Part shown: in pieces, positions 1 through 64,000 of the stretch | Numbering within the stretch: the first letter of the stretch is position 1 | Layout of the letters: each line of letters opens with the position of its first letter | DNA from: Brevibacillus laterosporus LMG 15441 | GTDB taxonomy: Bacteria; Bacillota; Bacilli; Brevibacillales; Brevibacillaceae | Length of the DNA stretch: 64,000 bases | Assembly (NCBI RefSeq): GCF_000219535.2 | Contig: NZ_CP007806.1 | Location: 3,942,501-4,006,500 of the forward strand | Direction of reading: 5' to 3' | Notes under the pieces: generated by a model | Told to the model about the DNA's origin: nothing | Database searches by the model: none | What the model saw: only the letters and a program-made list of their open reading frames with translations | Program-made: the position numbers and the translations under genes

Positions 1-561
1 TTTTTACTAGTGACGCTATTTGATACGACTGGTACAGTACTTGGCGTAGCTGAACAAGCAGGACTGATGAAAGGTAACAAGCTTCCAAGAGCTGAACGTG
101 CCCTACTATCAGATTCTGTCGCTACTCTATTCGGTTCCATGCTAGGAACATCGCCAACTTCTGCTTATGTAGAATCTGCATCTGGTGTTGCTGCTGGCGG
201 TCGCACCGGGCTTACTGCCGTGTTTATTGCTCTGTTGCTAGGAATTGGCGCTTTTTTTGGTCCACTAATTAGCGCCGTATCAGGATTGTCTGCCATCACC
301 GCTCCTTCGCTCATTATCGTTGGCTCCTTGATGGTTGGCAGTGTCCGCCACATTAATTGGGAACTACCAGATGAAGCTTTTCCTGCTTTCCTGGTTTTGT
401 TAAGCATGCCGCTTACCTCCAGTATCGCTACTGGGATCTCACTAGGGTTTATTTCATACCCACTGATGAAAATTTTAAGAGGCAAATGGCGCCAGGTGCA
501 TCCATTAGTCTATCTCTTTGGCGTTTTATTTGCTATTCAACTAATCGCTGTTCCTCATTAA
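1..561 (+). CDS. NCS2/AzgA-family purine permease, C-terminal part
   Basis: The reading frame is open from base 1, so the gene begins before the window; the GTG at 10 is internal. The visible 187 residues contain FDTTGT near the start and a GTSPTSAYVES segment, both typical of AzgA-type hypoxanthine/guanine/adenine permeases of the NCS2 superfamily. Several hydrophobic membrane segments follow and the protein ends in a short polar tail. The family imports purine bases by proton symport at the cell membrane. The exact substrate cannot be decided from this half. A strong terminator follows immediately. Confidence 0.85.
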   Translation, partial: FLLVTLFDTTGTVLGVAEQAGLMKGNKLPRAERALLSDSVATLFGSMLGTSPTSAYVESASGVAAGGRTGLTAVFIALLLGIGAFFGPLISAVSGLSAITAPSLIIVGSLMVGSVRHINWELPDEAFPAFLVLLSMPLTSSIATGISLGFISYPLMKILRGKWRQVHPLVYLFGVLFAIQLIAVPH

Positions 562-580
562 TAGAAGCAAAAATAAAGAC

Positions 581-618
581 AAAAAAGAAGTCAGGATTTA
601 ATTCTGACTTCTTTTTTT
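581..618. terminator. Rho-independent terminator after the permease
   Basis: A 14-base arm AAAAAAGAAGTCAG pairs with CTGACTTCTTTTTTT across a 9-base loop. The T-run on the plus strand serves the permease. The A-run at the left arm makes it work for the leftward bluB transcript as well. Confidence 0.85.
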
Positions 619-687
619 GTAGATACCATACTTACAGCCTGCATAGGAGCGATCCAGCAACCTAAAGACTTGGCGGCCACTGTGTTC

Positions 688-1341
688 TTATTTTTGTATG
701 CCCCACTCATTTTGAAAAATTAATTCCTGCAAATTACGCCGTTTCTCCCATTGAAGAACTTCCAATAGCGGACGATCAGGATATTCATTTGTATAGCCTA
801 ATGAAAGCAAGGCTACTGGCTCAATGTGCGGAGGTATTCCCAAGATTTCACGGACATCCGCTTTCTTATAAAAGCTAACCCATCCAAGGGCAATTCCTTC
901 TGCACAGCTAGCCAGCCACATATTTTGAATCGCGCATGCCACTGACAAGACATCTGTCTCTGGAATCGAATTGCGACCAAGGACATGGGCCCCTCCCCTA
1001 GTTGGATCATTTGTAATACAGATAGTCAGAGGAGCTTCTTTTAGCCCTTGAACCTTGATTCCCATAAATTGATCACTGCGGTCTGTACCTTCATAATGAA
1101 TAGCCAGCGCGCGTCGTTCTTTGTCTGCAGCATAAGCTAGCTTATCCTTTATTTCTTGATCTGTGACCATAATAAAATTCCATGGTTGCATAAAACCCAC
1201 AGAAGGTGCATGATGCCCCGCTTCTAAAATTCGTTGAATAGCATCTTCAGGCAATGGTGTATCCAAAAAACTACGAATATCCCGTCTCCCTTCAATCGCT
1301 TTATACACGCCTTGTTTTTCTTGTTCAGTAAATTGAAGCAT
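688..1341 (-). CDS. bluB: 5,6-dimethylbenzimidazole synthase, BluB
   Basis: 217 residues of the nitroreductase fold. BluB uses reduced FMN and oxygen to convert FMN into 5,6-dimethylbenzimidazole, the lower ligand of vitamin B12. Diagnostic segments are GRRDIRSF near the start, APSVGFMQPWNF in the flavin-binding part, RGGAHVLGR in the middle and an AIQNMWLAS..GIALGWVSF segment. AAGGAG lies just before the ATG. It stands alone, with no other cobalamin genes in view, and no B12 riboswitch was seen in the roughly 100 bases upstream. A general nitroreductase is the alternative, but the BluB-specific motifs argue against it. Confidence 0.85.
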   Translation of the reverse strand: MLQFTEQEKQGVYKAIEGRRDIRSFLDTPLPEDAIQRILEAGHHAPSVGFMQPWNFIMVTDQEIKDKLAYAADKERRALAIHYEGTDRSDQFMGIKVQGLKEAPLTICITNDPTRGGAHVLGRNSIPETDVLSVACAIQNMWLASCAEGIALGWVSFYKKADVREILGIPPHIEPVALLSLGYTNEYPDRPLLEVLQWEKRRNLQELIFQNEWGIQK

Positions 1342-1444
1342 TTGCTTATCTCCTTAGATGTTTTTTTGTTCAAGTTACCCATTGTTAGAAAACAGTTGGA
1401 AGTCGAGCCTCATCAAGCAGTGTTTTATTCCTCTTCTAATCGTA

Positions 1445-1479
1445 CAAAAAATCTCCCACCAACAGTAGGAGATTTTTTG
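1445..1479. terminator. Bidirectional Rho-independent terminator
   Basis: AAAAAATCTCC pairs with GGAGATTTTTT around an ACCAACAGTA-type loop. It lies 10 bases past the stop of the leftward secreted-protein gene and serves that transcript. It also separates that gene from bluB. Confidence 0.8.
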
Positions 1480-1488
1480 TGACATTTT

Positions 1489-2694
1489 TTATTTTCCGTA
1501 AGAACCGTTAGCAAATGTACTAGGGTCCCACCATTTATAACCAGCGGCTGGAGCTGCCCAAGGCTCTTTTTGTGGTTCGATTGTTTGGGACGGAATTTCA
1601 TTTTCTGGACCAGTTGTAATGAGAGGAGTCGCCGTATCCAGCTTTAAGCCTTGTACCTGCTGAAGGTTTTCGTAATTCTCTTGTTTTGCTAACCAATTGA
1701 TTAGGTTAATAAGTAGCACAGCATCGTCTTGTTCTTTGAATCCGTCATAGGTTTTCTTCTTTTGGCCATTCTCTTCACGCAAATACTTCGGGGTAGCATC
1801 TTCTACCGGAGAAGAGTCACCGATAAAAGCAGCCTTTCCTTTCCCCAGCTTAGCGATAGCTACATACGGGCCTTCCTCCACTCCACCGCCTTTATATACA
1901 CCTTTATCAACAGAATGGGCCCATTTTGCATTTGTTTTTGGCAAATAAACGATTCCCTTTGCTTTTTTCGGTTCAACAATGGCAAGTGTGCTACCCGCGT
2001 GCATTGCCACGCTAGATACGCCCTCTGTAATTCCCAACGCCTGAGCAGGACTCACAATGTTGGTTGCATTTATGTCTCCAAGCGCATTGTAGCGGAACCG
2101 GATACCAAAGTTGTCAGCCAGCCAATCAGAGCTTGCTACCCCTTGCATAGCTTCCGAGTTACGCTCCTCCTCGCTCATTCCCTTAGCTGGATCAGCCCAC
2201 GCTCCACGACGATATCCGTTCATCACTTCCGAGGCATCCCAACGATTCTTGTTACGATCTGCATTGTAGTGATCCCCGATAAAAAAGATGCTACCGCCAT
2301 TTTTTACAAATTCAATCATTGCTGCTTGTTCAGATACCTTATAAGGAATGTTGGCCTCTCCAATTACAAACACGGTATATTCTTTCAGATCGTCATAGAC
2401 AATCGGTGTTGATTTGCGTAATTCCTTCACATCATAGCCGGCTTGAGCGATCGCATTCGCAAAGTCAGAGAAGCCTCCATCAATAACCCAGTCTGCCGCT
2501 CCTGCTGTTTGTCCATGCGTATTGTCAAATAACACCTTTTTACCCAGAGGGGTACCTTTTGCAGAGATAAACGGAGCCGGATCGTGAGGACCTTCAGCCC
2601 AGACTGAGTTCGTGAATAACGTGGAAGCTGCTAGTGTTACAACAAGAGCGCCCTTCCAAAGCTTTTTAGCTATCAAATAAGATGAACGAAACAT
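1489..2694 (-). CDS. Secreted GATase-like (DUF4350-type) protein
   Basis: 401 residues from the ATG at 2694, which is preceded by AAGGAGGGG; an upstream in-frame ATG at 2787 lacks a ribosome site. Residues 1-33 form a signal peptide (positive N-terminus, hydrophobic core, cleavage after SVWA). The mature protein starts with VLFDNTHGQTAGAADW and contains GGSIFFIGDHYN, resembling the DUF4350/class I glutamine-amidotransferase-like fold. Similar proteins are often labelled DNA-binding and sit next to extracellular nucleases. Here it lies directly downstream of a giant secreted nuclease gene, which suggests a joint role in extracellular nucleic-acid use. No catalytic Cys-His-Glu triad was confirmed, so the activity is unknown. 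Confidence 0.7.
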   Translation of the reverse strand: MFRSSYLIAKKLWKGALVVTLAASTLFTNSVWAEGPHDPAPFISAKGTPLGKKVLFDNTHGQTAGAADWVIDGGFSDFANAIAQAGYDVKELRKSTPIVYDDLKEYTVFVIGEANIPYKVSEQAAMIEFVKNGGSIFFIGDHYNADRNKNRWDASEVMNGYRRGAWADPAKGMSEEERNSEAMQGVASSDWLADNFGIRFRYNALGDINATNIVSPAQALGITEGVSSVAMHAGSTLAIVEPKKAKGIVYLPKTNAKWAHSVDKGVYKGGGVEEGPYVAIAKLGKGKAAFIGDSSPVEDATPKYLREENGQKKKTYDGFKEQDDAVLLINLINWLAKQENYENLQQVQGLKLDTATPLITTGPENEIPSQTIEPQKEPWAAPAAGYKWWDPSTFANGSYGK

Positions 2695-2713
2695 CGTAGA
2701 CCCCTCCTTATTC

Positions 2714-4231
2714 TTATGGCACAAGTTGAATATGTGTATAGGTGGCAATTCCTTTTTTGCTAAAATACGCTTTATCATGCAAAACACCGGTGATTTTCAC
2801 TTTTTTACCGGTGGCATTTGCTACGGCATATGGTCCATTGCGGTCTGCATTCGCAAATTTTACGATAAGCGCATCTGTAGTTTCGTCCCCTGGCTGATCA
2901 GCAAGATAAATACCATAGCCTGCAAATTGGGCATTTGGCTCTACCGTCTGTACATAAGCTTCGAGTGTAATTGTCGTTCCTTGTGGCAGGGCTAGGGCTT
3001 GAGCTACTGTCAGTCCCGCTCCCTCCTTGGTTACCTCCAAGCTTAAACGTACTTTTTGCGCATACCCTTCGACTGTTCCTTCAAAGCTGAATGTACCTTC
3101 ACTGCTTGTATCTGCTACATTCGGATTCCAGCTATCTACTTGTACCTGCTGTTTGGTCCCATCGCTCATGGAAGCCAATACAGTTGTAGGTAAGGTGTAA
3201 TTGGCTCCTTGTCTCACAGAAGCAGTAATATCGCCAACATTAATAATGCTTGGTGCCCCTGTTGATTCCGTTACCAATACATAAGCTGCTTCACTTTGAT
3301 AATGAGTCGTTGGATTGCTAGCAATGACTTCGAGTACAGTTCCTACTGACTGTGCTGGAATTTTTACACCGAAAGCTCCTACCTGATCTGCCTTGTCAGT
3401 CCCTACTAACGTCGATCCTGTACGAACATGAATGTCTGTTCCAGGCTTAGCTGTACCTTTTATATGCGAGTCTGTCACTGTAATTGGATGAACAAGAGGT
3501 ACATCTCCCAAAGGAAGTACTCTAATCGAAAATGCTTTCTGTGACTGGGCAGACCCTAACTTGATTGAAGCGATTAGCACTACATCAGTTACCTTGGAAA
3601 CAGCAGCTCTGTTTACATGTCCATTATCAAGCTCTACTATGGCTGAATGGGCTTGGTCCTGCAAACTCCATTGGATCGCAACATGGTTTGCACCCATTTT
3701 TGGTAGAGACACGCTTGTAGCAATACCATCATAGGTAACCCTCAAGCTAGCTTTCACTGCCTCTACTGCTTCCTCGTCCGTGATTGTTTGGGCAGGTACG
3801 GTGAGCAAGAACACTTTCGTATCCATGCTAGTCCCCTTTTTCAGAGTAGCTGTTAAGGTTACTTTTGCATCTGCCAAACCTTTTGCTGGACGAATGACTT
3901 TTCCCTGCTCCGAAATAATGGCTGATTGATCGGATACCCAGGTAATTGTCGAGCCATAAGCACCGTTGGTAGGCAAAGTCAGATCAGTCCGAGCTGTGCC
4001 ACTCACATCCCCTACAAAAAGAGCTGCTTTATCTGTTGCCACCCGATCTGCATCGGTAAGTCCACTGCGTAAAATAACAATATCTTTTACAGATCGTGGA
4101 TAAACCTGAGCCGAGCCTTTAAAAATAGAAGCTATTCCAGTTACATCCACCGCATCTTTTTCACGTAATTCCGGCAGGCTAACCCCATACTTCCCTAAAA
4201 AAACATCAATCGAGCCCGTCGAGGTCTCCAC
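2714..4231 (-). CDS. 3' part of frameshifted secreted nuclease
   Basis: 505 residues that continue the protein encoded at 4231-7299 in another frame. The apparent GTG start at 4231 has no ribosome site, and the frame is open and protein-like upstream of it (residues matching FKVTPSKLVVE), so this is not an independent gene. The start completes an OB fold (VFLGKYGVSLPELREKDAVDVTG). Immunoglobulin-like and bacterial adhesion-type repeats follow, then a final OB-fold segment (GYGIYLADQ, ending in THIQLVP). The lack of a signal peptide of its own supports the fusion reading. The gene for the GATase-like protein starts 19 bases downstream, so the two were probably co-transcribed. Confidence 0.7.
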   Translation of the reverse strand: METSTGSIDVFLGKYGVSLPELREKDAVDVTGIASIFKGSAQVYPRSVKDIVILRSGLTDADRVATDKAALFVGDVSGTARTDLTLPTNGAYGSTITWVSDQSAIISEQGKVIRPAKGLADAKVTLTATLKKGTSMDTKVFLLTVPAQTITDEEAVEAVKASLRVTYDGIATSVSLPKMGANHVAIQWSLQDQAHSAIVELDNGHVNRAAVSKVTDVVLIASIKLGSAQSQKAFSIRVLPLGDVPLVHPITVTDSHIKGTAKPGTDIHVRTGSTLVGTDKADQVGAFGVKIPAQSVGTVLEVIASNPTTHYQSEAAYVLVTESTGAPSIINVGDITASVRQGANYTLPTTVLASMSDGTKQQVQVDSWNPNVADTSSEGTFSFEGTVEGYAQKVRLSLEVTKEGAGLTVAQALALPQGTTITLEAYVQTVEPNAQFAGYGIYLADQPGDETTDALIVKFANADRNGPYAVANATGKKVKITGVLHDKAYFSKKGIATYTHIQLVP

Positions 4232-7200
4232 TACAAGCTTACTAGGAGTGACCTTGAAACCGTTGCTTCCGCCAAGCGAATCAGCATTCCTTGCTTCTTG
4301 ATTAGCTGGCTTGCCTCTACAGAAATAGCTTGAGGTTCATTGACCGTACCTGTGATCGAGAATTCGGCTTGCATAATTTCAACTTCTCCGTTGTACGTAT
4401 CTTTCAAGCCTTTTGTAATGGTAATCACATCTCCTGGCTTCACCTGTGTTTGTGTAGTAGGTTGGAATACCAGAATACCTGCTTTGTCATCTTGAATATA
4501 AAAGCTATTCCGACTGTCTGAGACTGTACTTACTACCCCTGTAGCTGTTACGATCGGGGTTTTGTCTGGCAATTGCCGTATGGTTGACAAGCCATGCTTT
4601 TCTTCAGTAGGCGCTAACGTATAACCAGCTTGCTCAGCCTCTTGTGTGCTGTTAAAGAACACACGATTTTCTACAGCAACCTTTTGAAATTCGAGAGGCT
4701 GTACATAGAATTTTGTACCAGCATCCCCAACAGGACGGCTTAGTACCTTTTTCTGTTCACGAGCCCGGAATTCAAACGGCAATTCACTCAATGGGTCTTG
4801 GGCATTCCAAATTCCAATTCCTGCTTGCTTCGCTTCCTTGACGGCTTTCGCGTATTGCTTAAATGTCTCATCCTTGACTGGCCAGATGATATACATGCTG
4901 GCATATCCGTCTTTCACCATTTCCAAATTAACGTTACGGCCATCTGGAAGAATTACTTCTGCTAAAAGGCGACCGTATGCATCAATAGGTGTGGAAGCTG
5001 GTTTAATCGTAATCGAATCTCCTGGAGCTATTAATTTTTTTAGATGCTGTTTGGCACGTTCGCCATGAGCTTTTTGGTTTTTATCTTTACTGCTATTGTC
5101 CGTACCGTTGTATACCTGGGTATAGTCAAAATTAGGATCTTTTATATGATAGGTTTCCGCCGTATCCATATTGACAAATCGAACCGTATCTACCCCAAGA
5201 ACTGGCTGAGATAAATGAATCGTATCTCCATCCACCACATCCTTCACAATGGAAGGGTAAGCTTCTTTTGGCTGAGGTGTTGGCAGTTGATCCTGTAACA
5301 GGAGCAAATCCGTTTGTTTACGCGGAAGTATTTGATACAGATCATTATATTGTGCTAAAACACCCTCTACCTGATACCACTTACCTGCCGTAAGCTGTGC
5401 TACGTCAATGCTCTCTTTCATAACACGGACTGTCATGCCTTGGAAATGCTCATCAATCATCCGTAGGTTATAGCCACCGCCTGATTCACTGTTTGGAACA
5501 GATAGTAAGAATGCCTGCGAGGAGATTAGCATTCCTTCATATTTTTCTGCTAGTGCCGCTTGGTTTAATTGAGCTACTGTCAAGGATTTTGCCTCAGGCA
5601 CCTGATTCCCCGTACTTACCACGACGATATCTTCTGATGTTTCCGGAATGATTTCTGTCAAATTTTTATAAACAACAATCTTCCCTGTTACTTGAACCAA
5701 ATCTCCCTCTTTTAGATCTGGATAACTGGTCCATTTACTTGCAAACAAATTAATCCCTGCTGTCTCATCCTGTATATACGTAGACAGCTTTCCACCGCCA
5801 AGCGAGGCGTTATCCGCCGTGACGATCCCTTGAAGCGTTACGACTTCATTTACTCGTTGTTTCAAGTCTGCAATGGAAGCAATACTAGCCGCTAATGACT
5901 CCGAAACAACTGTCTCTGTTAACAGGTTACCGGCTGTATTTTGAATCGTATTGGCTTGTAAACGTATCTTATTATCGTTTCCACGCAGCCCTTGAGCCAA
6001 TGTAACGATTAGTGACTGTCCTTTAATGGAAACAAGATCGCCTTCCGTAAGAGAAATGAAGTCACTGCCGTTCCTAGCTGTTTGGATCGCGTCGCGTAGT
6101 GCTTCTTCAGAAACCGCCAAGGTAATTTCGTCATCAAAACGTAAGGTAATTCGCTTATTGTCTTCATCTAACTTCGCATCCAAATACACAGGTGCTTTCG
6201 TGTTTTTGGAATCTTTGAAATTTATGGAAAATTTTGGTGAAACTAAGTGAGAAAGAGCGCCAAATACCATATCATGCTTCACGATTACGTACACATGATC
6301 AACGCTGTCTTTCGCTTCATGTTTCACTGCTTTTCCCAAGAAAGTGATTCTAAGTCGATCCTCGCTCTCCAGCTTAGCTGTGTAGCTGAGTCCCTCTGGT
6401 AATCCTTTGACTTGTACGCTTGATTTCAAAAACAGAGGCAAAAACTTGGCATGATGAAGTTCCACTAGAAGTGAGTCAGAAATCCCCCCATCATTAGCAT
6501 CCGATTCATGTAAGCTACTAGCAGACAAGCTTAGTGATGGGCCAGGCTTCTTTACAAGGACTGGGAACAGTGCTATCCGATGATCCACTTCCGCTTGGAT
6601 AATGGCTAGCCCAATTGCTTTAGCTGTAACAACACCCTCCTCATTCACTGAAGCGACTCGTCTATCTGAAGAACTCCAATTTACGGCTTTACCTTCCACC
6701 TCTCTTCCGCGGATATCGTATGCAACCGCTTTCAAAGTTAGGCTTCCATCTAAAGCAGAATCGATTTCTAGGATATTATCGTCTGCTAGGTTTTCTATCT
6801 TTACAGCAAACACTTTGCTAGAAGTAGCCTGTACCAGAAAAGATTTTGCTGTTTTTTTCGAGCCGTACGCATCCACGCGTACAGTTACCCGTTTATCCAG
6901 CTCTCCACCTTTGATTGGTTCAAATTGGATACGAGCGGTTTTACTTGATTCATCCCAAGCGAAATCAGTTGCTTCTAGTGAAGACCATCCTTCTAATAGA
7001 CCCCCTTTGACTGAAAGCTGAAAATCCTCTGGTTCTGGTGTATCCTCTGGAATGTCAGATAACGTAATGGTTACCTCCCCATTGACCGCAGATACGTCCT
7101 GCACTTTTAGCTTCTTTTGTTTTACACGCTGAGTCACGTCTTGTGGTGCTGATGTTTCTTGTGGCGTTAATGCTTCTTGAACTTCCGATGTTTCTGCCGC

Positions 7201-7299
7201 TTGTACAACTACAGGTAGGCTAAATGAACATACCATACAGAGAATCATGAAGACATTCAACCATTTTAGATACCTTTTTCGCTGCGACAATTCAGTCAC
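4231..7299 (-). CDS. Secreted multidomain nuclease, 5' part (OB folds, SNase)
   Basis: 1022 residues before a premature stop. A signal peptide covers about residues 1-34 (cleavage after VVQA). Bacterial Ig-like (Big_2-type) repeats follow up to about residue 490, then a YhcR-type OB fold (about 490-600) and another beta-rich segment. A staphylococcal-nuclease domain lies at about 685-835 with DGDT, VRF..MDTAE, YGRLLAEV and NLEMVKDGYA; the Asp, Arg and Glu residues of the active site are all present. A second OB fold begins near 935 and is interrupted by the stop. The arrangement resembles the B. subtilis YhcR extracellular calcium-dependent nuclease, without its phosphatase half. The catalytic domain is intact upstream of the break, so a truncated active enzyme is possible. 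Confidence 0.8.
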   Translation of the reverse strand: MTELSQRKRYLKWLNVFMILCMVCSFSLPVVVQAAETSEVQEALTPQETSAPQDVTQRVKQKKLKVQDVSAVNGEVTITLSDIPEDTPEPEDFQLSVKGGLLEGWSSLEATDFAWDESSKTARIQFEPIKGGELDKRVTVRVDAYGSKKTAKSFLVQATSSKVFAVKIENLADDNILEIDSALDGSLTLKAVAYDIRGREVEGKAVNWSSSDRRVASVNEEGVVTAKAIGLAIIQAEVDHRIALFPVLVKKPGPSLSLSASSLHESDANDGGISDSLLVELHHAKFLPLFLKSSVQVKGLPEGLSYTAKLESEDRLRITFLGKAVKHEAKDSVDHVYVIVKHDMVFGALSHLVSPKFSINFKDSKNTKAPVYLDAKLDEDNKRITLRFDDEITLAVSEEALRDAIQTARNGSDFISLTEGDLVSIKGQSLIVTLAQGLRGNDNKIRLQANTIQNTAGNLLTETVVSESLAASIASIADLKQRVNEVVTLQGIVTADNASLGGGKLSTYIQDETAGINLFASKWTSYPDLKEGDLVQVTGKIVVYKNLTEIIPETSEDIVVVSTGNQVPEAKSLTVAQLNQAALAEKYEGMLISSQAFLLSVPNSESGGGYNLRMIDEHFQGMTVRVMKESIDVAQLTAGKWYQVEGVLAQYNDLYQILPRKQTDLLLLQDQLPTPQPKEAYPSIVKDVVDGDTIHLSQPVLGVDTVRFVNMDTAETYHIKDPNFDYTQVYNGTDNSSKDKNQKAHGERAKQHLKKLIAPGDSITIKPASTPIDAYGRLLAEVILPDGRNVNLEMVKDGYASMYIIWPVKDETFKQYAKAVKEAKQAGIGIWNAQDPLSELPFEFRAREQKKVLSRPVGDAGTKFYVQPLEFQKVAVENRVFFNSTQEAEQAGYTLAPTEEKHGLSTIRQLPDKTPIVTATGVVSTVSDSRNSFYIQDDKAGILVFQPTTQTQVKPGDVITITKGLKDTYNGEVEIMQAEFSITGTVNEPQAISVEASQLIKKQGMLIRLAEATVSRSLLVSL

Positions 7300-8095
7300 T
7301 CCTTTTTACGTAATTTTTTGAAAAAGAACGAAAATGAGACCTGCCAGTATATTCCCTATTTCAGAAAAATAGGAAAAAGTATTCTGGCATTTTCACTATA
7401 TGGTAGAGTTTCATTTTTTACATGATCATTTAGTAGGATTTTTTCAAGAAATGCAACTTTTATGATCATTCTCACTGTTAGTATAAAATACTGATGTGAA
7501 TTTTAGACAAAGCTTATATTAGATAATTGTAAAAATATTCTAATTTATTTTTTATAAATTTTACAATTAGTTTAGGATAAGACTGCCTAACTATTACTCT
7601 TAAGAATATAGACTGCCTCTTTGTTATAGAGTTTGCCTGTTTTTTCGGAAATTCTTTATTGGGTGTAAATGAAATCTGTTCGATGATGAACACAGAAAAG
7701 GAATGCACTACGCTCTTTAACAGCCGGGTGATATAGTTAAAGGGGAATGGAATCCGTGCCTTACGTGATAAATGATCACTGATTTGTTTTAGCAGATATG
7801 CCTGTCTTCCTTACTCCTTTAAGGCAAAAATAGTTCATTTTAATCGCAGTTGATCTACAGCATGTACAAATCGTGTAGTATGAAATCACGCTCTCATATA
7901 GCTCACCAGTAAACCAGTTCGTTTTCACTCAACATCGACTGAACCCATCAGATAAATGCATTTTAGTTAACAGGGTGGTTCACTACGCAAGGGTATTATC
8001 TTCTAAGCTTTATAAAAGAAGCGATTTCTCTCATAAGATAGACGTATACGCGGAAAAATGTGAAGCTTTTCCCGGGAAAGGATGATTGGTACATC
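7300..8095. other. 796-bp intergenic region with leader hairpin
   Basis: No convincing gene was seen; the short frames here lack ribosome sites and protein-like composition. Bases 7331-7419 hold nested inverted repeats: TGCCAG/CTGGCA outside CCTATTT/AAATAGG, with AAAATGAGAC able to pair with GTTTCATTTT. They lie in the leader of the leftward nuclease gene. The right half presumably holds the promoter of the rightward gene at 8096. Confidence 0.4.
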
Positions 8096-8470
8096 ATGAA
8101 AATCAACGTATATTACGACTACTTGGAAAATCGGTTAGCCCCCCTCTGGTATGTCATTACCTTTCGGGAAACCGAGCTTGATTGGAACAAGGAGCGAGCT
8201 TATATACCGATCACAGCCCCTTTTCAAAGAAAGGATGCAGAAGACTTCGATCCAGACTTATTAGGGCTTACAGTCACGTTAGGAGAATTAATGGTTCATC
8301 CTAAGAAGCCCGGAAAGTTCGGGATTAATCTCAGAGCCTTGAAGGAACAGGCTGAACGGCATGGGGTTGATCATCAGGAGATTAGACAGTTCGTACTTCA
8401 GGTCGGGGATATAGAAGAGGTCATGCAAATGAGTTTCATACGTGATAATAACAAAGGCGCTACTCGTTAA
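8096..8470 (+). CDS. Hypothetical protein, 124 residues
   Basis: Starts at the ATG at 8096 with AAAGGA 13 bases upstream; a GTG at 8060 would add 12 residues but has no ribosome site. The product starts MKINVYYDYLENR, is soluble, acidic and without signal peptide or membrane segment. It contains a PITAPFQRKDAEDFDPDLLG stretch and no recognised motif. The last codons form the left arm of a terminator shared with the convergent neighbour. The family is not recognised. Confidence 0.55.
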   Translation: MKINVYYDYLENRLAPLWYVITFRETELDWNKERAYIPITAPFQRKDAEDFDPDLLGLTVTLGELMVHPKKPGKFGINLRALKEQAERHGVDHQEIRQFVLQVGDIEEVMQMSFIRDNNKGATR

Positions 8471-8486
8471 AAGAAGCGCCTTTGTT
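8450..8486. terminator. Shared terminator between convergent genes
   Basis: AACAAAGGCGC pairs perfectly with GCGCCTTTGTT around a 15-base loop. The left arm lies inside the end of the rightward gene. It ends 2 bases before the stop of the leftward gene at 8489, so it serves both transcripts. Confidence 0.7.
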
Positions 8487-8488
8487 GC

Positions 8489-9361
8489 TTATTTATTTGA
8501 TTTTCGAATCCATTCCAGTACGCTATCTCGCAGGTTTTTCGTATATTTTTGGCCTGGCTTTTTCGCATCAAACCCATTTAGATACTTAATGGCTTCATCA
8601 ATATATTTATTGGCATCCTTTTCATAATCACGGATGTCTTCTAAATCATCTTCATCAGAACTTTCTAGCCAATCCTCAAAAGTGCGTAATGATTTTTGTT
8701 TATATTTTACTGCATCATTGAGCAGTTCAATAACGTCATCCATTCTACGTCTGTCACTTTTGCTTACTTTATCACCAATTTCATCAGATAAAGCCTCCAT
8801 CCGATCTCTCATAATTTCGATCGGAACTGTAGCATACGTGTACGTCTGCTTTAGCATTCCCACATTAGGAGTGACGTTTTGATTTAATTTACTGTAGATC
8901 GCTTTATTTAACGTATCCGTTGTCTTTTTCATCTGGGATGCTAGCGAGGCAATGTTCTGTATATCCTGAAGCATCATGCCTGAATGATAACTCTTTGATT
9001 CGTAGGGAATGCTTTGCATTAAGGTGTTTAGAACATCTTTATTCCCCATTACGCGTTGGGCTTCCTGAGTAAGAGCCGAGGAACCCCCTGTTCCCCCAAA
9101 GAACAGATGTGTGACAAAAGAGGCATCATCCTTCATGTAAGCTAATTTACGCAAATTTTGCAACGGTTCAACCGGAATATATACCTTGCCGTCTATTACA
9201 ATTCCACGCTCGTTAATGGGGGAACGATCTACCGTCAAGGCTACCTTTTGGTAGTTTCCCTCTTGCCCATATGGACTCACTACTTGAGTTGCCGCGAAAA
9301 CGGTTGTGCCTCCAATCGCAAGCAATGCGGCAGATAAGGCGACTAACTTCAATCCTTTCAT
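8489..9361 (-). CDS. Secreted stalk-domain protein
   Basis: 290 residues preceded by a strong ribosome site (AGGGGAGGA). Residues 1-23 are a signal peptide ending in VFA. Residues about 38-70 (VDRSPINERGIVIDGKVYIPVEPL) match the copper-amine-oxidase-N or stalk domain common in secreted proteins of Paenibacillaceae. The rest is strongly helical and charged, with an acidic DEDDLEDIRD patch. Probably wall-associated. It lies 85 bases downstream of the S-layer-homology gene in the same direction, so the two may be co-expressed. No enzymatic motif was seen. Confidence 0.7.
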   Translation of the reverse strand: MKGLKLVALSAALLAIGGTTVFAATQVVSPYGQEGNYQKVALTVDRSPINERGIVIDGKVYIPVEPLQNLRKLAYMKDDASFVTHLFFGGTGGSSALTQEAQRVMGNKDVLNTLMQSIPYESKSYHSGMMLQDIQNIASLASQMKKTTDTLNKAIYSKLNQNVTPNVGMLKQTYTYATVPIEIMRDRMEALSDEIGDKVSKSDRRRMDDVIELLNDAVKYKQKSLRTFEDWLESSDEDDLEDIRDYEKDANKYIDEAIKYLNGFDAKKPGQKYTKNLRDSVLEWIRKSNK

Positions 9362-9446
9362 ACAACGTCCTCCCCTGTGATTAGCAGAAAACCTTCCTTG
9401 TAACCAGAATGGCCAGGAAGGTTTTCGCTTTTATTTCATCCAGTTC

Positions 9447-12400
9447 CTACTTGACTTCAGCAACAGCTGGAATCAGTTTTTGCATTGCCATGACACGAGC
9501 CATTAAGATCGCTGCATCACCGCGAAGCATGTTAGCTTTTGGCTCAAAGATATAGCCTTGTTTCGGGTCATTCGGATCTACTGGAGAACCGATGATCAGT
9601 TTTTTCTTGGCGATTTCCACTACAGCAGGAGCTGCATATCGATCAACCAATGGTGCATCCTTGAACAATTTTGTTAAGTTTGCAGTTGTTTTTGCTGCAT
9701 TGGTTTCCGTTTTTAATTTCAACGCACGCGCTAAAATAACGGCAACCTCTTCACGAGTAATTTTACTATTTGGTTCGAAAATCTTTGGTTCTTTACCGCG
9801 AACGATTCCCAAACGCGCTGCTGTTTCAATGTGACGGTAGTCGTACTTCTGAGTACCATTGTAATCAAACGGTACATCCACAAACGATTGACTTGGCGGC
9901 TTTTCTACTAATGGAAGCTGCAAGGCACGCACGATCATCGCTGTAAATTCACCACGTGTCGTTTCTGTATCTGGCTTAAATTCCACTTCGTTATCCGCTT
10001 TAATAACTCCTTTAGCAAACATTGCTTCTACTTGGTTGCGTGCATATTGATGAGTCACAACATCTACAAAGGAATCGTTTAGCTTAGCTACTACATAATA
10101 GCCAAACTTGTCAAATGGAACAGTGATCGTTTTCTTGCTCACATTCACCTTACCGCCAAGATTTTCCCAGAAGAACTTGTTCGGGTCATATCTCATTACG
10201 GTTAGATGATTAGCTGCATCCGAAACAACATTCGCATCGTATGCAAGCTCTAGCGTACCGCGTTTGTTTGGTACAAGCACGCGATTCACAGGAACATCGT
10301 TAAAGTTATACAGCTTCAGACTATCTGTTAACGCACGTGGCATGATTGGCAGCATACCATATGGATACGGATCATAGTCTTCCTTTGTACCTGGATCATC
10401 AGCTAAACCTGCATCCATCCAGAATACATTCGATGCTTTTACAAAATGTGTATCAAAGGAATGCTCGAAATCACGACCCAAGTCCTTAATCACATCATCA
10501 AAGTTTTTCGGTCTTTCTTGTAGATAATCAAAACGGTCAACAACGCCATCCTCTTTGTTAGCAATTCCGTATAGGATGTTATGGGCCTTGAAAACTTGAC
10601 CTCTCAAATTCTCTGGTACGTTATAATCGTAGCGAACCAGATACGTATCTTTCGGGAATGTCAGGTTTAACTGCTTTTCGAAAATATTCGTTTTCGCAGT
10701 CATTGGTGCCATATGTTGCGCGCCTGGGATAGTACTTAGTGCATAGAATACCTCGAACGAATCATTTACGACATCGCCATTAGCACTCTTCACCGTAAAG
10801 CTAATTTTGTTCGCCTTGTTAGGTTTTAGATCTGTAATGACCGCTCTAAAGGCGTTCGGGTAATCAATTTTCCCGTCCATATCGCCGTCGTAGTCTACTT
10901 TTGTCGCAACATTATTTTTGCCGAATGTAATGCTGTCCGCACCTGGTGCATCAATGATTACTTCAACAAAGTTTTGATTCAAGGTAGCTTGACGCGGCAA
11001 AATAGGACGAACAATGTCGTACATTAAGCCTGGCGCACGAACTTCCAAACGAGAAGTTGATTTGGAAGAGCCGTTTACCCCGTTATTGTAAACGGTAAAG
11101 GTATAAACTAGTTTTGAACCATCTTTAGGTAATTCAATGTCGGAAAGAATGAAGGTAAAGTATTTTTTGTCCTTCAGATACTTCACTTCCAAATTGTCGA
11201 CCTCTTGGCTTCCCCAAGTGTCTTTTCCATCAATTAACAATTTGTTTTTACCTAAAATCCATTTTTTATCATACTTATCATCAGAAGACTTGATTTCAAG
11301 TACATATTTCGGCTCATTACCAGCCTCAATATCATTCTTCATATCGTTAAGTCTTCCTTCGATAGCGGAAGTTGAATCTGGCAGATCAATAAAATCAAAG
11401 GTACCAAAGACATTCATTTTCTTTTCTTTGGTTGTATACACTCCGTCTTTTCCAGTAAAGCGGTTGTCCTTAGAAGGCTTCTCTGTTGCATAAGGATAAA
11501 TTCCTTCTGTGCCGCCTTTTGGAACTTCAGGGTAGTTGTTGGATAGTAACGAAATTTTGTACGTTTTTTCGTACAGAACGTTACCTTTTTTGTATCTGAA
11601 AACCAAGGTGTTTTGACCTTCAATAAAATTAACCTTTGTACCGGGTTTCATTTTAAAGTGATAGTTGTCACCTTTTGGCTCTAATGGAATATCGCTGTTA
11701 TTCAAAGTCAGCTTGATCGTACCGTTTGTATAGCTAGCTGCCTCAAGCTCCACATTGCTAACAGTACCCTCAAATTCTCCCATGCTAGTAACAAGCTTTT
11801 TCTCGTAGTCAGTAATCGTTGGATCATAATCAAAAACCTGACCGTCTTTGATCTTGGCAAATTCTTGAACTGGTCCAGAAGCTGATGTAATTTGTAGAGA
11901 ATATTCATCTTTACCATTTGAGCTCTCAACCTCAAACTCTAGCTTTTGCGTTCCATTAACTGGAAGTTCCCTAATGGTGAACCAGAGACGTTCACCGCGA
12001 ACGGTTCCAGTAGCAGGACTAACGGTAACAGGAATCTTGCCACCGCCTTGTCCAATCGCATGAACGGTGATTTTGTTTACAGTACCTGTATTTTTCGTTA
12101 GCAGAGCGATAGAGAATGGCAATTTATTAATGGTAGTATTCGCATCAAATTTATTGCCTTCTTCATTTCCAGCCGGTATTTTGTCCGATTGGATATACTC
12201 TGCACCTGTAATTTGGAACTTGCTGTCATCCTTGATGGTGTAGCCAAAATCGCTGTTTGTATCGTATACGCTAGAAGCTTCTTTAGTTGACTGCACTGGA
12301 TTAAATCCATCCATCGCCACCGTATAGCGTTTCCCAATCTCAAATGGGAATACTGCTGGTGCTCCTGGCTTTGGTGCTCCTGGATCATCAGGTGGATTTC

Positions 12401-13421
12401 CATCAAGTAACTTATCACCTTTAAAGCTATAGCGGTAATGATGATACTCAGCACCGTCTGGCTGCTTGGTTAACTCTGCATGCTTGAACGTGATATTCGC
12501 CTTTGCAGTACCAGATAGGCTACCTTCAAAGAAGCGAACCTTCATGATTTCTACTGTACTTGCAGCTGGGGTAAAATTACTGTCCACAGGGATCATCAAA
12601 TCACCTGAGAAGGTAAAGTCAGCAGCATTTGGTGTACCTTTAGACAAGAGCATTGGAAAATCTTTTAAATCATACTCAGTTGCTGAGCCATTTACGGATA
12701 CCTTTGTATCAAAAAAAGTAGCCGTTCCGTCAAAGTAAATAACTTCTCGTTTGGATTCAATAACCTGATCTTTATTGGTCAATTTGAATGTAAGGACGTT
12801 CTTTCCTTTTTTCAAATTCAACTGACTGATAATAAAGTAGTTATCTGCTGATTCATTTACAAATGCTGAACGTGACTCTCCGTCGCTTTCCACGATTACC
12901 TTTGTAACGTTAGGAGCGTTCCCCTCAATTGTAAAAATGCCATTACCACTTGTAAAACGCTGTGTTACAACTGTTGCACTTTGTTCATTCAAAGGTAGCT
13001 TTTGTGCACCTGATTTGAACTGTAGGTTATACAAAAGCGGCGTATCAATATAGTTCACTTTAAACGAAGAAGTTATCTCGGAAGCACCATTCTTCCCGCG
13101 AAACGTAATTGTATTTTCACCTGGGAACAATTCAATGTTTGCAACACGAATCCGTCTTCCGTCATCTGAAACGATAACTCCCGTTGTCTTCTGTGGACCT
13201 TCTTTTCCGTTTTTCGGTGTTACCGTATAACTAATGCCTATGGAAGAAACCTGATTTAAAGATCCCTCAAGAGATAGATATTTGTCATTAACAATCTCAG
13301 GGAGATTTTCAAATATAAAGTTATTCCCGCTACCAGCTGCACCTGCGCCCATCGGATAAAACGGGATCACGGTCAGCATCATGACTAAGGCCAACAGTGC
13401 ATGCAATATCCTTCTGGTCAT
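9447..13421 (-). CDS. S-layer-homology (SLH) domain surface protein
   Basis: 1324 residues behind AGAGGAGGGG. A signal peptide covers about residues 1-29 (cleavage near AGA/AGS). The long middle part is beta-rich, with repeated Ig-like units containing NxITF-type strands, suggesting an extended surface stalk. Three SLH repeats occupy about residues 1115-1310, with the phrases FVDV, FKPDTETTRGEFTAMIVRAL, FEPNSKITREEVAVILARAL and FEPKANMLRGDAAILMARV. SLH repeats bind pyruvylated secondary cell-wall polymers, so the protein is displayed at the surface by its C-terminus. A structural or adhesive role is inferred; no catalytic motif was found. Confidence 0.9.
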   Translation of the reverse strand: MTRRILHALLALVMMLTVIPFYPMGAGAAGSGNNFIFENLPEIVNDKYLSLEGSLNQVSSIGISYTVTPKNGKEGPQKTTGVIVSDDGRRIRVANIELFPGENTITFRGKNGASEITSSFKVNYIDTPLLYNLQFKSGAQKLPLNEQSATVVTQRFTSGNGIFTIEGNAPNVTKVIVESDGESRSAFVNESADNYFIISQLNLKKGKNVLTFKLTNKDQVIESKREVIYFDGTATFFDTKVSVNGSATEYDLKDFPMLLSKGTPNAADFTFSGDLMIPVDSNFTPAASTVEIMKVRFFEGSLSGTAKANITFKHAELTKQPDGAEYHHYRYSFKGDKLLDGNPPDDPGAPKPGAPAVFPFEIGKRYTVAMDGFNPVQSTKEASSVYDTNSDFGYTIKDDSKFQITGAEYIQSDKIPAGNEEGNKFDANTTINKLPFSIALLTKNTGTVNKITVHAIGQGGGKIPVTVSPATGTVRGERLWFTIRELPVNGTQKLEFEVESSNGKDEYSLQITSASGPVQEFAKIKDGQVFDYDPTITDYEKKLVTSMGEFEGTVSNVELEAASYTNGTIKLTLNNSDIPLEPKGDNYHFKMKPGTKVNFIEGQNTLVFRYKKGNVLYEKTYKISLLSNNYPEVPKGGTEGIYPYATEKPSKDNRFTGKDGVYTTKEKKMNVFGTFDFIDLPDSTSAIEGRLNDMKNDIEAGNEPKYVLEIKSSDDKYDKKWILGKNKLLIDGKDTWGSQEVDNLEVKYLKDKKYFTFILSDIELPKDGSKLVYTFTVYNNGVNGSSKSTSRLEVRAPGLMYDIVRPILPRQATLNQNFVEVIIDAPGADSITFGKNNVATKVDYDGDMDGKIDYPNAFRAVITDLKPNKANKISFTVKSANGDVVNDSFEVFYALSTIPGAQHMAPMTAKTNIFEKQLNLTFPKDTYLVRYDYNVPENLRGQVFKAHNILYGIANKEDGVVDRFDYLQERPKNFDDVIKDLGRDFEHSFDTHFVKASNVFWMDAGLADDPGTKEDYDPYPYGMLPIMPRALTDSLKLYNFNDVPVNRVLVPNKRGTLELAYDANVVSDAANHLTVMRYDPNKFFWENLGGKVNVSKKTITVPFDKFGYYVVAKLNDSFVDVVTHQYARNQVEAMFAKGVIKADNEVEFKPDTETTRGEFTAMIVRALQLPLVEKPPSQSFVDVPFDYNGTQKYDYRHIETAARLGIVRGKEPKIFEPNSKITREEVAVILARALKLKTETNAAKTTANLTKLFKDAPLVDRYAAPAVVEIAKKKLIIGSPVDPNDPKQGYIFEPKANMLRGDAAILMARVMAMQKLIPAVAEVK

Positions 13422-13972
13422 TCGTTCCCCTCCTCTAATTTTACTGTGTGTTTCTCCTCAAAGAAAAACATACCCATTTCTTTATATCGGTAAGAACGTT
13501 GTAAATATTAAGGTTTTTAGCTTTATTTTTGACAGAGAAAAACTTTTATCTTCCATATTTATTCCAATAATAGCATCCAACCATAGAAAGCAATCCTTTG
13601 CTGCCTACATATACCTCACCAGCATGAAAGCATTCATCGTAACATGTAGTACGTCTCATGCGTATCAAATCCCGTTTTCCTTTTAAGTGGATATCTGACT
13701 TCTTATGACAAGAAAACATAACCAATCTGTAACTGATCGTTGACATCATGCGATAGATTATTTACTTTAAACATAAGATTTCAAACAGAAGCGACTTTCT
13801 GAACATTAAAAAAAGACTTGGGGTCATCGTGTCGTCTAAGACGGTCTCAGCAGAATTTGGCTGTTGTCGTGTTTTATGTAAAGCAAAAATGAAGCCTTAT
13901 CGGTATTGATGGTAAGATCAGACAAAGCACGAAACATCAGATGATGAACAAACTCAGGAGGAACTCTCAACT
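13422..13972. other. 551-bp divergent intergenic region
   Basis: It separates the leftward SLH gene from the rightward small exporter gene and must hold both promoters. A TTGACA at 13530 lacks a convincing matching -10 box. The 13800-13970 stretch has short stems (GTCGTC/GACGGT) but matches no riboswitch that I recognise. No supported gene. Confidence 0.4.
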
Positions 13973-14455
13973 ATGAATCTACTTTGGCCTTATTTGATCA
14001 TTTTCCTGTTTGCCGCTACTCCCATGTTTGAGGTTATAGCAATGATTCCAATTGGAATTTTTGCTGGGCTGAATCCCATTTTCGTTTCCTTGGTAGCGCT
14101 AGTGGGTAATGCCATTACTGTTTTTCTACTTATTTTACTAATGGAAAAAGTACAAATATGGTTACAGAAAAAACGCGGTGACAAGGAACCAAGCAAACGT
14201 CAGCAGCGTGCAAGGCAGCTCTTTAAAAAGTATGGATTGCCTGGGCTAAGCATTTTAGGCCCTGCTCTAGTCGGAAGTCATCTTACTGCGATAATGGGAA
14301 TGTCTTTTGGGGCAACCCGACAACAAATGTTGTTGTGGATTGGTATTAGTCTTGTTGCATGGACGGGGCTTGCTATGGTCATTGGATATTTCGGAGCTGA
14401 TCTTATGAATATAGGTGAGCAGAATGGATTTTTGATGCGAATACTACAGAAATAG
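13973..14455 (+). CDS. Small multidrug-export family membrane protein
   Basis: 160 residues, mostly hydrophobic, with four or five membrane segments and a basic cytoplasmic loop around residues 62-80 (QKKRGDKEPSKRQQRAR). The N-terminal FLFAATPMFEVIAMIPIGI and the GLPGLSILGPALVGSH segment match the COG2426 putative small multidrug export family (PF06695). The ribosome site CAGGAGGA lies 10 bases before the ATG. Transport function is a family label only and the substrate is unknown. It is a single-gene unit closed by a terminator. Confidence 0.75.
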   Translation: MNLLWPYLIIFLFAATPMFEVIAMIPIGIFAGLNPIFVSLVALVGNAITVFLLILLMEKVQIWLQKKRGDKEPSKRQQRARQLFKKYGLPGLSILGPALVGSHLTAIMGMSFGATRQQMLLWIGISLVAWTGLAMVIGYFGADLMNIGEQNGFLMRILQK

Positions 14456-14484
14456 TTCGTTACATAACGATTGCTCTACAAATC

Positions 14485-14520
14485 AAAAAGCCTGGGGAAT
14501 ATCATATTCCACAGGCTTTT
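14485..14520. terminator. Terminator between convergent genes
   Basis: AAAAGCCTGGGG pairs with CC(AC)AGGCTTTT across an AATATCATATT core. A- and T-runs on both sides allow use by the exporter transcript and by the leftward gene that ends at 14532. Confidence 0.7.
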
Positions 14521-14531
14521 GACTATAGTGC

Positions 14532-14864
14532 TTAATCAAAGCATCTTTTTCCATTGACATAATAGCTATTCGTCTCAAACACACTAAAAGCTATCTCTAC
14601 TTCCGGTATACCCTGCGCCAAAACGTGTCTGGACACACATTCCGCAAAACGATCCCTTACCTCTGCTCCTCGCTCAAACCAATACACGTGGATAAAAGGA
14701 TAGGTCTCTACTTGCTTCCCTTCAAAGATAGAGATCGTTGGTATGCACTCCATGATAAAATTATCTGTTCCACAGTCACAAATCTCTGCTAGCTCGCAAA
14801 GCAAAGACTCGCTCATGTTGCATGCCTGTTCGGTGGAAATCCCACGCAATAATAATTGAGGCAT
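14532..14864 (-). CDS. DUF1904 family protein
   Basis: 110 residues behind AGGGGG. The N-terminus MPQLLLRGIS and the overall pattern (SMSESLL-type helix, then FIHVYWFERG) match DUF1904, a small family with a tautomerase-like fold and no assigned substrate. Soluble and cytoplasmic. It follows the aldose epimerase gene in the same direction, with a 75-base gap. Confidence 0.7.
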   Translation of the reverse strand: MPQLLLRGISTEQACNMSESLLCELAEICDCGTDNFIMECIPTISIFEGKQVETYPFIHVYWFERGAEVRDRFAECVSRHVLAQGIPEVEIAFSVFETNSYYVNGKRCFD

Positions 14865-14939
14865 GTTTATTCCCCCTTTTTGTTGTTACTTCCCGTCTGC
14901 TATAAAAGCAAGGAATACTGCGCTATCGTTATTTTCGGC

Positions 14940-15914
14940 TTACAGCTTTTCTACACGGAAAGTATGTGTAAAGACAAATTGCTCCCCCGGCTCCAGACCA
15001 CGAGCCCCTGTCTGCTCTGCTGCTACATCTAAATTAAAAGCATCTGTGACAGCCGTGTATGGCTCAAGAGACACACTGTTATTCCAGCTAGGTTGGAAGA
15101 CTAGCATGAATGGGAATTGATCTCCAAATTCATAAACAATTTTATGACTTTCTTGCTCATCAATCAGTTCGCAACTGGTGGTTCCATCCTCTACTGTAAC
15201 AAAAGCATGATCTCGTCCTTTTGGCATATCAGGATAGGCTAGCCCCTTGGTTAATTGCTGACACAAATCAGTTGAGGTCGGTGAACCATCTACGAACCCT
15301 TCCTTATTTACGGGCCACTCTAGTTTTGAAGAAACCTGCATGATTGTTTGCTGTTCGTGCCCCTGCTTCACATGGAAATAAGGATGGAATCCTAACATAA
15401 ACGGAGCCGCCACTTCGCTCTCGTTCTTCACTTCCCCCTCCAGACGTAGAACGCCATCTTGTAAAACATAGGTAAAGCGAAACACCAGACGTGCCTGAAA
15501 TGCCTCCAATAAATCAGGGTGATCGGCAAAATCAAACTCGGATTCGACGAACGCACCACGATCAGCTTTTGCACCGCGAGCTATCACGTTCCAAGCGCGT
15601 ACACGTAATTCTCCGTGAGAATGATGCTCCCCTTTGTTTAATCCGAGTTGATATTTCTTTCCGTTAAAGGAAAAGCTTCCATGTCTAATTTTATTGGGCG
15701 GAAACAAAATCGGATTTCCAAAACGGGCAGAAGCATCCCTGATCATGGAAATTTTTTCAGGTGATACAAATACCTCATGATTATTCACTGAAAAACGAAA
15801 TAAATTATTTCCAAGCCCTGGCACTAGATGAGCTTCCGCTGGATATTCTGCATCAGTTAGGACATATGTTATGTAATCGTCTACTTTTCGTTCCGCTACT
15901 TGATATCTTGTCAT
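14940..15914 (-). CDS. Aldose 1-epimerase family protein
   Basis: 324 residues behind AAAGGAG. Galactose-mutarotase-like fold: GNPILFPPNKIRHGSF, the general-acid region HHSHGELR, the second catalytic histidine region GFHPYF, and the catalytic base Glu in SLEPYT near the C-terminus. The family interconverts alpha and beta anomers of free hexoses. No sugar operon surrounds it, so the physiological sugar is unknown; some members act on hexose-6-phosphates instead. Confidence 0.85.
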   Translation of the reverse strand: MTRYQVAERKVDDYITYVLTDAEYPAEAHLVPGLGNNLFRFSVNNHEVFVSPEKISMIRDASARFGNPILFPPNKIRHGSFSFNGKKYQLGLNKGEHHSHGELRVRAWNVIARGAKADRGAFVESEFDFADHPDLLEAFQARLVFRFTYVLQDGVLRLEGEVKNESEVAAPFMLGFHPYFHVKQGHEQQTIMQVSSKLEWPVNKEGFVDGSPTSTDLCQQLTKGLAYPDMPKGRDHAFVTVEDGTTSCELIDEQESHKIVYEFGDQFPFMLVFQPSWNNSVSLEPYTAVTDAFNLDVAAEQTGARGLEPGEQFVFTHTFRVEKL

Positions 15915-16142
15915 GACAATCTCCTTTCCCTCTTACCGCATCATAATTGAGCAATGTCTCATTTCCATGATTCATGGATGTTCTTTCATTTTGTAGTGTA
16001 ACGCAATCCGAAATTAAAAAACAAGCAAATGCGCTTAATGAACCCATTCTCTAAAAGGAATTGTTAGCTGGAAACCACATGATTTCATATGGTACGATTT
16101 CCGATAGAGAACTTGTGTAAAAAGACAGGAGGGAATGACGGC

Positions 16143-17396
16143 ATGGGTTACACTACTTATGCCACATTGCTTTATCAGATAGATAAAGATCATGTGCAAA
16201 CGATTGTAAAGCAACATAACATCAAATCCTTTCTTTATCCAATCAACCAAAATTGGACCGCAGTCATGCTAGCTGAGGAAGAAGAGGGAAGTGATGAATT
16301 CGCTGCTTACATCTCGGAAATTACGGGGCAACTCAGTATCTATGTGGTTCATTTGCCCGATCACGCTTGGGGATTTTCCAGCTATGTGAACGGTGAAGCT
16401 TTGGTTTCTTTGTTCGTTCCTTATAATGATTTCACTCCTGAGAGGCATTTGGAAGGTACCTTATCGGCTTTGTCTGATTGGGTGGCATGCTCGACAAGCT
16501 TTGAGAGGTTTCTGAACTACATGCTATTACATGAACAAGACCAGAACACACATGAAAAAGCTAGGACACTCTTTCTTCAAGCCTTCGATATAACTGGTGT
16601 GGAAGGCTGTTCCTACGCATTCTTATCTAGCCAAACAGCTCAATTTCTGCAACAGCATCGCATCCTTGTAAATAAGTGCCGGCGTTCACCTGTTCGAGTA
16701 AATAAAATGGTCAGGGCTTGCTTGCAGGAGCAATTGCTTAAAGCTGGTTTTATTCTGTCTGAAGCCGTCTTTCCCCCAACTGAAGCAGTTGCAAAAACAG
16801 GTAGCAGAGCCCTCGAACAGTTTGCTTTTTATTGTACAACTCCTGCTATCACGAATACCGGCTTGCTCTTATCGTTTCATAAAAGGCAACGAAGGTTCAC
16901 TGCTTCATTGCAGCATGAGAGTTACGGCAGTATTGATCTATGGACCTGGTCTGAAGAGAAATGGGGTCGCACACACGGCGTAGCCCAATGGAAAAGCTAT
17001 GCAGATGAACAAGAGCTGTCGGAATGTTTATATGAGGTACTCCATTTATTTTTGGAATATGGTCCCGCTTTCTTCCAGCAAATCGATGGAAATCTGGAGT
17101 TATTTTCATCCCGTGATCTCTTGATCGAGATTGCAGATCCACCTTTGGCAGCTCGCGGATTCGTACGTGAATCAACCAAAGAACAAACCCGTTATGCAAA
17201 TGATCAATATGAAATATCATTTACGCATGCATCCTACCCGCGTCAGCTATTTGGACGCTTTCGTCATGTAGCGGAGCCAACAGTTTGGCATAATCTTCAT
17301 CCATTTTGGCTCGATCAATGCTATTATTGTAAAAAAGCAGAATTTATTTACCTTTTAGAGCACATGCTTCAGACCTTTGAACGTCAAACAACCTAA
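16143..17396 (+). CDS. Hypothetical protein, 417 residues
   Basis: Start chosen at the ATG at 16143, which has AGGAGGG ten bases upstream; an ATG at 16089 lacks a ribosome site. Soluble, with many aromatic residues and no signal peptide. The N-terminal part (about 1-110) is acidic with a mixed alpha/beta pattern. The C-terminal part has an FAFYCTTPAI stretch and ends with WLDQCYYCKKAEF, a Cys pair that could bind metal. No family recognised. It is followed after 51 bases by the EamA-type transporter gene. Confidence 0.6.
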   Translation: MGYTTYATLLYQIDKDHVQTIVKQHNIKSFLYPINQNWTAVMLAEEEEGSDEFAAYISEITGQLSIYVVHLPDHAWGFSSYVNGEALVSLFVPYNDFTPERHLEGTLSALSDWVACSTSFERFLNYMLLHEQDQNTHEKARTLFLQAFDITGVEGCSYAFLSSQTAQFLQQHRILVNKCRRSPVRVNKMVRACLQEQLLKAGFILSEAVFPPTEAVAKTGSRALEQFAFYCTTPAITNTGLLLSFHKRQRRFTASLQHESYGSIDLWTWSEEKWGRTHGVAQWKSYADEQELSECLYEVLHLFLEYGPAFFQQIDGNLELFSSRDLLIEIADPPLAARGFVRESTKEQTRYANDQYEISFTHASYPRQLFGRFRHVAEPTVWHNLHPFWLDQCYYCKKAEFIYLLEHMLQTFERQTT

Positions 17397-17447
17397 GTGC
17401 TATCTATAAGTAATACACATTTCTTACATACAAAGGTGGTTCTTTCC

Positions 17448-17879
17448 ATGCAGGCTTGGTTGCTTTTTGCATTATTATCTGCCCTGATGGCAGCATTGGT
17501 ATCTATTTTCGGAAAAATTGGGTTAAGTCAAGTGGATGCAAATACGGCAACTGCTATTCGAGCTGTTATTATGGCTTTATTTTTACTTGGTGTGGTTCTT
17601 TTTGAAGGAAAATGGAGTGCCTTTGGCGAAGTTATTGCCAACAAAAAGGCTCTTTCCTTCATCGTGCTAAGCGGTGTAGCTGGAGCATTATCATGGTTAT
17701 TTTACTTTGTGGCCTTAAAATATGGAAAGGTCGCTCAGGTTGGGCCCATTGATAAATTAAGTGTCGTGCTGGCTGTTGGTTTAGCTTTTGTATTTCTTGG
17801 CGAACGCGTTAGCCTCATTGGCGGTATCGGCATTGGACTAATTGCCGTTGGAACTTTATTAGTGGCCTTTGGTTCGTAG
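17448..17879 (+). CDS. EamA-type half-size transporter
   Basis: 143 residues from the ATG at 17448, which follows AAAGGTGG. Four or more membrane segments form one EamA repeat: a first helix (LLFALLSALMAALVSIFGKIGL), then VDANTATAIRA, and a closing FLGERVSLIGGIGIGLIAVG segment. Full drug/metabolite transporters contain two such repeats. This single-repeat form (COG2510 type) must act as a dimer. Substrate unknown. Confidence 0.8.
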   Translation: MQAWLLFALLSALMAALVSIFGKIGLSQVDANTATAIRAVIMALFLLGVVLFEGKWSAFGEVIANKKALSFIVLSGVAGALSWLFYFVALKYGKVAQVGPIDKLSVVLAVGLAFVFLGERVSLIGGIGIGLIAVGTLLVAFGS

Positions 17880-17893
17880 CCATACCTTGTTAT

Positions 17894-17921
17894 TGCCTGA
17901 TGTTTGTCAGGCCTTTCTTTT
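17894..17921 (+). terminator. Terminator after the EamA gene
   Basis: GCCTGA pairs with TCAGGC around a short TGTTTG loop and is followed by CTTTCTTTT. Modest stem. Confidence 0.6.
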
Positions 17922-17962
17922 ATCACCTAATAGAACGTATATTCCTATCCTCTTTCACAATG

Positions 17963-17999
17963 AAAAAAAGCGATCTTGGCTGGCTAGCACAAGATCGCT
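17963..17999 (-). terminator. Terminator of the DUF2512-like gene
   Basis: AGCGATCTT pairs perfectly with AAGATCGCT. On the minus strand the stem is followed by a run of seven T, as expected for the leftward gene ending at 18029. Confidence 0.8.
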
Positions 18000-18028
18000 A
18001 CCGAGTACTACGCGCCTCGGTTTTTAAC

Positions 18029-18388
18029 TCATACTTTCTCCACGCGGCCACTGCGTATAAGCCACAGATGCAAGAAATACTCGGTTAGACCGAAAAAAAC
18101 AGCGAAAAAGAAAATACCATCCATCCCCATTTTTGTTCCACTAAAGATAAATTTAGTAAAGAAGACGACAACCAAACACATGAGCATATCAAGAAAAGTC
18201 GTTAACCATAATGTACCTGGCTGCAAAAACATTACTTCCATTAACTGACCAAGGAGTGCTACCACTACACCTGCTACTACAGGTTCCCACCAATAAGGAT
18301 AATAAATGCCACCATACACATTATCTAGTAACAGGAATAAAAAAGGAGTCAGAATTAGCTTTATCCAGAATCCACGCAACGTTTTCAT
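18029..18388 (-). CDS. DUF2512 (YndM-like) membrane protein
   Basis: 119 residues behind AGAGGAGGT. Four membrane segments: FWIKLILTPFLFLLLDNV, a VVAGVVVALLGQLMEV helix, a TFLDMLMCLVVVFF helix and FFFAVFFGLTEYFLHLWL. This matches the YndM/DUF2512 group of small Bacillota membrane proteins, which have no established function. Monocistronic, closed by its own terminator. Confidence 0.65.
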   Translation of the reverse strand: MKTLRGFWIKLILTPFLFLLLDNVYGGIYYPYWWEPVVAGVVVALLGQLMEVMFLQPGTLWLTTFLDMLMCLVVVFFTKFIFSGTKMGMDGIFFFAVFFGLTEYFLHLWLIRSGRVEKV

Positions 18389-18495
18389 ACCTCCTCTAAC
18401 TACTTCATAGCCTTGTTATAAACAAATTTAAGGATTGTATACCTTATTTGGGCTACTTTTTGGTAAAAATCTGTGAGGAAAGAAGGGGTCAACTC

Positions 18496-19710
18496 ATGAG
18501 CACTTTATTTCAAGATAGTATGCATTACGTCACTATCGGCGAAATCATTCGCAATTATCGGCAGCAAGCCAACCTTTCAATCACACAGCTTGCCTACATG
18601 ACTGGGATTAGTAAGGGCGTCATCTCCAAAATTGAAAATGCTGATACGAAGCGTCCAGAATTAAAAACATTAAAACCCCTCGTCGAACACCTGCACATCC
18701 CCTATGCAGAAATTATCGAAGCGTATTTATTGGTGGAACCACGGCTTGAAATAGTTGAGGAGCTGTTGGAGGATGCCCTCCTCATTGGCAATATACAGCT
18801 CGTGCGCAAAGTTGCACTTAGTTATTTAAAGTCTCCTCAGGAAGAGACCGACCGCCTGCTCAATAGGTTATATGAACAAACTCAACTAGTAAAAGACAGT
18901 GTGTTAAAACAAACGCTGTACGATCTCATGGCTCAGTATGCGAGAGACCACGGCTTGCTACAGCATTTGGCTCAACTTTTTCTCCAATTATATGTAATGG
19001 CACAACAAAAAGAAGCGGACTTCGAATCCGCCTTTTACCTAGGAAAAAACGTTTTATTTTATGCTGATCTCCTGCCTGCTGAGCAACAAATCCAGCTATA
19101 CCAGCACATTAGCATGCATGCCTATCTATTAGGCCGCTACGACGAATCCATCTTGTATAGTAAGGAGCTATTGCAGATTGCTCAACGCAAGCCTACTGAC
19201 ACGATTGAGGCTTACCGCACCTTATTTTATTCATCGTATGCATTGGAGGATTTCCAGGGAGCAAAAGAGGCTTTTATTTGCTATAGTCAAATCTCCCGCA
19301 CTTCCTCTTCTGAGCATTACAGACTAATGAGAGCATTGCTTGAGTATCGAATAGGTAATAAAGCAACCGCTATTCGGCAGTTTAAAAAATGTCTAACGCA
19401 TGCTAGCCGTAAAACCATTCTCGCAGTGGTCAATCAGCTCATGGAGATATACTTAGATTATGGCCACATTTCGAATATTTCCTCTTTACTTGAGGATAAA
19501 GATCTTTGGAGCATCCAACCCGAAACTTATCTTGAAAAAAGAAGCTACGGTCATTTTTATCGTTTACTAGGTCAATATTATCAGCAGTTAGGTAAGTTTT
19601 TGCAAGCAGAACAAAGTTATTTGCACAGTCTCATCTGCTATGGCGATTACCATCCACAGGGCAAGCAAGAGTCCCTTAATCGACTGCTGTATCTTTATCA
19701 GCATCGCTAA
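18496..19710 (+). CDS. XRE-family regulator with TPR domain
   Basis: 404 residues from the ATG at 18496 (AGAAGGGG upstream). Residues about 12-70 are a helix-turn-helix of the Cro/C1 type (IRNYRQQANLSITQLAYMTG, then ISKGVISKIENADTKRPE). The rest is alpha-helical with TPR-like pairs, such as YLLGRYDESILYSKELL and LGQYYQQLGKFLQAEQSYL. The architecture matches RRNPP-like sensors, which bind short signalling peptides in the TPR groove. No secreted pre-peptide gene was found next to it; its end overlaps the convergent methyltransferase gene by 35 bases. The peptide-sensing role is inferred. Confidence 0.75.
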   Translation: MSTLFQDSMHYVTIGEIIRNYRQQANLSITQLAYMTGISKGVISKIENADTKRPELKTLKPLVEHLHIPYAEIIEAYLLVEPRLEIVEELLEDALLIGNIQLVRKVALSYLKSPQEETDRLLNRLYEQTQLVKDSVLKQTLYDLMAQYARDHGLLQHLAQLFLQLYVMAQQKEADFESAFYLGKNVLFYADLLPAEQQIQLYQHISMHAYLLGRYDESILYSKELLQIAQRKPTDTIEAYRTLFYSSYALEDFQGAKEAFICYSQISRTSSSEHYRLMRALLEYRIGNKATAIRQFKKCLTHASRKTILAVVNQLMEIYLDYGHISNISSLLEDKDLWSIQPETYLEKRSYGHFYRLLGQYYQQLGKFLQAEQSYLHSLICYGDYHPQGKQESLNRLLYLYQHR

Positions 19711-21238
19711 GCGTAATGACCCGAAATCCATAATCAGTCTGCTGGCTTCCTGTTTCCTGGAAAATCTGTTCTCCCGCTCGTCTGATTCGTTCCTGGCCTA
19801 GCTCACAAATGGTTCGGTAGCCTTGATGATAAGCTGTAGAAGTAGCTGGTATGGCTTCTGGTAGCTGAATCATGATAAATTTACGTTTTCCCCCATCTTC
19901 TGCATTAAGCTGCATAACAGCATGGGCGGTAGTAGAAGACCCTGCAAAAAAATCTAAAACAATGGATTCTTTTTGCGTGACAATCTCCAGCACCTTTTTC
20001 ATTAAGCGTTCGTCCTTTGGAAAGGGAAAAAGTTGACCATCCATGAGCTTTCGCAAGCGTTTCATCGCCCTTCTGCCATCATGATAAAACACGCTGTATG
20101 GAACCTGATGCTCTGTGTCATGGAGATATCGTTTTATACAGGGGATCGTTGTTTCATCTATACCAAAATGGATCAAATCTGCCTGTAGGAATTCTTTCAT
20201 GCGTTGTTCGGTATAAGCCCAGCCTCTCGCCGGAACCTTAACAGGCTTTTTAGTAACGGGATGCAAGACATCATAGACAGGTCCCCCACCGCCCGGCCAA
20301 GAGATGTCTCCTGGAAAGTAAACTCCTTTTTCATCAATTGCGGCATAATGGCTGTGCTGCTTAGAGGCGTGGTTCTCTGGCAATGTGCGAAACCATTTTT
20401 TTAATTCCCGACTCGCCTCACGATATTGTCCGTTATATTTTTTGGCAAGATGCTTACCTTGCTTGTAAATTTCCGCCAGGCCTGTTTTTTTCTCACGCCA
20501 AACTTTTCGGTGTTGTTGCAGATAGCTTACATTTTTTCCATATACCAAAATAAATTCATGCGAGATCGATATAAACTTGGCGTCATTTTTTCTGCCTCCG
20601 CTCCAAATAAACTCACCTACATAATTTTGCTCACCATAAAGCTCATCACAGATAAGGCGCAGATTTGCAAATTCCTTTGAATCAATACTAATGAGGATAA
20701 CGCCATCCTCTGTCAGTAGCTGTCGTGCAATTGCCAAGCGGGGATACATCATCGTAAGCCAATCGTTATGCATGTTTTCTCGCCATTGCTGATCAAATGC
20801 AGAAGAGTGTTTATGCAGGATTTTGCTCTTCATTTTACTGTGGTAGTTATCTTTATAAATGAAGTTTTTACCGGTATTATAAGGTGGGTCTATGTAGATG
20901 CATTGTATTTTACCTGTATGTGTGCTACATAGAAGTCGCAATCCATCTAAATTGTCCCCTTCTATATACAGATTTTCTGTTTCACTGGCATTTTTAGAAC
21001 ATGCTACATTAAGTGTGGGAGTGGGGAACGCTGGTTTCAATGATGCCTCCTGTATTGCAGTCCTCTTACTCGGCCAAAACAACCCGTATCTATCATCGTG
21101 TAAGGTATCCTCGCCAAACAGCTTTAACCATTCACTCCTTACCAGAATTCCTTGATGAAACAAGCTCGGGAAATGCTCATTTAGCTTTTTGCGATTCTCT
21201 TTTTGCCACTCAAGTAGGTCTTGCTTTCGTTCCTCCAA
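19676..21238 (-). CDS. Type III-like (beta-class) adenine DNA methyltransferase, short
   Basis: 520 residues. Start is a TTG at 21238, immediately preceded by an in-frame TAA, with GGAGGT ten bases upstream. Motif IV YIDPPYNTGKNFIYKDNY lies at about 114-131 and the SAM-binding motif VLDFFAGSSTTAHAV at about 430-445. This motif order is that of beta-class N6-adenine/N4-cytosine methyltransferases such as type III Mod. The protein stops just after GFRVITL, where typical Mod proteins continue with a further C-terminal region. No Res helicase-nuclease gene lies nearby. It is therefore an orphan or truncated modification enzyme; activity is uncertain because the catalytic motifs are intact but the tail is missing. 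Confidence 0.8.
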   Translation of the reverse strand: MEERKQDLLEWQKENRKKLNEHFPSLFHQGILVRSEWLKLFGEDTLHDDRYGLFWPSKRTAIQEASLKPAFPTPTLNVACSKNASETENLYIEGDNLDGLRLLCSTHTGKIQCIYIDPPYNTGKNFIYKDNYHSKMKSKILHKHSSAFDQQWRENMHNDWLTMMYPRLAIARQLLTEDGVILISIDSKEFANLRLICDELYGEQNYVGEFIWSGGRKNDAKFISISHEFILVYGKNVSYLQQHRKVWREKKTGLAEIYKQGKHLAKKYNGQYREASRELKKWFRTLPENHASKQHSHYAAIDEKGVYFPGDISWPGGGGPVYDVLHPVTKKPVKVPARGWAYTEQRMKEFLQADLIHFGIDETTIPCIKRYLHDTEHQVPYSVFYHDGRRAMKRLRKLMDGQLFPFPKDERLMKKVLEIVTQKESIVLDFFAGSSTTAHAVMQLNAEDGGKRKFIMIQLPEAIPATSTAYHQGYRTICELGQERIRRAGEQIFQETGSQQTDYGFRVITLSDADKDTAVD

Positions 21239-21434
21239 TTACTCGACACCTCCACTGTAATAGGAAACCTACTTCTATTACGTTCTCTGGATACATATTC
21301 GTCATTTTCAAATTTTTTCCTTTCCAGAAGCTAAGTCTAAAAGAAGAGGCTAGAGTATGAGGATTAGCTGTCTACTTGGATTAAACTTCTTCCCTAAATG
21401 GCTTGCGGAAGCTGATAGTTCGAGGGTTTTTCAT

Positions 21435-21472
21435 CAAAAAAAGGCTGCTCTCCCGCTTAGGAAAACAGCCTC
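21435..21472 (-). terminator. Terminator of the phosphatase gene
   Basis: On the minus strand AGGCTG pairs with CAGCCT, with extra pairing inside, followed by TTTTTTT. It ends about 20 bases past the leftward phosphatase gene. Confidence 0.75.
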
Positions 21473-21490
21473 TCTATTGTCACAGAGCGA

Positions 21491-22249
21491 TTAAATTGTA
21501 TAAACCTTTCGACTTGGTAACTCCAGACAGTGTAATTTACCTCCGTAAACACAGCCTCCGTCAATGCCGATAATTTTATTTTTACCAAAATAAACATCTG
21601 TACTGCCATCTGCATGTAAATAGTTTGTAGATGTATGTCCAAAAATGACTGTCTTTTCTCCCGCATATCCATTATGAAATTCTTCACGTATCCAGAGCAT
21701 TTCCTGCTCGTCCATTTCGTCCAAAGATTTGTCTGGATGCACCCCTGCATGAATGAAGATGTATTCCTCTGTCTCATAATAGAGCGGTAATTGTTCTAAA
21801 AATCGAATGTCCTCTAGGAGCTGGGCGGGTAATTCCAGCTTAATCCCCGGCGCATCCTTCTTAGGTAATATTTTAGGTGGTTCATTTGAGCCTGGTTCTG
21901 GTCTGATCACCTGTTGAAAGGCTTCTTCTTCTGTTAAAGGCAATTCCAATCCATAGAGGCGCAATGTTGTAGGCGCATTGTTACGCATCCACCTGCCCAT
22001 CCAAAATTTATTGGCAATAGTTAAGGCCTTGATCATCATATCCTCATGATTTCCTTTTAAGGCAATAGCTCCTGCCTGAGTCAGTTCCTTTACTTTCGCG
22101 ATAACTCCCTTGGAATTGGGGCCACGATCTACGTAATCGCCTAACAAGATGAGCTGATCCTTGTCTGCATGGTAATTCGCTTTTGCTAATAATTGTTCCA
22201 TTTTATCCAATTCTCCATGAATATCGCTCATTACCAGTGTACGTTTCAT
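21491..22249 (-). CDS. PPP-family metallophosphatase
   Basis: 252 residues behind AAAGGAAG. Metal-binding signatures in order: MSDIHGELDKM near the start, LLGDYVDRGPNS at about 35-46, LKGNHEDMM at about 68-76 and a later IFGHTSTNYL histidine. These are the conserved residues of the bacterial serine/threonine phosphatase and diadenosine-tetraphosphatase group (PrpE/ApaH-like). The physiological substrate (phosphoprotein or Ap4A) cannot be decided. Cytoplasmic, monocistronic. Confidence 0.85.
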   Translation of the reverse strand: MKRTLVMSDIHGELDKMEQLLAKANYHADKDQLILLGDYVDRGPNSKGVIAKVKELTQAGAIALKGNHEDMMIKALTIANKFWMGRWMRNNAPTTLRLYGLELPLTEEEAFQQVIRPEPGSNEPPKILPKKDAPGIKLELPAQLLEDIRFLEQLPLYYETEEYIFIHAGVHPDKSLDEMDEQEMLWIREEFHNGYAGEKTVIFGHTSTNYLHADGSTDVYFGKNKIIGIDGGCVYGGKLHCLELPSRKVYTI

Positions 22250-22444
22250 GCTGTCTCACTTCCTTTATCTGTCTACGGTATGGGGAGTTTTTGTTTCCAT
22301 TGTATTACCTTACATGAGCTAGAAGAGGGTGACAAGGTTTATTCAGAAAAGAGGTAACTTTCTCAAAACAAAAATACCAACAAAAGAAGCATACAAGCAG
22401 ACTTTTTAGATGTCATCCCCGATTACAATAGTAGCAGTGCCGGC

Positions 22445-23239
22445 TTACTCCAACCCTTCTAAAAAGCAAAAAGTCGGGATATTCGCATCCTGTAGCTTGC
22501 GACCATGCTCATCTTGAAACTCATTTCGTCCCCTTGAACGAACCCGTGTGTAATATTCATAAGGGTTTATTACGGAAAAATCACCCTGTAGCACTCCAGG
22601 GAATGCTTTATTAACTGAATATTCCTGGCTCTTGTAGGCCTGCAATGCCTTCCCCTTGTGAGCCTTATAGTTTGAAATATCAACTTTTGCTGTTATAGGG
22701 AACGTTGCTTGTGGAGGACGCTCCTTACAATGATCGTAATAATGGGGAATGGAGACATAATACAAATCAGGATATTCCTGTTGGGGTAGTTGTTCTTCAT
22801 AACGTTTCACCGCTGTTTCTACCGCATGAGAAAGCGCAATATGATCGGGATGACCTGTAACGCCATCTGGTGGAAAGGTGATGATGATCTGAGGGTTAAT
22901 AGACAGGAGCGTCTGAAGTACGCGTTCGGTGAGCACGCTTTGGTCCATCTGGGCCAGCCCGCCGTCTGGAAAGCGATATAACAGCAATTCGGCTACTCCC
23001 AAGACGCTGAGGGCACTGCTTAATTCGCGCTCACGCAAGACAGCCAGCTGCTTTTGACAGGTGATCGAATAGGGTCCGCACTTTCCTTTATCTCCTGAAG
23101 TAGCTGTCACCAAATAAATTAGCTGTCCTAATTCGCTGTATTTTGCCATGGTTCCTGCGCAGGCAAACGATTCATCATCGGGATGTGGAAAAAGAAACAG
23201 CAGACGCCTTACTTGAGCATTCTCGCTTGCTTTCCTCAT
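22445..23239 (-). CDS. Cytosolic PIG-L family deacetylase
   Basis: 264 residues behind AAAGGGAGGGAG. PHPDDES near residue 18 and GHPDHIALSHAV near 130 supply the zinc ligands of the LmbE/PIG-L fold. Members remove the acetyl group from N-acetylglucosamine conjugates, for example BshB2 in bacillithiol synthesis. No signal peptide. It is the last gene of a leftward cluster that also contains a secreted PIG-L enzyme, a sugar kinase and a lyase. A role on an imported amino-sugar conjugate is inferred. Confidence 0.8.
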   Translation of the reverse strand: MRKASENAQVRRLLFLFPHPDDESFACAGTMAKYSELGQLIYLVTATSGDKGKCGPYSITCQKQLAVLRERELSSALSVLGVAELLLYRFPDGGLAQMDQSVLTERVLQTLLSINPQIIITFPPDGVTGHPDHIALSHAVETAVKRYEEQLPQQEYPDLYYVSIPHYYDHCKERPPQATFPITAKVDISNYKAHKGKALQAYKSQEYSVNKAFPGVLQGDFSVINPYEYYTRVRSRGRNEFQDEHGRKLQDANIPTFCFLEGLE

Positions 23240-23288
23240 GCTACTCCCTCCCTTTGTGCCCTGAATTTATTAGGTTGACAGTAGAGGC

Positions 23289-24275
23289 TTAAGAACTACT
23301 CATGGCAACAAGCCCCATAGCAATTACTCCTTGAATGGGTTCTTGCTCATTCTCGTCCACGATTGCTTGCGGAGCATATTCACTAATTGATTGAATAAGC
23401 CTTTGTCTTACGAGTGGCTCATGCTTCAGCACGCCTCCTTGTAAAATAACCTGACAAGCTAACTCTTGTAAGTCAAGCTGATCCATGACTGTTTTTATAC
23501 CTGCAAACAATTCATCTGCAGCTCTTTCTAAAATCCGGTGTGCTGTTTGATCTCCTTTGTGCGCTGCTCTACTTACAAGGCGGGATAGTTCACCTACTCT
23601 GTCCACTGAATACGTTTTTTCATTATAGACCCAGTGAAAAAGCTGTTCTACATCTTCTATTTGCAAATAGGTAAGGACTTCCTCTGCAAGCAATGTAGCA
23701 TCCGAGCGTCCATCTGATGCTTGAAATATAGCCGTTAACGCTTGTTTGCCGATCCAATAACCACTACCTTCATCACCTACTAGATGTCCCCAGCCGCCAA
23801 CTCTGCTTCTCTTTCCATCCTTACCTATCCCACAAACAATGGACCCCGTGCCGGCAATGGCCAATATGCCAGGCTTACCACGTGTGGCACCTAGAAGGGC
23901 AGCAACACAATCGTTTTCAACAATTAGCTTCTTTATTTGAATGTTCAAATCAAATAGCACTTGGTTCACTAGCTTTACTATGATAGCTCGATCATAGGAA
24001 GTATCTAGACCAGCTATGCCAAAAACAGCGCAGTCTACTTGTAGTGGAGCATTTATTTGAGAATGATTCTGTACCTGTGTAGGCATGGCTTCATTGATTG
24101 CTCTTTGAATCGCCAATTTCAACTCATATGTAGCTGACTCCACACCTTTTCCATGATAGTTACATGATCCAGCCATTCCTGTTCCCAGTACCTGCTGGTT
24201 GTAATTCACGAACATCGCCAAGCTTTTTGTGCCTCCTCCATCTACCGCAAGAAGAGGAATATGCCATTGGTTCAT
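23289..24275 (-). CDS. BadF/BadG-type (N-acetylglucosamine-like) kinase
   Basis: 328 residues. ASKHA ATPase fold: LLAVDGGGTKSLAMF at the N-terminus (phosphate-1), VENDCVAALLGA, the GILAIAGTGSIVCGIG loop, GGWGHLVGDEGSGYWIG, and a C-terminal VILQGGVL adenosine motif. This is the pattern of the BadF/BadG/BcrA/BcrD group that includes N-acetylglucosamine and glucosamine kinases. Its ATG overlaps the stop of the upstream lyase gene by 4 bases, so the two are translationally coupled. The sugar is inferred from neighbouring deacetylases. Confidence 0.85.
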   Translation of the reverse strand: MNQWHIPLLAVDGGGTKSLAMFVNYNQQVLGTGMAGSCNYHGKGVESATYELKLAIQRAINEAMPTQVQNHSQINAPLQVDCAVFGIAGLDTSYDRAIIVKLVNQVLFDLNIQIKKLIVENDCVAALLGATRGKPGILAIAGTGSIVCGIGKDGKRSRVGGWGHLVGDEGSGYWIGKQALTAIFQASDGRSDATLLAEEVLTYLQIEDVEQLFHWVYNEKTYSVDRVGELSRLVSRAAHKGDQTAHRILERAADELFAGIKTVMDQLDLQELACQVILQGGVLKHEPLVRQRLIQSISEYAPQAIVDENEQEPIQGVIAMGLVAMSSS

Positions 24276-25792
24276 GTGTTATCACTCCATGTTGACAAGA
24301 TTTCATCCAATTGTGACAAGGCGGATTGACAACGCAATGCTGCTGTCTGCCACCAGTTGTGCATCAGCTCCTGTGTTGATTTTCGCGTTTCAATCATGCG
24401 CATCATTTCTCTGGGGCTAGGGCCACCCGGTAAAGAACGGATGGTGACAAAATGTACAGGATCAAGCGCTTCAGCAAGCTCTGCCTCAGTAAGTACCACT
24501 TCTCTATGAATCACATGTTGGGCTGCCTCATTTACCATGTGAAGTGTTATTTGATCGGCTGTTATTTTCTGCTTGATCGCCTGTTGTACCACATCGCTGA
24601 CAATACGATGCGAGGTTCTAAAAGATAGCTTATCTGTACGTACTAATGTATCCGCTAATTCTGTCACTGTGGCAAAGCTTCCCTTAACACGTGCCGAGAG
24701 CACCTCTTTATTGATTTGCATCGTTGTAATGACAGCAATTAGTAAATGATACATGTTATCTAAAATGGACAAGCTTTTCCATACATACGGCTGCATGTCA
24801 TCTTCTGTATCCACAATATCACCAAACGGTGTGTTATGCATCATCGAAAGCACTGTATTAGTCGTGCCTACGCAGCTGGATAATAAGGAACGCATATGCT
24901 CCAAGGAAACGGGATTGCGCTTTTGCGGCATAATAGAGCTGACTTGCACATAGGGATCGGCCACTCTCACAGCGTTACATTCTTGCGTGCACCACAGCAG
25001 AAAATCCTGCACCGATCGCCCAAGATTAATCGCAGCTAATTGAACTGCCAGCATCGCCTCGCCAAGATAATCTGCACCGCTAATGGCATCGTAGGAATTT
25101 TCCACCATTTCATCAAAGCCTAATAATTCTTGCATGTGAGCACGACTGATCGTAAAGCCCGAGGTGGTCAGTGCCGCCGCGCCCATTGGACTTTTATTAC
25201 AATTGTCATAAGCAGAGCGTATTCGGCGCAGATCGCGTTCCAGAGAATCTGCCATCGCCATTACATAGTGAGCAAGGGTGGTGGGTTGTGCCTGTTGAGT
25301 ATGTGTGTAACCAAGCATGATAGTATCGATGTGCTCTTCGGCTACTTGCAGTAAATATTCATGCAGAAGCACTCCCGTTGAATAAGTCGCAAGTAGCTTC
25401 TCCCTTAGCACCATTCGATACATGCAAATACCCATATCATTGCGGCTACGAGCCAAGTGTAAATTGCCGGCAATGTCACCTGCTTGCTCTAGCAATTGAT
25501 TTTCTACCTGAAAAAATAAGTCCTCATATTCACCTGTGTAACCAGACTTTCGCAAAGCGTCTATATCTAGCTTCTGTAATGCATCTGCGATTTGTCTTGC
25601 TTCCTCCTTAGAAAGCAATCCCTGCTCTTTTAACATGATTAGGTGGGCCTTATTGATAGCCAGCATGGGAGCTAATAGGTGGGCCTTTGCCTCTTCATAA
25701 GCTGGCTCCAAAACCACCTTGGCATAGGTTTTCCCTGGGAAGCTTGTTCCTTCCTGATTGTACATTCTCGCTTGTCGAGCTTGAAATTTCAT
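24272..25792 (-). CDS. Argininosuccinate-lyase family enzyme
   Basis: 506 residues from the ATG at 25792, which follows AAGGAGG; an upstream in-frame ATG has no such site. Residue blocks of the fumarase/aspartase superfamily are present: SRNDMGICMYRM, GYTHTQQAQPTTLAHY (catalytic Thr-His region) and the signature SSIMPQKRNPVSLEH. A C-terminal PGGPSPREMMRMI tail resembles ArgH. The superfamily eliminates fumarate from succinyl-type adducts. No argG lies beside it, and it is coupled to a sugar kinase, so a role outside arginine synthesis is more likely. That reassignment is inference. Confidence 0.8.
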   Translation of the reverse strand: MKFQARQARMYNQEGTSFPGKTYAKVVLEPAYEEAKAHLLAPMLAINKAHLIMLKEQGLLSKEEARQIADALQKLDIDALRKSGYTGEYEDLFFQVENQLLEQAGDIAGNLHLARSRNDMGICMYRMVLREKLLATYSTGVLLHEYLLQVAEEHIDTIMLGYTHTQQAQPTTLAHYVMAMADSLERDLRRIRSAYDNCNKSPMGAAALTTSGFTISRAHMQELLGFDEMVENSYDAISGADYLGEAMLAVQLAAINLGRSVQDFLLWCTQECNAVRVADPYVQVSSIMPQKRNPVSLEHMRSLLSSCVGTTNTVLSMMHNTPFGDIVDTEDDMQPYVWKSLSILDNMYHLLIAVITTMQINKEVLSARVKGSFATVTELADTLVRTDKLSFRTSHRIVSDVVQQAIKQKITADQITLHMVNEAAQHVIHREVVLTEAELAEALDPVHFVTIRSLPGGPSPREMMRMIETRKSTQELMHNWWQTAALRCQSALSQLDEILSTWSDNT

Positions 25793-25834
25793 GCGGGATG
25801 CCTCCTTGTCTATTTTTATGGACCTTGCCTTCCA

Positions 25835-25883
25835 TACATCCGTGCAGAGGGTCCCTGTAAGATGGAGACCCTTCACGGATGTA
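25835..25883. other. Intercistronic 16-bp stem-loop
   Basis: TACATCCGTG pairs with CACGGATGTA, and inside it AGGGTC pairs with GACCCT around a 13-base loop. No T-run follows on either strand, so it is not an ordinary terminator. It lies in the 106-base gap between the secreted deacetylase and the lyase genes, where it could be a partial attenuator, an RNA-processing or stabilising element, or an operator. Confidence 0.55.
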
Positions 25884-25898
25884 GCTAAATAGACTGCC

Positions 25899-28445
25899 TT
25901 ATTGCTTCAAACTGATCATATTAACAAACATGCGAATGGCTCCTGGTACTAAATTGGGTATTTGTCGATACCAGACCAAGGAGCTGTACGTGTAGGATCC
26001 TTTGCCATATTTGGCAGTTAAATAGGTACCTGTGAACTCCTTCTCATTAGGATCACCATGGCTTATCAGCTCTGTGTACTCCTTCCCCCAAGCAGACGGA
26101 TTGTAGGCAGAACGATCCTGAACCCAGTCCTTCCAGTCCTGTGCAGTTATTTTGTTGGGAGTTGTAAATAAAGGGTGCGCGGGTTGTAACATGGTCACCT
26201 TGGAATTTTCATCAGTAACACGCCACTTTATCAGCGGTTGCCCAATGGTAATGGGATAAGGAGCCAGATCAGGTGTCCATTTATCCTCCGGTTTATGGTA
26301 CTGAACGATTAGATTACCGCCATTTTCAACGTATTGGAGTAGACGTTTATTACTTGGGATCAGCTCTGGCCGGAATCCGTACGCACGTATCCCCAGCACA
26401 ATTGTGTCATATTGCTGTAAATCACCTGATTCTACTGCCTTTGCATCCAAATTAACCACGTTTATCCCTACTTGCCGCAGATAGTGGTCGATTTGATCAA
26501 AGCCACTAGAAATATATCCTACCTTTCTATTTTTTTCTATCCTTAGATCAAAAGCTTGAATGGCAAGGGTAGCAGGATGGATGTAATAGGTGGTTCCAAT
26601 GTGTGGATATGTAATGACCTGCACATTTTCATGACTCCCTAATCCTGTTGCACTAGCTTTTGCTGTAATCTCGTAGGTACCGTTTTTTACTTTTGGGGAC
26701 GGGGTTACGCGAAACGAAATGCTTCTCGTTTCCCCTTTCTGAGCAAAGCTGAGTTTACTTGAAGCTGGCTTAACAGTCCAACCAGCTGGCAACATAAGCG
26801 AAATCGTTGGCTCGCTAGCACCTGGTGTATAGTTTTTTACCGTAACTTGAATGGGAATCTCTTGGTTTTGCTGTAGGGTGTTTAACACGGTAGCATTCGG
26901 ATTAAGCGATAGGGAAAATGGTGGCAAAATCCCCACTGTAGCTTGCGGTACAGCATGTAATGTCGCGTCCTCTCCAAAAGCATTGTAGGTGATATCGCTA
27001 GAGAGGATGGGTAAGCGGTACGGATGGAATTTGTCCGTATCTTTTGGGATATGTACGTCATATGTCACTGATACTCTCTGATTGTAGCCGACCTGCCCAA
27101 ACGTTGTAGGTCCTGTGGGTTTTACCTTCCATCCATCTGGTGTCCTCAGCGTTATCCTTACATTTTTAATAGCGACCTGGCTGCCATTATATGCTGTGAC
27201 TGTTACTTTGGCTGTTTGCCCGGGGATCAGCTCATTGCCAGAGGATGTTACTTTACCCACGAGTGACAAGGCCTTTGCACTCGCTTTATCTAATTGATGC
27301 TCTTTTATCTGTAATCGGTGAAGCACATCCACCCTGCTTTCTGCAGTTAGATCAGCGGACTTAGCCTCCCTGATCGTGTCTGTTACATTCTTTTTCATAC
27401 GATGAATGCTCTTCGCTACCTGTAAAAAATCTGGATAGGCATGGAGAATCTGTGCTGCATCGTTTTGTAGTTGGTGAATTTTTTGAGATAAACGACCTGC
27501 TTGCTTCTGCCGAGCCAGCTCTTTTGCCCACTCCTCAAAGGTAAAGGAGATTCCCTCAAACAGGTCTGCTTCCTTTTGCTTGATGGGCCCAACTGATTTT
27601 GCTAGCTTGTAGTACACAAAGTCCGGCCCTTCGTCATAGTGTCGACCCATGCCCTGGCTTTTGTGCATGAAACGTGATTCTTCTCCCAACTGCTTGTAAG
27701 AAGCTCCGTATCGTTGATCGTAATCCCCTATTGGAATTCGAACCGTATAATCCTTAGCATTTGCTGGTACATATAGCTTTTTCACCTGCCAGGGTGATAA
27801 TCCTGCTTTTATTTGTTCAGGAAATACAGATGGGTTGGCGGCATCTTCAAACGCTCTCACTGTAATCACATTCATCGCCCGATGATGACCGTGAGTAGAC
27901 TCTTCATTGAGAAAGGCAGGAATCACGATGTCTGGACGTACCTGACGGATATGGCGAATCAAGCGTTCATAGGTGTGTTGTTCACCCCATTTTTCTAAGG
28001 TTTCATCAGGACTTTTCGAGAAGCCAAAGTCATAAATAGGATCATTGATTTGTTCACTGAGATTGATTAGATTTACGTTGCTAATTTTGGATGCCTCTTG
28101 TAATTCCCGCGTACGAATGATTCCTAACGAATGACCAAGCTCGTCGCCAATCTCATTTTGCCCACCTTCTCCACGATTAGCGATAAGGCTGGTTGTCTCT
28201 ATTCCTCTGCCTAAACTAAGATAGGCAAGCGTAGCACTGTGCTCGTCATCTGGATGTGCGCCCGTATTCATTGCACTAGCCACTGTAGTTACCGGCAGAA
28301 TTGCTTTCCATAAGTCAACAATCCCCCGATCAGCATGGACGGTCTGTACAGCAGACAGCATTACGAATGAGGTAATCACAGCTAGGCTGGTGAGTCCTGC
28401 ACAGCATGTAACGAACATTCGATGAGATAGCATTCTATTTCTCAC
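25899..28445 (-). CDS. Secreted PIG-L deacetylase with NEW3 and GATase-like domains
   Basis: 848 residues from a GTG preceded by AGGGGG. A signal peptide covers about residues 1-38. A PIG-L domain (about 50-300) contains GAHPDDEHSATLAYLSLGRG and STHGHHRAMNVIT, supplying zinc ligands. A helical linker spans about 300-400 and NEW3-like beta domains about 405-630 (GKVTSSGNELIPGQTAKVTV, PAGWTVKPASSKLSF). The last 200 residues resemble a glutamine-amidotransferase-like fold (YDTIVLGIRAYG, VENGGNLIVQYH). Secreted PIG-L enzymes deacetylate amino-sugar conjugates outside the cell. It sits directly after the ABC importer genes, consistent with extracellular pre-processing of the imported compound. Confidence 0.8.
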   Translation of the reverse strand: MRNRMLSHRMFVTCCAGLTSLAVITSFVMLSAVQTVHADRGIVDLWKAILPVTTVASAMNTGAHPDDEHSATLAYLSLGRGIETTSLIANRGEGGQNEIGDELGHSLGIIRTRELQEASKISNVNLINLSEQINDPIYDFGFSKSPDETLEKWGEQHTYERLIRHIRQVRPDIVIPAFLNEESTHGHHRAMNVITVRAFEDAANPSVFPEQIKAGLSPWQVKKLYVPANAKDYTVRIPIGDYDQRYGASYKQLGEESRFMHKSQGMGRHYDEGPDFVYYKLAKSVGPIKQKEADLFEGISFTFEEWAKELARQKQAGRLSQKIHQLQNDAAQILHAYPDFLQVAKSIHRMKKNVTDTIREAKSADLTAESRVDVLHRLQIKEHQLDKASAKALSLVGKVTSSGNELIPGQTAKVTVTAYNGSQVAIKNVRITLRTPDGWKVKPTGPTTFGQVGYNQRVSVTYDVHIPKDTDKFHPYRLPILSSDITYNAFGEDATLHAVPQATVGILPPFSLSLNPNATVLNTLQQNQEIPIQVTVKNYTPGASEPTISLMLPAGWTVKPASSKLSFAQKGETRSISFRVTPSPKVKNGTYEITAKASATGLGSHENVQVITYPHIGTTYYIHPATLAIQAFDLRIEKNRKVGYISSGFDQIDHYLRQVGINVVNLDAKAVESGDLQQYDTIVLGIRAYGFRPELIPSNKRLLQYVENGGNLIVQYHKPEDKWTPDLAPYPITIGQPLIKWRVTDENSKVTMLQPAHPLFTTPNKITAQDWKDWVQDRSAYNPSAWGKEYTELISHGDPNEKEFTGTYLTAKYGKGSYTYSSLVWYRQIPNLVPGAIRMFVNMISLKQ

Positions 28446-28585
28446 TGGATTTCCCCCTTATATGAGGTCATGTTTACGGAAAAGAAACACGCTAAGGATG
28501 CTTTTTCATGAAAGCCTATGTGGATTTCCATTCTTCAAAACGGCCTCCTATTGGCTATTATTGCTTCTCATCCGTCTCCTTAGCC

Positions 28586-30334
28586 CTAAACTGCTGAGCC
28601 AGCTTGATCCTTCGTCCATTTAGTAGTAAGAAACAAAACGATGATAATTAAAACGATCTGCAAAACACCATATGCACAAGCTGTACCAAATTCAAAAGAA
28701 TACATGCGCTTATATATCTCTACAGAAATTGGCGTGCTGTTGGTCGTAAACAGCAGGATAGAAGCCACAAATTCCCCGATTCCTTGCACAAAGGCAAGTA
28801 ACGTCCCTGCTAAAATACCACGTAACGCCATAGGAAATACGACACGTCGAAAGCTATACCACCAGGAAGCTCCTAGATTACGTGCCGCTTCCTCTACTGA
28901 ATGATCAGTCTGCATCAATGTAGCTGAAGTAGATCGAAAGACTAACGGTAGGTGACGTACAAAATAAGCCAAGGGTAAAATCCAGATCGTTCCCACCAAA
29001 ACCTGATTAAAACCAAATAGATGCGGCTGGCTAAAAGCAGCCAATAGGTTAACACCCACAACGGTGCCAGGCAATGCCCATGGCAGCATAATCAGGATAT
29101 CTAGTAAAGCTTTCCCTCTGAATTTCAGACGAATCATAGCATAAGCTGCCGCTACTCCAAAGATCACATTGCCAAGGGTAGCAAAAAAACTCATCTCAAA
29201 ACTTGTAAAAATCGGCCTCCATGTCTTACTATCTGTAAACAAGTCAAGATAATGAGAAAACGTATAAGCTGGCGGCAATATCTGTACTGTCCAGCTAGCA
29301 TCTACTGAGAAGGATAAGAGCACAAGCACAAGGATCGGCAGCAGAAGAATAACAACACCAATCGTAGAGACCATCATTGCTGTATACCGACCTGCCTTAC
29401 TTTTGACCTCTGTACGACGTACGCTAATCCCTTTGCTCTGATTCTGATAATTACGCACACCTTGATACCAGCGCATCAATAACAAAAACAAGATGGAGAC
29501 GATCGATAATATCGTAGATTGTGTTGCTGCCATCTCCAGATTGCCGTTGGTGCGAGATAAATAGATTTGCATCGTCATAGTGCGATCAATTCCAAAGATA
29601 AGCGGAGCCGTATAGGAGGCCATCGCAATCATAAATACAAGCAAGGATGACGCTACAATGGCTGGCGTTAGCATAGGCAAAATGACACGCTTCCAGACGA
29701 CGAATCGAGTGGCGCCAAGATTGGCTGCTGCTTCTTCAAGAGAAGGATCTAATCCTTTCAATGCAGCCGTGATGGTCATATAAAAATACGTGTACATCGT
29801 AAAAGTATGAACAATCAGTACGCCCCAAATTCCTTTTAATGAAAAAGGTACCTGCTGAAGCTGAAAGAATGCTTGTAAGCCTCGGGGAATAATTCCGCTT
29901 TCTCCATATAAAAAAGTAAAGGAAAGCACCCCAATCAAAGGGGGGAGTGCCATCGGAACCATGGCTAGTACAGACAGAATTTTACGCCCTGGAAAATCAT
30001 AGCGTTCTAATAGAAATGCTAGACTTACTCCAACGATTCCACATGTAATCACACTAAGCACTGAGATGTATAAGCTGGTCCAAAGAGCTTCCAGATTTGC
30101 CGTATGCTCCAAGCTAAAAAAATGAGCATAATTAGCAAGTGTAAACTGTTTATCTATTCTCATACTTTGCAGAAAGGTCTGCCATAACGGATAAATAACA
30201 TAGGCAAGCAGGATAAGAAATAAAGGAGAAACTAGCACGTAGACAAAAGAGTTGGAGTTCAAAAGCTTAAGGTGGCGATGTGTAGTGATTTGGGGTACAT
30301 GCTCAGTTTGCGATGCTTTCGGTCGAGTATCCAT
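28586..30334 (-). CDS. Fused ABC importer permease (two BPD domains)
   Basis: 582 residues with about twelve membrane segments behind a GGGGAGG ribosome site. Two permease modules are joined. The first has the EAA-type loop LEEAAANLGATRFVVWKRVILP (about residues 200-221) and the second VEEAARNLGASWWYSFRRVVFP. Both contact the ATPase. This double-length form is typical of ferric-iron, phosphonate and thiamine-type importers (FbpB/PhnV-like). It lies between the ATPase and the secreted deacetylase genes. Confidence 0.9.
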   Translation of the reverse strand: MDTRPKASQTEHVPQITTHRHLKLLNSNSFVYVLVSPLFLILLAYVIYPLWQTFLQSMRIDKQFTLANYAHFFSLEHTANLEALWTSLYISVLSVITCGIVGVSLAFLLERYDFPGRKILSVLAMVPMALPPLIGVLSFTFLYGESGIIPRGLQAFFQLQQVPFSLKGIWGVLIVHTFTMYTYFYMTITAALKGLDPSLEEAAANLGATRFVVWKRVILPMLTPAIVASSLLVFMIAMASYTAPLIFGIDRTMTMQIYLSRTNGNLEMAATQSTILSIVSILFLLLMRWYQGVRNYQNQSKGISVRRTEVKSKAGRYTAMMVSTIGVVILLLPILVLVLLSFSVDASWTVQILPPAYTFSHYLDLFTDSKTWRPIFTSFEMSFFATLGNVIFGVAAAYAMIRLKFRGKALLDILIMLPWALPGTVVGVNLLAAFSQPHLFGFNQVLVGTIWILPLAYFVRHLPLVFRSTSATLMQTDHSVEEAARNLGASWWYSFRRVVFPMALRGILAGTLLAFVQGIGEFVASILLFTTNSTPISVEIYKRMYSFEFGTACAYGVLQIVLIIIVLFLTTKWTKDQAGSAV

Positions 30335-30417
30335 CTAGTACCTCCCCTATCCGTCAAGAAAACTAGGTGAAAAGCTAAACCGCTTGCTCGTGGTGCCTGT
30401 AAAACGGCACGAATCCA

Positions 30418-31551
30418 TTAGTCAGGATCTCTTTTAGAAATAAAATAAACATTGGCTTTCGGAATAACTAATGTAACCATTTCTTTGCGCTGTTTGATTG
30501 GATTGCCCGCATGGATAGACAAGACTCTCAACGTTTGTTTATCACCGACTTTACAAACATATGTCACACTAGCCCCAGTAAATTCAGAGAGGCTGATTTG
30601 ACCATGCCATTGGTTCGGTTCGTAGACATGTCGTTGTTCAGGATTGATATCCCGAGCTCTTTGCTGATCATTTACAATCTGTACAGCTTCTGGACGAATA
30701 CAGAGAGAGACCTTGGCACCCACTTTGATCCCCTCGCTATTTGATGCATAATCACGATACCCTATTACAAGTAAATCAGACTCAACTTGCACAGTAGCTT
30801 CCTCTCCATTTATCTGGACAACCTCGCCCTCCCATACATTTGTTTCTCCGATAAAAGAAGCCACAAACGGAGTAGACGGTCGATTATAAATATCTTCTGG
30901 TATACCGATCTGTTGCACTTCTCCATTTTGCATCACCATGATGCGATCGGACATCGACATTGCTTCAGCCTGATCATGGGTCACATAGATGGTGGTAATA
31001 CCCAGTTCCAATTGCAGCCGTTTTATCTCGATACGTGTCTCTTCTCGCAACTTCGCATCCAGGTTGGACAATGGTTCGTCTAATAAGAGAATGGAGGGTT
31101 CTATAACTAAAGCTCTTGCCAGAGCCACACGCTGTTGTTGTCCCCCAGATAATTGATCCATTCGCCTATTTCCAAATCCGTCCAAACGTAGAAGTCTCTG
31201 TGTCTGCTCTACTTTTTCTTTGATCTGCGCTTTAGTAAGCTTGCGTACCTGCAAACCAAAGGCTATATTTTCAAACACTGTCATATGAGGGAAAAGAGCA
31301 TAATTTTGAAACACCATACCTGTATTTCGTTTGTGTGGCGGAACGTATGTCATATCAGCATTCATAAATAAAATACGCCCCTTGGTGGGATAGTAAAAAC
31401 CCGCGATCATGCGTAAAATAGTAGTTTTCCCGCATCCGCTTGGTCCAAGGAATGTGAAAAATTCCCCCTGTTTAATCTCAATGTGAACGTTTTCGACCCC
31501 TTTTGAGCTACCAAAAGATTTCGTTACATGCTCTAACGTGACCCCAGTCAA
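30418..31551 (-). CDS. ABC importer ATPase (Fe3+/polyamine type)
   Basis: 377 residues. Best start is the TTG at 31551, preceded by AGGAGG at 31559-31566; an upstream in-frame ATG at 31569 overlaps that site, and earlier ones have none. Walker A GPSGCGKTT near residue 40, Q-loop VFQNYALFPHMTV, signature LSGGQQQRVALARAL, Walker B SILLLDEPLSNLDAKLR and H-loop TIYVTHDQAEAM are all intact. A C-terminal TOBE-like beta domain (about 260-377) is present. It energises uptake by the adjacent permease. Confidence 0.9.
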   Translation of the reverse strand: MTGVTLEHVTKSFGSSKGVENVHIEIKQGEFFTFLGPSGCGKTTILRMIAGFYYPTKGRILFMNADMTYVPPHKRNTGMVFQNYALFPHMTVFENIAFGLQVRKLTKAQIKEKVEQTQRLLRLDGFGNRRMDQLSGGQQQRVALARALVIEPSILLLDEPLSNLDAKLREETRIEIKRLQLELGITTIYVTHDQAEAMSMSDRIMVMQNGEVQQIGIPEDIYNRPSTPFVASFIGETNVWEGEVVQINGEEATVQVESDLLVIGYRDYASNSEGIKVGAKVSLCIRPEAVQIVNDQQRARDINPEQRHVYEPNQWHGQISLSEFTGASVTYVCKVGDKQTLRVLSIHAGNPIKQRKEMVTLVIPKANVYFISKRDPD

Positions 31552-31601
31552 CTCTGTTCCTCCTCTCATGTCATACAACATGCAGAACAAAAGGTCGTCA
31601 C

Positions 31602-32735
31602 TCATTTCTGTATTACTTCTAGTAACGATTTGTAGCCCTTTCCTTTTATATTTTCATCCCAATATTGCATCCACTCTTTTTCTTTATCTGCTAGAACCTG
31701 CCAATTCATCTCCAATGGTTTTATCTCAATAGCTTGTAGCCAGTTCGGTAGATTTTCTTTGCTACTAGTGGAGAGGGCGGGAATTTGATAGAACTTCTCC
31801 GCCAGTTCAATTCGGAGTTTTTCATCAAATAAGAAGTCATAGAATTTCTTAGCCGGGGCTATGTTTTTCGTACCCTTTACAATCGCCACGCCATCTACTA
31901 GAATGGGGGCGCCGCTGGCAGGATAAATATAGTCAAACGGTTGCTTTTTGGCTTCCTTTTGAATCAGGATATCCTGTAAATTCCATAAAGAAATGGCTGC
32001 CTCTTGTCGGGCTAGCTTTATATATAAGCTGGTAGGGTCTTGTGCATATTCCTTTGTATTGGCGTCTAATTTCGCCAGCCATTCATAACCCTTTTCCGGA
32101 GCTGCTGCCCCCTGTCGATACATCATAGCCGAATAGATTGTGCGCATTGTACCTGATTTTAAAACGCCACGAATAATAATTTTATCCTTATATTTCGGAT
32201 CAAGTAGATCGTCCCAGTCCTTTGGCGCTTCTGCTTTTGGGAGCATCTGTGGATTGTACATAATGACCTCAGGCAGTAGCATTTCCCCATACCAGCGATC
32301 TTGTGCGTCTTTATATATGGCTGGAATCTGATCACCAAAGGAAGGTTTGTAGCTCTCCAGCAATCCTTCCAAAGCGGCAGTCCGTAAGCTCGATTGTGTG
32401 CCTCCCCACCAAAAATCGGCCTGAGGATTGCTCTTTTCTCCTCGAATTCGCTCCAGGATTTCCTGTGCCCCAATTGTTAAAACATCCACTTTTACATCAG
32501 GATGAGTAGCTTCAAATTTCGGAATAACGTAGTCTACAACGTTCTTATCCCGTCCCGTGTAAATTACTAGCTGCTGTTGGGAGCCCTGCTTTGTCACCGC
32601 CCCCCTTGTTGGAGCCGAAGCATCTGTCCCTGCTTGAGAAGAACAACCTACAAGCGAGATTAGTACCACTCCCATTAGAATTAGCTTTATCCAGCTTTCG
32701 CTTTTATCCACTACCCATTTTTTGATTTTTAGCAT
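31602..32735 (-). CDS. ABC importer substrate-binding lipoprotein
   Basis: 377 residues from the ATG at 32735 with AAAGGAG eight bases upstream. The lipobox LVGC at about residues 26-29 marks a lipoprotein anchored outside the membrane. The mature part (QLVIYTGRDKNVVDYVIPKFEATHP, then FWWGGTQSSL) matches the ferric-iron/2-aminoethylphosphonate/putrescine class of periplasmic-binding proteins. Iron-binding tyrosine pairs were not confirmed, so the ligand may be organic. First gene of the cluster. Repeated operator-like motifs lie 60-120 bases upstream. Confidence 0.85.
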   Translation of the reverse strand: MLKIKKWVVDKSESWIKLILMGVVLISLVGCSSQAGTDASAPTRGAVTKQGSQQQLVIYTGRDKNVVDYVIPKFEATHPDVKVDVLTIGAQEILERIRGEKSNPQADFWWGGTQSSLRTAALEGLLESYKPSFGDQIPAIYKDAQDRWYGEMLLPEVIMYNPQMLPKAEAPKDWDDLLDPKYKDKIIIRGVLKSGTMRTIYSAMMYRQGAAAPEKGYEWLAKLDANTKEYAQDPTSLYIKLARQEAAISLWNLQDILIQKEAKKQPFDYIYPASGAPILVDGVAIVKGTKNIAPAKKFYDFLFDEKLRIELAEKFYQIPALSTSSKENLPNWLQAIEIKPLEMNWQVLADKEKEWMQYWDENIKGKGYKSLLEVIQK

Positions 32736-33135
32736 GCGATCTGCTCCTTTCACCACCTGCTATGTTAAACCTCCTCTTTCATTGTCCAAAAGGTTCAGAT
32801 ATTTTTCCTGATCAAAATTAGCTTGCAAGTCTGTTCAGATTTAAACATGCTGATCAAACAGACTGTTTATTCTGATACTTACGAGGTAACTTGCCTGTTA
32901 TCGAAAATAATGCTGACTCATCAACTGATGATTCGTCATGATTACTAACAAATTATGGATGAAACAGGTGAATTATGCTTGATTTTTACTAAAATGCAAT
33001 GACTTTCATTTTGCGTAAAACTAGTAAAACGCTCCATCATTCTGCCAGCCCTAGTATTTTCCCAACAAAAAAATCGCAAGCAACTGCCTGCGATTTCCAT
33101 CATTGGATTGTTTTCTTCTTTTGTCATAGGGGACT
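32736..33135. promoter_or_regulatory. Upstream region of importer operon with tandem repeats
   Basis: Two direct repeats, TTCAGAT-N7-CTGATCAAA at 32794-32816 and TTCAGAT-N9-CTGATCAAA at 32834-32858, start 40 bases apart, about four helical turns. AGTCTGTT at 32828-32835 is the exact inverse of AACAGACT at 32857-32864. These look like operator sites for a regulator of the importer cluster; the AraC-type gene upstream is one candidate. The terminator of that gene lies at 33066-33096. No gene seen in this 400-base stretch. Confidence 0.45.
33066..33096 (-). terminator. Terminator of the AraC-type regulator gene
   Basis: On the minus strand GAAATCGCAGGCA pairs with TGCTTGCGATTT and is followed by seven T. 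Confidence 0.85.
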
Positions 33136-34032
33136 TTATCTTTTTTTAATCGGAATATAAATCAAAATGATAGAGTCTTTGTCTGCTATATGAGTAAATT
33201 CCGTCCCATATACCTCAAAATTGTCTCGTGCATCAAGCTCATAGTCAACACTAGCAAACCATGTCCCCCAGATATAGTCGTAGGTGGTTCTAAGCTCACT
33301 GCCGGTCCCTTGATGACGAAAAACAGCATACTCTCCAGGCTGAATCGTGTGAGCAACCATCCCTTTTGGAACCTCTACAATCTCCTTTACCTCTATAGCT
33401 GCTATTCCATAAAAGGCAGTTAGCTCTGTCAACTGCTGGAGGGAAAGGGGCATCTCAGCCGTGCAAATTCCGTATCTTATATCAGGATTGCAAATCATTT
33501 GCTTTTCCCCTATCTCCCTTTCTCTTAGGAAATAGCGTTGCCATATTTGTGTAAACTGATTTTGATGCAGATTATTACTATCTTTCACACCAATAACGAA
33601 ACGCTCTGTCTCAATTCGTTCAAAGCTGGGCTGTAGACTGATCTGTTGCAAGCGATGCTTTAAGCGCTTATCGACAAGTGGCATTTTTTGTAGGGAAATC
33701 GGCTGTCGCCTTTGTTTGCGAAAAAAATACGGTGACATGCCAAACTGCTTCTTAAAGGAACGACTAAATGAAGCCTGAGAATCAAACTGGTAGTCTAGTG
33801 AAATTTCGAAAATAGATCGCTCTGTTTGTAAAAGGCGGATGGCCGCTTCTGTAAGTCTTCTCTTCCGAATATAATCACCGATTGTCTCACCCGTGCATTC
33901 GTAAAAAATTCGATGAAAGTGATAGTACGAGAAGTTTACTAGGAGGGCCACCTCATCTGCCTGTAAAGATTTATCGAGATGCTGTTCTATGTAGTCAATG
34001 GCCGTTTCAATTTCTTTGCCATAGGATGCCAA
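33136..34032 (-). CDS. AraC-family regulator with GyrI-like effector domain
   Basis: 298 residues. Start set at the TTG at 34032, with GGAG eight bases upstream; the longer frame from 34050 starts inside that ribosome site. Residues about 5-105 form the double helix-turn-helix (ADEVALLVNFSYYHFHRIF and FDSQASFSRSFKKQFGMSP). The C-terminal 155 residues resemble a GyrI/BmrR-type small-molecule domain (PKGMVAHTIQPGEYAVFRHQG, ending with IILIYIPIKK). Such fusions activate genes after binding hydrophobic or cationic ligands. It follows the C45-type enzyme gene at a 32-base distance, probably as one transcript. Confidence 0.85.
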   Translation of the reverse strand: MASYGKEIETAIDYIEQHLDKSLQADEVALLVNFSYYHFHRIFYECTGETIGDYIRKRRLTEAAIRLLQTERSIFEISLDYQFDSQASFSRSFKKQFGMSPYFFRKQRRQPISLQKMPLVDKRLKHRLQQISLQPSFERIETERFVIGVKDSNNLHQNQFTQIWQRYFLREREIGEKQMICNPDIRYGICTAEMPLSLQQLTELTAFYGIAAIEVKEIVEVPKGMVAHTIQPGEYAVFRHQGTGSELRTTYDYIWGTWFASVDYELDARDNFEVYGTEFTHIADKDSIILIYIPIKKR

Positions 34033-34064
34033 GCCTCGTTCTCCTCTCAATCACATTATTTTTT

Positions 34065-35168
34065 CTACCAAAATTGAGCGGGAACAATCCCTTGCGGAAG
34101 AGCTACCTCAATGTCTGAAAAAGCAAGCTTTCCCCCCACAGACAACGTATGCCAGCCGTTGTGAAGCGGGGAGCCATAGCAGACCTCTATCGTTTTTGCT
34201 GTTACGTCAAAGAGCATGGAGCGCAGCGTTCCAAAATACTCCTGATAGTAATGCGTGCTTAAGCCCTGTGGATATTCCCGGTTCATTAAAGCGAGCAAAT
34301 CTGCTTTCTCTAATCGCTCATCGCCTTGAAGTACACTCTCTACTAGCTGTTGACGAATGAGCGAGTTATGCATGCGGTGTGTAGATAGATGCTCCAATTC
34401 TGAAAATAACACATGGTTGGTAGCAATCAGGTAAGAAGTGTCGCTCTTCTTTCCTATTTTCGTACTCGCGATTTCACCATCCATCATTTCGACTAAAGCC
34501 GCGTCTTCACTGGGATCTGCTACTAACAGGTTCACGTTTGATACGATGGGCATTTCACGCAATCGCTGTAACGCTTCGTCTACATTGCGACAATGCTCCA
34601 ATATGGCTCGAATCGCCGTCCAGAATTGCAGACCCTCTCCCTTTGGAGAACGCAAGCCTGGATGAATTCCTACTGGCAGACCGCAGGATGACATTGTGAT
34701 GCAGAGTCCCTGATCGTTCATACCCTCATGTCGTCCAAATGATAAGCCGCTAAAGCCCGTATGTGCATACGTTCCCTGTACGCGAGTTGAGCATAGTGTC
34801 ATGTCGTCTAGGTCAGGGGTAAATTCGTAATTTCGCAAAACATACAGATGCCCATCCCGCATCTTATTAGGAAGTACGACAGAGTGACTGCATCCCGACA
34901 CAATACAGCTTTCATGTAGATAGCGCAAACGATTCATCGGCATCTTCGCTTGGCTACAAAAGGCTTCAAGCTCCTCCCAAATACCCGGGGAATACTGCTG
35001 AAGCATCTGCTGCTGACTCCAAAGGCGCTGATCTGAAATTGCATCTGTCTCCTCTACAAAATAAACCTGATACAAGTACGGGATATGGCGTAGCATCTCA
35101 GCTTGCTGCTCACCAACCTCTTTATTTGTACCTTCTAGATACGTGAAGTAGCCTTGTCTGGTTTGCAT
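34065..35168 (-). CDS. C45 family peptidase/acyltransferase
   Basis: 367 residues behind a GAGGAGG ribosome site. Ntn-hydrolase of the acyl-CoA:isopenicillin-N acyltransferase-like C45 group. The self-cleavage site with the nucleophilic Cys is GC in VSGCSHSVVLP at about residues 90-100, followed by LYVLRNYEF and GMNDQGLCIT. A SNVNLLVADPSEDAALVEM segment supplies the middle beta-sheet. The family forms or hydrolyses amide bonds; this member has an uncertain substrate. It lies upstream of an AraC-type regulator and near the amino-sugar uptake cluster. Confidence 0.8.
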   Translation of the reverse strand: MQTRQGYFTYLEGTNKEVGEQQAEMLRHIPYLYQVYFVEETDAISDQRLWSQQQMLQQYSPGIWEELEAFCSQAKMPMNRLRYLHESCIVSGCSHSVVLPNKMRDGHLYVLRNYEFTPDLDDMTLCSTRVQGTYAHTGFSGLSFGRHEGMNDQGLCITMSSCGLPVGIHPGLRSPKGEGLQFWTAIRAILEHCRNVDEALQRLREMPIVSNVNLLVADPSEDAALVEMMDGEIASTKIGKKSDTSYLIATNHVLFSELEHLSTHRMHNSLIRQQLVESVLQGDERLEKADLLALMNREYPQGLSTHYYQEYFGTLRSMLFDVTAKTIEVCYGSPLHNGWHTLSVGGKLAFSDIEVALPQGIVPAQFW

Positions 35169-35250
35169 AACATTTCCTCCTCATATGTAACATGTGATGT
35201 ATTGTCATTATAGCGAGGAGGAAATAAAAAAATTTGATACTTTTTGCTGT

Positions 35251-35685
35251 TTACTTCAAGCTCATAATCACATTGCGTTCCTGAAACCCAAGCTTTTCAT
35301 ATAGCGCCTTTGCTCGATTAGCTACATAAACATTTAGTCTGATTTCAGCATATCCCTGTTCTTTTAGCCTCTGAATAGCCCCTTCCATTAGTGGTTTCGC
35401 ATATCCCTTTCCACGCCACTCGGGCATGACATATAGCTCGAAAATATAACCGAGCTCTTTATTCGTAAACTGCTCGGTGATGCTACCCGCTAGTACCCAG
35501 CCAACGATTTGCTCGTTCTGCTTGCCTACCAGATACCAAGCCCCTTTCTCCAGCAATTTGTGAATGGGTTCCTCAATGCTTTCGAAATCCACGTTAATAT
35601 AGCCCAGGGTTCCTTCCTGTAGTGCCTGGGGTGTCTTTTCATATAAAAATGTCATATCCTCTTTTGATGCCATTTTGATTTCCAT
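35251..35685 (-). CDS. GNAT family N-acetyltransferase
   Basis: 144 residues behind AAAGGAG. The acetyl-CoA-binding segment ELYVMPEWRGKGYAKPLMEGAI (about 88-109) carries the R/Q-x-x-G-x-G/A motif, followed by NVYVANRAKALYEKLGF. Substrate unknown. Probably its own transcript; the small membrane-protein gene lies 40 bases upstream in the same direction. Confidence 0.85.
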   Translation of the reverse strand: MEIKMASKEDMTFLYEKTPQALQEGTLGYINVDFESIEEPIHKLLEKGAWYLVGKQNEQIVGWVLAGSITEQFTNKELGYIFELYVMPEWRGKGYAKPLMEGAIQRLKEQGYAEIRLNVYVANRAKALYEKLGFQERNVIMSLK

Positions 35686-35725
35686 GTTAGCTGTCTCCTT
35701 TGCTTTTCAGAAAATGATGCATGCC

Positions 35726-35881
35726 TTATTCCTTTGGTAAAACAACTAGAATGAACGTAGCAATCGGCCCTCCTAGCAAGGACAAGAGAAACCAGATAAG
35801 TCCCGATCGATTTTTCCCTTGTGCAAGCCCAGCATTAATGAGAGCGAGCGTTCCCCACCCTACTATGTACTCGTTATTCAT
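35726..35881 (-). CDS. Small membrane protein, 51 residues
   Basis: ATG at 35881 with AAAGAGGG upstream. The product starts MNNEYIVGWGTLALINAGLA and continues through a QGKNRSG turn into a hydrophobic helix with LLSLLGGPIATFILVVLP, ending PKE. The turn-plus-GPIAT pattern recurs in small two-helix Bacillota membrane proteins of unknown function. The composition and the ribosome site make it a likely gene despite its size. Confidence 0.65.
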   Translation of the reverse strand: MNNEYIVGWGTLALINAGLAQGKNRSGLIWFLLSLLGGPIATFILVVLPKE

Positions 35882-36185
35882 TCGATTCAGCCCTCTTTCC
35901 ATCGATTAAAATCTTGCTCACTTACAAATCCGAACCTGTAAACATTTCTATTGTAACAAATTTTCTGCAAATAATAAAAAAACAGCGTTATTTGTGTAAA
36001 AACAGGCTACTTACGTAAGATCAAATAGTCTAGTTCCGGCACTATTTCTACATGATTTACCACTCAGCGACGTTATCTTCTCGAATTTTTTGAAAAATAC
36101 GTGATCTGAATCACACCTTTCGTCCATTTGTTTCGATAGATTTACTATTGTAGGAAATCAGAACGAAAGATGAGTTGATACGCTT
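35882..36185. promoter_or_regulatory. Divergent promoter region with Fnr/Crp-like site
   Basis: Bases 36100-36115 read CGTGA-N6-TCACA, one mismatch from the TGTGA-N6-TCACA consensus of Crp/Fnr-family regulators; the core GTGAT-N4-ATCAC is a perfect palindrome. It lies 70 bases before the hemerythrin ATG, and a TACTAT -10-like box follows about 25 bases downstream. Oxygen or redox control of the hemerythrin is inferred. No gene in this 304-base stretch. Confidence 0.45.
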
Positions 36186-36734
36186 ATGACTACTCCTATA
36201 TACAAACCACAGTTGGACATGACAGATTGGACTAAATCAGATCAGGATAAATACAACAAGCTGACCTCGATCATCGATCCACATCTACACTCTTTTGTTG
36301 CTGAGCATGCCATGCTGGAAAATCTGATGGATAAGGTACGAGAAGGTTACGATTTAGAAGTATATCGCCTCGCTCTACAAGAGATAAAAGAGGAGCTAGA
36401 GCATCACTTTTTATATGAGGAAACATTCATTTTAGGCAAGCTACAGAACCATATCGCTGAAACAGAAGTAGGCCCTATCGCAAAATTAGTACAGGACCAT
36501 GTGATCATTCGTAAACATTATAACGAAGCGAAGGAGCTGTTTGAGCAAGAGCAAGCAAAGGAATGCAGTGAATTGTTACTGCAAAAAATGAACTTCTTAG
36601 CTTACCTATTGAAAAAGCATATTGAGAAAGAAGATCATTATATTTTTCCATTGGTAAGCCTTGTGCTATCAGAGGAAGAAAAGAAAGCAATAGCCGAAGA
36701 AGTGCGGCTTGCTGATTTACAAAGACAAATCTAG
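36186..36734 (+). CDS. Hemerythrin-like (HHE) domain protein
   Basis: 182 residues; a weak AAAGATGAG ribosome site precedes the ATG. Four-helix HHE pattern with iron-ligand candidates: HSFVAEHAML (about 35-44), LEHHFLYEETFI (about 74-85), VQDHVIIRKHY and LKKHIEKEDHYIFPL. Such proteins bind a di-iron centre and handle oxygen, nitric oxide or iron. The Fnr-like palindrome upstream fits that role. Monocistronic with a terminator. Confidence 0.85.
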   Translation: MTTPIYKPQLDMTDWTKSDQDKYNKLTSIIDPHLHSFVAEHAMLENLMDKVREGYDLEVYRLALQEIKEELEHHFLYEETFILGKLQNHIAETEVGPIAKLVQDHVIIRKHYNEAKELFEQEQAKECSELLLQKMNFLAYLLKKHIEKEDHYIFPLVSLVLSEEEKKAIAEEVRLADLQRQI

Positions 36735-36782
36735 TCTAGGTATCGTTTCTATTGGTACGAAAAATGAAATAATCTCTATATG

Positions 36783-36828
36783 AAAAAGCATGTTCACTCT
36801 TACTCGTAAGCTGTGAGCATGCTTTTTC
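36783..36828 (+). terminator. Terminator of the hemerythrin gene
   Basis: AAAAAGCATG pairs with CATGCTTTTT; inner TTCAC pairs with GTGAG allowing one wobble. A T-run follows on the plus strand. Confidence 0.8.
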
Positions 36829-37001
36829 CTCTTCATATGGCACTATGGTAAGCTGATTATAGGAAAAAGCTACAAGGAAAGCGTTTCTTTGCATACCGAA
36901 CATGAGTAAGAAATCAATTGGCTAGGAAGGATTTCCCTTCCTCAGACAGTACACATAAATTTTTTCCACCTATCATTTTTTGTAGAAATGGAGAATGTAC
37001 A

Positions 37002-37937
37002 TTGAAAATAGACCGCTTACTTTCCATCATTATTATTTTGCTAAACCGTAATCTCGTACAAGCGAAGGACTTAGCTGAGCAATTTGAGGTGTCTATTCGG
37101 ACCATTTATCGTGATATTGAAACGATTAATCAAGCGGGTATTCCGATCGTTACCTATCAGGGTGCAAACGGAGGTATCGGTCTTGCTGAAGGGTATCGAC
37201 TCGATCGTCAATTGCTGACGAATAATGAGCTCGCCACGATCGTCACCTCGTTACAAAGTATCTCGACCATGGATAAAAGTGAGAGTCATCAGTTTTTAGT
37301 GGAAAAAATTAATAGCATTATTCCACATGCTCAAAAGGAACAATTTCAATGGAAAACGCAACAATTTCTCGTTGATCTCTCCCCTTGGGGGCAAAATGAA
37401 AGATTGGAAGAATCCATTTTAACGGTTAAACAGGCTATTGAAGCAAATAAATTGCTACGCTTCGTCTATTCTAATGCACGAGGGGAACAGAGTGACCGAA
37501 TTGTTGAGCCTCATATTCTGCTTGTAAAGGGGCGTTCCTGGTACTTGTACGGGTTCTGTCAAAACAAGCTCGATTTTCGCTTGTTTAAGCTATATCGCAT
37601 GAAGAAGCTTACTGTGCTTGATACAACTTTTATCAGGCGAAATATTCAAGCTGACGAGCTTCCATGGGTACAGAAATGGAATGATTCTGCTACGATGGTT
37701 CATCTGGTCTTACGTTTTGCCCCAGATTCTCGTCATATAGCGGAAGAGTGGTTTGGTGTAGAGGAATTGTTTGAGCAAGAGGGAGGATATGTAACCGTAT
37801 CCGCCAGTTTTCCCGAGGATAATTGGCTTTACGGTTTTATTCTTAGTTTTGGGCCCTCCGTAGAGGTAATAGAGCCCGAGTCGATTAAAGCTAAAATAAA
37901 AACATTAGCAGCCGCCATTGTTGAAAAATATGTATAA
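37002..37937 (+). CDS. HTH-WYL transcriptional regulator
   Basis: 311 residues. Start set at the TTG at 37002, where GGAG lies eight bases upstream and the protein begins at the family's usual MKIDRLLSIIIILL. The winged helix spans about residues 1-60 (LVQAKDLAEQFEVSIRTIYRD). The WYL domain (about 150-210) has LRFVYSNARGE, RIVEPHILLVKGRSWYLYGFC and FRLFKLYRM. WYL domains bind nucleotides or nucleic acid and switch the regulator. The gene for a Zn-ribbon/effector-binding protein follows, a common pairing. Confidence 0.85.
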   Translation: MKIDRLLSIIIILLNRNLVQAKDLAEQFEVSIRTIYRDIETINQAGIPIVTYQGANGGIGLAEGYRLDRQLLTNNELATIVTSLQSISTMDKSESHQFLVEKINSIIPHAQKEQFQWKTQQFLVDLSPWGQNERLEESILTVKQAIEANKLLRFVYSNARGEQSDRIVEPHILLVKGRSWYLYGFCQNKLDFRLFKLYRMKKLTVLDTTFIRRNIQADELPWVQKWNDSATMVHLVLRFAPDSRHIAEEWFGVEELFEQEGGYVTVSASFPEDNWLYGFILSFGPSVEVIEPESIKAKIKTLAAAIVEKYV

Positions 37938-37950
37938 AAATGATTCTTGG

Positions 37951-37979
37951 AAACCTGACAGAGAGTTGTCAGGTTTTGC
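37951..37979 (+). terminator. Terminator between WYL and Zn-ribbon genes
   Basis: AAACCTGACA pairs with TGTCAGGTTT around a GAGAGT loop, followed by TGCTTC. The T-run is short, so some read-through into the next gene is likely. Confidence 0.65.
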
Positions 37980-38017
37980 TTCTTATACTGTTAGTAAACC
38001 AAGAAGGAGTGATAGAA

Positions 38018-38800
38018 ATGACCATTACCTTTTGCCAAAGCTGTAGCATGCCGCTTCATGAAGAAGTGCTAGGTACAGAGAAGGACAACAGCAAATCACA
38101 GGAATATTGTTCATATTGCTATGATCAGGGAGCGTTTACTGCACCCGACTGCACAATGGAACAAATGATAGAAATATGTATTCCTCACATGGTAGGAGAT
38201 GGAATGAGTGAGCAACAGGCCCGTACCATGTTAACAGGACTATTCCCTCAATTAAAACGTTGGGCACAGGAAAATCACACAGCTAGTTCCCATCCCCCCC
38301 TTGAGGAACCTAGACTCGTTCGTCTTGAAGAGTTCACGATTGCGGGAATTTCTGCCCGTACAACCAATGCTCGTGAGCTTTCTGGAAATGGTGTCATCAG
38401 TGGGCTGTGGAATCGGTATTTCTCTGAAAATATTGCGAAACAGCTAGCTCAGCATAGTCTATCCCAGAAGATCTATGGTGTATATGCAGAGTACGAGAAT
38501 GGAGCCATTGGGGAATATACCAGTTTCATTGGGAATAGAGTAGCGGACAAGTCGGCGATTGCTAGTCCAAGCATCACCACAATCAAGCTACCCGCCGCTC
38601 AATACGCTGTCTTCACTTCCAGACGTGGTCCTTTATCTGAGGTGGTCATAGAGGCTTGGCAATTCATCTGGACATGGTCTATGAATAGTGAGCTTTCCCG
38701 CACCTTCACAGGCGATTTTGAACACTACGAGGAGCGAGCTAGCAATCCCAATGACGCCATTGTTGAAATATATATAGCAGTTGAGGCTCCTGGCCAATAA
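38018..38800 (+). CDS. Zn-ribbon protein with effector-binding domain
   Basis: 260 residues from the ATG at 38018, which follows AAGAAGGAGT. The N-terminal 90 residues hold a putative zinc ribbon: FCQSCSMPL and EYCSYCYDQGAF give four cysteines. The C-terminal 150 residues resemble a GyrI/AraC effector-binding domain (FTIAGISARTTNA, SITTIKLPAAQYAVFTSRRG, ending IVEIYIAVEA). Proteins with this pairing are probably small-molecule sensors without a DNA-binding domain. It lies just downstream of a WYL regulator, so a joint sensing role is possible. Confidence 0.8.
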   Translation: MTITFCQSCSMPLHEEVLGTEKDNSKSQEYCSYCYDQGAFTAPDCTMEQMIEICIPHMVGDGMSEQQARTMLTGLFPQLKRWAQENHTASSHPPLEEPRLVRLEEFTIAGISARTTNARELSGNGVISGLWNRYFSENIAKQLAQHSLSQKIYGVYAEYENGAIGEYTSFIGNRVADKSAIASPSITTIKLPAAQYAVFTSRRGPLSEVVIEAWQFIWTWSMNSELSRTFTGDFEHYEERASNPNDAIVEIYIAVEAPGQ

Positions 38801-38805
38801 AAGCT

Positions 38806-38853
38806 CAAGCAGACACGTGAGTAGCTTTCCTGCTCATTCGTGCCTGCTTTTTT
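38806..38853. terminator. Terminator between convergent genes
   Basis: AAGCAG-CACG-GAG pairs with CTC-CGTG-CTGCTT with small bulges, followed by TTTTTT on the plus strand and an A-run usable by the leftward MaoC gene. Confidence 0.65.
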
Positions 38854-38862
38854 ACTTTGGTC

Positions 38863-39243
38863 TCATTCTGCCTCCTTTCGAATAATGCCGTGACTAGTTC
38901 CGATTAATACCTCTTTCCCTGCTTGATTGTAATAGACAAACGATAACGCTACCTTGTCAAAGCCCTCCATGGGTGTAATCTCTTTAATGGTTACCTCACA
39001 GGTGATCGTATCCCCCGTAAACACCGGACGCAAAAATTCGTTGTTAAACTCCCTCGCAATGTAATGGAGATCGCCGCCTATTTTGGTTCCAATGCTTGCA
39101 GTTAATAAACCATGCACCATAAGTCTACCTTGTTCATCACGCTCCATATGATGCCTGCCTTTATCCCCCGTAATCTCTGCAAAATGGAGCGTTTCTTCCT
39201 CTGTAAAGGTTCTTGTCCATGTTAATATATCTCCTGGTTTCAT
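38863..39243 (-). CDS. MaoC-like hot-dog dehydratase
   Basis: 126 residues behind GGAGGAGGT. Hot-dog fold of the MaoC family, with FAEITGDKGRHHMERD carrying the D-x4-H catalytic pair and MVHGLLTASIG forming the central helix. Such enzymes hydrate enoyl-CoA or act as thioesterase-like binders. Its ATG overlaps the upstream regulator stop by 4 bases, so expression is coupled to that regulator. Substrate unknown. Confidence 0.8.
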   Translation of the reverse strand: MKPGDILTWTRTFTEEETLHFAEITGDKGRHHMERDEQGRLMVHGLLTASIGTKIGGDLHYIAREFNNEFLRPVFTGDTITCEVTIKEITPMEGFDKVALSFVYYNQAGKEVLIGTSHGIIRKEAE

Positions 39244-40058
39244 AGCGTACCTCCTCCTTTATAGCCTGTTACTACATGAGACAGGTCAGGCCGATTACGC
39301 CAGAGCCGCTCTACCTTATCAGCCCCGTATTCTCGCGTGACCTCTTCAATCATGATGTCGTGTCTTACATATTCGGTGGCTACGAGTACAAGTGCTGGGT
39401 TCCTTGTTTTAATAGCCCATGGCACACCACGTTCATTAAAGTTGGCTATAATAACCTCTTCCCCATCTCTTGCTGCAATCGTTAATTGTCCTCCCATTCG
39501 CTCTTGTACAACCTCTGGTGACATATAGTTATGGGGAAAGGTGTAGCCAAGACTAACTCCCTCAGCACCAAACACTATCGAAAATACCGAAATATTCCGA
39601 TTGACTGCCTGTTGAATTTGCTCATATAATTCTCCTACCTGTGGCTCCCAAATGGACAACCACAGCTCACTTTTCGCCTGATATATCGTATCTGACAGCT
39701 CTTGTATCACGTGATCATACCCACTCAGATGCATAATCACATCAATAGCAGGGTCTTTCTCCAATGTTTCTAACGAATGCTCCAGATAATGAATCGTTTC
39801 CTCCATATTATTTCTTAAACGCTCCAGCATCTGTTTAGCAGGAACAGGCGCATATTTAACTGGGTCAGTCGGCACCAAATAAGCGGCTCCTCTGTCGATT
39901 AATTTACCTAATACTTCATAAATCATCGAACGCGGAACCCCTGAACGTTTGCTCACTTCATATCCAGTAGCCGGCGCTTGCTGTATCAAACTAACGTAGG
40001 CCTTGCTCTCATATTGGGAAAATCCCAGCTTGTGTAGCTGACTATAGATCGTCTCCAC
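39240..40058 (-). CDS. TrmB-family transcriptional regulator
   Basis: 272 residues. The GTG at 40058 has GGAGG seven bases upstream and gives the family's usual start (ETIYSQLHKLGFSQYESKAYVSLI). The winged helix (about 1-70) contains TGYEVSKRSGVPRSMIYEVL. A coiled helix then leads to a TrmB C-terminal domain (about 110-250) with SELWLSIWEPQ. TrmB proteins sense sugars or other metabolites. It heads a two-gene operon with the MaoC protein, which may be its target. Confidence 0.8.
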   Translation of the reverse strand: METIYSQLHKLGFSQYESKAYVSLIQQAPATGYEVSKRSGVPRSMIYEVLGKLIDRGAAYLVPTDPVKYAPVPAKQMLERLRNNMEETIHYLEHSLETLEKDPAIDVIMHLSGYDHVIQELSDTIYQAKSELWLSIWEPQVGELYEQIQQAVNRNISVFSIVFGAEGVSLGYTFPHNYMSPEVVQERMGGQLTIAARDGEEVIIANFNERGVPWAIKTRNPALVLVATEYVRHDIMIEEVTREYGADKVERLWRNRPDLSHVVTGYKGGGTL

Positions 40059-40294
40059 TGCTTCGCCTCCATTTGCGCAAAGGTAAAAGTGATAGTCACA
40101 ATACTTATTAGAAGTCATAACCTTGTTTTCCTGTTTAAAAGGAGGAAAATAAATCTACCGGCATAAAATTGATTACATCCATCCTAGTAGGACAGCGGAT
40201 AAAATTCCTTGTCGGAGGATAGCATTGCTCCCTTTCTATTTGTGAAAGATTCTTTATTCAATACAGGTTAATACATGTAGGAATTGTCCTGATT
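40059..40294. other. Intergenic, promoter side of the TrmB gene
   Basis: 236 bases upstream of the TrmB start. No gene and no convincing promoter match. It adjoins the repeat array at 40295. Confidence 0.35.
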
Positions 40295-40753
40295 GTACAA
40301 AAGCCTTCCTGCTCATGAAGGTTTTTTCGGTCGTATAAAAGCCTTTCTAAATCATAGAAGTTTTTCCGGTCGTATAAAAGCCTTTCTAATCATAGAAAGT
40401 TTTTTCCATCGTACAAAAACCTTTCCAAATCATAGAAGTTTTTCCATCGCACAAAAGCCTTTCTAATCATAGAAGTTTTTTCCATCGTACAAAAGCCCTT
40501 CTAATCATAGGAGTTTTTTCCATCGCACAAAAGCCTTTCTAAATCATAGAAGTTTTTCCATCGCACAAAAGCCTTTCTAATCATAGAAGTTTCTCCATCG
40601 CACAAAAGCCTTTCTAATCATAGAAGTTTCTCCATCGCACAAAAGCCTTTCTAAATCATAGAAGTTTTTCCGGTTGTACAAAAGCCTTCCTACCCATAGA
40701 AAGTTTTTTTCCAGTCGCACAACACTCCTTCTGCTCATGCAAAATTCTGGATG
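40295..40753. repeat. Tandem array of twelve 38-bp terminator-like repeats
   Basis: Units begin with GTAC/GCAC/GTAT at 40295, 40333, 40372, 40411, 40449, 40487, 40525, 40563, 40600, 40637, 40676 and 40717; lengths are 37-41 bases. Each has the pattern G(T/C)ACAAAAGCCTTTCTA, a short ATCA loop, TAGAA(A)GTTTTTTCC and an ATC or GGTC tail. Several units (first, third, eleventh) form a clear hairpin followed by T-runs, so each resembles a small Rho-independent terminator. The units are contiguous, without unique spacers, so it is not CRISPR. The unit length is not a multiple of three and no coding frame runs through it. Edge units are the most divergent, typical of slippage or unequal recombination. 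Confidence 0.85.
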
Positions 40754-40757
40754 GTAC

Positions 40758-40826
40758 AAAAAAGCCTCCTTTCATCTACCGGTAACAACTCTTTGATTCC
40801 CGTTTAGAAAAAGAGGCTTTTTTGCC
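40758..40826 (-). terminator. Terminator of the acyltransferase gene
   Basis: AAAAAAGCCTC..TTT pairs with AAA..GAGGCTTTTTT, with a long loop. It follows the leftward gene by about 10 bases and partly overlaps a thirteenth, degenerate repeat unit starting at 40754. Confidence 0.7.
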
Positions 40827-40836
40827 TTATAAAGAT

Positions 40837-43014
40837 TTATTTGAGTACACCAGAGAGTAAAGCGGCAAATGCCTTTGCTCCTTCTGGCTCCAGATGAACA
40901 CCATCTCGTGAGAAATAAGAGTCTTTCCCAGCGCTTGCCGTGTACCAATCTACTAGTAGAGTATTGGGATGACTGTTCGCTACCTCTGCCAGTGTAGCGT
41001 TTACTACACTCTCCCACGGACGTGGAACACGAGTATTGACGAGAATAATCTGTTTTTCATCTCCAAGCGCTTTTAATAAGCTCTCCAATTGTATCTTGGT
41101 AAACGCTCCGTTTGTCCCAAGCTCAAGAACAACCCGATTTCCAAGCTTCCCTCTCTTTTTATATTGGGCTACTAGCTCAGGAGTTTGACGCAATTGTCTA
41201 CCAACTTTGGCGTCGATCGTGATCCCTGGCAGTAGCTTTTGCAGGTGTGGAGCTACGTCTAGCATAATGGAATCTCCAAACACGGTGATGCCTTTACCAG
41301 CTTTCGTAGAAGGAGTGGCCTTTTCTTCTGTATCTGTCTTAGAAGGCTTCTCTGCTTTTGAGCTGTTTTCTTTCGATTGATGAGCAGTAGAATCATCTTT
41401 ATCTGTTTCTCGAGCAGAGGAGCCGCTTTCGTTTTCCTTAGAGGATTTTGTTTGCTCAGCTTCATCGCCCTCTGTTGTGGTTTCAGATTGTTTTTCCTCT
41501 GACTTTGCCGGCTTCTGCTCTCCATCAGCAGCAGATTGTGCAGCATTATGTTTTCCGCTTGTGTCTTGTTTTGCCAGCTCCTGCTGTGAAGGGTTATTTT
41601 TTAGTGTTGATGATGCTGTTGTTTTTGTTTTGTCTGCTTCTTTTATCTTTTCCTCAGTTCTATCAGGCGTTTCTCCTAAAGCGGCATCTTCTTTTTTCGG
41701 TATAAACAAATTAGCTTCCTCAGCATTCGGTTGTTCAATCTGCTGCTTCGACTCAGTATTTACCGTACTAGCTACTGGAATAGAGCTGGCTGTCACATTC
41801 CCTCCCCATCCTGCTATCGCAATGCAAGTGGAGCTAAAAACCAAAATAGCAACCATAGAAACAACCCAACGACCAAACAAAACAAATCTCCAGCGCCCAT
41901 CTTGCATTCTGCGGTATTTTGCAGGCTTTGCAAATGAACCGCGACGAATTGGTTCCTCAACCAAGCGCAAGGATAAACCAGCAAGCGCAATGGTTGCTCC
42001 TATTTGAAATATGGCCTTAGGAATGTCAGTTCCATTGGTATGTATGGCGGGCGTACTTAGGACAATAATCGGGTAGTGCCATAAATACATTCCATACGAA
42101 CGAACACCGATCCAACGCAGGGGCTTAGCTCCCATCAGCTTACCAAAACTACTCGCTGGATGAGCAATCACTGCTACGACTACTGCTGTAGCAATCGACA
42201 ACAATACAAGACCGCCTTGATACAAAAAGTCCTCATATTGATTGGTATACCAAATCATCCAAAGAATGGTTGCCAGTCCTGCTATCCCTAAAACCTCAAG
42301 CGTAATGCGTGCAGGAAGTGAAACCGTTTCAGAAAGCCTAGAGCTGGGCCAGACCATTGCAAGTGCCGCTCCAATCAATAGACCAAACGCTCTCGTATCT
42401 GTTCCATAATAAATACGACTCGGGTCAACACCTGGCTCATATAATAGAGCCATTGCGAAAGCGGATACAACCACTCCAGCTAACGTTAAACCTAGCAGCT
42501 TGCCTCGACGTGGCGTATTGCGCAGCCCCAAGAGTAATAATAAGGGCCAAATAAGATAAAACTGCTCCTCAACTGCCAAAGACCAGAAATGACCAAAAGG
42601 TGAAGCTGGACCAAAGCTTTCAAAGTAAGACACCTCGTGAAAAACCAACCACCAGTTGCTTACATAGAGAAGCGCTGCTACAATTTCTCCTCGCAATGCC
42701 TGTAGCTGAGCTCGATCAAATAGCGCTAACCAAACCACTACTGCTATCAGCATGACTATCATAGCCGGTAGCAATCGTTTCGCTCGACGGATCCAAAAAT
42801 CCTTTAAATCAATTTTTCCTCTCTGTTTCCACTGTGATATCAATATATCCGTAATCAGGTATCCAGATAGTACGAAAAAAACTCCAACACCTAGCAATCC
42901 TCCTGGTGCCCAATTGACATTGAGGTGATAAAGAATGACAGCAAATACGGCAAGGGCGCGTAAGCCATCTAGTCCCGGCATATAACGGCCATGACCTTGA
43001 AGCGGTTTAGGCAT
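40837..43014 (-). CDS. OatA-like acyltransferase (OafA + SGNH domains)
   Basis: 725 residues. ATG at 43014, preceded by GGGGGTGG; the TTG at 43029 is less well placed. Residues about 1-385 form the multi-helix acyltransferase-3 domain: YMPGLDGLRALAVFAVILYH, VFFVLSGYLIT, RRAKRLLP and HFWSLAVEEQFYLIWP. A Lys/Glu/Ser/Thr-rich linker (about 405-570) is extracellular. An SGNH domain (about 575-725) has FGDSIMLD, LGTNG and DGVHL, containing the Ser, Asn and Asp-His residues. The layout is that of peptidoglycan O-acetyltransferase OatA/YrhL, which acetylates cell-wall muramic acid and confers lysozyme resistance. That function is inferred. Confidence 0.85.
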   Translation of the reverse strand: MPKPLQGHGRYMPGLDGLRALAVFAVILYHLNVNWAPGGLLGVGVFFVLSGYLITDILISQWKQRGKIDLKDFWIRRAKRLLPAMIVMLIAVVVWLALFDRAQLQALRGEIVAALLYVSNWWLVFHEVSYFESFGPASPFGHFWSLAVEEQFYLIWPLLLLLGLRNTPRRGKLLGLTLAGVVVSAFAMALLYEPGVDPSRIYYGTDTRAFGLLIGAALAMVWPSSRLSETVSLPARITLEVLGIAGLATILWMIWYTNQYEDFLYQGGLVLLSIATAVVVAVIAHPASSFGKLMGAKPLRWIGVRSYGMYLWHYPIIVLSTPAIHTNGTDIPKAIFQIGATIALAGLSLRLVEEPIRRGSFAKPAKYRRMQDGRWRFVLFGRWVVSMVAILVFSSTCIAIAGWGGNVTASSIPVASTVNTESKQQIEQPNAEEANLFIPKKEDAALGETPDRTEEKIKEADKTKTTASSTLKNNPSQQELAKQDTSGKHNAAQSAADGEQKPAKSEEKQSETTTEGDEAEQTKSSKENESGSSARETDKDDSTAHQSKENSSKAEKPSKTDTEEKATPSTKAGKGITVFGDSIMLDVAPHLQKLLPGITIDAKVGRQLRQTPELVAQYKKRGKLGNRVVLELGTNGAFTKIQLESLLKALGDEKQIILVNTRVPRPWESVVNATLAEVANSHPNTLLVDWYTASAGKDSYFSRDGVHLEPEGAKAFAALLSGVLK

Positions 43015-44145
43015 TACATCCACCCCCAATGCCGTACTGTTTTTCCTTCATTGCGGATGTGTTGATTTGTGTTGTTTTTGGCGTTATGTTATTCGCTTTT
43101 TCTATCCATTCTCTACTTCTGTCTACGATCTTACCTGTCCAGATGCCCATGATGCACACTACCCTTTCAATATCCAAATCATACTGGTTTCTGATCTCTT
43201 ACTTCATTTCGTTCGTTGTATTCAGCGTCTTCATTCGCCTTATGTAGACAAAAACAGCACTCATATGTAGACAAACAAACAGCCAAAAACCAACAAAAAA
43301 ATAGTTCTCTATATGATGGGCCTACGCTATTCTGATGCCCCATTCCCTCCTGATCAAACAACAATAACTACCATGATTATAAGACGCTCTTACCAGTAAA
43401 TCGTTACAAAAAATTTACGATTTTACATTTTTACAAATGCAGTGTTTTTTCCTCAAAACGGAAATAAAAACAGAGTATTCCCCTAACAATTCGACAAGTG
43501 ACAAGAAACCCCAAGAATTGATTATGTAGATTTTTTCTTCACTTGTAAATAGTTGTTTACTGGAGATTTTATTTGCATAAAAATTAATTTTATCCTTTTG
43601 TGGAATTTAAATGCTTTTGACGCTTTAAGATTTTTTTATGTGATTTATTACTCCTCCTAATGCTCGGTGTGTCATCTCCTTGTAGATTGTAAAAAAGCCA
43701 CACTAGGGGTACTCTTCTTCAAAACTAAAAGCTAGAAAAAGGAAACCTTCAGGATAGTAACTGTTTGAGCAAAGGAGCATTGATCTGGTTTACTCCATTT
43801 AACAACTGAGTTTCTTTGATAAAAGCTCTCCACGAATCAACCGCGGATCGATGTCCCCCCTTAATCAACAGGAAAATCTAGCATGGCTATTTGATCTTTA
43901 TTTTCAACAGCATCTTTCTGAGAGGCTACTTTGAAGACGATCATTCTGGATGTCCAACTATTTCCTATGTAATTTTTCTATGTAGAAGCAATAATCATGG
44001 TAGGGAAACGATTATTTTGGTACTTTTCATTTACAATATAGAAACCGAGGTTTTTCTTGTCTCTTAGAAGTTAGATCCTGAATTAATTTATAATAGGAAA
44101 AAGAAGACTGATTTTTTTACATTCCTACAGAAAGGATTTTGTCTC
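43015..44145. other. 1131-bp intergenic, no gene recognised
   Basis: AT-rich. Short open frames lack ribosome sites. On the minus strand two adjacent fragments look protein-like: one ending at 43861 (contains SWTSRMIVFKVASQKDA) and one in another frame ending near 43760 (contains SAVDSWRAFIKETQLLNG). They may be the worn remains of a gene. No IS ends or known RNA were recognised. Confidence 0.35.
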
Positions 44146-44652
44146 ATGCTTCAATCATTTCCACCTGTTATTAACAAATCCTGTACAATCTTAATCCTTG
44201 GCAGTATGCCCGGCGCCGTCTCATTACGTAAACATGAGTATTACGGAAATCTACGTAATCATTTTTGGCCCATTATGTATGAACTATTTCATGAGCCTAT
44301 TGCAGAATCATATGAACAACGTCTAGCATTTTTATTAAATAAAAGGATCGCCCTCTGGGATGTTATACAAAATTGCGAGCGGGAAGGCAGTCTCGACTCA
44401 GCGATCAAATATGAGAAGATTAATGATTTTGACAGCTTATATGAACACTATCCAGCTATCCAAGCTATTTTATTTAATGGAACAAAAGCATATCAAAGCT
44501 ATAAAAAATATCGTGGATTTTCTGACGGTCGTCTCTATTTGACATTGCCTTCAACAAGCCCTACACCTAGTCGTTACATAAAAAACATGCAGGACAAGCT
44601 TGGAAAGTGGCAAATCGTACTGGATCTGTTGGGTGAAAGAAAAGACGAGTAG
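44146..44652 (+). CDS. DNA-deoxyinosine glycosylase (UDG superfamily)
   Basis: 168 residues behind AGAAAGGA. LILGSMPGAVSLRKHEYYGNLRNHFWPIMY near the N-terminus and LPSTSPTPSRY near the C-terminus are the active-site and recognition loops of the hypoxanthine-DNA glycosylase group of the uracil-DNA glycosylase superfamily. It removes deaminated bases, starting base-excision repair. Stands alone. Confidence 0.85.
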   Translation: MLQSFPPVINKSCTILILGSMPGAVSLRKHEYYGNLRNHFWPIMYELFHEPIAESYEQRLAFLLNKRIALWDVIQNCEREGSLDSAIKYEKINDFDSLYEHYPAIQAILFNGTKAYQSYKKYRGFSDGRLYLTLPSTSPTPSRYIKNMQDKLGKWQIVLDLLGERKDE

Positions 44653-44953
44653 AATCGAAGAAATAATTTATGTGTCTCATGTAGTTGAAATGTGGAAGGT
44701 AAATGAACATAACTTTGCTATTACAGTATATTGAATTTGCGGATTGACTGGTGGAATGACTAGCATAATCGCTTAGAAAATTCTTCGCGAAAAGGATGGG
44801 GAAGTAGGCCATAGCTGTTACTGCTATCAAGCATGGCAAATATGTTTCGGTATAAAATTAGGAAGCAGTTATACAATAAATCTACAGTGATAAAACCTGG
44901 ACAAGCAGAGTGCTTTTAGCATCCTATCTTCATCTGTCTCCCACGCTCCACTC
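44653..44953. other. 301-bp intergenic, nothing recognised
   Basis: Lies between convergent genes. No good hairpin terminator or coding frame was seen. Confidence 0.35.
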
Positions 44954-45352
44954 TCAACGGTTACAGCCTTTAAACTGACCTGTATGCTGCCAACCTGTCT
45001 TAGAAAAGTAGGTATTTAAACTGGCATGAATTGGACAAAGCACCTCGATAGGATACTCACCGAGGTATTGTAGCATGGTATACAATACACCCTTGCCCCG
45101 ATAATTCTTGGCCACTGCAAATTGATAAAGTGAGATGGTTTGTGTAGACTTTTTAGGATAAAATCGAAGTGCTGCTACAATCACATCTCCATCAAGCGCC
45201 ACAAGTATTTGATTTCTACGGACTGCAGCTCTAGTACCATCTGGACAGATGTATTCACGATTAGCAATTGAATCGGAATTTTCAGTAATATATTTTTGGA
45301 AGAATTGTACAATTTCTTGAGTCATTAAGGGATGTGCTTGTCTTATGTGCAT
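44954..45352 (-). CDS. GNAT-like N-acetyltransferase
   Basis: 132 residues from the ATG at 45352, which follows GAGAGGT; upstream in-frame starts would add a low-quality N-terminus. LYQFAVAKNYRGKGVLYTMLQYL holds the acetyl-CoA loop (R-G-K-G). Short for the family and the C-terminus (FSKTGWQHTGQFKGCNR) is compact. Probably chromosomal and not part of the tail cluster whose terminator lies to its right. Confidence 0.7.
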   Translation of the reverse strand: MHIRQAHPLMTQEIVQFFQKYITENSDSIANREYICPDGTRAAVRRNQILVALDGDVIVAALRFYPKKSTQTISLYQFAVAKNYRGKGVLYTMLQYLGEYPIEVLCPIHASLNTYFSKTGWQHTGQFKGCNR

Positions 45353-45514
45353 AAGTACCTCTCGATAGTGGATGATATGACACAACAGAATGTATGTTCT
45401 TATTTTTATTTTACAAAAGATAAAGCATAGATGCAAGTTTTTCAGAAGGGCTAACTTCTTTCGTCCTGAAAAAAACATACTTACTTTTAGTACTAATCGT
45501 ACCTGTAACAAAAC

Positions 45515-45549
45515 AAAAAAACCTCCCAGCTTACAAAAATGCTGGAAGG
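45515..45549 (-). terminator. Terminator at the end of the tail/lysis operon
   Basis: On the minus strand CCTTCCAGC pairs with GCTGGGAGG, with one mismatch, and is followed by TTTTTTT. It closes the whole leftward tail-particle cluster. Confidence 0.8.
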
Positions 45550-45603
45550 CTTAGGTTAACTCAATTCATGATGATAAAAAAATTATGATAGAGTGTATAA
45601 ATA

Positions 45604-45789
45604 CTATTGTTGCTTTGCTTGTCTATTATTTAAAAGCACAGCAAGGATAGTCACGACAGCCGAAACCCCGTTCGCAATGGCATTCACCTGATCGTCTGTA
45701 ATGATTTGGTAGCCTAGTGTATCGGCTAGCAGCTTTATAGAACCAATTATTCCAGCAACTAGTAGTGGTATATTTCCCTGTTCCTTCAC
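45604..45789 (-). CDS. Putative phage holin
   Basis: 61 residues from a GTG that overlaps the end of the amidase gene (TGAGTG), so translation is probably coupled. Two hydrophobic helices (PLLVAGIIGSIKLLADTLG and a VSAVVTILAVLLN helix) and a basic tail (NRQAKQQ). Size, topology and place right after the endolysin fit a holin that makes membrane holes to release the endolysin. No family assignment beyond this. Confidence 0.65.
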   Translation of the reverse strand: MKEQGNIPLLVAGIIGSIKLLADTLGYQIITDDQVNAIANGVSAVVTILAVLLNNRQAKQQ

Positions 45790-46515
45790 TCACGTACCTG
45801 CTTTCAGATACTTTGCCATATTTTTAATCAATTGAGCAGCATACTCACCTGCCACCGTTCTAGTAGAGACGGCATTCTGTTTCCAATAGTCAGGGGAGGA
45901 AATGATCTTTGCCTGAACAAGAGCATCCACAGCTAATTCAAAATCGTCGTTAGGCGCTTCTACAGCAGGAGAGTACGGATGGCCAATATGACCGCAAAAA
46001 GCCTTGATCACTGCTTCAGCATAGCGTTTCCAATTATTTTTTAGTTTTTGTGAATCTAAAGCATGATCAATAAATCCATATTCCATAATGATCGTGTCTA
46101 CTGCACCTGTTTCACGATGCATAAAATAATAGTCTCGCCCATCAGCACCTACTCGTGTGTAGACTCTACGGAATTTTTGTCCCTCGGCAACTACGGCTTG
46201 TACTAGAGCATTTGCTAGCCTATTGGTAGTAAAGATAGAATGAATCGCTTCCACACCTTCCCCGCCACCTGAGTTGATGTGGTTGGAAATACAGTAGGTG
46301 GCCTCGCTTTGTTTGACGAGCGTAGTGCGCTGAGATGGGGTAAGTGTGGTATCTGTCGTCCGAGTGATCGCAGCAGGAAGGTTTAACTCTCTGCACCTTT
46401 GTAGCTGGTACAAGCTAATTTGTAGCGTCAGATCCTTCTCCTGCATCTGATTCCCAATTGCTCCCGGATCAGCTCCCCCATGCCCTGCATCAATTATTAA
46501 AATCGGCTTTGCCAT
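45790..46515 (-). CDS. N-acetylmuramoyl-L-alanine amidase (endolysin)
   Basis: 241 residues behind AAAAGGAGG. Amidase_3 fold: IIDAGHGGADPGAIG (zinc His), EKDLTL with the zinc Glu, CISNHINS (zinc His) and IIMEYGFID (catalytic Glu). Residues about 180-241 form a short helical C-terminal part that may bind the wall. It cleaves the stem peptide from muramic acid. In this cluster it would release the tail particles by lysis. Confidence 0.9.
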   Translation of the reverse strand: MAKPILIIDAGHGGADPGAIGNQMQEKDLTLQISLYQLQRCRELNLPAAITRTTDTTLTPSQRTTLVKQSEATYCISNHINSGGGEGVEAIHSIFTTNRLANALVQAVVAEGQKFRRVYTRVGADGRDYYFMHRETGAVDTIIMEYGFIDHALDSQKLKNNWKRYAEAVIKAFCGHIGHPYSPAVEAPNDDFELAVDALVQAKIISSPDYWKQNAVSTRTVAGEYAAQLIKNMAKYLKAGT

Positions 46516-46530
46516 ATGCCTATCCTCCTT

Positions 46531-46797
46531 TTATTCTACCTTTTCTTTTAATTCTTGCAGTTCCATTTCCAACCCCGATAGACTTCGTTCAATCTGCTGT
46601 AGGGTTGACGTATTTCGCTCCAATTGAATCACCATGCGTTCATTGTGTTCCATCAGCTTTGCTTCCCGTGTTTGAGCTTGTTTAACCAAAAGAGCCTCGC
46701 GATCTCTCCCCTCTTTTTTGGTAGAGAATAACAGCCAGACAAATAGAGCAGCAAACGGACCTTGCTGAAGCAACGCGTTCATTACGCTCTCTTCCAT
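46531..46797 (-). CDS. bhlA: BhlA/UviB-type holin-like protein
   Basis: 88 residues from the ATG at 46797 with AAGGAGGG upstream. One N-terminal hydrophobic segment (ALLQQGPFAALFVWLLFST) is followed by a charged coiled coil (KKEGRDREALLVKQAQTREAKL and similar). This is the typical BhlA/UviB pattern found beside PBSX-like endolysins. Acts at the membrane in lysis. Directly upstream of the amidase gene. Confidence 0.8.
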   Translation of the reverse strand: MEESVMNALLQQGPFAALFVWLLFSTKKEGRDREALLVKQAQTREAKLMEHNERMVIQLERNTSTLQQIERSLSGLEMELQELKEKVE

Positions 46798-46827
46798 GCC
46801 ATTTTTCCCTCCTTGGCAGGTTTTTGT

Positions 46828-46861
46828 AAAAGAAAAGGCATCTTCATGATTGAAGATGCCC
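46828..46861 (-). terminator. Terminator before the lysis cassette
   Basis: GGCATCTTCA pairs perfectly with TGAAGATGCC around a 4-base loop. On the minus strand it is followed by TTTTCTTTT. It sits between the tail-fibre genes and bhlA, so part of the lysis-gene expression would need read-through or a local promoter. Confidence 0.8.
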
Positions 46862-46938
46862 GAAGAAGCCCGGAATGTGTGAGTTTTTTCTAAATGATGA
46901 AAACAAAAACGCCTCACTCAACATGAGCAGGCGTTCCT

Positions 46939-47067
46939 TTATTCCTCGTTTTGTTTCGCTAGATACTCGGCTACAGGAATTTGATAATCTTTTGGGAGCG
47001 AGTCGATGGTACGTCGTTTCGCTTTAACAAGCAAGCCATAAACGGGAATCATGTATTCTCTGACCAT
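46939..47067 (-). CDS. CD1375-like small phage protein, 42 residues
   Basis: ATG at 47067, preceded by AAGGGGGTGA. Product begins MVREYMIPVYGLLVKAKRR and continues with TIDSLPKDYQIPVAEYLA. Small proteins of this type, resembling the CD1375 family, sit after tail-fibre genes in Bacillota prophages. The start is 2 bases past the stop of the preceding small gene. Function unknown. Confidence 0.7.
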   Translation of the reverse strand: MVREYMIPVYGLLVKAKRRTIDSLPKDYQIPVAEYLAKQNEE

Positions 47068-47069
47068 TT

Positions 47070-47231
47070 CTATTCACCCCCTTTCCATTCTTCAAGCGCT
47101 TGCTCAAGAGCGGTCATTTTTTCATAAAGCTGTGCAATCGCTTCATAGGCTATTACCAGCTCTAAAGACATTTCCTTTTGCTCACGGTCAGCTTGGATCT
47201 TAGATAATGCTTTTGGTTTAGTCAGGATCAA
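47070..47231 (-). CDS. Small coiled-coil tail-cluster protein, 53 residues
   Basis: TTG start at 47231, overlapping the tail-fibre stop (TTGA), with GGAGGTG about seven bases upstream inside the tail-fibre gene. Product starts MILTKPKALSKIQADREQK, then MSLELVIAYEAIAQLYEKM, ending EWKGGE. A single amphipathic helix, like the small XkdW-type proteins after tail-fibre genes. Function unknown. Confidence 0.65.
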   Translation of the reverse strand: MILTKPKALSKIQADREQKEMSLELVIAYEAIAQLYEKMTALEQALEEWKGGE

Positions 47232-49720
47232 TCGAATGCACCTCCGAATCCTCTTACGATAACTGGCTCAGTTGCTGTTCCTTTGGTGAATGAAAAGCGT
47301 ACGCTAACGCCCCATTTTTTTGCTGTTTTTTCCTTGTTGGTGAAGATGAAGCCTCGGTTGAATTTGACATGGTTGCTCGCGTCTTCCCATGTCGGCAACT
47401 CGTCGAATGCGTTGTTACATACCTCGGCTTTGTAATCGGCACCGGCAGGAATCGTCGCATCGATTGTCACTAGGATGCGTTTGGCAGCTATGTCGGTACC
47501 AAATGGGTTCCTTAGAGCAAACGCTATCTTGTCGGCTGATCGCCGGAAGGTATACGATCGAGTCGAGGTCATCCCTTTGCTGTCGGTTGCTTCGATTGTA
47601 AGGGTGTGTACCGCTGTCAAGGAGAGGCGTAACCATGTGTCCAGTGGGATTGTTGCAGTGTTTTCTTTGCTGTCAGTTCCAGCGAACGTGCGGATCACCT
47701 TGCCGTTGATTTTTTCTGTGATGGTAAATGCGTCACCCTCTGGTTCTGTGACGGTGTACGTTTTTGACAGAATGGTGCTTAACACACCAAGGTCTACGTT
47801 TTGACCGTTAATAACGGGCGGGCGATTGTGAACGGCTCGGAACTTGAGGGTAATCTCGGTTGATTTGCCACCTTGGTCGTCCTCTGCCCAGATGGTTAGG
47901 GTATGATCGGTGTTTTCGGCTAGGTTAGAGCCTGTGAGATCGGTGGTGCCGTCATAGAGACGTTTGGCTCGGAATGTTAGCGTTTTGGCAAAAGAAATAG
48001 GCGTGCTACCGTTGGATACTCCGGATTGCAACGCCCTTGTGGTGCCGTTGTTGATGCGGTATTTTATGGTGACTACGTTGTCTTTGTCGGTGTCGGAGGC
48101 GGTGCCTTGGATGTTTAACGTAGCGTTTTCGGTTAGGGTTTGGTTGTCGGATGGTGATGTAAGAGTGAATTTTGGTGGTTCATTGAGGATCGTGATTACA
48201 ACGAGACCGTTCCCTTCACGTACACCTGCGGTCGTGGAACTGTTGGCTAAATTGCCGTGGTAGGATGAACCACCACCGCCTGCCCCAGTTTTACCGTAAA
48301 CACTTGCGTCATACGGTCCGGCTCCGGACCCACCGCCGTAATAGCCACCACCGCCACCACCACCCATATAGATTCCCGGAGTTGTCGCATCTCCACCAAT
48401 TCCGATCTGACCGTCTAATGCCCCTCCTGCTGTCTGAGTACCGCCTTTCGCATAACTAGGATCGGGTTTATTCCTCTCACCTTGACCGCCTTCTAAACCA
48501 CCCCCGTATCCCCCAACTAAAATACTTATATTTTCATCTTCTCTATTATAGAATGTTCCGCCACCACCACCGGCAACTATAACTCTGTGTTCTAGGTTTA
48601 CGCCGGACTTTCTCACATCTGTTGCACCGCCGCCACCACCAGAATTCCAATCTTCTCTACCTTTTCCTGATCCACCCCCGTTCCATCCCCCTGCTGGTTG
48701 TTTCCCCATTCCTCCAACATTAACTTGGAGGACTTCCCCTGATGAAACTCCTAAACTACCTTTAGCATATCCACCTTTTCCTCCCGGTGTTCGATATCCT
48801 AAACCACCTTGAGCTCCCCAACATTCAATCAGGATTTTATTCACATTAGGCGGAACCATAAACGCCTCAGGCTTACCCGTATACTCAAACGTGTAAGTAG
48901 TACGTCCTTGAGCATCCTTACCAATTTTCCCTTTCGTCAATTCGACGTTAAAATTCGTCTGATTACCTTTATCGTCGCGAACAGAAACCGTAAAAGGGAT
49001 TACTCCTGCCGTAATATCGGCGTTTTTAAACGTATAGCTGACGGGCTGGTTCTTACCTAATGCTGTCCAAGCCTGTTTGACGACGTTGTTTAGTTTGACT
49101 TGGTATTGCAACGTATCGTCTGGATCGGCGTCATTTGCTGTGATATTTACGGTGAAATCGTTAGTGCCGATGTTGATGTGTTGGTTCTCGGTTAAGGACT
49201 GATTGTTTGCTGTAAGGGTCATAGTTGGTGCAGAGTTAAAATCTCCTATTAATTTAAAATCATTAATATGCTGATATTTATCCACTGGTGGTGCTGATGT
49301 ATATGTGTCTGAAAACCTGTTCCTATGATTTTTTATAGTAAAGTCAAATCCGACAGTATTGGATTTTATGATTTTAGGGAGATTTTCATTGTCAAGCCAA
49401 AGACGAACTCCTAAGGAAGTCATACCAACAACATATTCTCTTCCCGCAATTAACTTTACAGGTGTAAACTCGAAGCTAACCCATGCGGGCGAGAGATTTT
49501 CAGATATCAACTTTGTTTTTTGGGCTATTAAATTACCAGTGTCGTCCCATAAGGTAATTGTTGCATTTTCAGAAGAGGAGAAGGGATTACTTATTTTTGC
49601 TTCTACTGTATGTAGAATAAAGTCCTTATTAACCGTAAATCCATTTGCATACTGCTTAATACCTCCAGTATCACTACGAACTGCTTCACCATCGCAAAAT
49701 ATCACCATACCTGTACTCAA
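47228..49720 (-). CDS. Glycine-rich tail-fibre protein (receptor-binding candidate)
   Basis: 830 residues from a TTG preceded by GGAAGGTG. Residues about 1-160 form a beta-sandwich-like N-terminal part. Ig/cadherin-like repeats follow (about 155-265, with TENQHINIGTNDFTVNITA and PDDTLQYQVKLNN). A glycine-rich domain spans about 295-510 with GYYGGGSGAGPYD, GGGGGATDVRKSG and other runs. More Ig-like repeats lead to the C-terminus. It sits where PBSX encodes XkdV and lyses its target through the baseplate, so it probably determines which cells the particle attaches to. Such glycine-rich domains are also seen in unrelated surface proteins. Confidence 0.75.
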   Translation of the reverse strand: MSTGMVIFCDGEAVRSDTGGIKQYANGFTVNKDFILHTVEAKISNPFSSSENATITLWDDTGNLIAQKTKLISENLSPAWVSFEFTPVKLIAGREYVVGMTSLGVRLWLDNENLPKIIKSNTVGFDFTIKNHRNRFSDTYTSAPPVDKYQHINDFKLIGDFNSAPTMTLTANNQSLTENQHINIGTNDFTVNITANDADPDDTLQYQVKLNNVVKQAWTALGKNQPVSYTFKNADITAGVIPFTVSVRDDKGNQTNFNVELTKGKIGKDAQGRTTYTFEYTGKPEAFMVPPNVNKILIECWGAQGGLGYRTPGGKGGYAKGSLGVSSGEVLQVNVGGMGKQPAGGWNGGGSGKGREDWNSGGGGGATDVRKSGVNLEHRVIVAGGGGGTFYNREDENISILVGGYGGGLEGGQGERNKPDPSYAKGGTQTAGGALDGQIGIGGDATTPGIYMGGGGGGGYYGGGSGAGPYDASVYGKTGAGGGGSSYHGNLANSSTTAGVREGNGLVVITILNEPPKFTLTSPSDNQTLTENATLNIQGTASDTDKDNVVTIKYRINNGTTRALQSGVSNGSTPISFAKTLTFRAKRLYDGTTDLTGSNLAENTDHTLTIWAEDDQGGKSTEITLKFRAVHNRPPVINGQNVDLGVLSTILSKTYTVTEPEGDAFTITEKINGKVIRTFAGTDSKENTATIPLDTWLRLSLTAVHTLTIEATDSKGMTSTRSYTFRRSADKIAFALRNPFGTDIAAKRILVTIDATIPAGADYKAEVCNNAFDELPTWEDASNHVKFNRGFIFTNKEKTAKKWGVSVRFSFTKGTATEPVIVRGFGGAFD

Positions 49721-49785
49721 ACGATTACACCTTCCTTCTGACGATGTCCGTTACTCAGGTTTATAAGCATTCTTTTAATTACCAT

Positions 49786-50061
49786 CTACAAAACCACCAG
49801 CCTTTTATTAGCCTCGTCATACCAACCCTCTGTAAGCATGATGTCGTCTAGTGTTGCAAAATTCTCAAAAAACACATTGTCCGTAAAATTATTAAACACC
49901 GCATCTTTTATCGTCTTCACATCAATCTGCAAAGCCGAAATAGCCACTGTGTGGTGTTCCAGTAGCTTGTGCGAATCGTCTATTCCTTTTTCCCACCTAT
50001 TGATATCCGTTTCCGTGACAGGATCGTCATAGTTCCAATCTAGTTTAGGATTATAGGGCAT
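49786..50061 (-). CDS. Tail-fibre-associated protein, 91 residues
   Basis: Product starts MPYNPKLDWNYDDPVTETDIN, then RWEKGIDDSH. This WKYDDPVTE-like motif is common at the N-terminus of fibre or baseplate-linked proteins in Bacillota phages. It overlaps the next gene by one base at 50061. Probably a fibre adaptor split from the main fibre gene. Function inferred from place and motif only. Confidence 0.6.
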   Translation of the reverse strand: MPYNPKLDWNYDDPVTETDINRWEKGIDDSHKLLEHHTVAISALQIDVKTIKDAVFNNFTDNVFFENFATLDDIMLTEGWYDEANKRLVVL

Positions 50062-50342
50062 CAGTCGTTGGCTCCTCTCACTTCAAATTCAAATCGAAAT
50101 TCTAAGGTTTGATCACTTAAGACATCTACATTAGTCGTTCTTTCCGTAATAAGATTGCCTGCCTCATCTAGTAGTTTTAAGGAAGATACCTTCGTGATTC
50201 CGCTAACAGGCTCCGTTATGACTACAAGCTTTCTTCCATTTCTTTTGGCAGACCTCAATTGCACCGTTTGATTGTTGACGATCAGACTTGCGGCACGAGT
50301 TGCTAAGTCCTCCGCAACTCGTGCTAAATAAGCTTTATCCAT
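50061..50342 (-). CDS. Phage structural hypothetical, 93 residues
   Basis: Starts MDKAYLARVAEDLATRAASL, ends with a beta-rich FRFEFEVRGAND. It overlaps the flanking genes by one base on each side, showing a tightly packed tail operon. Resembles small baseplate-region proteins between XkdU and fibre genes. No motif gives a function. Confidence 0.55.
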   Translation of the reverse strand: MDKAYLARVAEDLATRAASLIVNNQTVQLRSAKRNGRKLVVITEPVSGITKVSSLKLLDEAGNLITERTTNVDVLSDQTLEFRFEFEVRGAND

Positions 50343-50929
50343 TAAATCACCACCTTATCTTGATCTTTAAGAGGAGTCATACCAGCTCGAAACTCATGTA
50401 CACTGTGGTAACGTTTCTGATTGATTGTAATTCTTTCATGAAACACAATCTCGTCCGACACTGCCAACTGCGGCATAAACACATGTGGGACTCGCTTTCG
50501 CTTATGAATATCATGGACCCACGAGGCTACGTCATAAATTGACCATAGGGGAACCGAGATATAGAAATAGCCTGTATCTGGGTTTTCCTCTATGAGAACG
50601 TGATCAGTTGCCTGTTCTTTGATAAAAAGTCTGGTAATACTCTCTGCCAACGCTGGCGTAAAGGGCAAACGCTCCCGATACTTTGCCATGACACGTGCAC
50701 GTCGCGTCTCATAGGAATCACCTTGCTTGGGAGTAACCTGAAACATATCCTCCCAATACGGCAGTCCCCATGTAGCTGTTGTGATTATCATTTGCCGCTC
50801 TAAGTCTAGCTTGCGAGCCTGTTGGTACTCTCTCTCAGCTTCTCCTGCCTCAAAATGATGCACCGCCGCCTGATTCTCATACCAATAGGGTGGCAGCATC
50901 GTCCGATATTTTTCTGGAATCATCATCAT
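50342..50929 (-). CDS. xkdU: XkdU/YmfQ-like baseplate protein (DUF2313)
   Basis: 195 residues. LPPYWYENQAAVHHFEAGEAE, GLPYWEDMFQVTP and RRARVMAKYRERLPFTPALAE match the DUF2313/Mu gp48 family. The start overlaps the gene for the baseplate wedge J-like protein by 4 bases. In Mu-like phages the product closes the baseplate and holds the fibre. Position after xkdT fits. Confidence 0.8.
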   Translation of the reverse strand: MMMIPEKYRTMLPPYWYENQAAVHHFEAGEAEREYQQARKLDLERQMIITTATWGLPYWEDMFQVTPKQGDSYETRRARVMAKYRERLPFTPALAESITRLFIKEQATDHVLIEENPDTGYFYISVPLWSIYDVASWVHDIHKRKRVPHVFMPQLAVSDEIVFHERITINQKRYHSVHEFRAGMTPLKDQDKVVI

Positions 50930-51753
50930 GGCGTACTCACCTTCACATTTTTCACAATCGGTATGGTTGAAAAGGTGAGATCAATATTTTCCTGTGCATT
51001 ATTTAGCAAAACATTCCGATAATCTATTACACCAGCTACCTTAAACAAGCGATAGATTTCAGAATAAAGGATCTTCTTGCCCTGCTTATTAATATATTCC
51101 ACAATGTCAGCTTGTATTTGCTGTTTTATTTCGTCTACAGATGCAGAGAACTCCCACTCCAGCAAATCTCCGCTGACTGTTACTTCCAATGCTTTCGCTG
51201 CCTGAACCACTAGCTTGTCGTTTAAACTATGCTTATTCGGCTGTGCTAGATGCTTTGTTACAGCTTCTACTAAAGCTTCATCGGCTGGTTGCCCTTTTTG
51301 GTCGGTTAATGCAATATGCACTGTGTTTGGTGCCTCCCCCCAGATAAACAACTCTCCTACATTGGGCACTTCTTTTACCCAGCGCCTGTAATCGTACTCA
51401 GCCCCTGAACCTTCCTCTTCCCCCGCCTTAGCAATCAAGCGTTGGCGATACAGGTCATCTGGCTCATCCGTTTTTCTCTTCACACCTAAAAACACTCCCC
51501 AGGCGTCCAAAAATTCCCCGTCTGCCCAGGGTAGATACCATTGCAAAAAGCGATATTCATCCAATTGTTGTTGCTCGGATATTTCTAGTGCGAGTGGGTA
51601 GTGAAAATCGTAAAAAATTTCGCCTTCTTCTGGGGAAGGGGGCGTCTCACCACGGGCCTGAGCAAGTTCACTCGCTCGATTATACATCCGTTGGTAAATC
51701 TCTTCGGCTGTTTCGCGTAACAGCGGCATGTCTGGTTTTTTTATCTCTGCCAT
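50926..51753 (-). CDS. xkdT: Baseplate J/gp47-like wedge protein (XkdT)
   Basis: 275 residues. Contains YRFLQWYLPWADGEFLDAWG, VKRKTDEPDDLYRQRLIAK and GSGAEYDYRRWVKEVPNVGE, typical of baseplate-J/gp47 proteins of contractile-tail phages. The start overlaps the xkdS-like stop by 13 bases. It forms wedges of the baseplate around the central spike. Confidence 0.9.
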   Translation of the reverse strand: MAEIKKPDMPLLRETAEEIYQRMYNRASELAQARGETPPSPEEGEIFYDFHYPLALEISEQQQLDEYRFLQWYLPWADGEFLDAWGVFLGVKRKTDEPDDLYRQRLIAKAGEEEGSGAEYDYRRWVKEVPNVGELFIWGEAPNTVHIALTDQKGQPADEALVEAVTKHLAQPNKHSLNDKLVVQAAKALEVTVSGDLLEWEFSASVDEIKQQIQADIVEYINKQGKKILYSEIYRLFKVAGVIDYRNVLLNNAQENIDLTFSTIPIVKNVKVSTP

Positions 51754-52169
51754 ATATCTACCACCACCTTAGTCTTTCCCCGTACCCCTTCAATCTCTAG
51801 TCTCAGACCTATTCGATTCTCCTGATATCGAATATCCATAACCTCTGCTCGCTCAATCTCTGAATGAGCCTCCAGCGCATCCTCCATATCCCGCTTAATC
51901 AGGGCTAACGGTACATGCTTAGGGAGCTTTCCAATATGCTCAAAAAAATCTACCCCAATCCGATCACTGTAAATCGCATATTGAAATCGTTTGGTATGCA
52001 GGATTTTTTTCGCAATCTCTTCCAAATACTCAGCATAATTACTAGTCTTTACATGTCGGCCATCTGTTCCTTTGATAAATTGAAACGTAGTCCAATCCAC
52101 TTTATAAGTCCAGGGTATCGGGGAAGGAGTATCTGTTAACTCTCGATTACTTTCTAAAGTAGGAAACAT
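51741..52169 (-). CDS. xkdS: XkdS-like baseplate protein (DUF2634)
   Basis: 142 residues behind GTGAGGTG. TYKVDWTTFQFIKGTDGRHV and RFQYAIYSDRIGVDFFEHIGK match the DUF2634/gp25-like lysozyme-related wedge family. It sits between xkdR and xkdT as in PBSX. Confidence 0.85.
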   Translation of the reverse strand: MFPTLESNRELTDTPSPIPWTYKVDWTTFQFIKGTDGRHVKTSNYAEYLEEIAKKILHTKRFQYAIYSDRIGVDFFEHIGKLPKHVPLALIKRDMEDALEAHSEIERAEVMDIRYQENRIGLRLEIEGVRGKTKVVVDIWQR

Positions 52170-52424
52170 TTATTTCACCTCACCCAGCACCAGATATTGC
52201 CCCGAAGAACATCTCATTAGAGCATAGGTAGCCCCTAGTTGAGGCTCTGTGAATAGTTCATTTTTAAAGAATACTAGATCATCCTCTACCTCTTTTAGGG
52301 GCGTTGGGTCCTGATCTAGTTTAATGACCACCGGGGCATAATTTTGTAGCGTGCCAAATTCGATCTGCGTATCACTAATGCCACTTCTTGCTTGGGTAAA
52401 CAATCTATTAATCGCTTGTTGCAT
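52170..52424 (-). CDS. xkdR: XkdR-like protein (DUF2577)
   Basis: 84 residues behind GGAGAGGA. Short beta-rich protein (KLDQDPTPLKEVEDDLVFF, MRCSSGQYLVLGEV) fitting DUF2577, found at this position in PBSX-like baseplates. Probably part of the hub or spike. Confidence 0.75.
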   Translation of the reverse strand: MQQAINRLFTQARSGISDTQIEFGTLQNYAPVVIKLDQDPTPLKEVEDDLVFFKNELFTEPQLGATYALMRCSSGQYLVLGEVK

Positions 52425-52425
52425 C

Positions 52426-53373
52426 CTATCCTCTCCATTCCAATTGTAAGTCCATCACAAATTCCCTGTTTTTCCATCGGGTATTGCAGGAGGTCACGAT
52501 CCAACTGCTTTGTTGACCATTTATCTCCTGAATTTTCACCAGCCAGCCTGCCCGCAATCTAGCAATGAGTGAATTTGTGTGACGAACGGTTATGGAGCGT
52601 GTTCGCGGTATTTTAGCTAACGTAACAAGCTGTTTGGACGCCAAAGAGGCGAGATTCTTCTCCTCGCCTGCATCAATGATTTTTTGCATCCGTCCGATCT
52701 TTTTCATCAAATCATGATGTTCCCTCGTGACTCTGCCTGCTACCCGATCTCCTTCATAGCGTTCTACTGTTACAGCCGTGTACACCTCCTCCAAGCTTTC
52801 CCCGGTAGAGCTAGCCTCCAGCATAGTAGCCTGAAACACGGGGACATAGGGATTATTTCCCTCTGCTAGCACAATCAGTTTATCCCGTTGGTGCTGGATA
52901 AAATAGCGAAGTCCTGTCCGTTCAAAGGCTCTCTCCGCTATATCTGTAAACAACGAGGTGTACGGCTGGGAAGGGTGCCGTTCCTTTACCGTAAATCCAA
53001 AGGCAGGGCATTGAAACGAAATGCCTGCTCCCTGGATAATCCTCTCCAGCTCCTTCCCTGCATCCCCTTTCAAATAGGGCCTTGAGCAATCATTTTTTTG
53101 TAAATACCATGACAGCTCGTAAGCAGTTCCGCTCAGCTCCTTCGTTTTTTCGTCCCGATTCCATTCGACTAAGGGGCCGTGAAAGAGCTGTTCGCTTTCC
53201 TTGGCTTCATTAGGAAACATCATGAGATAGCCAGCAGCAGCTAATACAGGAGGATTACGTAGCTGAATCTGACACACCTGGGCAATCTGTCCTCTGGATG
53301 AGGACCAAGAAACATCCGTCACGGCAGGTGTTACATCAAGTCGGGTAGCATCTTTTCCATAAATCACACGCAT
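52426..53373 (-). CDS. xkdQ: XkdQ-like baseplate hub protein
   Basis: 315 residues behind AGGAGGGAG. MRVIYGKDATRLDVTPAVTDV at the start and a YFIQHQRDKLIVLAEGNNPYV segment fit the XkdQ/YqbQ hub family, related to the gpD/gp27 fold. The C-terminus (SWIVTSCNTRWKNREFVMDL) is typical. It anchors the central spike to the tube. Confidence 0.85.
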   Translation of the reverse strand: MRVIYGKDATRLDVTPAVTDVSWSSSRGQIAQVCQIQLRNPPVLAAAGYLMMFPNEAKESEQLFHGPLVEWNRDEKTKELSGTAYELSWYLQKNDCSRPYLKGDAGKELERIIQGAGISFQCPAFGFTVKERHPSQPYTSLFTDIAERAFERTGLRYFIQHQRDKLIVLAEGNNPYVPVFQATMLEASSTGESLEEVYTAVTVERYEGDRVAGRVTREHHDLMKKIGRMQKIIDAGEEKNLASLASKQLVTLAKIPRTRSITVRHTNSLIARLRAGWLVKIQEINGQQSSWIVTSCNTRWKNREFVMDLQLEWRG

Positions 53374-53385
53374 AGCCGCTCCCTC

Positions 53386-54000
53386 CTAGGCTTTGCTTTT
53401 ATATTCAGCATTTTTCTTTTGGATACGAGTAAGCTGTTTGCTACGCATCTCTCTATCCTGATGAATCATGTTTTTGGCCGGTGTTAAAAGATATGGGGAT
53501 GATTGCTGTTTCTTTGCGGTTTTTCCTGTCGTATTGGCACGAGCCTTTTGTTGCTTAGCCATGATCACAGGCGGCTGTAGAAGCTCCTTATTACTAGACC
53601 ACTCTACGAACTCATCTTTAATAAAAATCGGTAATTCAATGGACCCGTAATAATCTACATTCATTCCTTTAAACGTGCCATCCACAGGGCCGATTAAGAC
53701 ATTCCATGCTAAATTTAACTCGTCAATTGTGAGCAGAACCTCTTTCCCTGAGATACGATCTAGACCGGCTAACCATTCACGTGGTCCCTGATAGCCTTGC
53801 ACTTCGATTAAAGGAGATTCTATATCGCCTGGAAGCCAAAACTCAAAGGAAATTGACTTCGCTCGATTAGCAGATAGTCTGTTTTTGGTAACAAGTGAAA
53901 TACTGGTAGATGTTTCTGCATCATTTCCGTAGCCTTTTATTTGCACCTCTGCTGGGGTTACGGGAAACGTCAGCCGATACTTTCCCTGCATACGAATCAT
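53386..54000 (-). CDS. xkdP: XkdP-like tail protein, no LysM domain visible
   Basis: 204 residues. The ATG overlaps the tape-measure stop by 4 bases, with AGAGGTGG upstream. The first 140 residues (RLTFPVTPAEVQIKGYGND, ISFEFWLPGD, IELPIFIKDEFVEW) match XkdP/YqbP tail proteins. The C-terminus is basic and Lys/Gln-rich (KQQKARANTTGKTAKKQQ), with no recognisable LysM repeat, although many XkdP proteins end in one. Probably connects tube and baseplate hub. Confidence 0.75.
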   Translation of the reverse strand: MIRMQGKYRLTFPVTPAEVQIKGYGNDAETSTSISLVTKNRLSANRAKSISFEFWLPGDIESPLIEVQGYQGPREWLAGLDRISGKEVLLTIDELNLAWNVLIGPVDGTFKGMNVDYYGSIELPIFIKDEFVEWSSNKELLQPPVIMAKQQKARANTTGKTAKKQQSSPYLLTPAKNMIHQDREMRSKQLTRIQKKNAEYKSKA

Positions 54001-56501
54001 GCTTTTCCACCTCTAGTCTCTAATGCATTGACGAAAGCAGTCTCGATGATACGTTTAATTTCATTGGTAACAGTAGGGTCCTTCAATAATCGAATCATCC
54101 CTACAACATCCTGAAGCACACCATCTGCATGTAACGTGATAGGCATGGAAGAGACCGTTACCGATAGATTTTGAGCTGTATCCTTCTTATTTGCGGCATT
54201 AGTAGCTGCCGGCGTTACTTGTGGTGCTGGTGTCGTCGTTAACGTATCTTGTGGCTTACTGCTCGCAGGCTTGATTTGACTAGGGCTAGCATCACTACTA
54301 GCTGGAGTCGGTGCGGGTGCTGGAGGTACTGGTGCGGGTGGTGTCTCTGGCTTTTCTTTGCCCCATCCGAACCAATCAGGCAATTTTTCCATGAGGAAGT
54401 CTCCACCAACCGAACCTAAAAATCCACCCACTACTCCGCCAACCGCTGTGCCTAATCCTGGCACAATCGAGCCAACTGTAGCACCAATCATAGTACCTGC
54501 CGCTTTCATCCCGGCACTTCCACCAAGCTTTAATAGCTCCATCGGTTTGTTGTCAGAGGTAACCAATGAGGCGAGGCCCATTGCTTCTCCTACAAAAGGA
54601 ATTTTTTTCAACAGACCTTTTCCAAAGGATTTAACCCCACCAAAACCTTTGCCGCCCAGATTCTTTAATCCGTCCCACGCGGCACCACCAAAGCTTTTTA
54701 TCCTTTCAAAAGCTTTACCACCAATGTCCTTTAATTTGCCGAATCCGGTAGTGGGCTTGCCAGCTTTTTTGGGGACTGTAGTAGGAGGTTTAGATTTAGG
54801 AGTAACTGGCTTGGCTGGCTTGGGTTTAGCTTTTGGTTTCGTAGTTTTTTTCTTATTACTTGGGCTACTTGGATTATTTTTGGTTGATTTGCTGGGTCCT
54901 CCCGTGTTTTTTCCACCGAAAGTAAAGGGCCCTAGCTTTCTTTTCCCCTTTTTGCCTCCTCTTTTTTTCTTCGAGCCCTTACGCTTCTTACGTTCTTCCC
55001 CACCTGCATCTGGACTGTCATCTGGATCTTCTTCTTCCTCTGACTTTCCCTTCGCCATTTTAGCAAGAGTATAGATACCTATCGCCTCTATGGTATATCT
55101 AGCCAACTCTGGTAATTCATTAAAAGTTTTGATACAGAAAGTCAATATACCAGCTAACGTTTTTATGACCGGTGTTAAATCCTTGGCTACTGTAGCTGTT
55201 AAGTCCACCATGGCTGCCTTGGCTTCACTTTGGGCTTGCATATATTCAAACCAAGGATTTTGGTTAATTGCAGCCTTATAGGATTTATTTGCTTCGTTAT
55301 TAGCCACTTTATTTTCCACTTCGCCAGCAGAAATTTTACCCGTTTTCTCCATCAGCGGCACTAGATGCTGTAATAGCTCCTTACCAGAGCCTGAGCCTAC
55401 TGCATTTAGCATCTCTTGACGTACATTATCATCTTTAATAGAAGCAAGATTCATAAAAATACGTCCCATCGCCTGCTGATTATCGCTTTTATTATCTGAA
55501 TGCAAGAGCTGGGTTACTTGAATGGCCTCTATGTCAGCTAGCCGTTTGGCTTCCTCAGGACTTTTCCCGTCCGCCTCATAGCCTTTTTGTAATACTTTAC
55601 TCAGCTCACCCTGAGAAGACATTTTTAAGGCAATATCTTTTAACGCGCCTAGCGGCATGTCATTTGATGGAATACCCATGTTGCCAATTTCGCCGACCAT
55701 CATCGCCATTTTCTCTGGTGTATCCATTACCATCCCTAGCTGGGAGGTATATTTGATCATAGAGGGTACAAAATCATCGCTAAAATCCTTCATATTGTTA
55801 CTCATATATTGAAGAGAATTTGCCAGTCGCTCAGGATCAGTAACTCCTGTGCTGTCGCGTAATAGAGCCATCATTTTTAAGCTCTGGTCAGCAGAAAACC
55901 CTGTAGTCATACTTAATTTGGTAGCATATTCGGCAAATGCAGCCTTATCCTTTGAATTTACATCGTCACTTTTGTTATAGATGTTTATAGCTTCTGTCTT
56001 GCTTAGTTCCGGGTTGATTTGGATGATTTTTCCAACGCTACGATCTAAATCTTGGACCTCGGCATCCGTTTTTCCTTTGGCAATAAATAATCCGCGTTCT
56101 TTTGCCGCAGCTTGGGATTCAGGGATTGAGTTTTTGTACCAGCTCACCCCCTGCCCTGCGAGGTCAACAAAGGGGTTAGCAGAGCCGCCGTCATCTCCTC
56201 CGCCACTCACCACCACGGGTTGACTAAATTGACTGCGCATTTGCGAAATTTTTTGTGTCGCCTGATCGTCTATTTCTACACGGAGCTTGGCTTGTACGGA
56301 GGTTCCCAGTTGCTGTAATTGAGAACGTACCTCTTTAATGCGCCGCTCCATCCTATCAGCTTCTTGTAAAAATCCGCGTCCCAGTTGTCCCAGAGCTACT
56401 TGCAACGAAGCCGAGTCTCTTTTCCATTCCAGCATGCCCTGCCTTACCTTAAACATCTCTTTCTGGACAGAAAGTAGCTCAACAACCATCTCGTTGCCCA
56501 T
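53997..56501 (-). CDS. xkdO: Tail tape-measure protein (XkdO-like)
   Basis: 834 residues from the ATG at 56501, with GGAGG eight bases upstream; the GTG at 56510 overlaps that site. A helical N-terminal half has coiled-coil stretches and a TIGR01760-like middle (FAEYATKLSMTTGFSADQSL). A Lys/Gly/Pro-rich linker spans about 485-600. A membrane-active stretch follows with GLASLVTSDN and GTMIGATVGSIVPGLGTAVG. The protein sets tail length; at about 1.5 angstrom per residue the tail would be near 120 nm at most (rule known from phages, applied here as inference). Confidence 0.85.
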   Translation of the reverse strand: MGNEMVVELLSVQKEMFKVRQGMLEWKRDSASLQVALGQLGRGFLQEADRMERRIKEVRSQLQQLGTSVQAKLRVEIDDQATQKISQMRSQFSQPVVVSGGGDDGGSANPFVDLAGQGVSWYKNSIPESQAAAKERGLFIAKGKTDAEVQDLDRSVGKIIQINPELSKTEAINIYNKSDDVNSKDKAAFAEYATKLSMTTGFSADQSLKMMALLRDSTGVTDPERLANSLQYMSNNMKDFSDDFVPSMIKYTSQLGMVMDTPEKMAMMVGEIGNMGIPSNDMPLGALKDIALKMSSQGELSKVLQKGYEADGKSPEEAKRLADIEAIQVTQLLHSDNKSDNQQAMGRIFMNLASIKDDNVRQEMLNAVGSGSGKELLQHLVPLMEKTGKISAGEVENKVANNEANKSYKAAINQNPWFEYMQAQSEAKAAMVDLTATVAKDLTPVIKTLAGILTFCIKTFNELPELARYTIEAIGIYTLAKMAKGKSEEEEDPDDSPDAGGEERKKRKGSKKKRGGKKGKRKLGPFTFGGKNTGGPSKSTKNNPSSPSNKKKTTKPKAKPKPAKPVTPKSKPPTTVPKKAGKPTTGFGKLKDIGGKAFERIKSFGGAAWDGLKNLGGKGFGGVKSFGKGLLKKIPFVGEAMGLASLVTSDNKPMELLKLGGSAGMKAAGTMIGATVGSIVPGLGTAVGGVVGGFLGSVGGDFLMEKLPDWFGWGKEKPETPPAPVPPAPAPTPASSDASPSQIKPASSKPQDTLTTTPAPQVTPAATNAANKKDTAQNLSVTVSSMPITLHADGVLQDVVGMIRLLKDPTVTNEIKRIIETAFVNALETRGGKA

Positions 56502-56540
56502 TGCATTCACCTCCGTTCATGCTATATCTTTTCTTCATCA

Positions 56541-56574
56541 AAAAAACGGCGGAGGATATCATTTCTCCTCCGCC
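56541..56574 (-). terminator. Terminator-like hairpin between chaperone and tape-measure genes
   Basis: On the minus strand GGCGGAGGA pairs perfectly with TCCTCCGCC around a roughly 9-base loop, followed by G and seven T. It lies right after the end of the frameshifted frame and 40 bases before the tape-measure start. Confidence 0.75.
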
Positions 56575-57094
56575 TCTAATTCAATGATCTGACATGCGAT
56601 AATAAATAATTTTTGCTTATAACGATCTACTTCGTACTCTACGATTTCCGCCGGGAGACCTCTGCCATGCAGATAAGCCTTCGCTACATGCCAAGCCTCC
56701 GCGTCGGATTGAATTAGTTTTTTGCTTCTTCAATCGCTTCTTCTTCTGTCTGACCCTGATTTGCTTTGCGCACGGTTTCTATAAGGAGCGCATATGCGTC
56801 TGGGTTGCGATCAAATAATTTGCCAGGAAGCTCGAATTTGTCCCCTGCTTTGTAGGCTTTCTTTAGCTCTGGATCGTTCCAATTAAAATCATGTTCAGTC
56901 GCCTTCACAATGCGAGCGTCATTGTAGCGATACCAGTCGAATTTATCACCTTTATCAGCTTCACGCTCACAAATCCGACTTTCCATTAAGGTTAGCTGAC
57001 GTACCTTCCATACTTCGCCATCAATGCTGACTTCTACCTCATGACGTGGTGTTGTTTCATTTGCTTGCGCTAAGAATTTTTCTAATTTACCCAT
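56559..57094 (-). CDS. Frameshifted tail chaperone fusion (gpG-T type)
   Basis: Predicted product of a -1 ribosomal shift at the slippery heptamer 56717-56723. The zero frame reads GCA AAA AAC TAA; after shifting back one base the ribosome reads on as CTA ATT CAA and adds 52 residues, starting LIQSDAEAWHVAKAYLHGRG and ending with IIELEAEEK and TGA at 56559-56561. The extension is protein-like, follows the frame of the shift exactly and has no start of its own. The known lambda G/GT and other phage tail chaperones use the same arrangement to make two forms at a fixed ratio. Confidence 0.75.
56714..57094 (-). CDS. xkdN: Tail assembly chaperone (XkdN-like)
   Basis: 126 residues. MGKLEKFLAQANETTPRHEVE and KVRQLTLMESRICEREADKGD match the XkdN family. 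The protein ends EEAIEEAKN just after the slippery sequence. It chaperones the tape-measure protein during tube assembly. It follows the tube gene by 11 bases, with AGGAGGT upstream of the ATG. Confidence 0.85.
   Translation of the reverse strand: MGKLEKFLAQANETTPRHEVEVSIDGEVWKVRQLTLMESRICEREADKGDKFDWYRYNDARIVKATEHDFNWNDPELKKAYKAGDKFELPGKLFDRNPDAYALLIETVRKANQGQTEEEAIEEAKN
56717..56723 (-). other. A AAA AAC slippery heptamer (-1 frameshift site)
   Basis: On the minus strand the bases read AAAAAAC in the zero frame A AAA AAC, directly followed by the TAA stop of xkdN. It matches the X-XXY-YYZ rule for -1 frameshifting exactly. No strong stem lies right after it, so stimulation by a downstream structure was not seen. 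Confidence 0.75.
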
Positions 57095-57105
57095 GAAAAG
57101 ACCTC

Positions 57106-57558
57106 CTATTCTTCTGTATATTCTGGTAATTTATCAAGATAATCTGGCTTCTTGTTACTGCGGCCTTTAATTTCATAAGTTGCGTTATCGGTTCCATCTG
57201 CCTTTGCTTCCCATAATGTGATTTCTTCTGGGTTTAAATAAATATCCGTTAAACGAACGCGTTCTGTATTGCCGTTTTCCTTATCGACCATTTCGCCCAA
57301 AAGCTGTGGAATGACAGGAGTTTTACCCTCTGTAATTTGGTCCACGCAAAAATATTTGAGCAGAGCGTTAACAGATGATACCTTTAAAGTAACCTCTACA
57401 TGCCAAGAGTCAATCGTTTGCACCGAGCCCTTTTGCAGACGCTTTACATCGCCATACTCTGTTTTTAAGACGGCCTTTCCTTCCAATGTACCGTAGATTG
57501 GATCACCATTTTCATCATATACCTGACAATTTTTTAATTTAATATCGCTTTGACGCAT
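57106..57558 (-). CDS. xkdM: Tail tube protein (XkdM-like)
   Basis: 150 residues from the ATG at 57558, which follows GGGAGGTG; an in-frame ATG six codons earlier is inside that site. Product starts MRQSDIKLKNCQVYDENGD and has KTEYGDVKRLQKGSVQTID and EEITLWEAKADGTDNATYE, fitting the XkdM/YqbM tube family. It forms the rigid inner tube driven into the target. The start is 2 bases after the sheath stop. Confidence 0.85.
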   Translation of the reverse strand: MRQSDIKLKNCQVYDENGDPIYGTLEGKAVLKTEYGDVKRLQKGSVQTIDSWHVEVTLKVSSVNALLKYFCVDQITEGKTPVIPQLLGEMVDKENGNTERVRLTDIYLNPEEITLWEAKADGTDNATYEIKGRSNKKPDYLDKLPEYTEE

Positions 57559-57560
57559 GC

Positions 57561-58898
57561 TTACAGCACCTCCCATTCAATATCGAAAAGCTCAATAGCA
57601 TCTAGTGGCTTGGCGGCTAAGCGGAATCCGCGTTTGTCACCAATTCCATTTTTCTTATCTTCAAAAATCCAACCTTTATCAATAGCTCCTTGCGCTTCAC
57701 GCACTTCGAGATAGGTCTTAACCGCTCCAACGAACGTCGCACCGCCAATATCGTTATTGTCCAATTTGCCTTTATATTTTTTGCCAACAGAGGTAATGTC
57801 ATTAACAATTTGGTCAAGGGTCATAGAGACGCGAATTTTGCCAAAATCCTCACGCTCTGCTGCTTTTAATGTCGTTAAGGTGTTGACCGCACTTTCAATC
57901 AGGTACACATCACCATCACGAACGGCAATCAATGAACCAGAGTTAAGCGCGTTTTGAATTTCAGTGTGTCCCCAATCCTTTGCCGCCTTTTTCATCGGCA
58001 CTAGCTGTGCACTCAGAGAAATGTGAGCTGGCGTAGCAGCGATCATACCTGCTAGCCATGCCGCCCATTCCAGGCTTCCATAGGTCTTGCCGTTTACATG
58101 CTGACCTGCAATGGCGCAGTTTACGACACGTCGAGAGTTGTTGGCGGCAGAACGATCCACATGCTCGTTCATGTTGCTATCTTTTTCTGGCAAACCTCCG
58201 ATTACTAGCGTGCTACGTTTTTTGCTAAAAAGCTCGCGATCGACCATGAATTGTTTAGCTGCTGCCTGGATTCCCGCATCAGCCGACGGTAAATACATCG
58301 CGTCGAAATCAACACCAGAGATGGAGTTAAATAGAGTAGTAAAGTCCGTAGCCGATAAAGTAGCAATGCCGCTTGTTCCCCCCGAGAGTGCCGTCATTGC
58401 TGTTTCTTCTACTGCTTTGTCACCCAGCTTTTTCACCTTGATATAGATGGATTGTTCTGCTTTGGTTACTAGCTCGTCCATATTTGCAAACGAGAACTTC
58501 TCTGTTTTTATTGGACCTTTGACCTGTAATTCCTTTTTACCTAATTCTGCTGTGGAATCCTTGATCGAAATTTGCAGCTCATTACCAACTAAGCCTGGAT
58601 AACGTGCTTGAATAGCAATCGAACCTTCTTGTGAATAGCTGGCCGCAACACTCTTACCGTTCGTCATACGATAGCCAACTACCGTAGCGCCACCTTCTGC
58701 GGCCAACTCCAAAATATCGATTTGCCCAAAGGTTTCTGCTACGCGCTCTTCATAACCCTTCATTGTAATGACCTGATCAGGGGCTCCCCATTCAGCTAGA
58801 TATGGTACTAGTACCACACCACTTTTCGGTAGGACTCGCTCCTGTGCTTTCGCCTTTAATTCTACGTTTACACCTGGTCGTTCACGTTGGATTGTCAT
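57561..58898 (-). CDS. xkdK: Tail sheath protein (XkdK-like)
   Basis: 445 residues. ATG at 58898 follows GAGGAGGT; upstream in-frame starts overlap the previous gene. MTIQRERPGVNVELKAKAQ, the SVAASYSQEGSIAIQARYPG stretch and the C-terminal GWIFEDKKNGIGDKRGFRLA fit the contractile sheath family. Presence of a sheath gene shows the tail contracts. Contraction pushes the tube through the target envelope. Confidence 0.9.
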   Translation of the reverse strand: MTIQRERPGVNVELKAKAQERVLPKSGVVLVPYLAEWGAPDQVITMKGYEERVAETFGQIDILELAAEGGATVVGYRMTNGKSVAASYSQEGSIAIQARYPGLVGNELQISIKDSTAELGKKELQVKGPIKTEKFSFANMDELVTKAEQSIYIKVKKLGDKAVEETAMTALSGGTSGIATLSATDFTTLFNSISGVDFDAMYLPSADAGIQAAAKQFMVDRELFSKKRSTLVIGGLPEKDSNMNEHVDRSAANNSRRVVNCAIAGQHVNGKTYGSLEWAAWLAGMIAATPAHISLSAQLVPMKKAAKDWGHTEIQNALNSGSLIAVRDGDVYLIESAVNTLTTLKAAEREDFGKIRVSMTLDQIVNDITSVGKKYKGKLDNNDIGGATFVGAVKTYLEVREAQGAIDKGWIFEDKKNGIGDKRGFRLAAKPLDAIELFDIEWEVL

Positions 58899-58899
58899 A

Positions 58900-59163
58900 C
58901 TATTTACCTCCTCGAAATGTAGATACGTATTGTCGTACTTGTTCTTCATTAATTACCTGCTGATCTGTAAATGCATGTAACGCTCCTGCTACCTCAAACC
59001 GCTCAGCTTGGAACAGAGGTGCACTCTCAATCCATTCCAGACGAGTGCGCTTGTTCTCCTGAGCAGTAGTGTTGAGGGGTTGTGACTCTGCTCGCTCGTT
59101 GTTCTTTTTTAGCAGTGTTTTTTTCACTGCACCTTCATTGGTTTGGCCTATTGATTTAGCCAT
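58900..59163 (-). CDS. YqzN/YkzM-like small protein
   Basis: 87 residues; the ATG at 59163 lies six bases after AAGGAGG. N-terminal half is Lys/Asn/Gln-rich and disordered; the C-terminal half (ESAPLFQAERFEVAGALHAF, then NEEQVRQYVSTFRGGK) fits the YqzN/YkzM domain found between xkdJ and the sheath gene in PBSX-like phages. It overlaps the end of the previous gene. Role in assembly not established. Confidence 0.65.
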   Translation of the reverse strand: MAKSIGQTNEGAVKKTLLKKNNERAESQPLNTTAQENKRTRLEWIESAPLFQAERFEVAGALHAFTDQQVINEEQVRQYVSTFRGGK

Positions 59164-59605
59164 GTCCATCCTCCTTCACATCAAAGATAGCAATTTTCTC
59201 AACCTGCTCTCTTCGTACAGGCATGAGGTACTCATAGCGAAATATTATTTCGGCCCGTTCCTTTTTTTCGGTATTCACAGAAAAAGTATTCGGGTCGATA
59301 TCAAGCAAGAGCTTATTTTTGCCTCGGTAACTATAACGTTGCTTTCGTAACAAATCTCGCAAGACACCTGTCGAAAGCGGAACTTGCTTTTCTTGCTCCA
59401 AGGGATAGTGCAGCATAATAGTTGCTTCACAAATCACTTTGTAGCTGGTCAGGCTATTTCCCTTTTCACTGATCGTTTGGGTCATGACAAAAGCGGATGG
59501 TAATGGAAACGTCCCCTTCATCCACTCTCCTAATTGGGAAATGATCGATATTTGAGGATATGCCTCCTCAACCAAATCAATTAGCGTGGACAAATCCCTG
59601 TCCAT
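59156..59605 (-). CDS. xkdJ: XkdJ-like tail terminator protein
   Basis: 149 residues from the ATG at 59605, 11 bases after GGAGG. Starts MDRDLSTLIDLVEEAYPQIS, then GVLRDLLRKQRYSYRGKNKL and a beta-rich middle, fitting the phage tail-terminator-like group at this site in PBSX (XkdJ). In a headless particle it would cap the upper end of the tube. Its last bases overlap the YqzN-like gene. Confidence 0.7.
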   Translation of the reverse strand: MDRDLSTLIDLVEEAYPQISIISQLGEWMKGTFPLPSAFVMTQTISEKGNSLTSYKVICEATIMLHYPLEQEKQVPLSTGVLRDLLRKQRYSYRGKNKLLLDIDPNTFSVNTEKKERAEIIFRYEYLMPVRREQVEKIAIFDVKEDGHG

Positions 59606-59636
59606 CTCTATTTGCACCTCCTTTCAAGGCTTTTGC

Positions 59637-59816
59637 TCATTGCTTTGTGGCTAGGGGAGGTGATCTTCCCTCATAGGTTGTTGCTTGCTTCCTAGTCTGG
59701 TTGACCTTTTGTTCTGCCGATCGTTTTACAGATGCTAGCTGCTTGTGTATAAATGGCTTTCTTTCATGAGCCAGTTGTTCTCTGACAGCTCCTAGTAATC
59801 TTGGATGCAGGATCAT
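59637..59816 (-). CDS. Small hypothetical protein at the head-module gap
   Basis: 59 residues from the ATG at 59816; AGGAGG lies 11 bases upstream and rules out the in-frame TTG at 59840. Sequence MILHPRLLGAVREQLAHERK is basic and helical, ending in RSPPLATKQ. It occupies the position where PBSX has portal, capsid and connector genes before xkdJ. It may be a remnant of a gp10-like connector or an unrelated small protein. No family recognised. Confidence 0.45.
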   Translation of the reverse strand: MILHPRLLGAVREQLAHERKPFIHKQLASVKRSAEQKVNQTRKQATTYEGRSPPLATKQ

Positions 59817-59871
59817 TCTGGTGCGTACCTCCTTGCTCAACCGTTACTGCCTCGCCAAATGGTCCTTACAC

Positions 59872-60486
59872 TTATAGGTGGCTTCTGCCCCACACAAACA
59901 AACGTTCGTAAAAGTGGATTTTGACGCATCCGATGAGTAAAAAGAAAACAGCCATCACAAGGATAGCTGTTACATTCTTGGCAAACTCAATTTTTTGTTG
60001 GGCACGAGACAGCAAGGTGGATACGTTTCCTCGGGATATAAAGAGCATTTCAGCAGCCTTCTCATGAGTAAAGCCGCTCCCATGCACCATCAGATAGCAC
60101 TCTCTTTCTTTTTCTGTAACAAACTGAAGATAAAAATCTATTAGCTGCCGTTCTGCATCACTCAAACCGACACGGCATCCTCCTGTTCCCGGACTCACAT
60201 AGCTTTGCATTTTAAAAGGGTCTAATAAAATCTCTCGCTGTTCCTTTGATCGTCTCTGAATACCTCGTTGATTATCAGGTTGTCTGCCTGTTTCCAGCCA
60301 TTTAATCGCATACTCCACATCGCGAATGCTTTCGGCCAGACTACTGCGCAATGCTTTTTGATCTGTACCATGTACACCGCCAGCACTAGCTTCTTGGTCG
60401 GAATTCTCTATTTCAGCTAACATGTTCTTCAGTTGTTTTTTGGTTGCTTTGTAGGAAGTAATTAGTTTTTTTATACTTTTTGCCAT
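59872..60486 (-). CDS. xpf: Xpf-like late transcription regulator
   Basis: 204 residues from the ATG at 60486, which follows AGGGGG; the upstream in-frame ATG has no site. A sigma-70 region-4-like helix-turn-helix spans about 135-175 (KERECYLMVHGSGFTHEKAAEML, ISRGNVSTLLSRAQQKI), preceded by a helical N-terminal part. The C-terminus has a hydrophobic stretch (VTAILVMAVFFLLIGCV) that is unusual for this group and might anchor it at the membrane. In PBSX Xpf activates late tail genes; the position just before them agrees. Confidence 0.75.
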   Translation of the reverse strand: MAKSIKKLITSYKATKKQLKNMLAEIENSDQEASAGGVHGTDQKALRSSLAESIRDVEYAIKWLETGRQPDNQRGIQRRSKEQREILLDPFKMQSYVSPGTGGCRVGLSDAERQLIDFYLQFVTEKERECYLMVHGSGFTHEKAAEMLFISRGNVSTLLSRAQQKIEFAKNVTAILVMAVFFLLIGCVKIHFYERLFVWGRSHL

Positions 60487-60601
60487 GCTTTTATCCCCCT
60501 TGATTTTACATACTTTTTTACATGTGCATCTTTCCATTCCGGTACAAAATCGTCGCTTTCTCCTATATGCTCATTGCCTTATCTGCCTGATTGATGTAAG
60601 C

Positions 60602-60763
60602 TCACCGTCTGCTTGCCGCTCTATCCTTCAGAAATTGAATGCTTGTGGTATCACCCATCAAGCGTCTCCATTCATACTCTGAGATTGCTCTAGGTTTTTT
60701 CTGTCTTACTGAAGCTTTCCTCGTTTGATGTGGGCTTCTTTGTTTTTGATTGGGCTTGCTCAT
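60602..60763 (-). CDS. Small basic protein, 53 residues
   Basis: ATG at 60763 with GGAGGG six bases upstream. Product starts MSKPNQKQRSPHQTRKASVR and ends with a DRAASRR tail; strongly basic, with SEYEWRRLMGDTTSIQFLKDR in the middle. It lies between xtrA-like and xpf-like genes and reads in the same direction. No known family. Confidence 0.65.
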   Translation of the reverse strand: MSKPNQKQRSPHQTRKASVRQKKPRAISEYEWRRLMGDTTSIQFLKDRAASRR

Positions 60764-60822
60764 GTTCTCCCTCCTTTTTCATTGATTTGCTGTCGATACA
60801 GATTTGATTATTTTTCCAAATG

Positions 60823-60870
60823 AAAAAAGGACGCTAGAAACTCCCACTCATCGTGGAAATATCCAGCGCC
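60823..60870 (-). terminator. Terminator after the XtrA-like gene
   Basis: On the minus strand GGCGCTGGA pairs with TCTAGCGTCC with mismatches, followed by TTTTTT. It lies between the XtrA-like gene and the small basic gene. The long loop makes it a partial attenuator at best. Confidence 0.55.
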
Positions 60871-60905
60871 CTCCCGCATCTCGGTATCAGGCTAATATGT
60901 AGTTG

Positions 60906-61106
60906 TTAAAATAATTCATTTTCTAGAAATGCTATTTTTGCTATCTTTCCTTGGCTAGATTTGACTACAGTCTCACCGTGGTGAACCAGAGGCACTATTT
61001 TAATCTTCCCTTGAACAGGGTCGATGAGAACCATGCTAGCTTCCCTACCGACCGGAATTGTCACCTGATTCATGTCCAGTGTTAGTTTCATCTCTGTAGA
61101 CCGCAT
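60906..61106 (-). CDS. xtrA: XtrA-like phage protein
   Basis: 66 residues. ATG at 61106 sits nine bases after GAGGAGG, better than the nearby ATG at 61112. SMVLIDPVQGKIKIVPLVHHG followed by ETVVKSSQGKIAKIAFLENE fits the PBSX XtrA pattern (HGET..QGK). First gene of the leftward operon, just after its promoter. Function unknown in PBSX as well. Confidence 0.6.
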   Translation of the reverse strand: MRSTEMKLTLDMNQVTIPVGREASMVLIDPVQGKIKIVPLVHHGETVVKSSQGKIAKIAFLENELF

Positions 61107-61167
61107 TCTCATCTTCCTCCTCTGAAACCTTCTGAAGCAATTTGATTGAATACGCAAAACTTGAGCA

Positions 61168-61252
61168 TTAATCAACTTATAACTTTATATTAGTTGATTA
61201 AACCTCAAAAGTCAACCGAAACTTGCTAATACCTCAACTAAATAGATATAAT
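61168..61252. promoter_or_regulatory. Divergent promoter/operator region of the tail cluster
   Basis: Leftward: TTGACT (61210-61215) with 17 bases to TAATAT (61187-61192). Rightward: TTGCTA (61223-61228) with 18 bases to TATAAT (61247-61252). A perfect 9-base inverted repeat TTAATCAAC/GTTGATTAA (61168-61176 and 61193-61201) overlaps the leftward promoter spacer and the area just past its -10. It is a good candidate operator for the Xre-like repressor encoded next to it. ACCTC and GAGGT half-sites flank the rightward -10. Confidence 0.65.
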
Positions 61253-61303
61253 AGAGGTAAACAAGCTAGGTATGGATCATAAGGTAGACAAGGCGGTGAT
61301 AGA

Positions 61304-61660
61304 ATGACACTTGGAGAACGATTAAAGGAAAAACGCAAAGAATATAAATGGACCCAAAAAGAGATTGCAGACAAACTAGGCGTCGACAACACCACTGTCT
61401 CAAAATGGGAATCAAATACCTATGAGCCGGATGCTACTTCGCTTAAGGAATTAGCTGAAATATATCAAACCTCTACCGACTATTTGCTCAACAAACAGAC
61501 AAAAGAAGAACCTCACTTCTCCTCAGATGAAACAGAAGATGCTACCGGACTTGCCTTTATCACAGGTGGAGACTCTTTAACAGCAGAAGAGGCTGAATAC
61601 CTAAAGGAAAGCTTGGAGCTTTTTCGAAGAATGAAGGAAAAGCGGGCAAAGTCCAAATGA
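61304..61660 (+). CDS. xre: Xre-like repressor of the tail cluster
   Basis: 118 residues. Helix-turn-helix at about 5-60: LKEKRKEYKWTQKEIADKLG, DNTTVSKWESNTYEPD. An acidic linker and a helical C-terminus (TAEEAEYLKESLELFRRMKE) follow, matching the PBSX Xre type. GGCGGTGATAGA precedes the ATG. Read divergently from the tail operon across a shared control region, as expected for a repressor that keeps the cluster silent until damage or stress. No LexA box was seen. Confidence 0.8.
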   Translation: MTLGERLKEKRKEYKWTQKEIADKLGVDNTTVSKWESNTYEPDATSLKELAEIYQTSTDYLLNKQTKEEPHFSSDETEDATGLAFITGGDSLTAEEAEYLKESLELFRRMKEKRAKSK

Positions 61661-61725
61661 TTTGATATACCAACCTAGCAGGCCATAAAGCTTATTTTGA
61701 CGATCTAGTTTTTTCATCACATAGG

Positions 61726-61766
61726 AAAAGGCATAAGGAAACCTACTTCCCTATGCCTTATATTTT
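61726..61766. terminator. Terminator between repressor and permease genes
   Basis: AAGGCATA-GGAA pairs with TTCC-TATGCCTT, followed by TATATTTT on the plus strand and an A-rich left side. It separates the cluster from the convergent ABC permease gene. Confidence 0.65.
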
Positions 61767-61829
61767 ATTTCTTCTATTATTTGATGTATGAAACTATGCT
61801 TTCTCATGTGGACCTCGGAATTTCCTGTT

Positions 61830-63854
61830 TTAGACTATACCTCTGTGCAGCAATTTAAGATACCGCCAACGAATCAGCCAGAAATACAGAAACTGGGCCG
61901 CCACAAAGCAACCTAGAACAATCACAGAGCTTGCTACAACAGAATATGGAAGCAATTGTTGCAGAGCAGTAAATGCAACCCCGCTGTGGACAATCGCTAT
62001 TACGATAGGTAAAAAGAACATAATCAGCAACTGCCTTGTGACCGTTTTTCTTAATTCTTTCCCAGTTAAGCCTAGCTTTCCGATGAGCTGATATTGGGCA
62101 TGCTCCCTGTCCAAATCTGTATATAATCGGAAGTAAAGAAAGCTAGAAGCAAATGTGAAGAACACAATACCAATCATAACGCTTGATATCAGTAATAATC
62201 CATTCTCTTGCTTTGCTTCTTTCCACTCCAAGCTTAAAGCAGAAAACATATATGATGATTCATAGTTTAGCAACCTATCACTCAAATGATTTGCTACGTC
62301 TACCGTGTTTTCCCAGTTATCTACCGTAAAAACATTGATTCTCATAGGATGAGATTCGGTTTCTGCTTCAGAGGATTCTTGCGTATTCTGGGCTAGGGCT
62401 TGCTCAGACGTACTAGATTGGTCGCCGTCTCTTTGCCCCCCCTCTGTGGTCGAGTCTGCATTGGCTGTCAAACGGCTAGCTAGGATTTTTTCGTACGCCT
62501 GATCTGTTACTGCCACATAGTAATCATCGGAAAAACTTTGTGGGATAACCATATGATCAACCACTTTTTTCATTGATAAATCCAGCTTTACATTTCCATG
62601 TATAATCTGAAGCTGACTTTCTCTATCCTGCTTACTGCTTCCTCGCTCATGGGCATATTTCCCTGGTATCCACAGAAATTCTCCTTCATGTAAAGTCTCT
62701 ATTGGATAGCCAAGAGCTTGCGCTAAATGGTTATAGTGAGTAAGGGACATGATCATATTATTGTCAGTCCAGAATAATTCCGCATAGGCTTGCTGATAAG
62801 AGAAGCCCGCATCTGTTAGCTCTTTTCCAATTAGCGAAACATGCTCCTTCTCCTGCGGATTTTTTGCATAGGAAACATAGGTAAATGCATATGGATTTTT
62901 TATTTTAGCCAGCCCCTGATTTCCCATAGCGGCGCAGGTGCCGATTGCCACAAAGGCTACTGCTGAAACAACCGCTACCATAAAAAACATGTTTGCATTA
63001 TCTCGCATGCGGTAAACCAATTCAGACATCGTGAGGATATTGGTTCTTTTAAAAAATAAGCTGTCTTTCTTCTGTAAAAAACGAATGGTATATACACTGC
63101 ACTGGGTAAAGAAAAAGTAGGTTCCAACGACAACTAGTGCGACCCCGCTAAATAATAGCGAAAACAAATAGATGCCCGTCGCAAAACAGAAAACACAAAA
63201 ATAGCCTGCTCCAATCAAAATCACAGCAAGGATGGATAACCCAATAGAAGCCTTAGGCTCCGGCTTCGGTTTCTCACCCGCTTGCAATAATTCAACCAGC
63301 TTGTTTACTCTCATAGTTTTGGAAGTAAAGAAAGAAATCGCTAAAAACAAGACGAAAAAGGCCAGCAAGGTAATTCCAATGGCTTTATAAGGTAAATAAA
63401 AGGGTAGCCCTTTTGCAATAGCTAGCATATCTGCACTAACCAGCAGTACAAGCTTAGCGAATACCAGACCAACCAATATTCCTGACACCATTGAAAGGAC
63501 ACCAATAATCATATTCTCCATAAAAACAAGCTTGTTTAGCTGCTTGTTTGTCATCCCATGGATAAGCAAAATACCAAATTCTTTTTTCCGAGTTTGCAAA
63601 AAAGCACTAACAGAATACAGCACAAAGAAAAAAGAAAAGATGAAGATAAAATAGGGAGGCAATTTCATCGCCATTTTTCCAAGCGAATTCATTGTTAAGC
63701 TCCAGCCTGTCAAATCTCCTTGTAATTGAGGATGAAAGGCGATCAGGGCATAGGTGAAAAACATCATCACAGAGAAGGCACAGCTTAAAAAATGGGCAGC
63801 ATAGGCTCGTTTGTTGCGCATTACATTATTACGAGCGTATTGTTGAAAAGTCAT
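61830..63854 (-). CDS. BceB-type ABC exporter permease (FtsX family)
   Basis: 674 residues behind AGGGGGAG. About ten membrane segments with FtsX-like blocks at both ends (MTFQQYARNNVMRNKRAYAA, FGILLIHGMTNKQLNKLVF; later EHAQYQLIGKLGLTGKELRK). A large extracellular domain of about 200 residues (about 310-540) lies between them, as in BceB-type permeases that sense antimicrobial peptides. Its start overlaps the ATPase gene by 26 bases. The sensor kinase and regulator usually paired with it lie outside the window. Likely role: resistance to cell-wall-active peptides. Confidence 0.85.
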   Translation of the reverse strand: MTFQQYARNNVMRNKRAYAAHFLSCAFSVMMFFTYALIAFHPQLQGDLTGWSLTMNSLGKMAMKLPPYFIFIFSFFFVLYSVSAFLQTRKKEFGILLIHGMTNKQLNKLVFMENMIIGVLSMVSGILVGLVFAKLVLLVSADMLAIAKGLPFYLPYKAIGITLLAFFVLFLAISFFTSKTMRVNKLVELLQAGEKPKPEPKASIGLSILAVILIGAGYFCVFCFATGIYLFSLLFSGVALVVVGTYFFFTQCSVYTIRFLQKKDSLFFKRTNILTMSELVYRMRDNANMFFMVAVVSAVAFVAIGTCAAMGNQGLAKIKNPYAFTYVSYAKNPQEKEHVSLIGKELTDAGFSYQQAYAELFWTDNNMIMSLTHYNHLAQALGYPIETLHEGEFLWIPGKYAHERGSSKQDRESQLQIIHGNVKLDLSMKKVVDHMVIPQSFSDDYYVAVTDQAYEKILASRLTANADSTTEGGQRDGDQSSTSEQALAQNTQESSEAETESHPMRINVFTVDNWENTVDVANHLSDRLLNYESSYMFSALSLEWKEAKQENGLLLISSVMIGIVFFTFASSFLYFRLYTDLDREHAQYQLIGKLGLTGKELRKTVTRQLLIMFFLPIVIAIVHSGVAFTALQQLLPYSVVASSVIVLGCFVAAQFLYFWLIRWRYLKLLHRGIV

Positions 63855-64000
63855 GTGCTTCTCCCCCTAATAAAGACAATACATTCATGATTTTCTGATA
63901 GAATGCTTGACGATTATCCCCACAGTATACTTCATTAAAGAGCTTTCCATCTTTAATGAATACAACTCGATTGCAATAGCTAGCTGCGAAAGCATCATGC
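63829..64000 (-). CDS. BceA-type ABC exporter ATPase, C-terminal part
   Basis: The frame is open to the window edge, so only 56 C-terminal residues are seen: HDAFAASYCNRVVFIKDGKL, a GDNRQAFYQKI stretch, MNVLSLLGGEAHD and FSTIRS. HDAFAASYC is the H-loop region, and the rest matches BceA-like ATPases that work with FtsX-type permeases. Stop at 63829-63831, inside the permease gene. Confidence 0.8.
   Translation of the reverse strand, partial: HDAFAASYCNRVVFIKDGKLFNEVYCGDNRQAFYQKIMNVLSLLGGEAHDFSTIRS

What the first reader, a model, noticed from the sequence alone, without database searches (positions are those of the whole stretch)
45515..61660. Complete headless contractile-tail cluster: probable R-type tailocin
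A PBSX-ordered set (Xre, XtrA-like, Xpf-like, XkdJ, sheath, tube, chaperones, tape measure, XkdP-U, fibre, BhlA, amidase, holin) runs without terminase, portal, capsid or integrase genes. The open frames of the structural genes are intact, so it looks domesticated and kept as a killing particle, not a decayed prophage. Gene order is seen; the particle and its killing range are inferred.
Basis: partly seen in the sequence, partly recalled or inferred. Interest (0 to 1): 0.75.

Follow-up and report, generated by a model that had tools for sequence, protein, structure and literature searches.

The report
Headless tailocin locus of Brevibacillus laterosporus
The window holds a complete gene set for a headless, spring-loaded phage tail that a soil bacterium probably makes to kill its relatives; such particles are already reported from the same species, and several related strains carry a second, possibly interchangeable baseplate-and-fibre set.

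Summary
A tail operon (45604-61175) with a divergent Xre gene (61304-61660) encodes sheath, tube, chaperone, tape measure, hub, baseplate, fibre, BhlA and amidase. No hit to the terminase, portal and capsid families searched lies within 490 kb. Best reading: a domesticated R-type tailocin, ordinary in kind; contractile structures and the matching xkdK gene are reported from B. laterosporus 1821L (PMC9406221). Additions: (1) related loci keep a head module between the sigma-like and XkdJ-position genes; the window and six sister loci do not. (2) Core genes show dN/dS about 0.01-0.2, and a -1 frameshift site ends xkdN. (3) The fibre is a mosaic: residues 1-510 vary, 513-830 are constant. (4) In 6 of 10 laterosporus-group loci a second XkdT-XkdU-fibre cassette (type B or C) precedes the window's type A, with a terminator-like hairpin between; wedge genes of both are under purifying selection. 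The window has A only. Killing, range and induction were not tested; LexA-like sites are at chance level; seven small genes, including 'XkdJ' and the 61-aa 'holin', have no family hit.

The parts
61304..61660 (+). Xre-type repressor, divergent
   Evidence: PF01381 2.4e-17; phrog_8 4.8e-22
61161..61259 (.). two inverted repeats between XtrA and Xre, candidate operator
   Evidence: 21-nt arms 86% complementary; 14-nt arms 79%; function inferred
60906..61175 (-). XtrA-like (possible start 61106)
   Evidence: PF17356 1.9e-22 (start)
60602..60763 (-). small ORF x53b, conserved in G003 and G004
   Evidence: no family hit; orthologues
59872..60486 (-). Xpf-like sigma factor (ORF opens at 60537; start at 60486 inferred)
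   Evidence: phrog_1190 5.7e-39; start
59637..59840 (-). small ORF x67, fast-changing
   Evidence: no family hit; dN/dS 0.22-0.37
59156..59605 (-). gene in the XkdJ position
   Evidence: no family hit; orthologue directly follows the head connectors in B. borstelensis
58900..59169 (-). small tail gene x89
   Evidence: no family hit; conserved in position
57561..58898 (-). tail sheath, XkdK-like
   Evidence: phrog_279 1.3e-64; PDB diffocin sheath CD1363 1.3e-11; start
57106..57576 (-). tail tube, XkdM-like
   Evidence: phrog_365 2.7e-6; PF09393 1.1e-4, below cut-off; no PDB hit
56714..57094 (-). tail assembly chaperone XkdN
   Evidence: phrog_389 2.4e-14; PF08890 4e-6
56559..56723 (-). -1 frameshift site AAAAAAC (56717-56723) and 52-residue extension of XkdN
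   Evidence: heptamer directly before the stop in 23 of 31 loci; QKLF motif of the extension in 31 of 31
53997..56510 (-). tape measure, 837 aa
   Evidence: phrog_1047 4.2e-17, phrog_23574 tape measure 6e-7
53386..54000 (-). XkdP-like, 204 aa, no LysM hit
   Evidence: phrog_380 2.6e-8; no Pfam hit
52426..53373 (-). hub XkdQ
   Evidence: PF24032 1.7e-19; phrog_400 7.8e-31
52170..52424 (-). XkdR position, candidate spike
   Evidence: no family or PDB hit; 11 chosen orthologues align with 21 invariant columns
51741..52169 (-). sheath initiator XkdS
   Evidence: PF10934 3.1e-16
50926..51753 (-). cassette A: XkdT baseplate triplex/J protein
   Evidence: PF04865 4.8e-21; PDB diffocin TRI-2 (CD1371) 1.3e-9
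50342..50929 (-). cassette A: XkdU
   Evidence: PF10076 6e-17
50061..50342 (-). cassette A: x93
   Evidence: phrog_6293 6.2e-14
49786..50061 (-). cassette A: x91, fibre-front-like
   Evidence: phrog_15651 tail fiber 2e-7 (the best hit, phrog_17196, is labelled kinase)
47228..49720 (-). cassette A: fibre, 830 aa, mosaic front, constant back
   Evidence: PF12810 and Ig-like domains; identity profile
47070..47231 (-). cassette A: x53
   Evidence: no family hit; conserved at the cassette end
46836..46861 (-). terminator-like hairpin between tail and lysis genes
   Evidence: 11 pairs then T-rich tail (21 such sites in the region, 15.6 expected)
46531..46797 (-). BhlA/UviB-type holin
   Evidence: PF10960 8.8e-7; start
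45790..46515 (-). N-acetylmuramoyl-L-alanine amidase
   Evidence: PF01520 2.9e-26
45604..45789 (-). 61-aa putative small holin
   Evidence: no family hit; orthologues in the same place

Best explanation
A chromosomal R-type tailocin locus of the Brevibacillus laterosporus group, related to PBSX-like myophages but without head and packaging genes. Shown by sequence: a tail operon with repressor, lysis genes and a frameshift site, all frames open, core genes under purifying selection, no linked head hit, and exchangeable fibre parts. Inferred: relief of Xre repression starts tail synthesis; a DNA-free contractile tail is assembled; BhlA, amidase and perhaps the 61-aa protein lyse the producer; the fibre binds a relative's surface; sheath contraction drives the tube through the envelope and kills by loss of membrane potential. 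Target range is probably set by the variable front part of the fibre and by which XkdT-XkdU-fibre cassette is present.
For: Family hits in PBSX order. No terminase, portal or capsid hit within 490 kb for the families searched. Headed relatives have the head module between the sigma-like gene and the XkdJ-position gene, where the window has only x67. dN/dS of G000 against G003, V044 and V045: sheath 0.055-0.069, tube 0.014-0.035, XkdN 0.016-0.024. Frameshift site and extension. Same chromosomal neighbours in G003 and G004. Sheath and XkdT match C. difficile R-type diffocin chains in the PDB. Published for B. laterosporus 1821L: mitomycin-induced sheath structures, a ~48 kD XkdK protein, no phage activity on dilution.
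Against: One-mismatch LexA-type sites are at chance level (22 found, 20.4 expected) and none is perfect, so SOS control is not seen. Seven of 24 ORFs have no family hit. PMC9406221 names xtmB genes and an integrase near 1821L xkdK and capsid-like objects in crude lysate; I found no phrog_2 terminase near the locus in G000, G003 and G004 or in 7 of 7 records V039-V045, but V039-V041 begin at x67 and so do not show the upstream side, and 1821L was not examined by name. Killing by purified protein there is weak (34.2% fewer viable cells at 18 h), and supplementary table legends speak of one experiment.
Confidence: 0.86

Rival explanations
1. A decaying prophage remnant that merely has not yet lost its tail genes.
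For: Clearly phage-derived; related loci are headed and prophage-like; other broken phage genes exist in this genome; G004 gives raised dN/dS for sigma, XkdJ position and x67 (0.37-0.49).
Against: All tail frames open; core dN/dS far below 1; frameshift site kept; sigma-x67-XkdJ contiguous without head genes in 7 of 10 laterosporus-group loci (the other 3 records begin at x67); a second group without linked head hits.
Confidence: 0.06
2. A defective killer phage of the PBSX type, or a satellite, that uses heads encoded elsewhere in the genome.
For: Tail genes are PBSX-like; a phrog_9 terminase hit at 0.76 Mb and a phrog_2 hit at 3.49 Mb exist.
Against: The only portal hit has a stop; no phrog_10 capsid (other capsid families were not searched genome-wide); none of the head and connector proteins of B. 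borstelensis has a relative in the 111-kb own stretch.
Confidence: 0.05
3. An extracellular injection system that delivers an effector to eukaryotic (for example insect) cells.
For: Contractile tail in a species that includes insect pathogens.
Against: No AAA ATPase or toxin-like Pfam hit among the 24 cluster ORFs; lysis genes and PBSX order fit bacteriocins.
Confidence: 0.03

Closest known systems
B. laterosporus 1821L / 1951 phage tail-like bacteriocin (PMC9406221; PMC11245835 passages)
   Same: Same species group, same sheath gene length (1338 bp), BhlA-amidase, XkdT/XkdU, yvc-type ABC neighbours; contractile structures seen by microscopy there
   Different: That work reads a 4458-bp difference near xkdT in 1821L as a predicted phage region; in the sister strains seen here such an insertion is a second baseplate-fibre cassette. 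I did not have 1821L by name.
PBSX of Bacillus subtilis
   Same: Gene order Xre, XtrA, Xpf, XkdK-U, lysis
   Different: PBSX makes heads that package DNA (recalled; capsid XkdG is named); no head genes here
C. difficile R-type diffocin
   Same: Contractile killer of a Gram-positive; sheath and XkdT similar to CD1363 and CD1371
   Different: Sheath 445 aa against 354 aa; fibre not compared
P. chlororaphis multi-fibre tailocins and the Erwinia invertible tailocin (review PMC12090994, passages)
   Same: More than one receptor-binding set for one tail
   Different: Here XkdT-XkdU-fibre sets are stacked in tandem; no long repeats in the two loci searched

Membership tests
R-type tailocin | contractile sheath, tube, baseplate and fibre genes complete | tested here: met
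   the XkdR-position spike has no family hit
R-type tailocin | no linked capsid, portal or terminase genes | tested here: met
   families searched; 33 of 47 flank ORFs not scanned
R-type tailocin | no integrase or replication genes in the locus | tested here: met
   none among the 24 cluster ORFs
R-type tailocin | lysis genes and a regulator present | tested here: met
   BhlA, amidase, Xre
R-type tailocin | headless particles seen | not testable with these tools
   published for strains 1821L and 1951
R-type tailocin | kills related bacteria | not testable with these tools
   weak killing published for 1821L protein
PBSX-like defective prophage | PBSX gene order | tested here: met
PBSX-like defective prophage | head and packaging module present | tested here: not met
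PBSX-like defective prophage | SOS (LexA-type) site near the regulator | tested here: inconclusive
   no perfect site in the window, one-mismatch sites at chance level; PBSX control goes through Xre (recalled)
extracellular contractile injection system (Afp/PVC type) | AAA ATPase and cargo genes | tested here: not met
   no such Pfam hit among 24 cluster ORFs

The most novel reading that the evidence does not exclude
The locus is one allele of a cassette-exchange tailocin. A constant sheath-tube-hub core accepts interchangeable, complete baseplate-wedge-and-fibre cassettes (A, B, C). In sister strains two functional cassettes are stacked with a terminator-like hairpin between them, so one cell could make two kinds of tailocin from one core, whereas the window strain keeps only cassette A.
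Probability: 0.45. Interest if true: 0.6.

Novelty: new member of a known kind. Interest (0 to 1): 0.4.

Why it matters
It puts a little-studied Gram-positive tailocin in context: one tail lineage seen with two different head modules or with none. The stacked cassettes are a natural experiment on how contractile tails change target: diffocin workers surmised that a new receptor-binding protein needs its cognate baseplate attachment protein (PMC4453579, passages), and here XkdT, XkdU and fibre differ together between strains. B. laterosporus strains are developed as biopesticides, and the published particle is thought to affect their growth in culture (PMC9406221, abstract).

Tried and rejected
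SOS box search: chance level. Phase switching between cassettes: no direct or inverted repeat of 24 nt or more in L113, and only one 51-nt 75% repeat inside XkdU in L111 (two of the six two-cassette loci searched), so a reversible switch is not supported. The promoter and terminator scan of two linkers did not list the linker hairpin, probably because its stem has a bulge; my own folding of the six linkers shows a hairpin followed by Ts in 6 of 6, in V042 with a different and weaker sequence. PDB searches with tube and with XkdR gave no hit. The XkdR structure job was asked for 15 times and never finished; no fold evidence is used. Unusable dN/dS rows: XkdJ position against G003 and V045 (register lost, at least in G003 because the query's extra front residues run over a stop), XkdT and XkdU against G004 (type A against type B), GNAT against V045 (looks misaligned); B against C rows (dS saturated). 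Raised values in first-slot small genes rest on few changes: B_x99 0.56, B_x74 0.63 (G003-V045), fibre 0.45 (V040-V042). Direction of head change (loss or gain) is not shown: the tree is midpoint-rooted, and V046 and V049, with near-equal sheaths, have different head types. V048 was labelled headed in the tree by likeness only; phrog_2 found nothing in it. PHROG 9 terminase and PHROG 10 capsid were searched only in the own genome.

Literature: paper searches were. One search (tailocin + PBSX + Brevibacillus) gave 1 paper. No listed title or abstract start describes the two-cassette reading; I read no supplements. Seen of PMC9406221: abstract, passages, section 22, and part 1 of 2 of section 23. 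Of PMC11245835, PMC12090994, PMC4453579, PMC10598620: passages only. All others: listings only.
Full report
What is there. The cluster reads leftward from the regulator: XtrA, a sigma-like Xpf gene, small genes, sheath, tube, XkdN, tape measure, XkdP, XkdQ, XkdR position, XkdS, XkdT, XkdU, two small fibre-linked genes, an 830-aa fibre, BhlA, amidase and a 61-aa protein, with Xre divergent. Pfam or PHROG hits at E<=0.001 were found for 17 of the 24 cluster ORFs; seven have none (61-aa 'holin', x53, x53b, XkdR position, x89, XkdJ position, x67). The sheath is 98% identical to that of B. laterosporus MSSRFCCT15 and the genome is 5.15 Mb in 3 contigs, so the window is from the B. laterosporus group.

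Headless. In the own genome PF04466 has no match while its control rings in B. subtilis. phrog_2 has one match at 3.488 Mb, phrog_9 two at 0.76 and 3.41 Mb, portal families one piece with a stop at 0.763 Mb, phrog_10 none. The tail cluster lies at 3.988-4.004 Mb, so the nearest packaging hit is about 0.5 Mb away. I scanned 14 of 47 flank ORFs of 150 aa or more in Pfam; none is a phage structural gene.

Relatives with heads. A sheath relative at E<=1e-60 is in 27 of 39 genomes of the window's family (unnamed by the tool, Brevibacillaceae by inference), at 31 places. At 8 of 31 places a portal (phrog_12) or phrog_2 terminase lies within 20 kb upstream on the same contig (G008 three, G014 two, G025, G026, G037). 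At 23 of 31 none does; 4 of these 23 I hold undecided (G034, which has two head-tail connector relatives and few tail genes; G016 and the second G023 place, contig limits; G033, distant). In the window only x67 lies there. In 7 of 10 laterosporus-group loci (G000, G003, G004, V042-V045) sigma, x67 and the XkdJ-position gene are contiguous; V039-V041 begin at x67. Two IMG/VR records (V046, V051) carry another head type, with phrog_9 terminase, portal, protease and phrog_10 capsid. In a 43-row sheath tree the 10 laterosporus rows form a 100/100 clade, joined by G001 with weaker support (93/39), near headed rows; a second group of 15 rows without linked head hits (one, G016, undecided) has 100/98 support. 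Of 7 of these 15 for which I had flanks, 6 share upstream genes with one another. The headed label needs 3 changes on the tree (shuffled mean 7.2). Loss is the simpler story, but the direction is not shown.

Functional by sequence. Against G003, V044 and V045 dN/dS is 0.014-0.072 for sheath, tube, XkdN, XkdP and XkdR; 0.067-0.104 for XkdQ, XkdS and XkdT; 0.10-0.20 for tape measure, XkdU and the fibre's back part; 0.17-0.36 for sigma, x67 and x89; 0.03-0.24 for BhlA. Chromosomal neighbours FtsX, UDG and acyltransferase have 0.107-0.149 against G003, GNAT 0.285. Against the closer G004 some genes are higher (sigma 0.49, XkdJ position 0.49, x67 0.37, tape measure 0.27). At the xkdN end the heptamer A AAA AAC stands in frame directly before the stop, and the -1 frame is open for 52 residues. 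The heptamer is at that place in 23 of 31 loci, 3 nt further up in one, at -52 in one, and not found within 60 nt in six; the QKLF motif of the extension is in 31 of 31. This looks like the chaperone frameshift known from long-tailed phages (recalled).

Fibre. Residues 513-830 of the window's fibre are 82-95% identical in 6 of 6 compared A-slot fibres; residues 1-510 are mostly unalike in four of six (V042, G003, V039, V044) and alike in patches in V040 and V045. V039, whose sheath is 100% identical, has a 553-aa fibre with another front part. Specificity is therefore likely in the front part; this is an inference.

Second cassette. Of 10 laterosporus-group loci, 6 (G003, V040-V043, V045) have two XkdT-XkdU-fibre cassettes, 3 (window, V039, V044) have A only, and G004 has type B first and then its contig ends. 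In V041 and V043 the record ends inside the second fibre. V043 and G003 have identical sheaths and may be one strain. First-slot cassettes are type B (G003, V043, V045, G004) or C (V040-V042); the last slot, where seen, is A. In the 19 other mapped loci with an XkdT hit I saw one XkdT each. XkdT A against B or C is 43-70% identical in the first 90 residues and 20-47% in the rest, apart from the last few, as expected if the front binds the common core. The XkdS-XkdT junction in the window resembles V044 and the outgroup V051, so a single A cassette is probably ancestral and the B/C cassette an insertion; the window strain may also have lost it, since its nearest rows V040 and V041 have it. The linker before A holds a strong hairpin followed by Ts in five loci and a weaker variant in V042; two tool scans did not list it. 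Slot-2 A genes have dN/dS of 0.03-0.24 and first-slot XkdT/XkdU 0.13-0.40, so both seem used; some first-slot small genes and fibres are higher (0.45-0.63, few changes). No switch repeats were found in the two loci searched.

Regulation. No perfect LexA-type site is in the window and one-mismatch sites are at chance. Two inverted repeats lie between XtrA and Xre. A terminator-like hairpin separates tail and lysis genes.

Against the literature. PMC9406221 reports, for B. laterosporus 1821L, mitomycin-induced polysheath, a ~48 kD XkdK, lysate activity against several strains, weak killing by purified protein, and a 4458-bp difference near xkdT between 1821L and 1951, read there as a phage region. 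I think this may be the extra cassette; I could not check 1821L by name. That paper also names xtmB near xkdK, which I did not find in the loci I could see. Diffocin workers surmised that a new receptor-binding protein needs its cognate baseplate attachment protein, which fits cassettes moving as wholes.

Verdict. Ordinary in kind, well supported, already reported in the species; the cassette arrangement and the headed relatives are what this study adds.

Noticed in passing
G000 C1:760637-763753 (outside the window): Terminase hit (phrog_9, with stops inside) followed by a portal fragment with an in-frame stop: probably another, decayed prophage in the same genome.
   Followed up: partly
L118 (V046) and L119 (V049): Near-equal sheath proteins sit below two different head modules (phrog_9 terminase with phrog_10 capsid; PBSX-type relatives with phrog_2 terminase): head modules appear to be swapped over one tail.
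   Followed up: partly
window 61830-64000 and L008:6330-9031: A two-component system with an FtsX-type ABC transporter stands directly beside the cluster, as reported for 1821L.
   Followed up: partly
L008:9950-10849 (about 5.8 kb beyond Xre, right of the window): An IS-type integrase (rve) gene.
   Followed up: no
IMG/VR genome 2841277917 (L100 and L103): One genome number holds both a laterosporus-type locus (V045) and a 45-kb record whose sheath is 73% identical to the window's.
   Followed up: no
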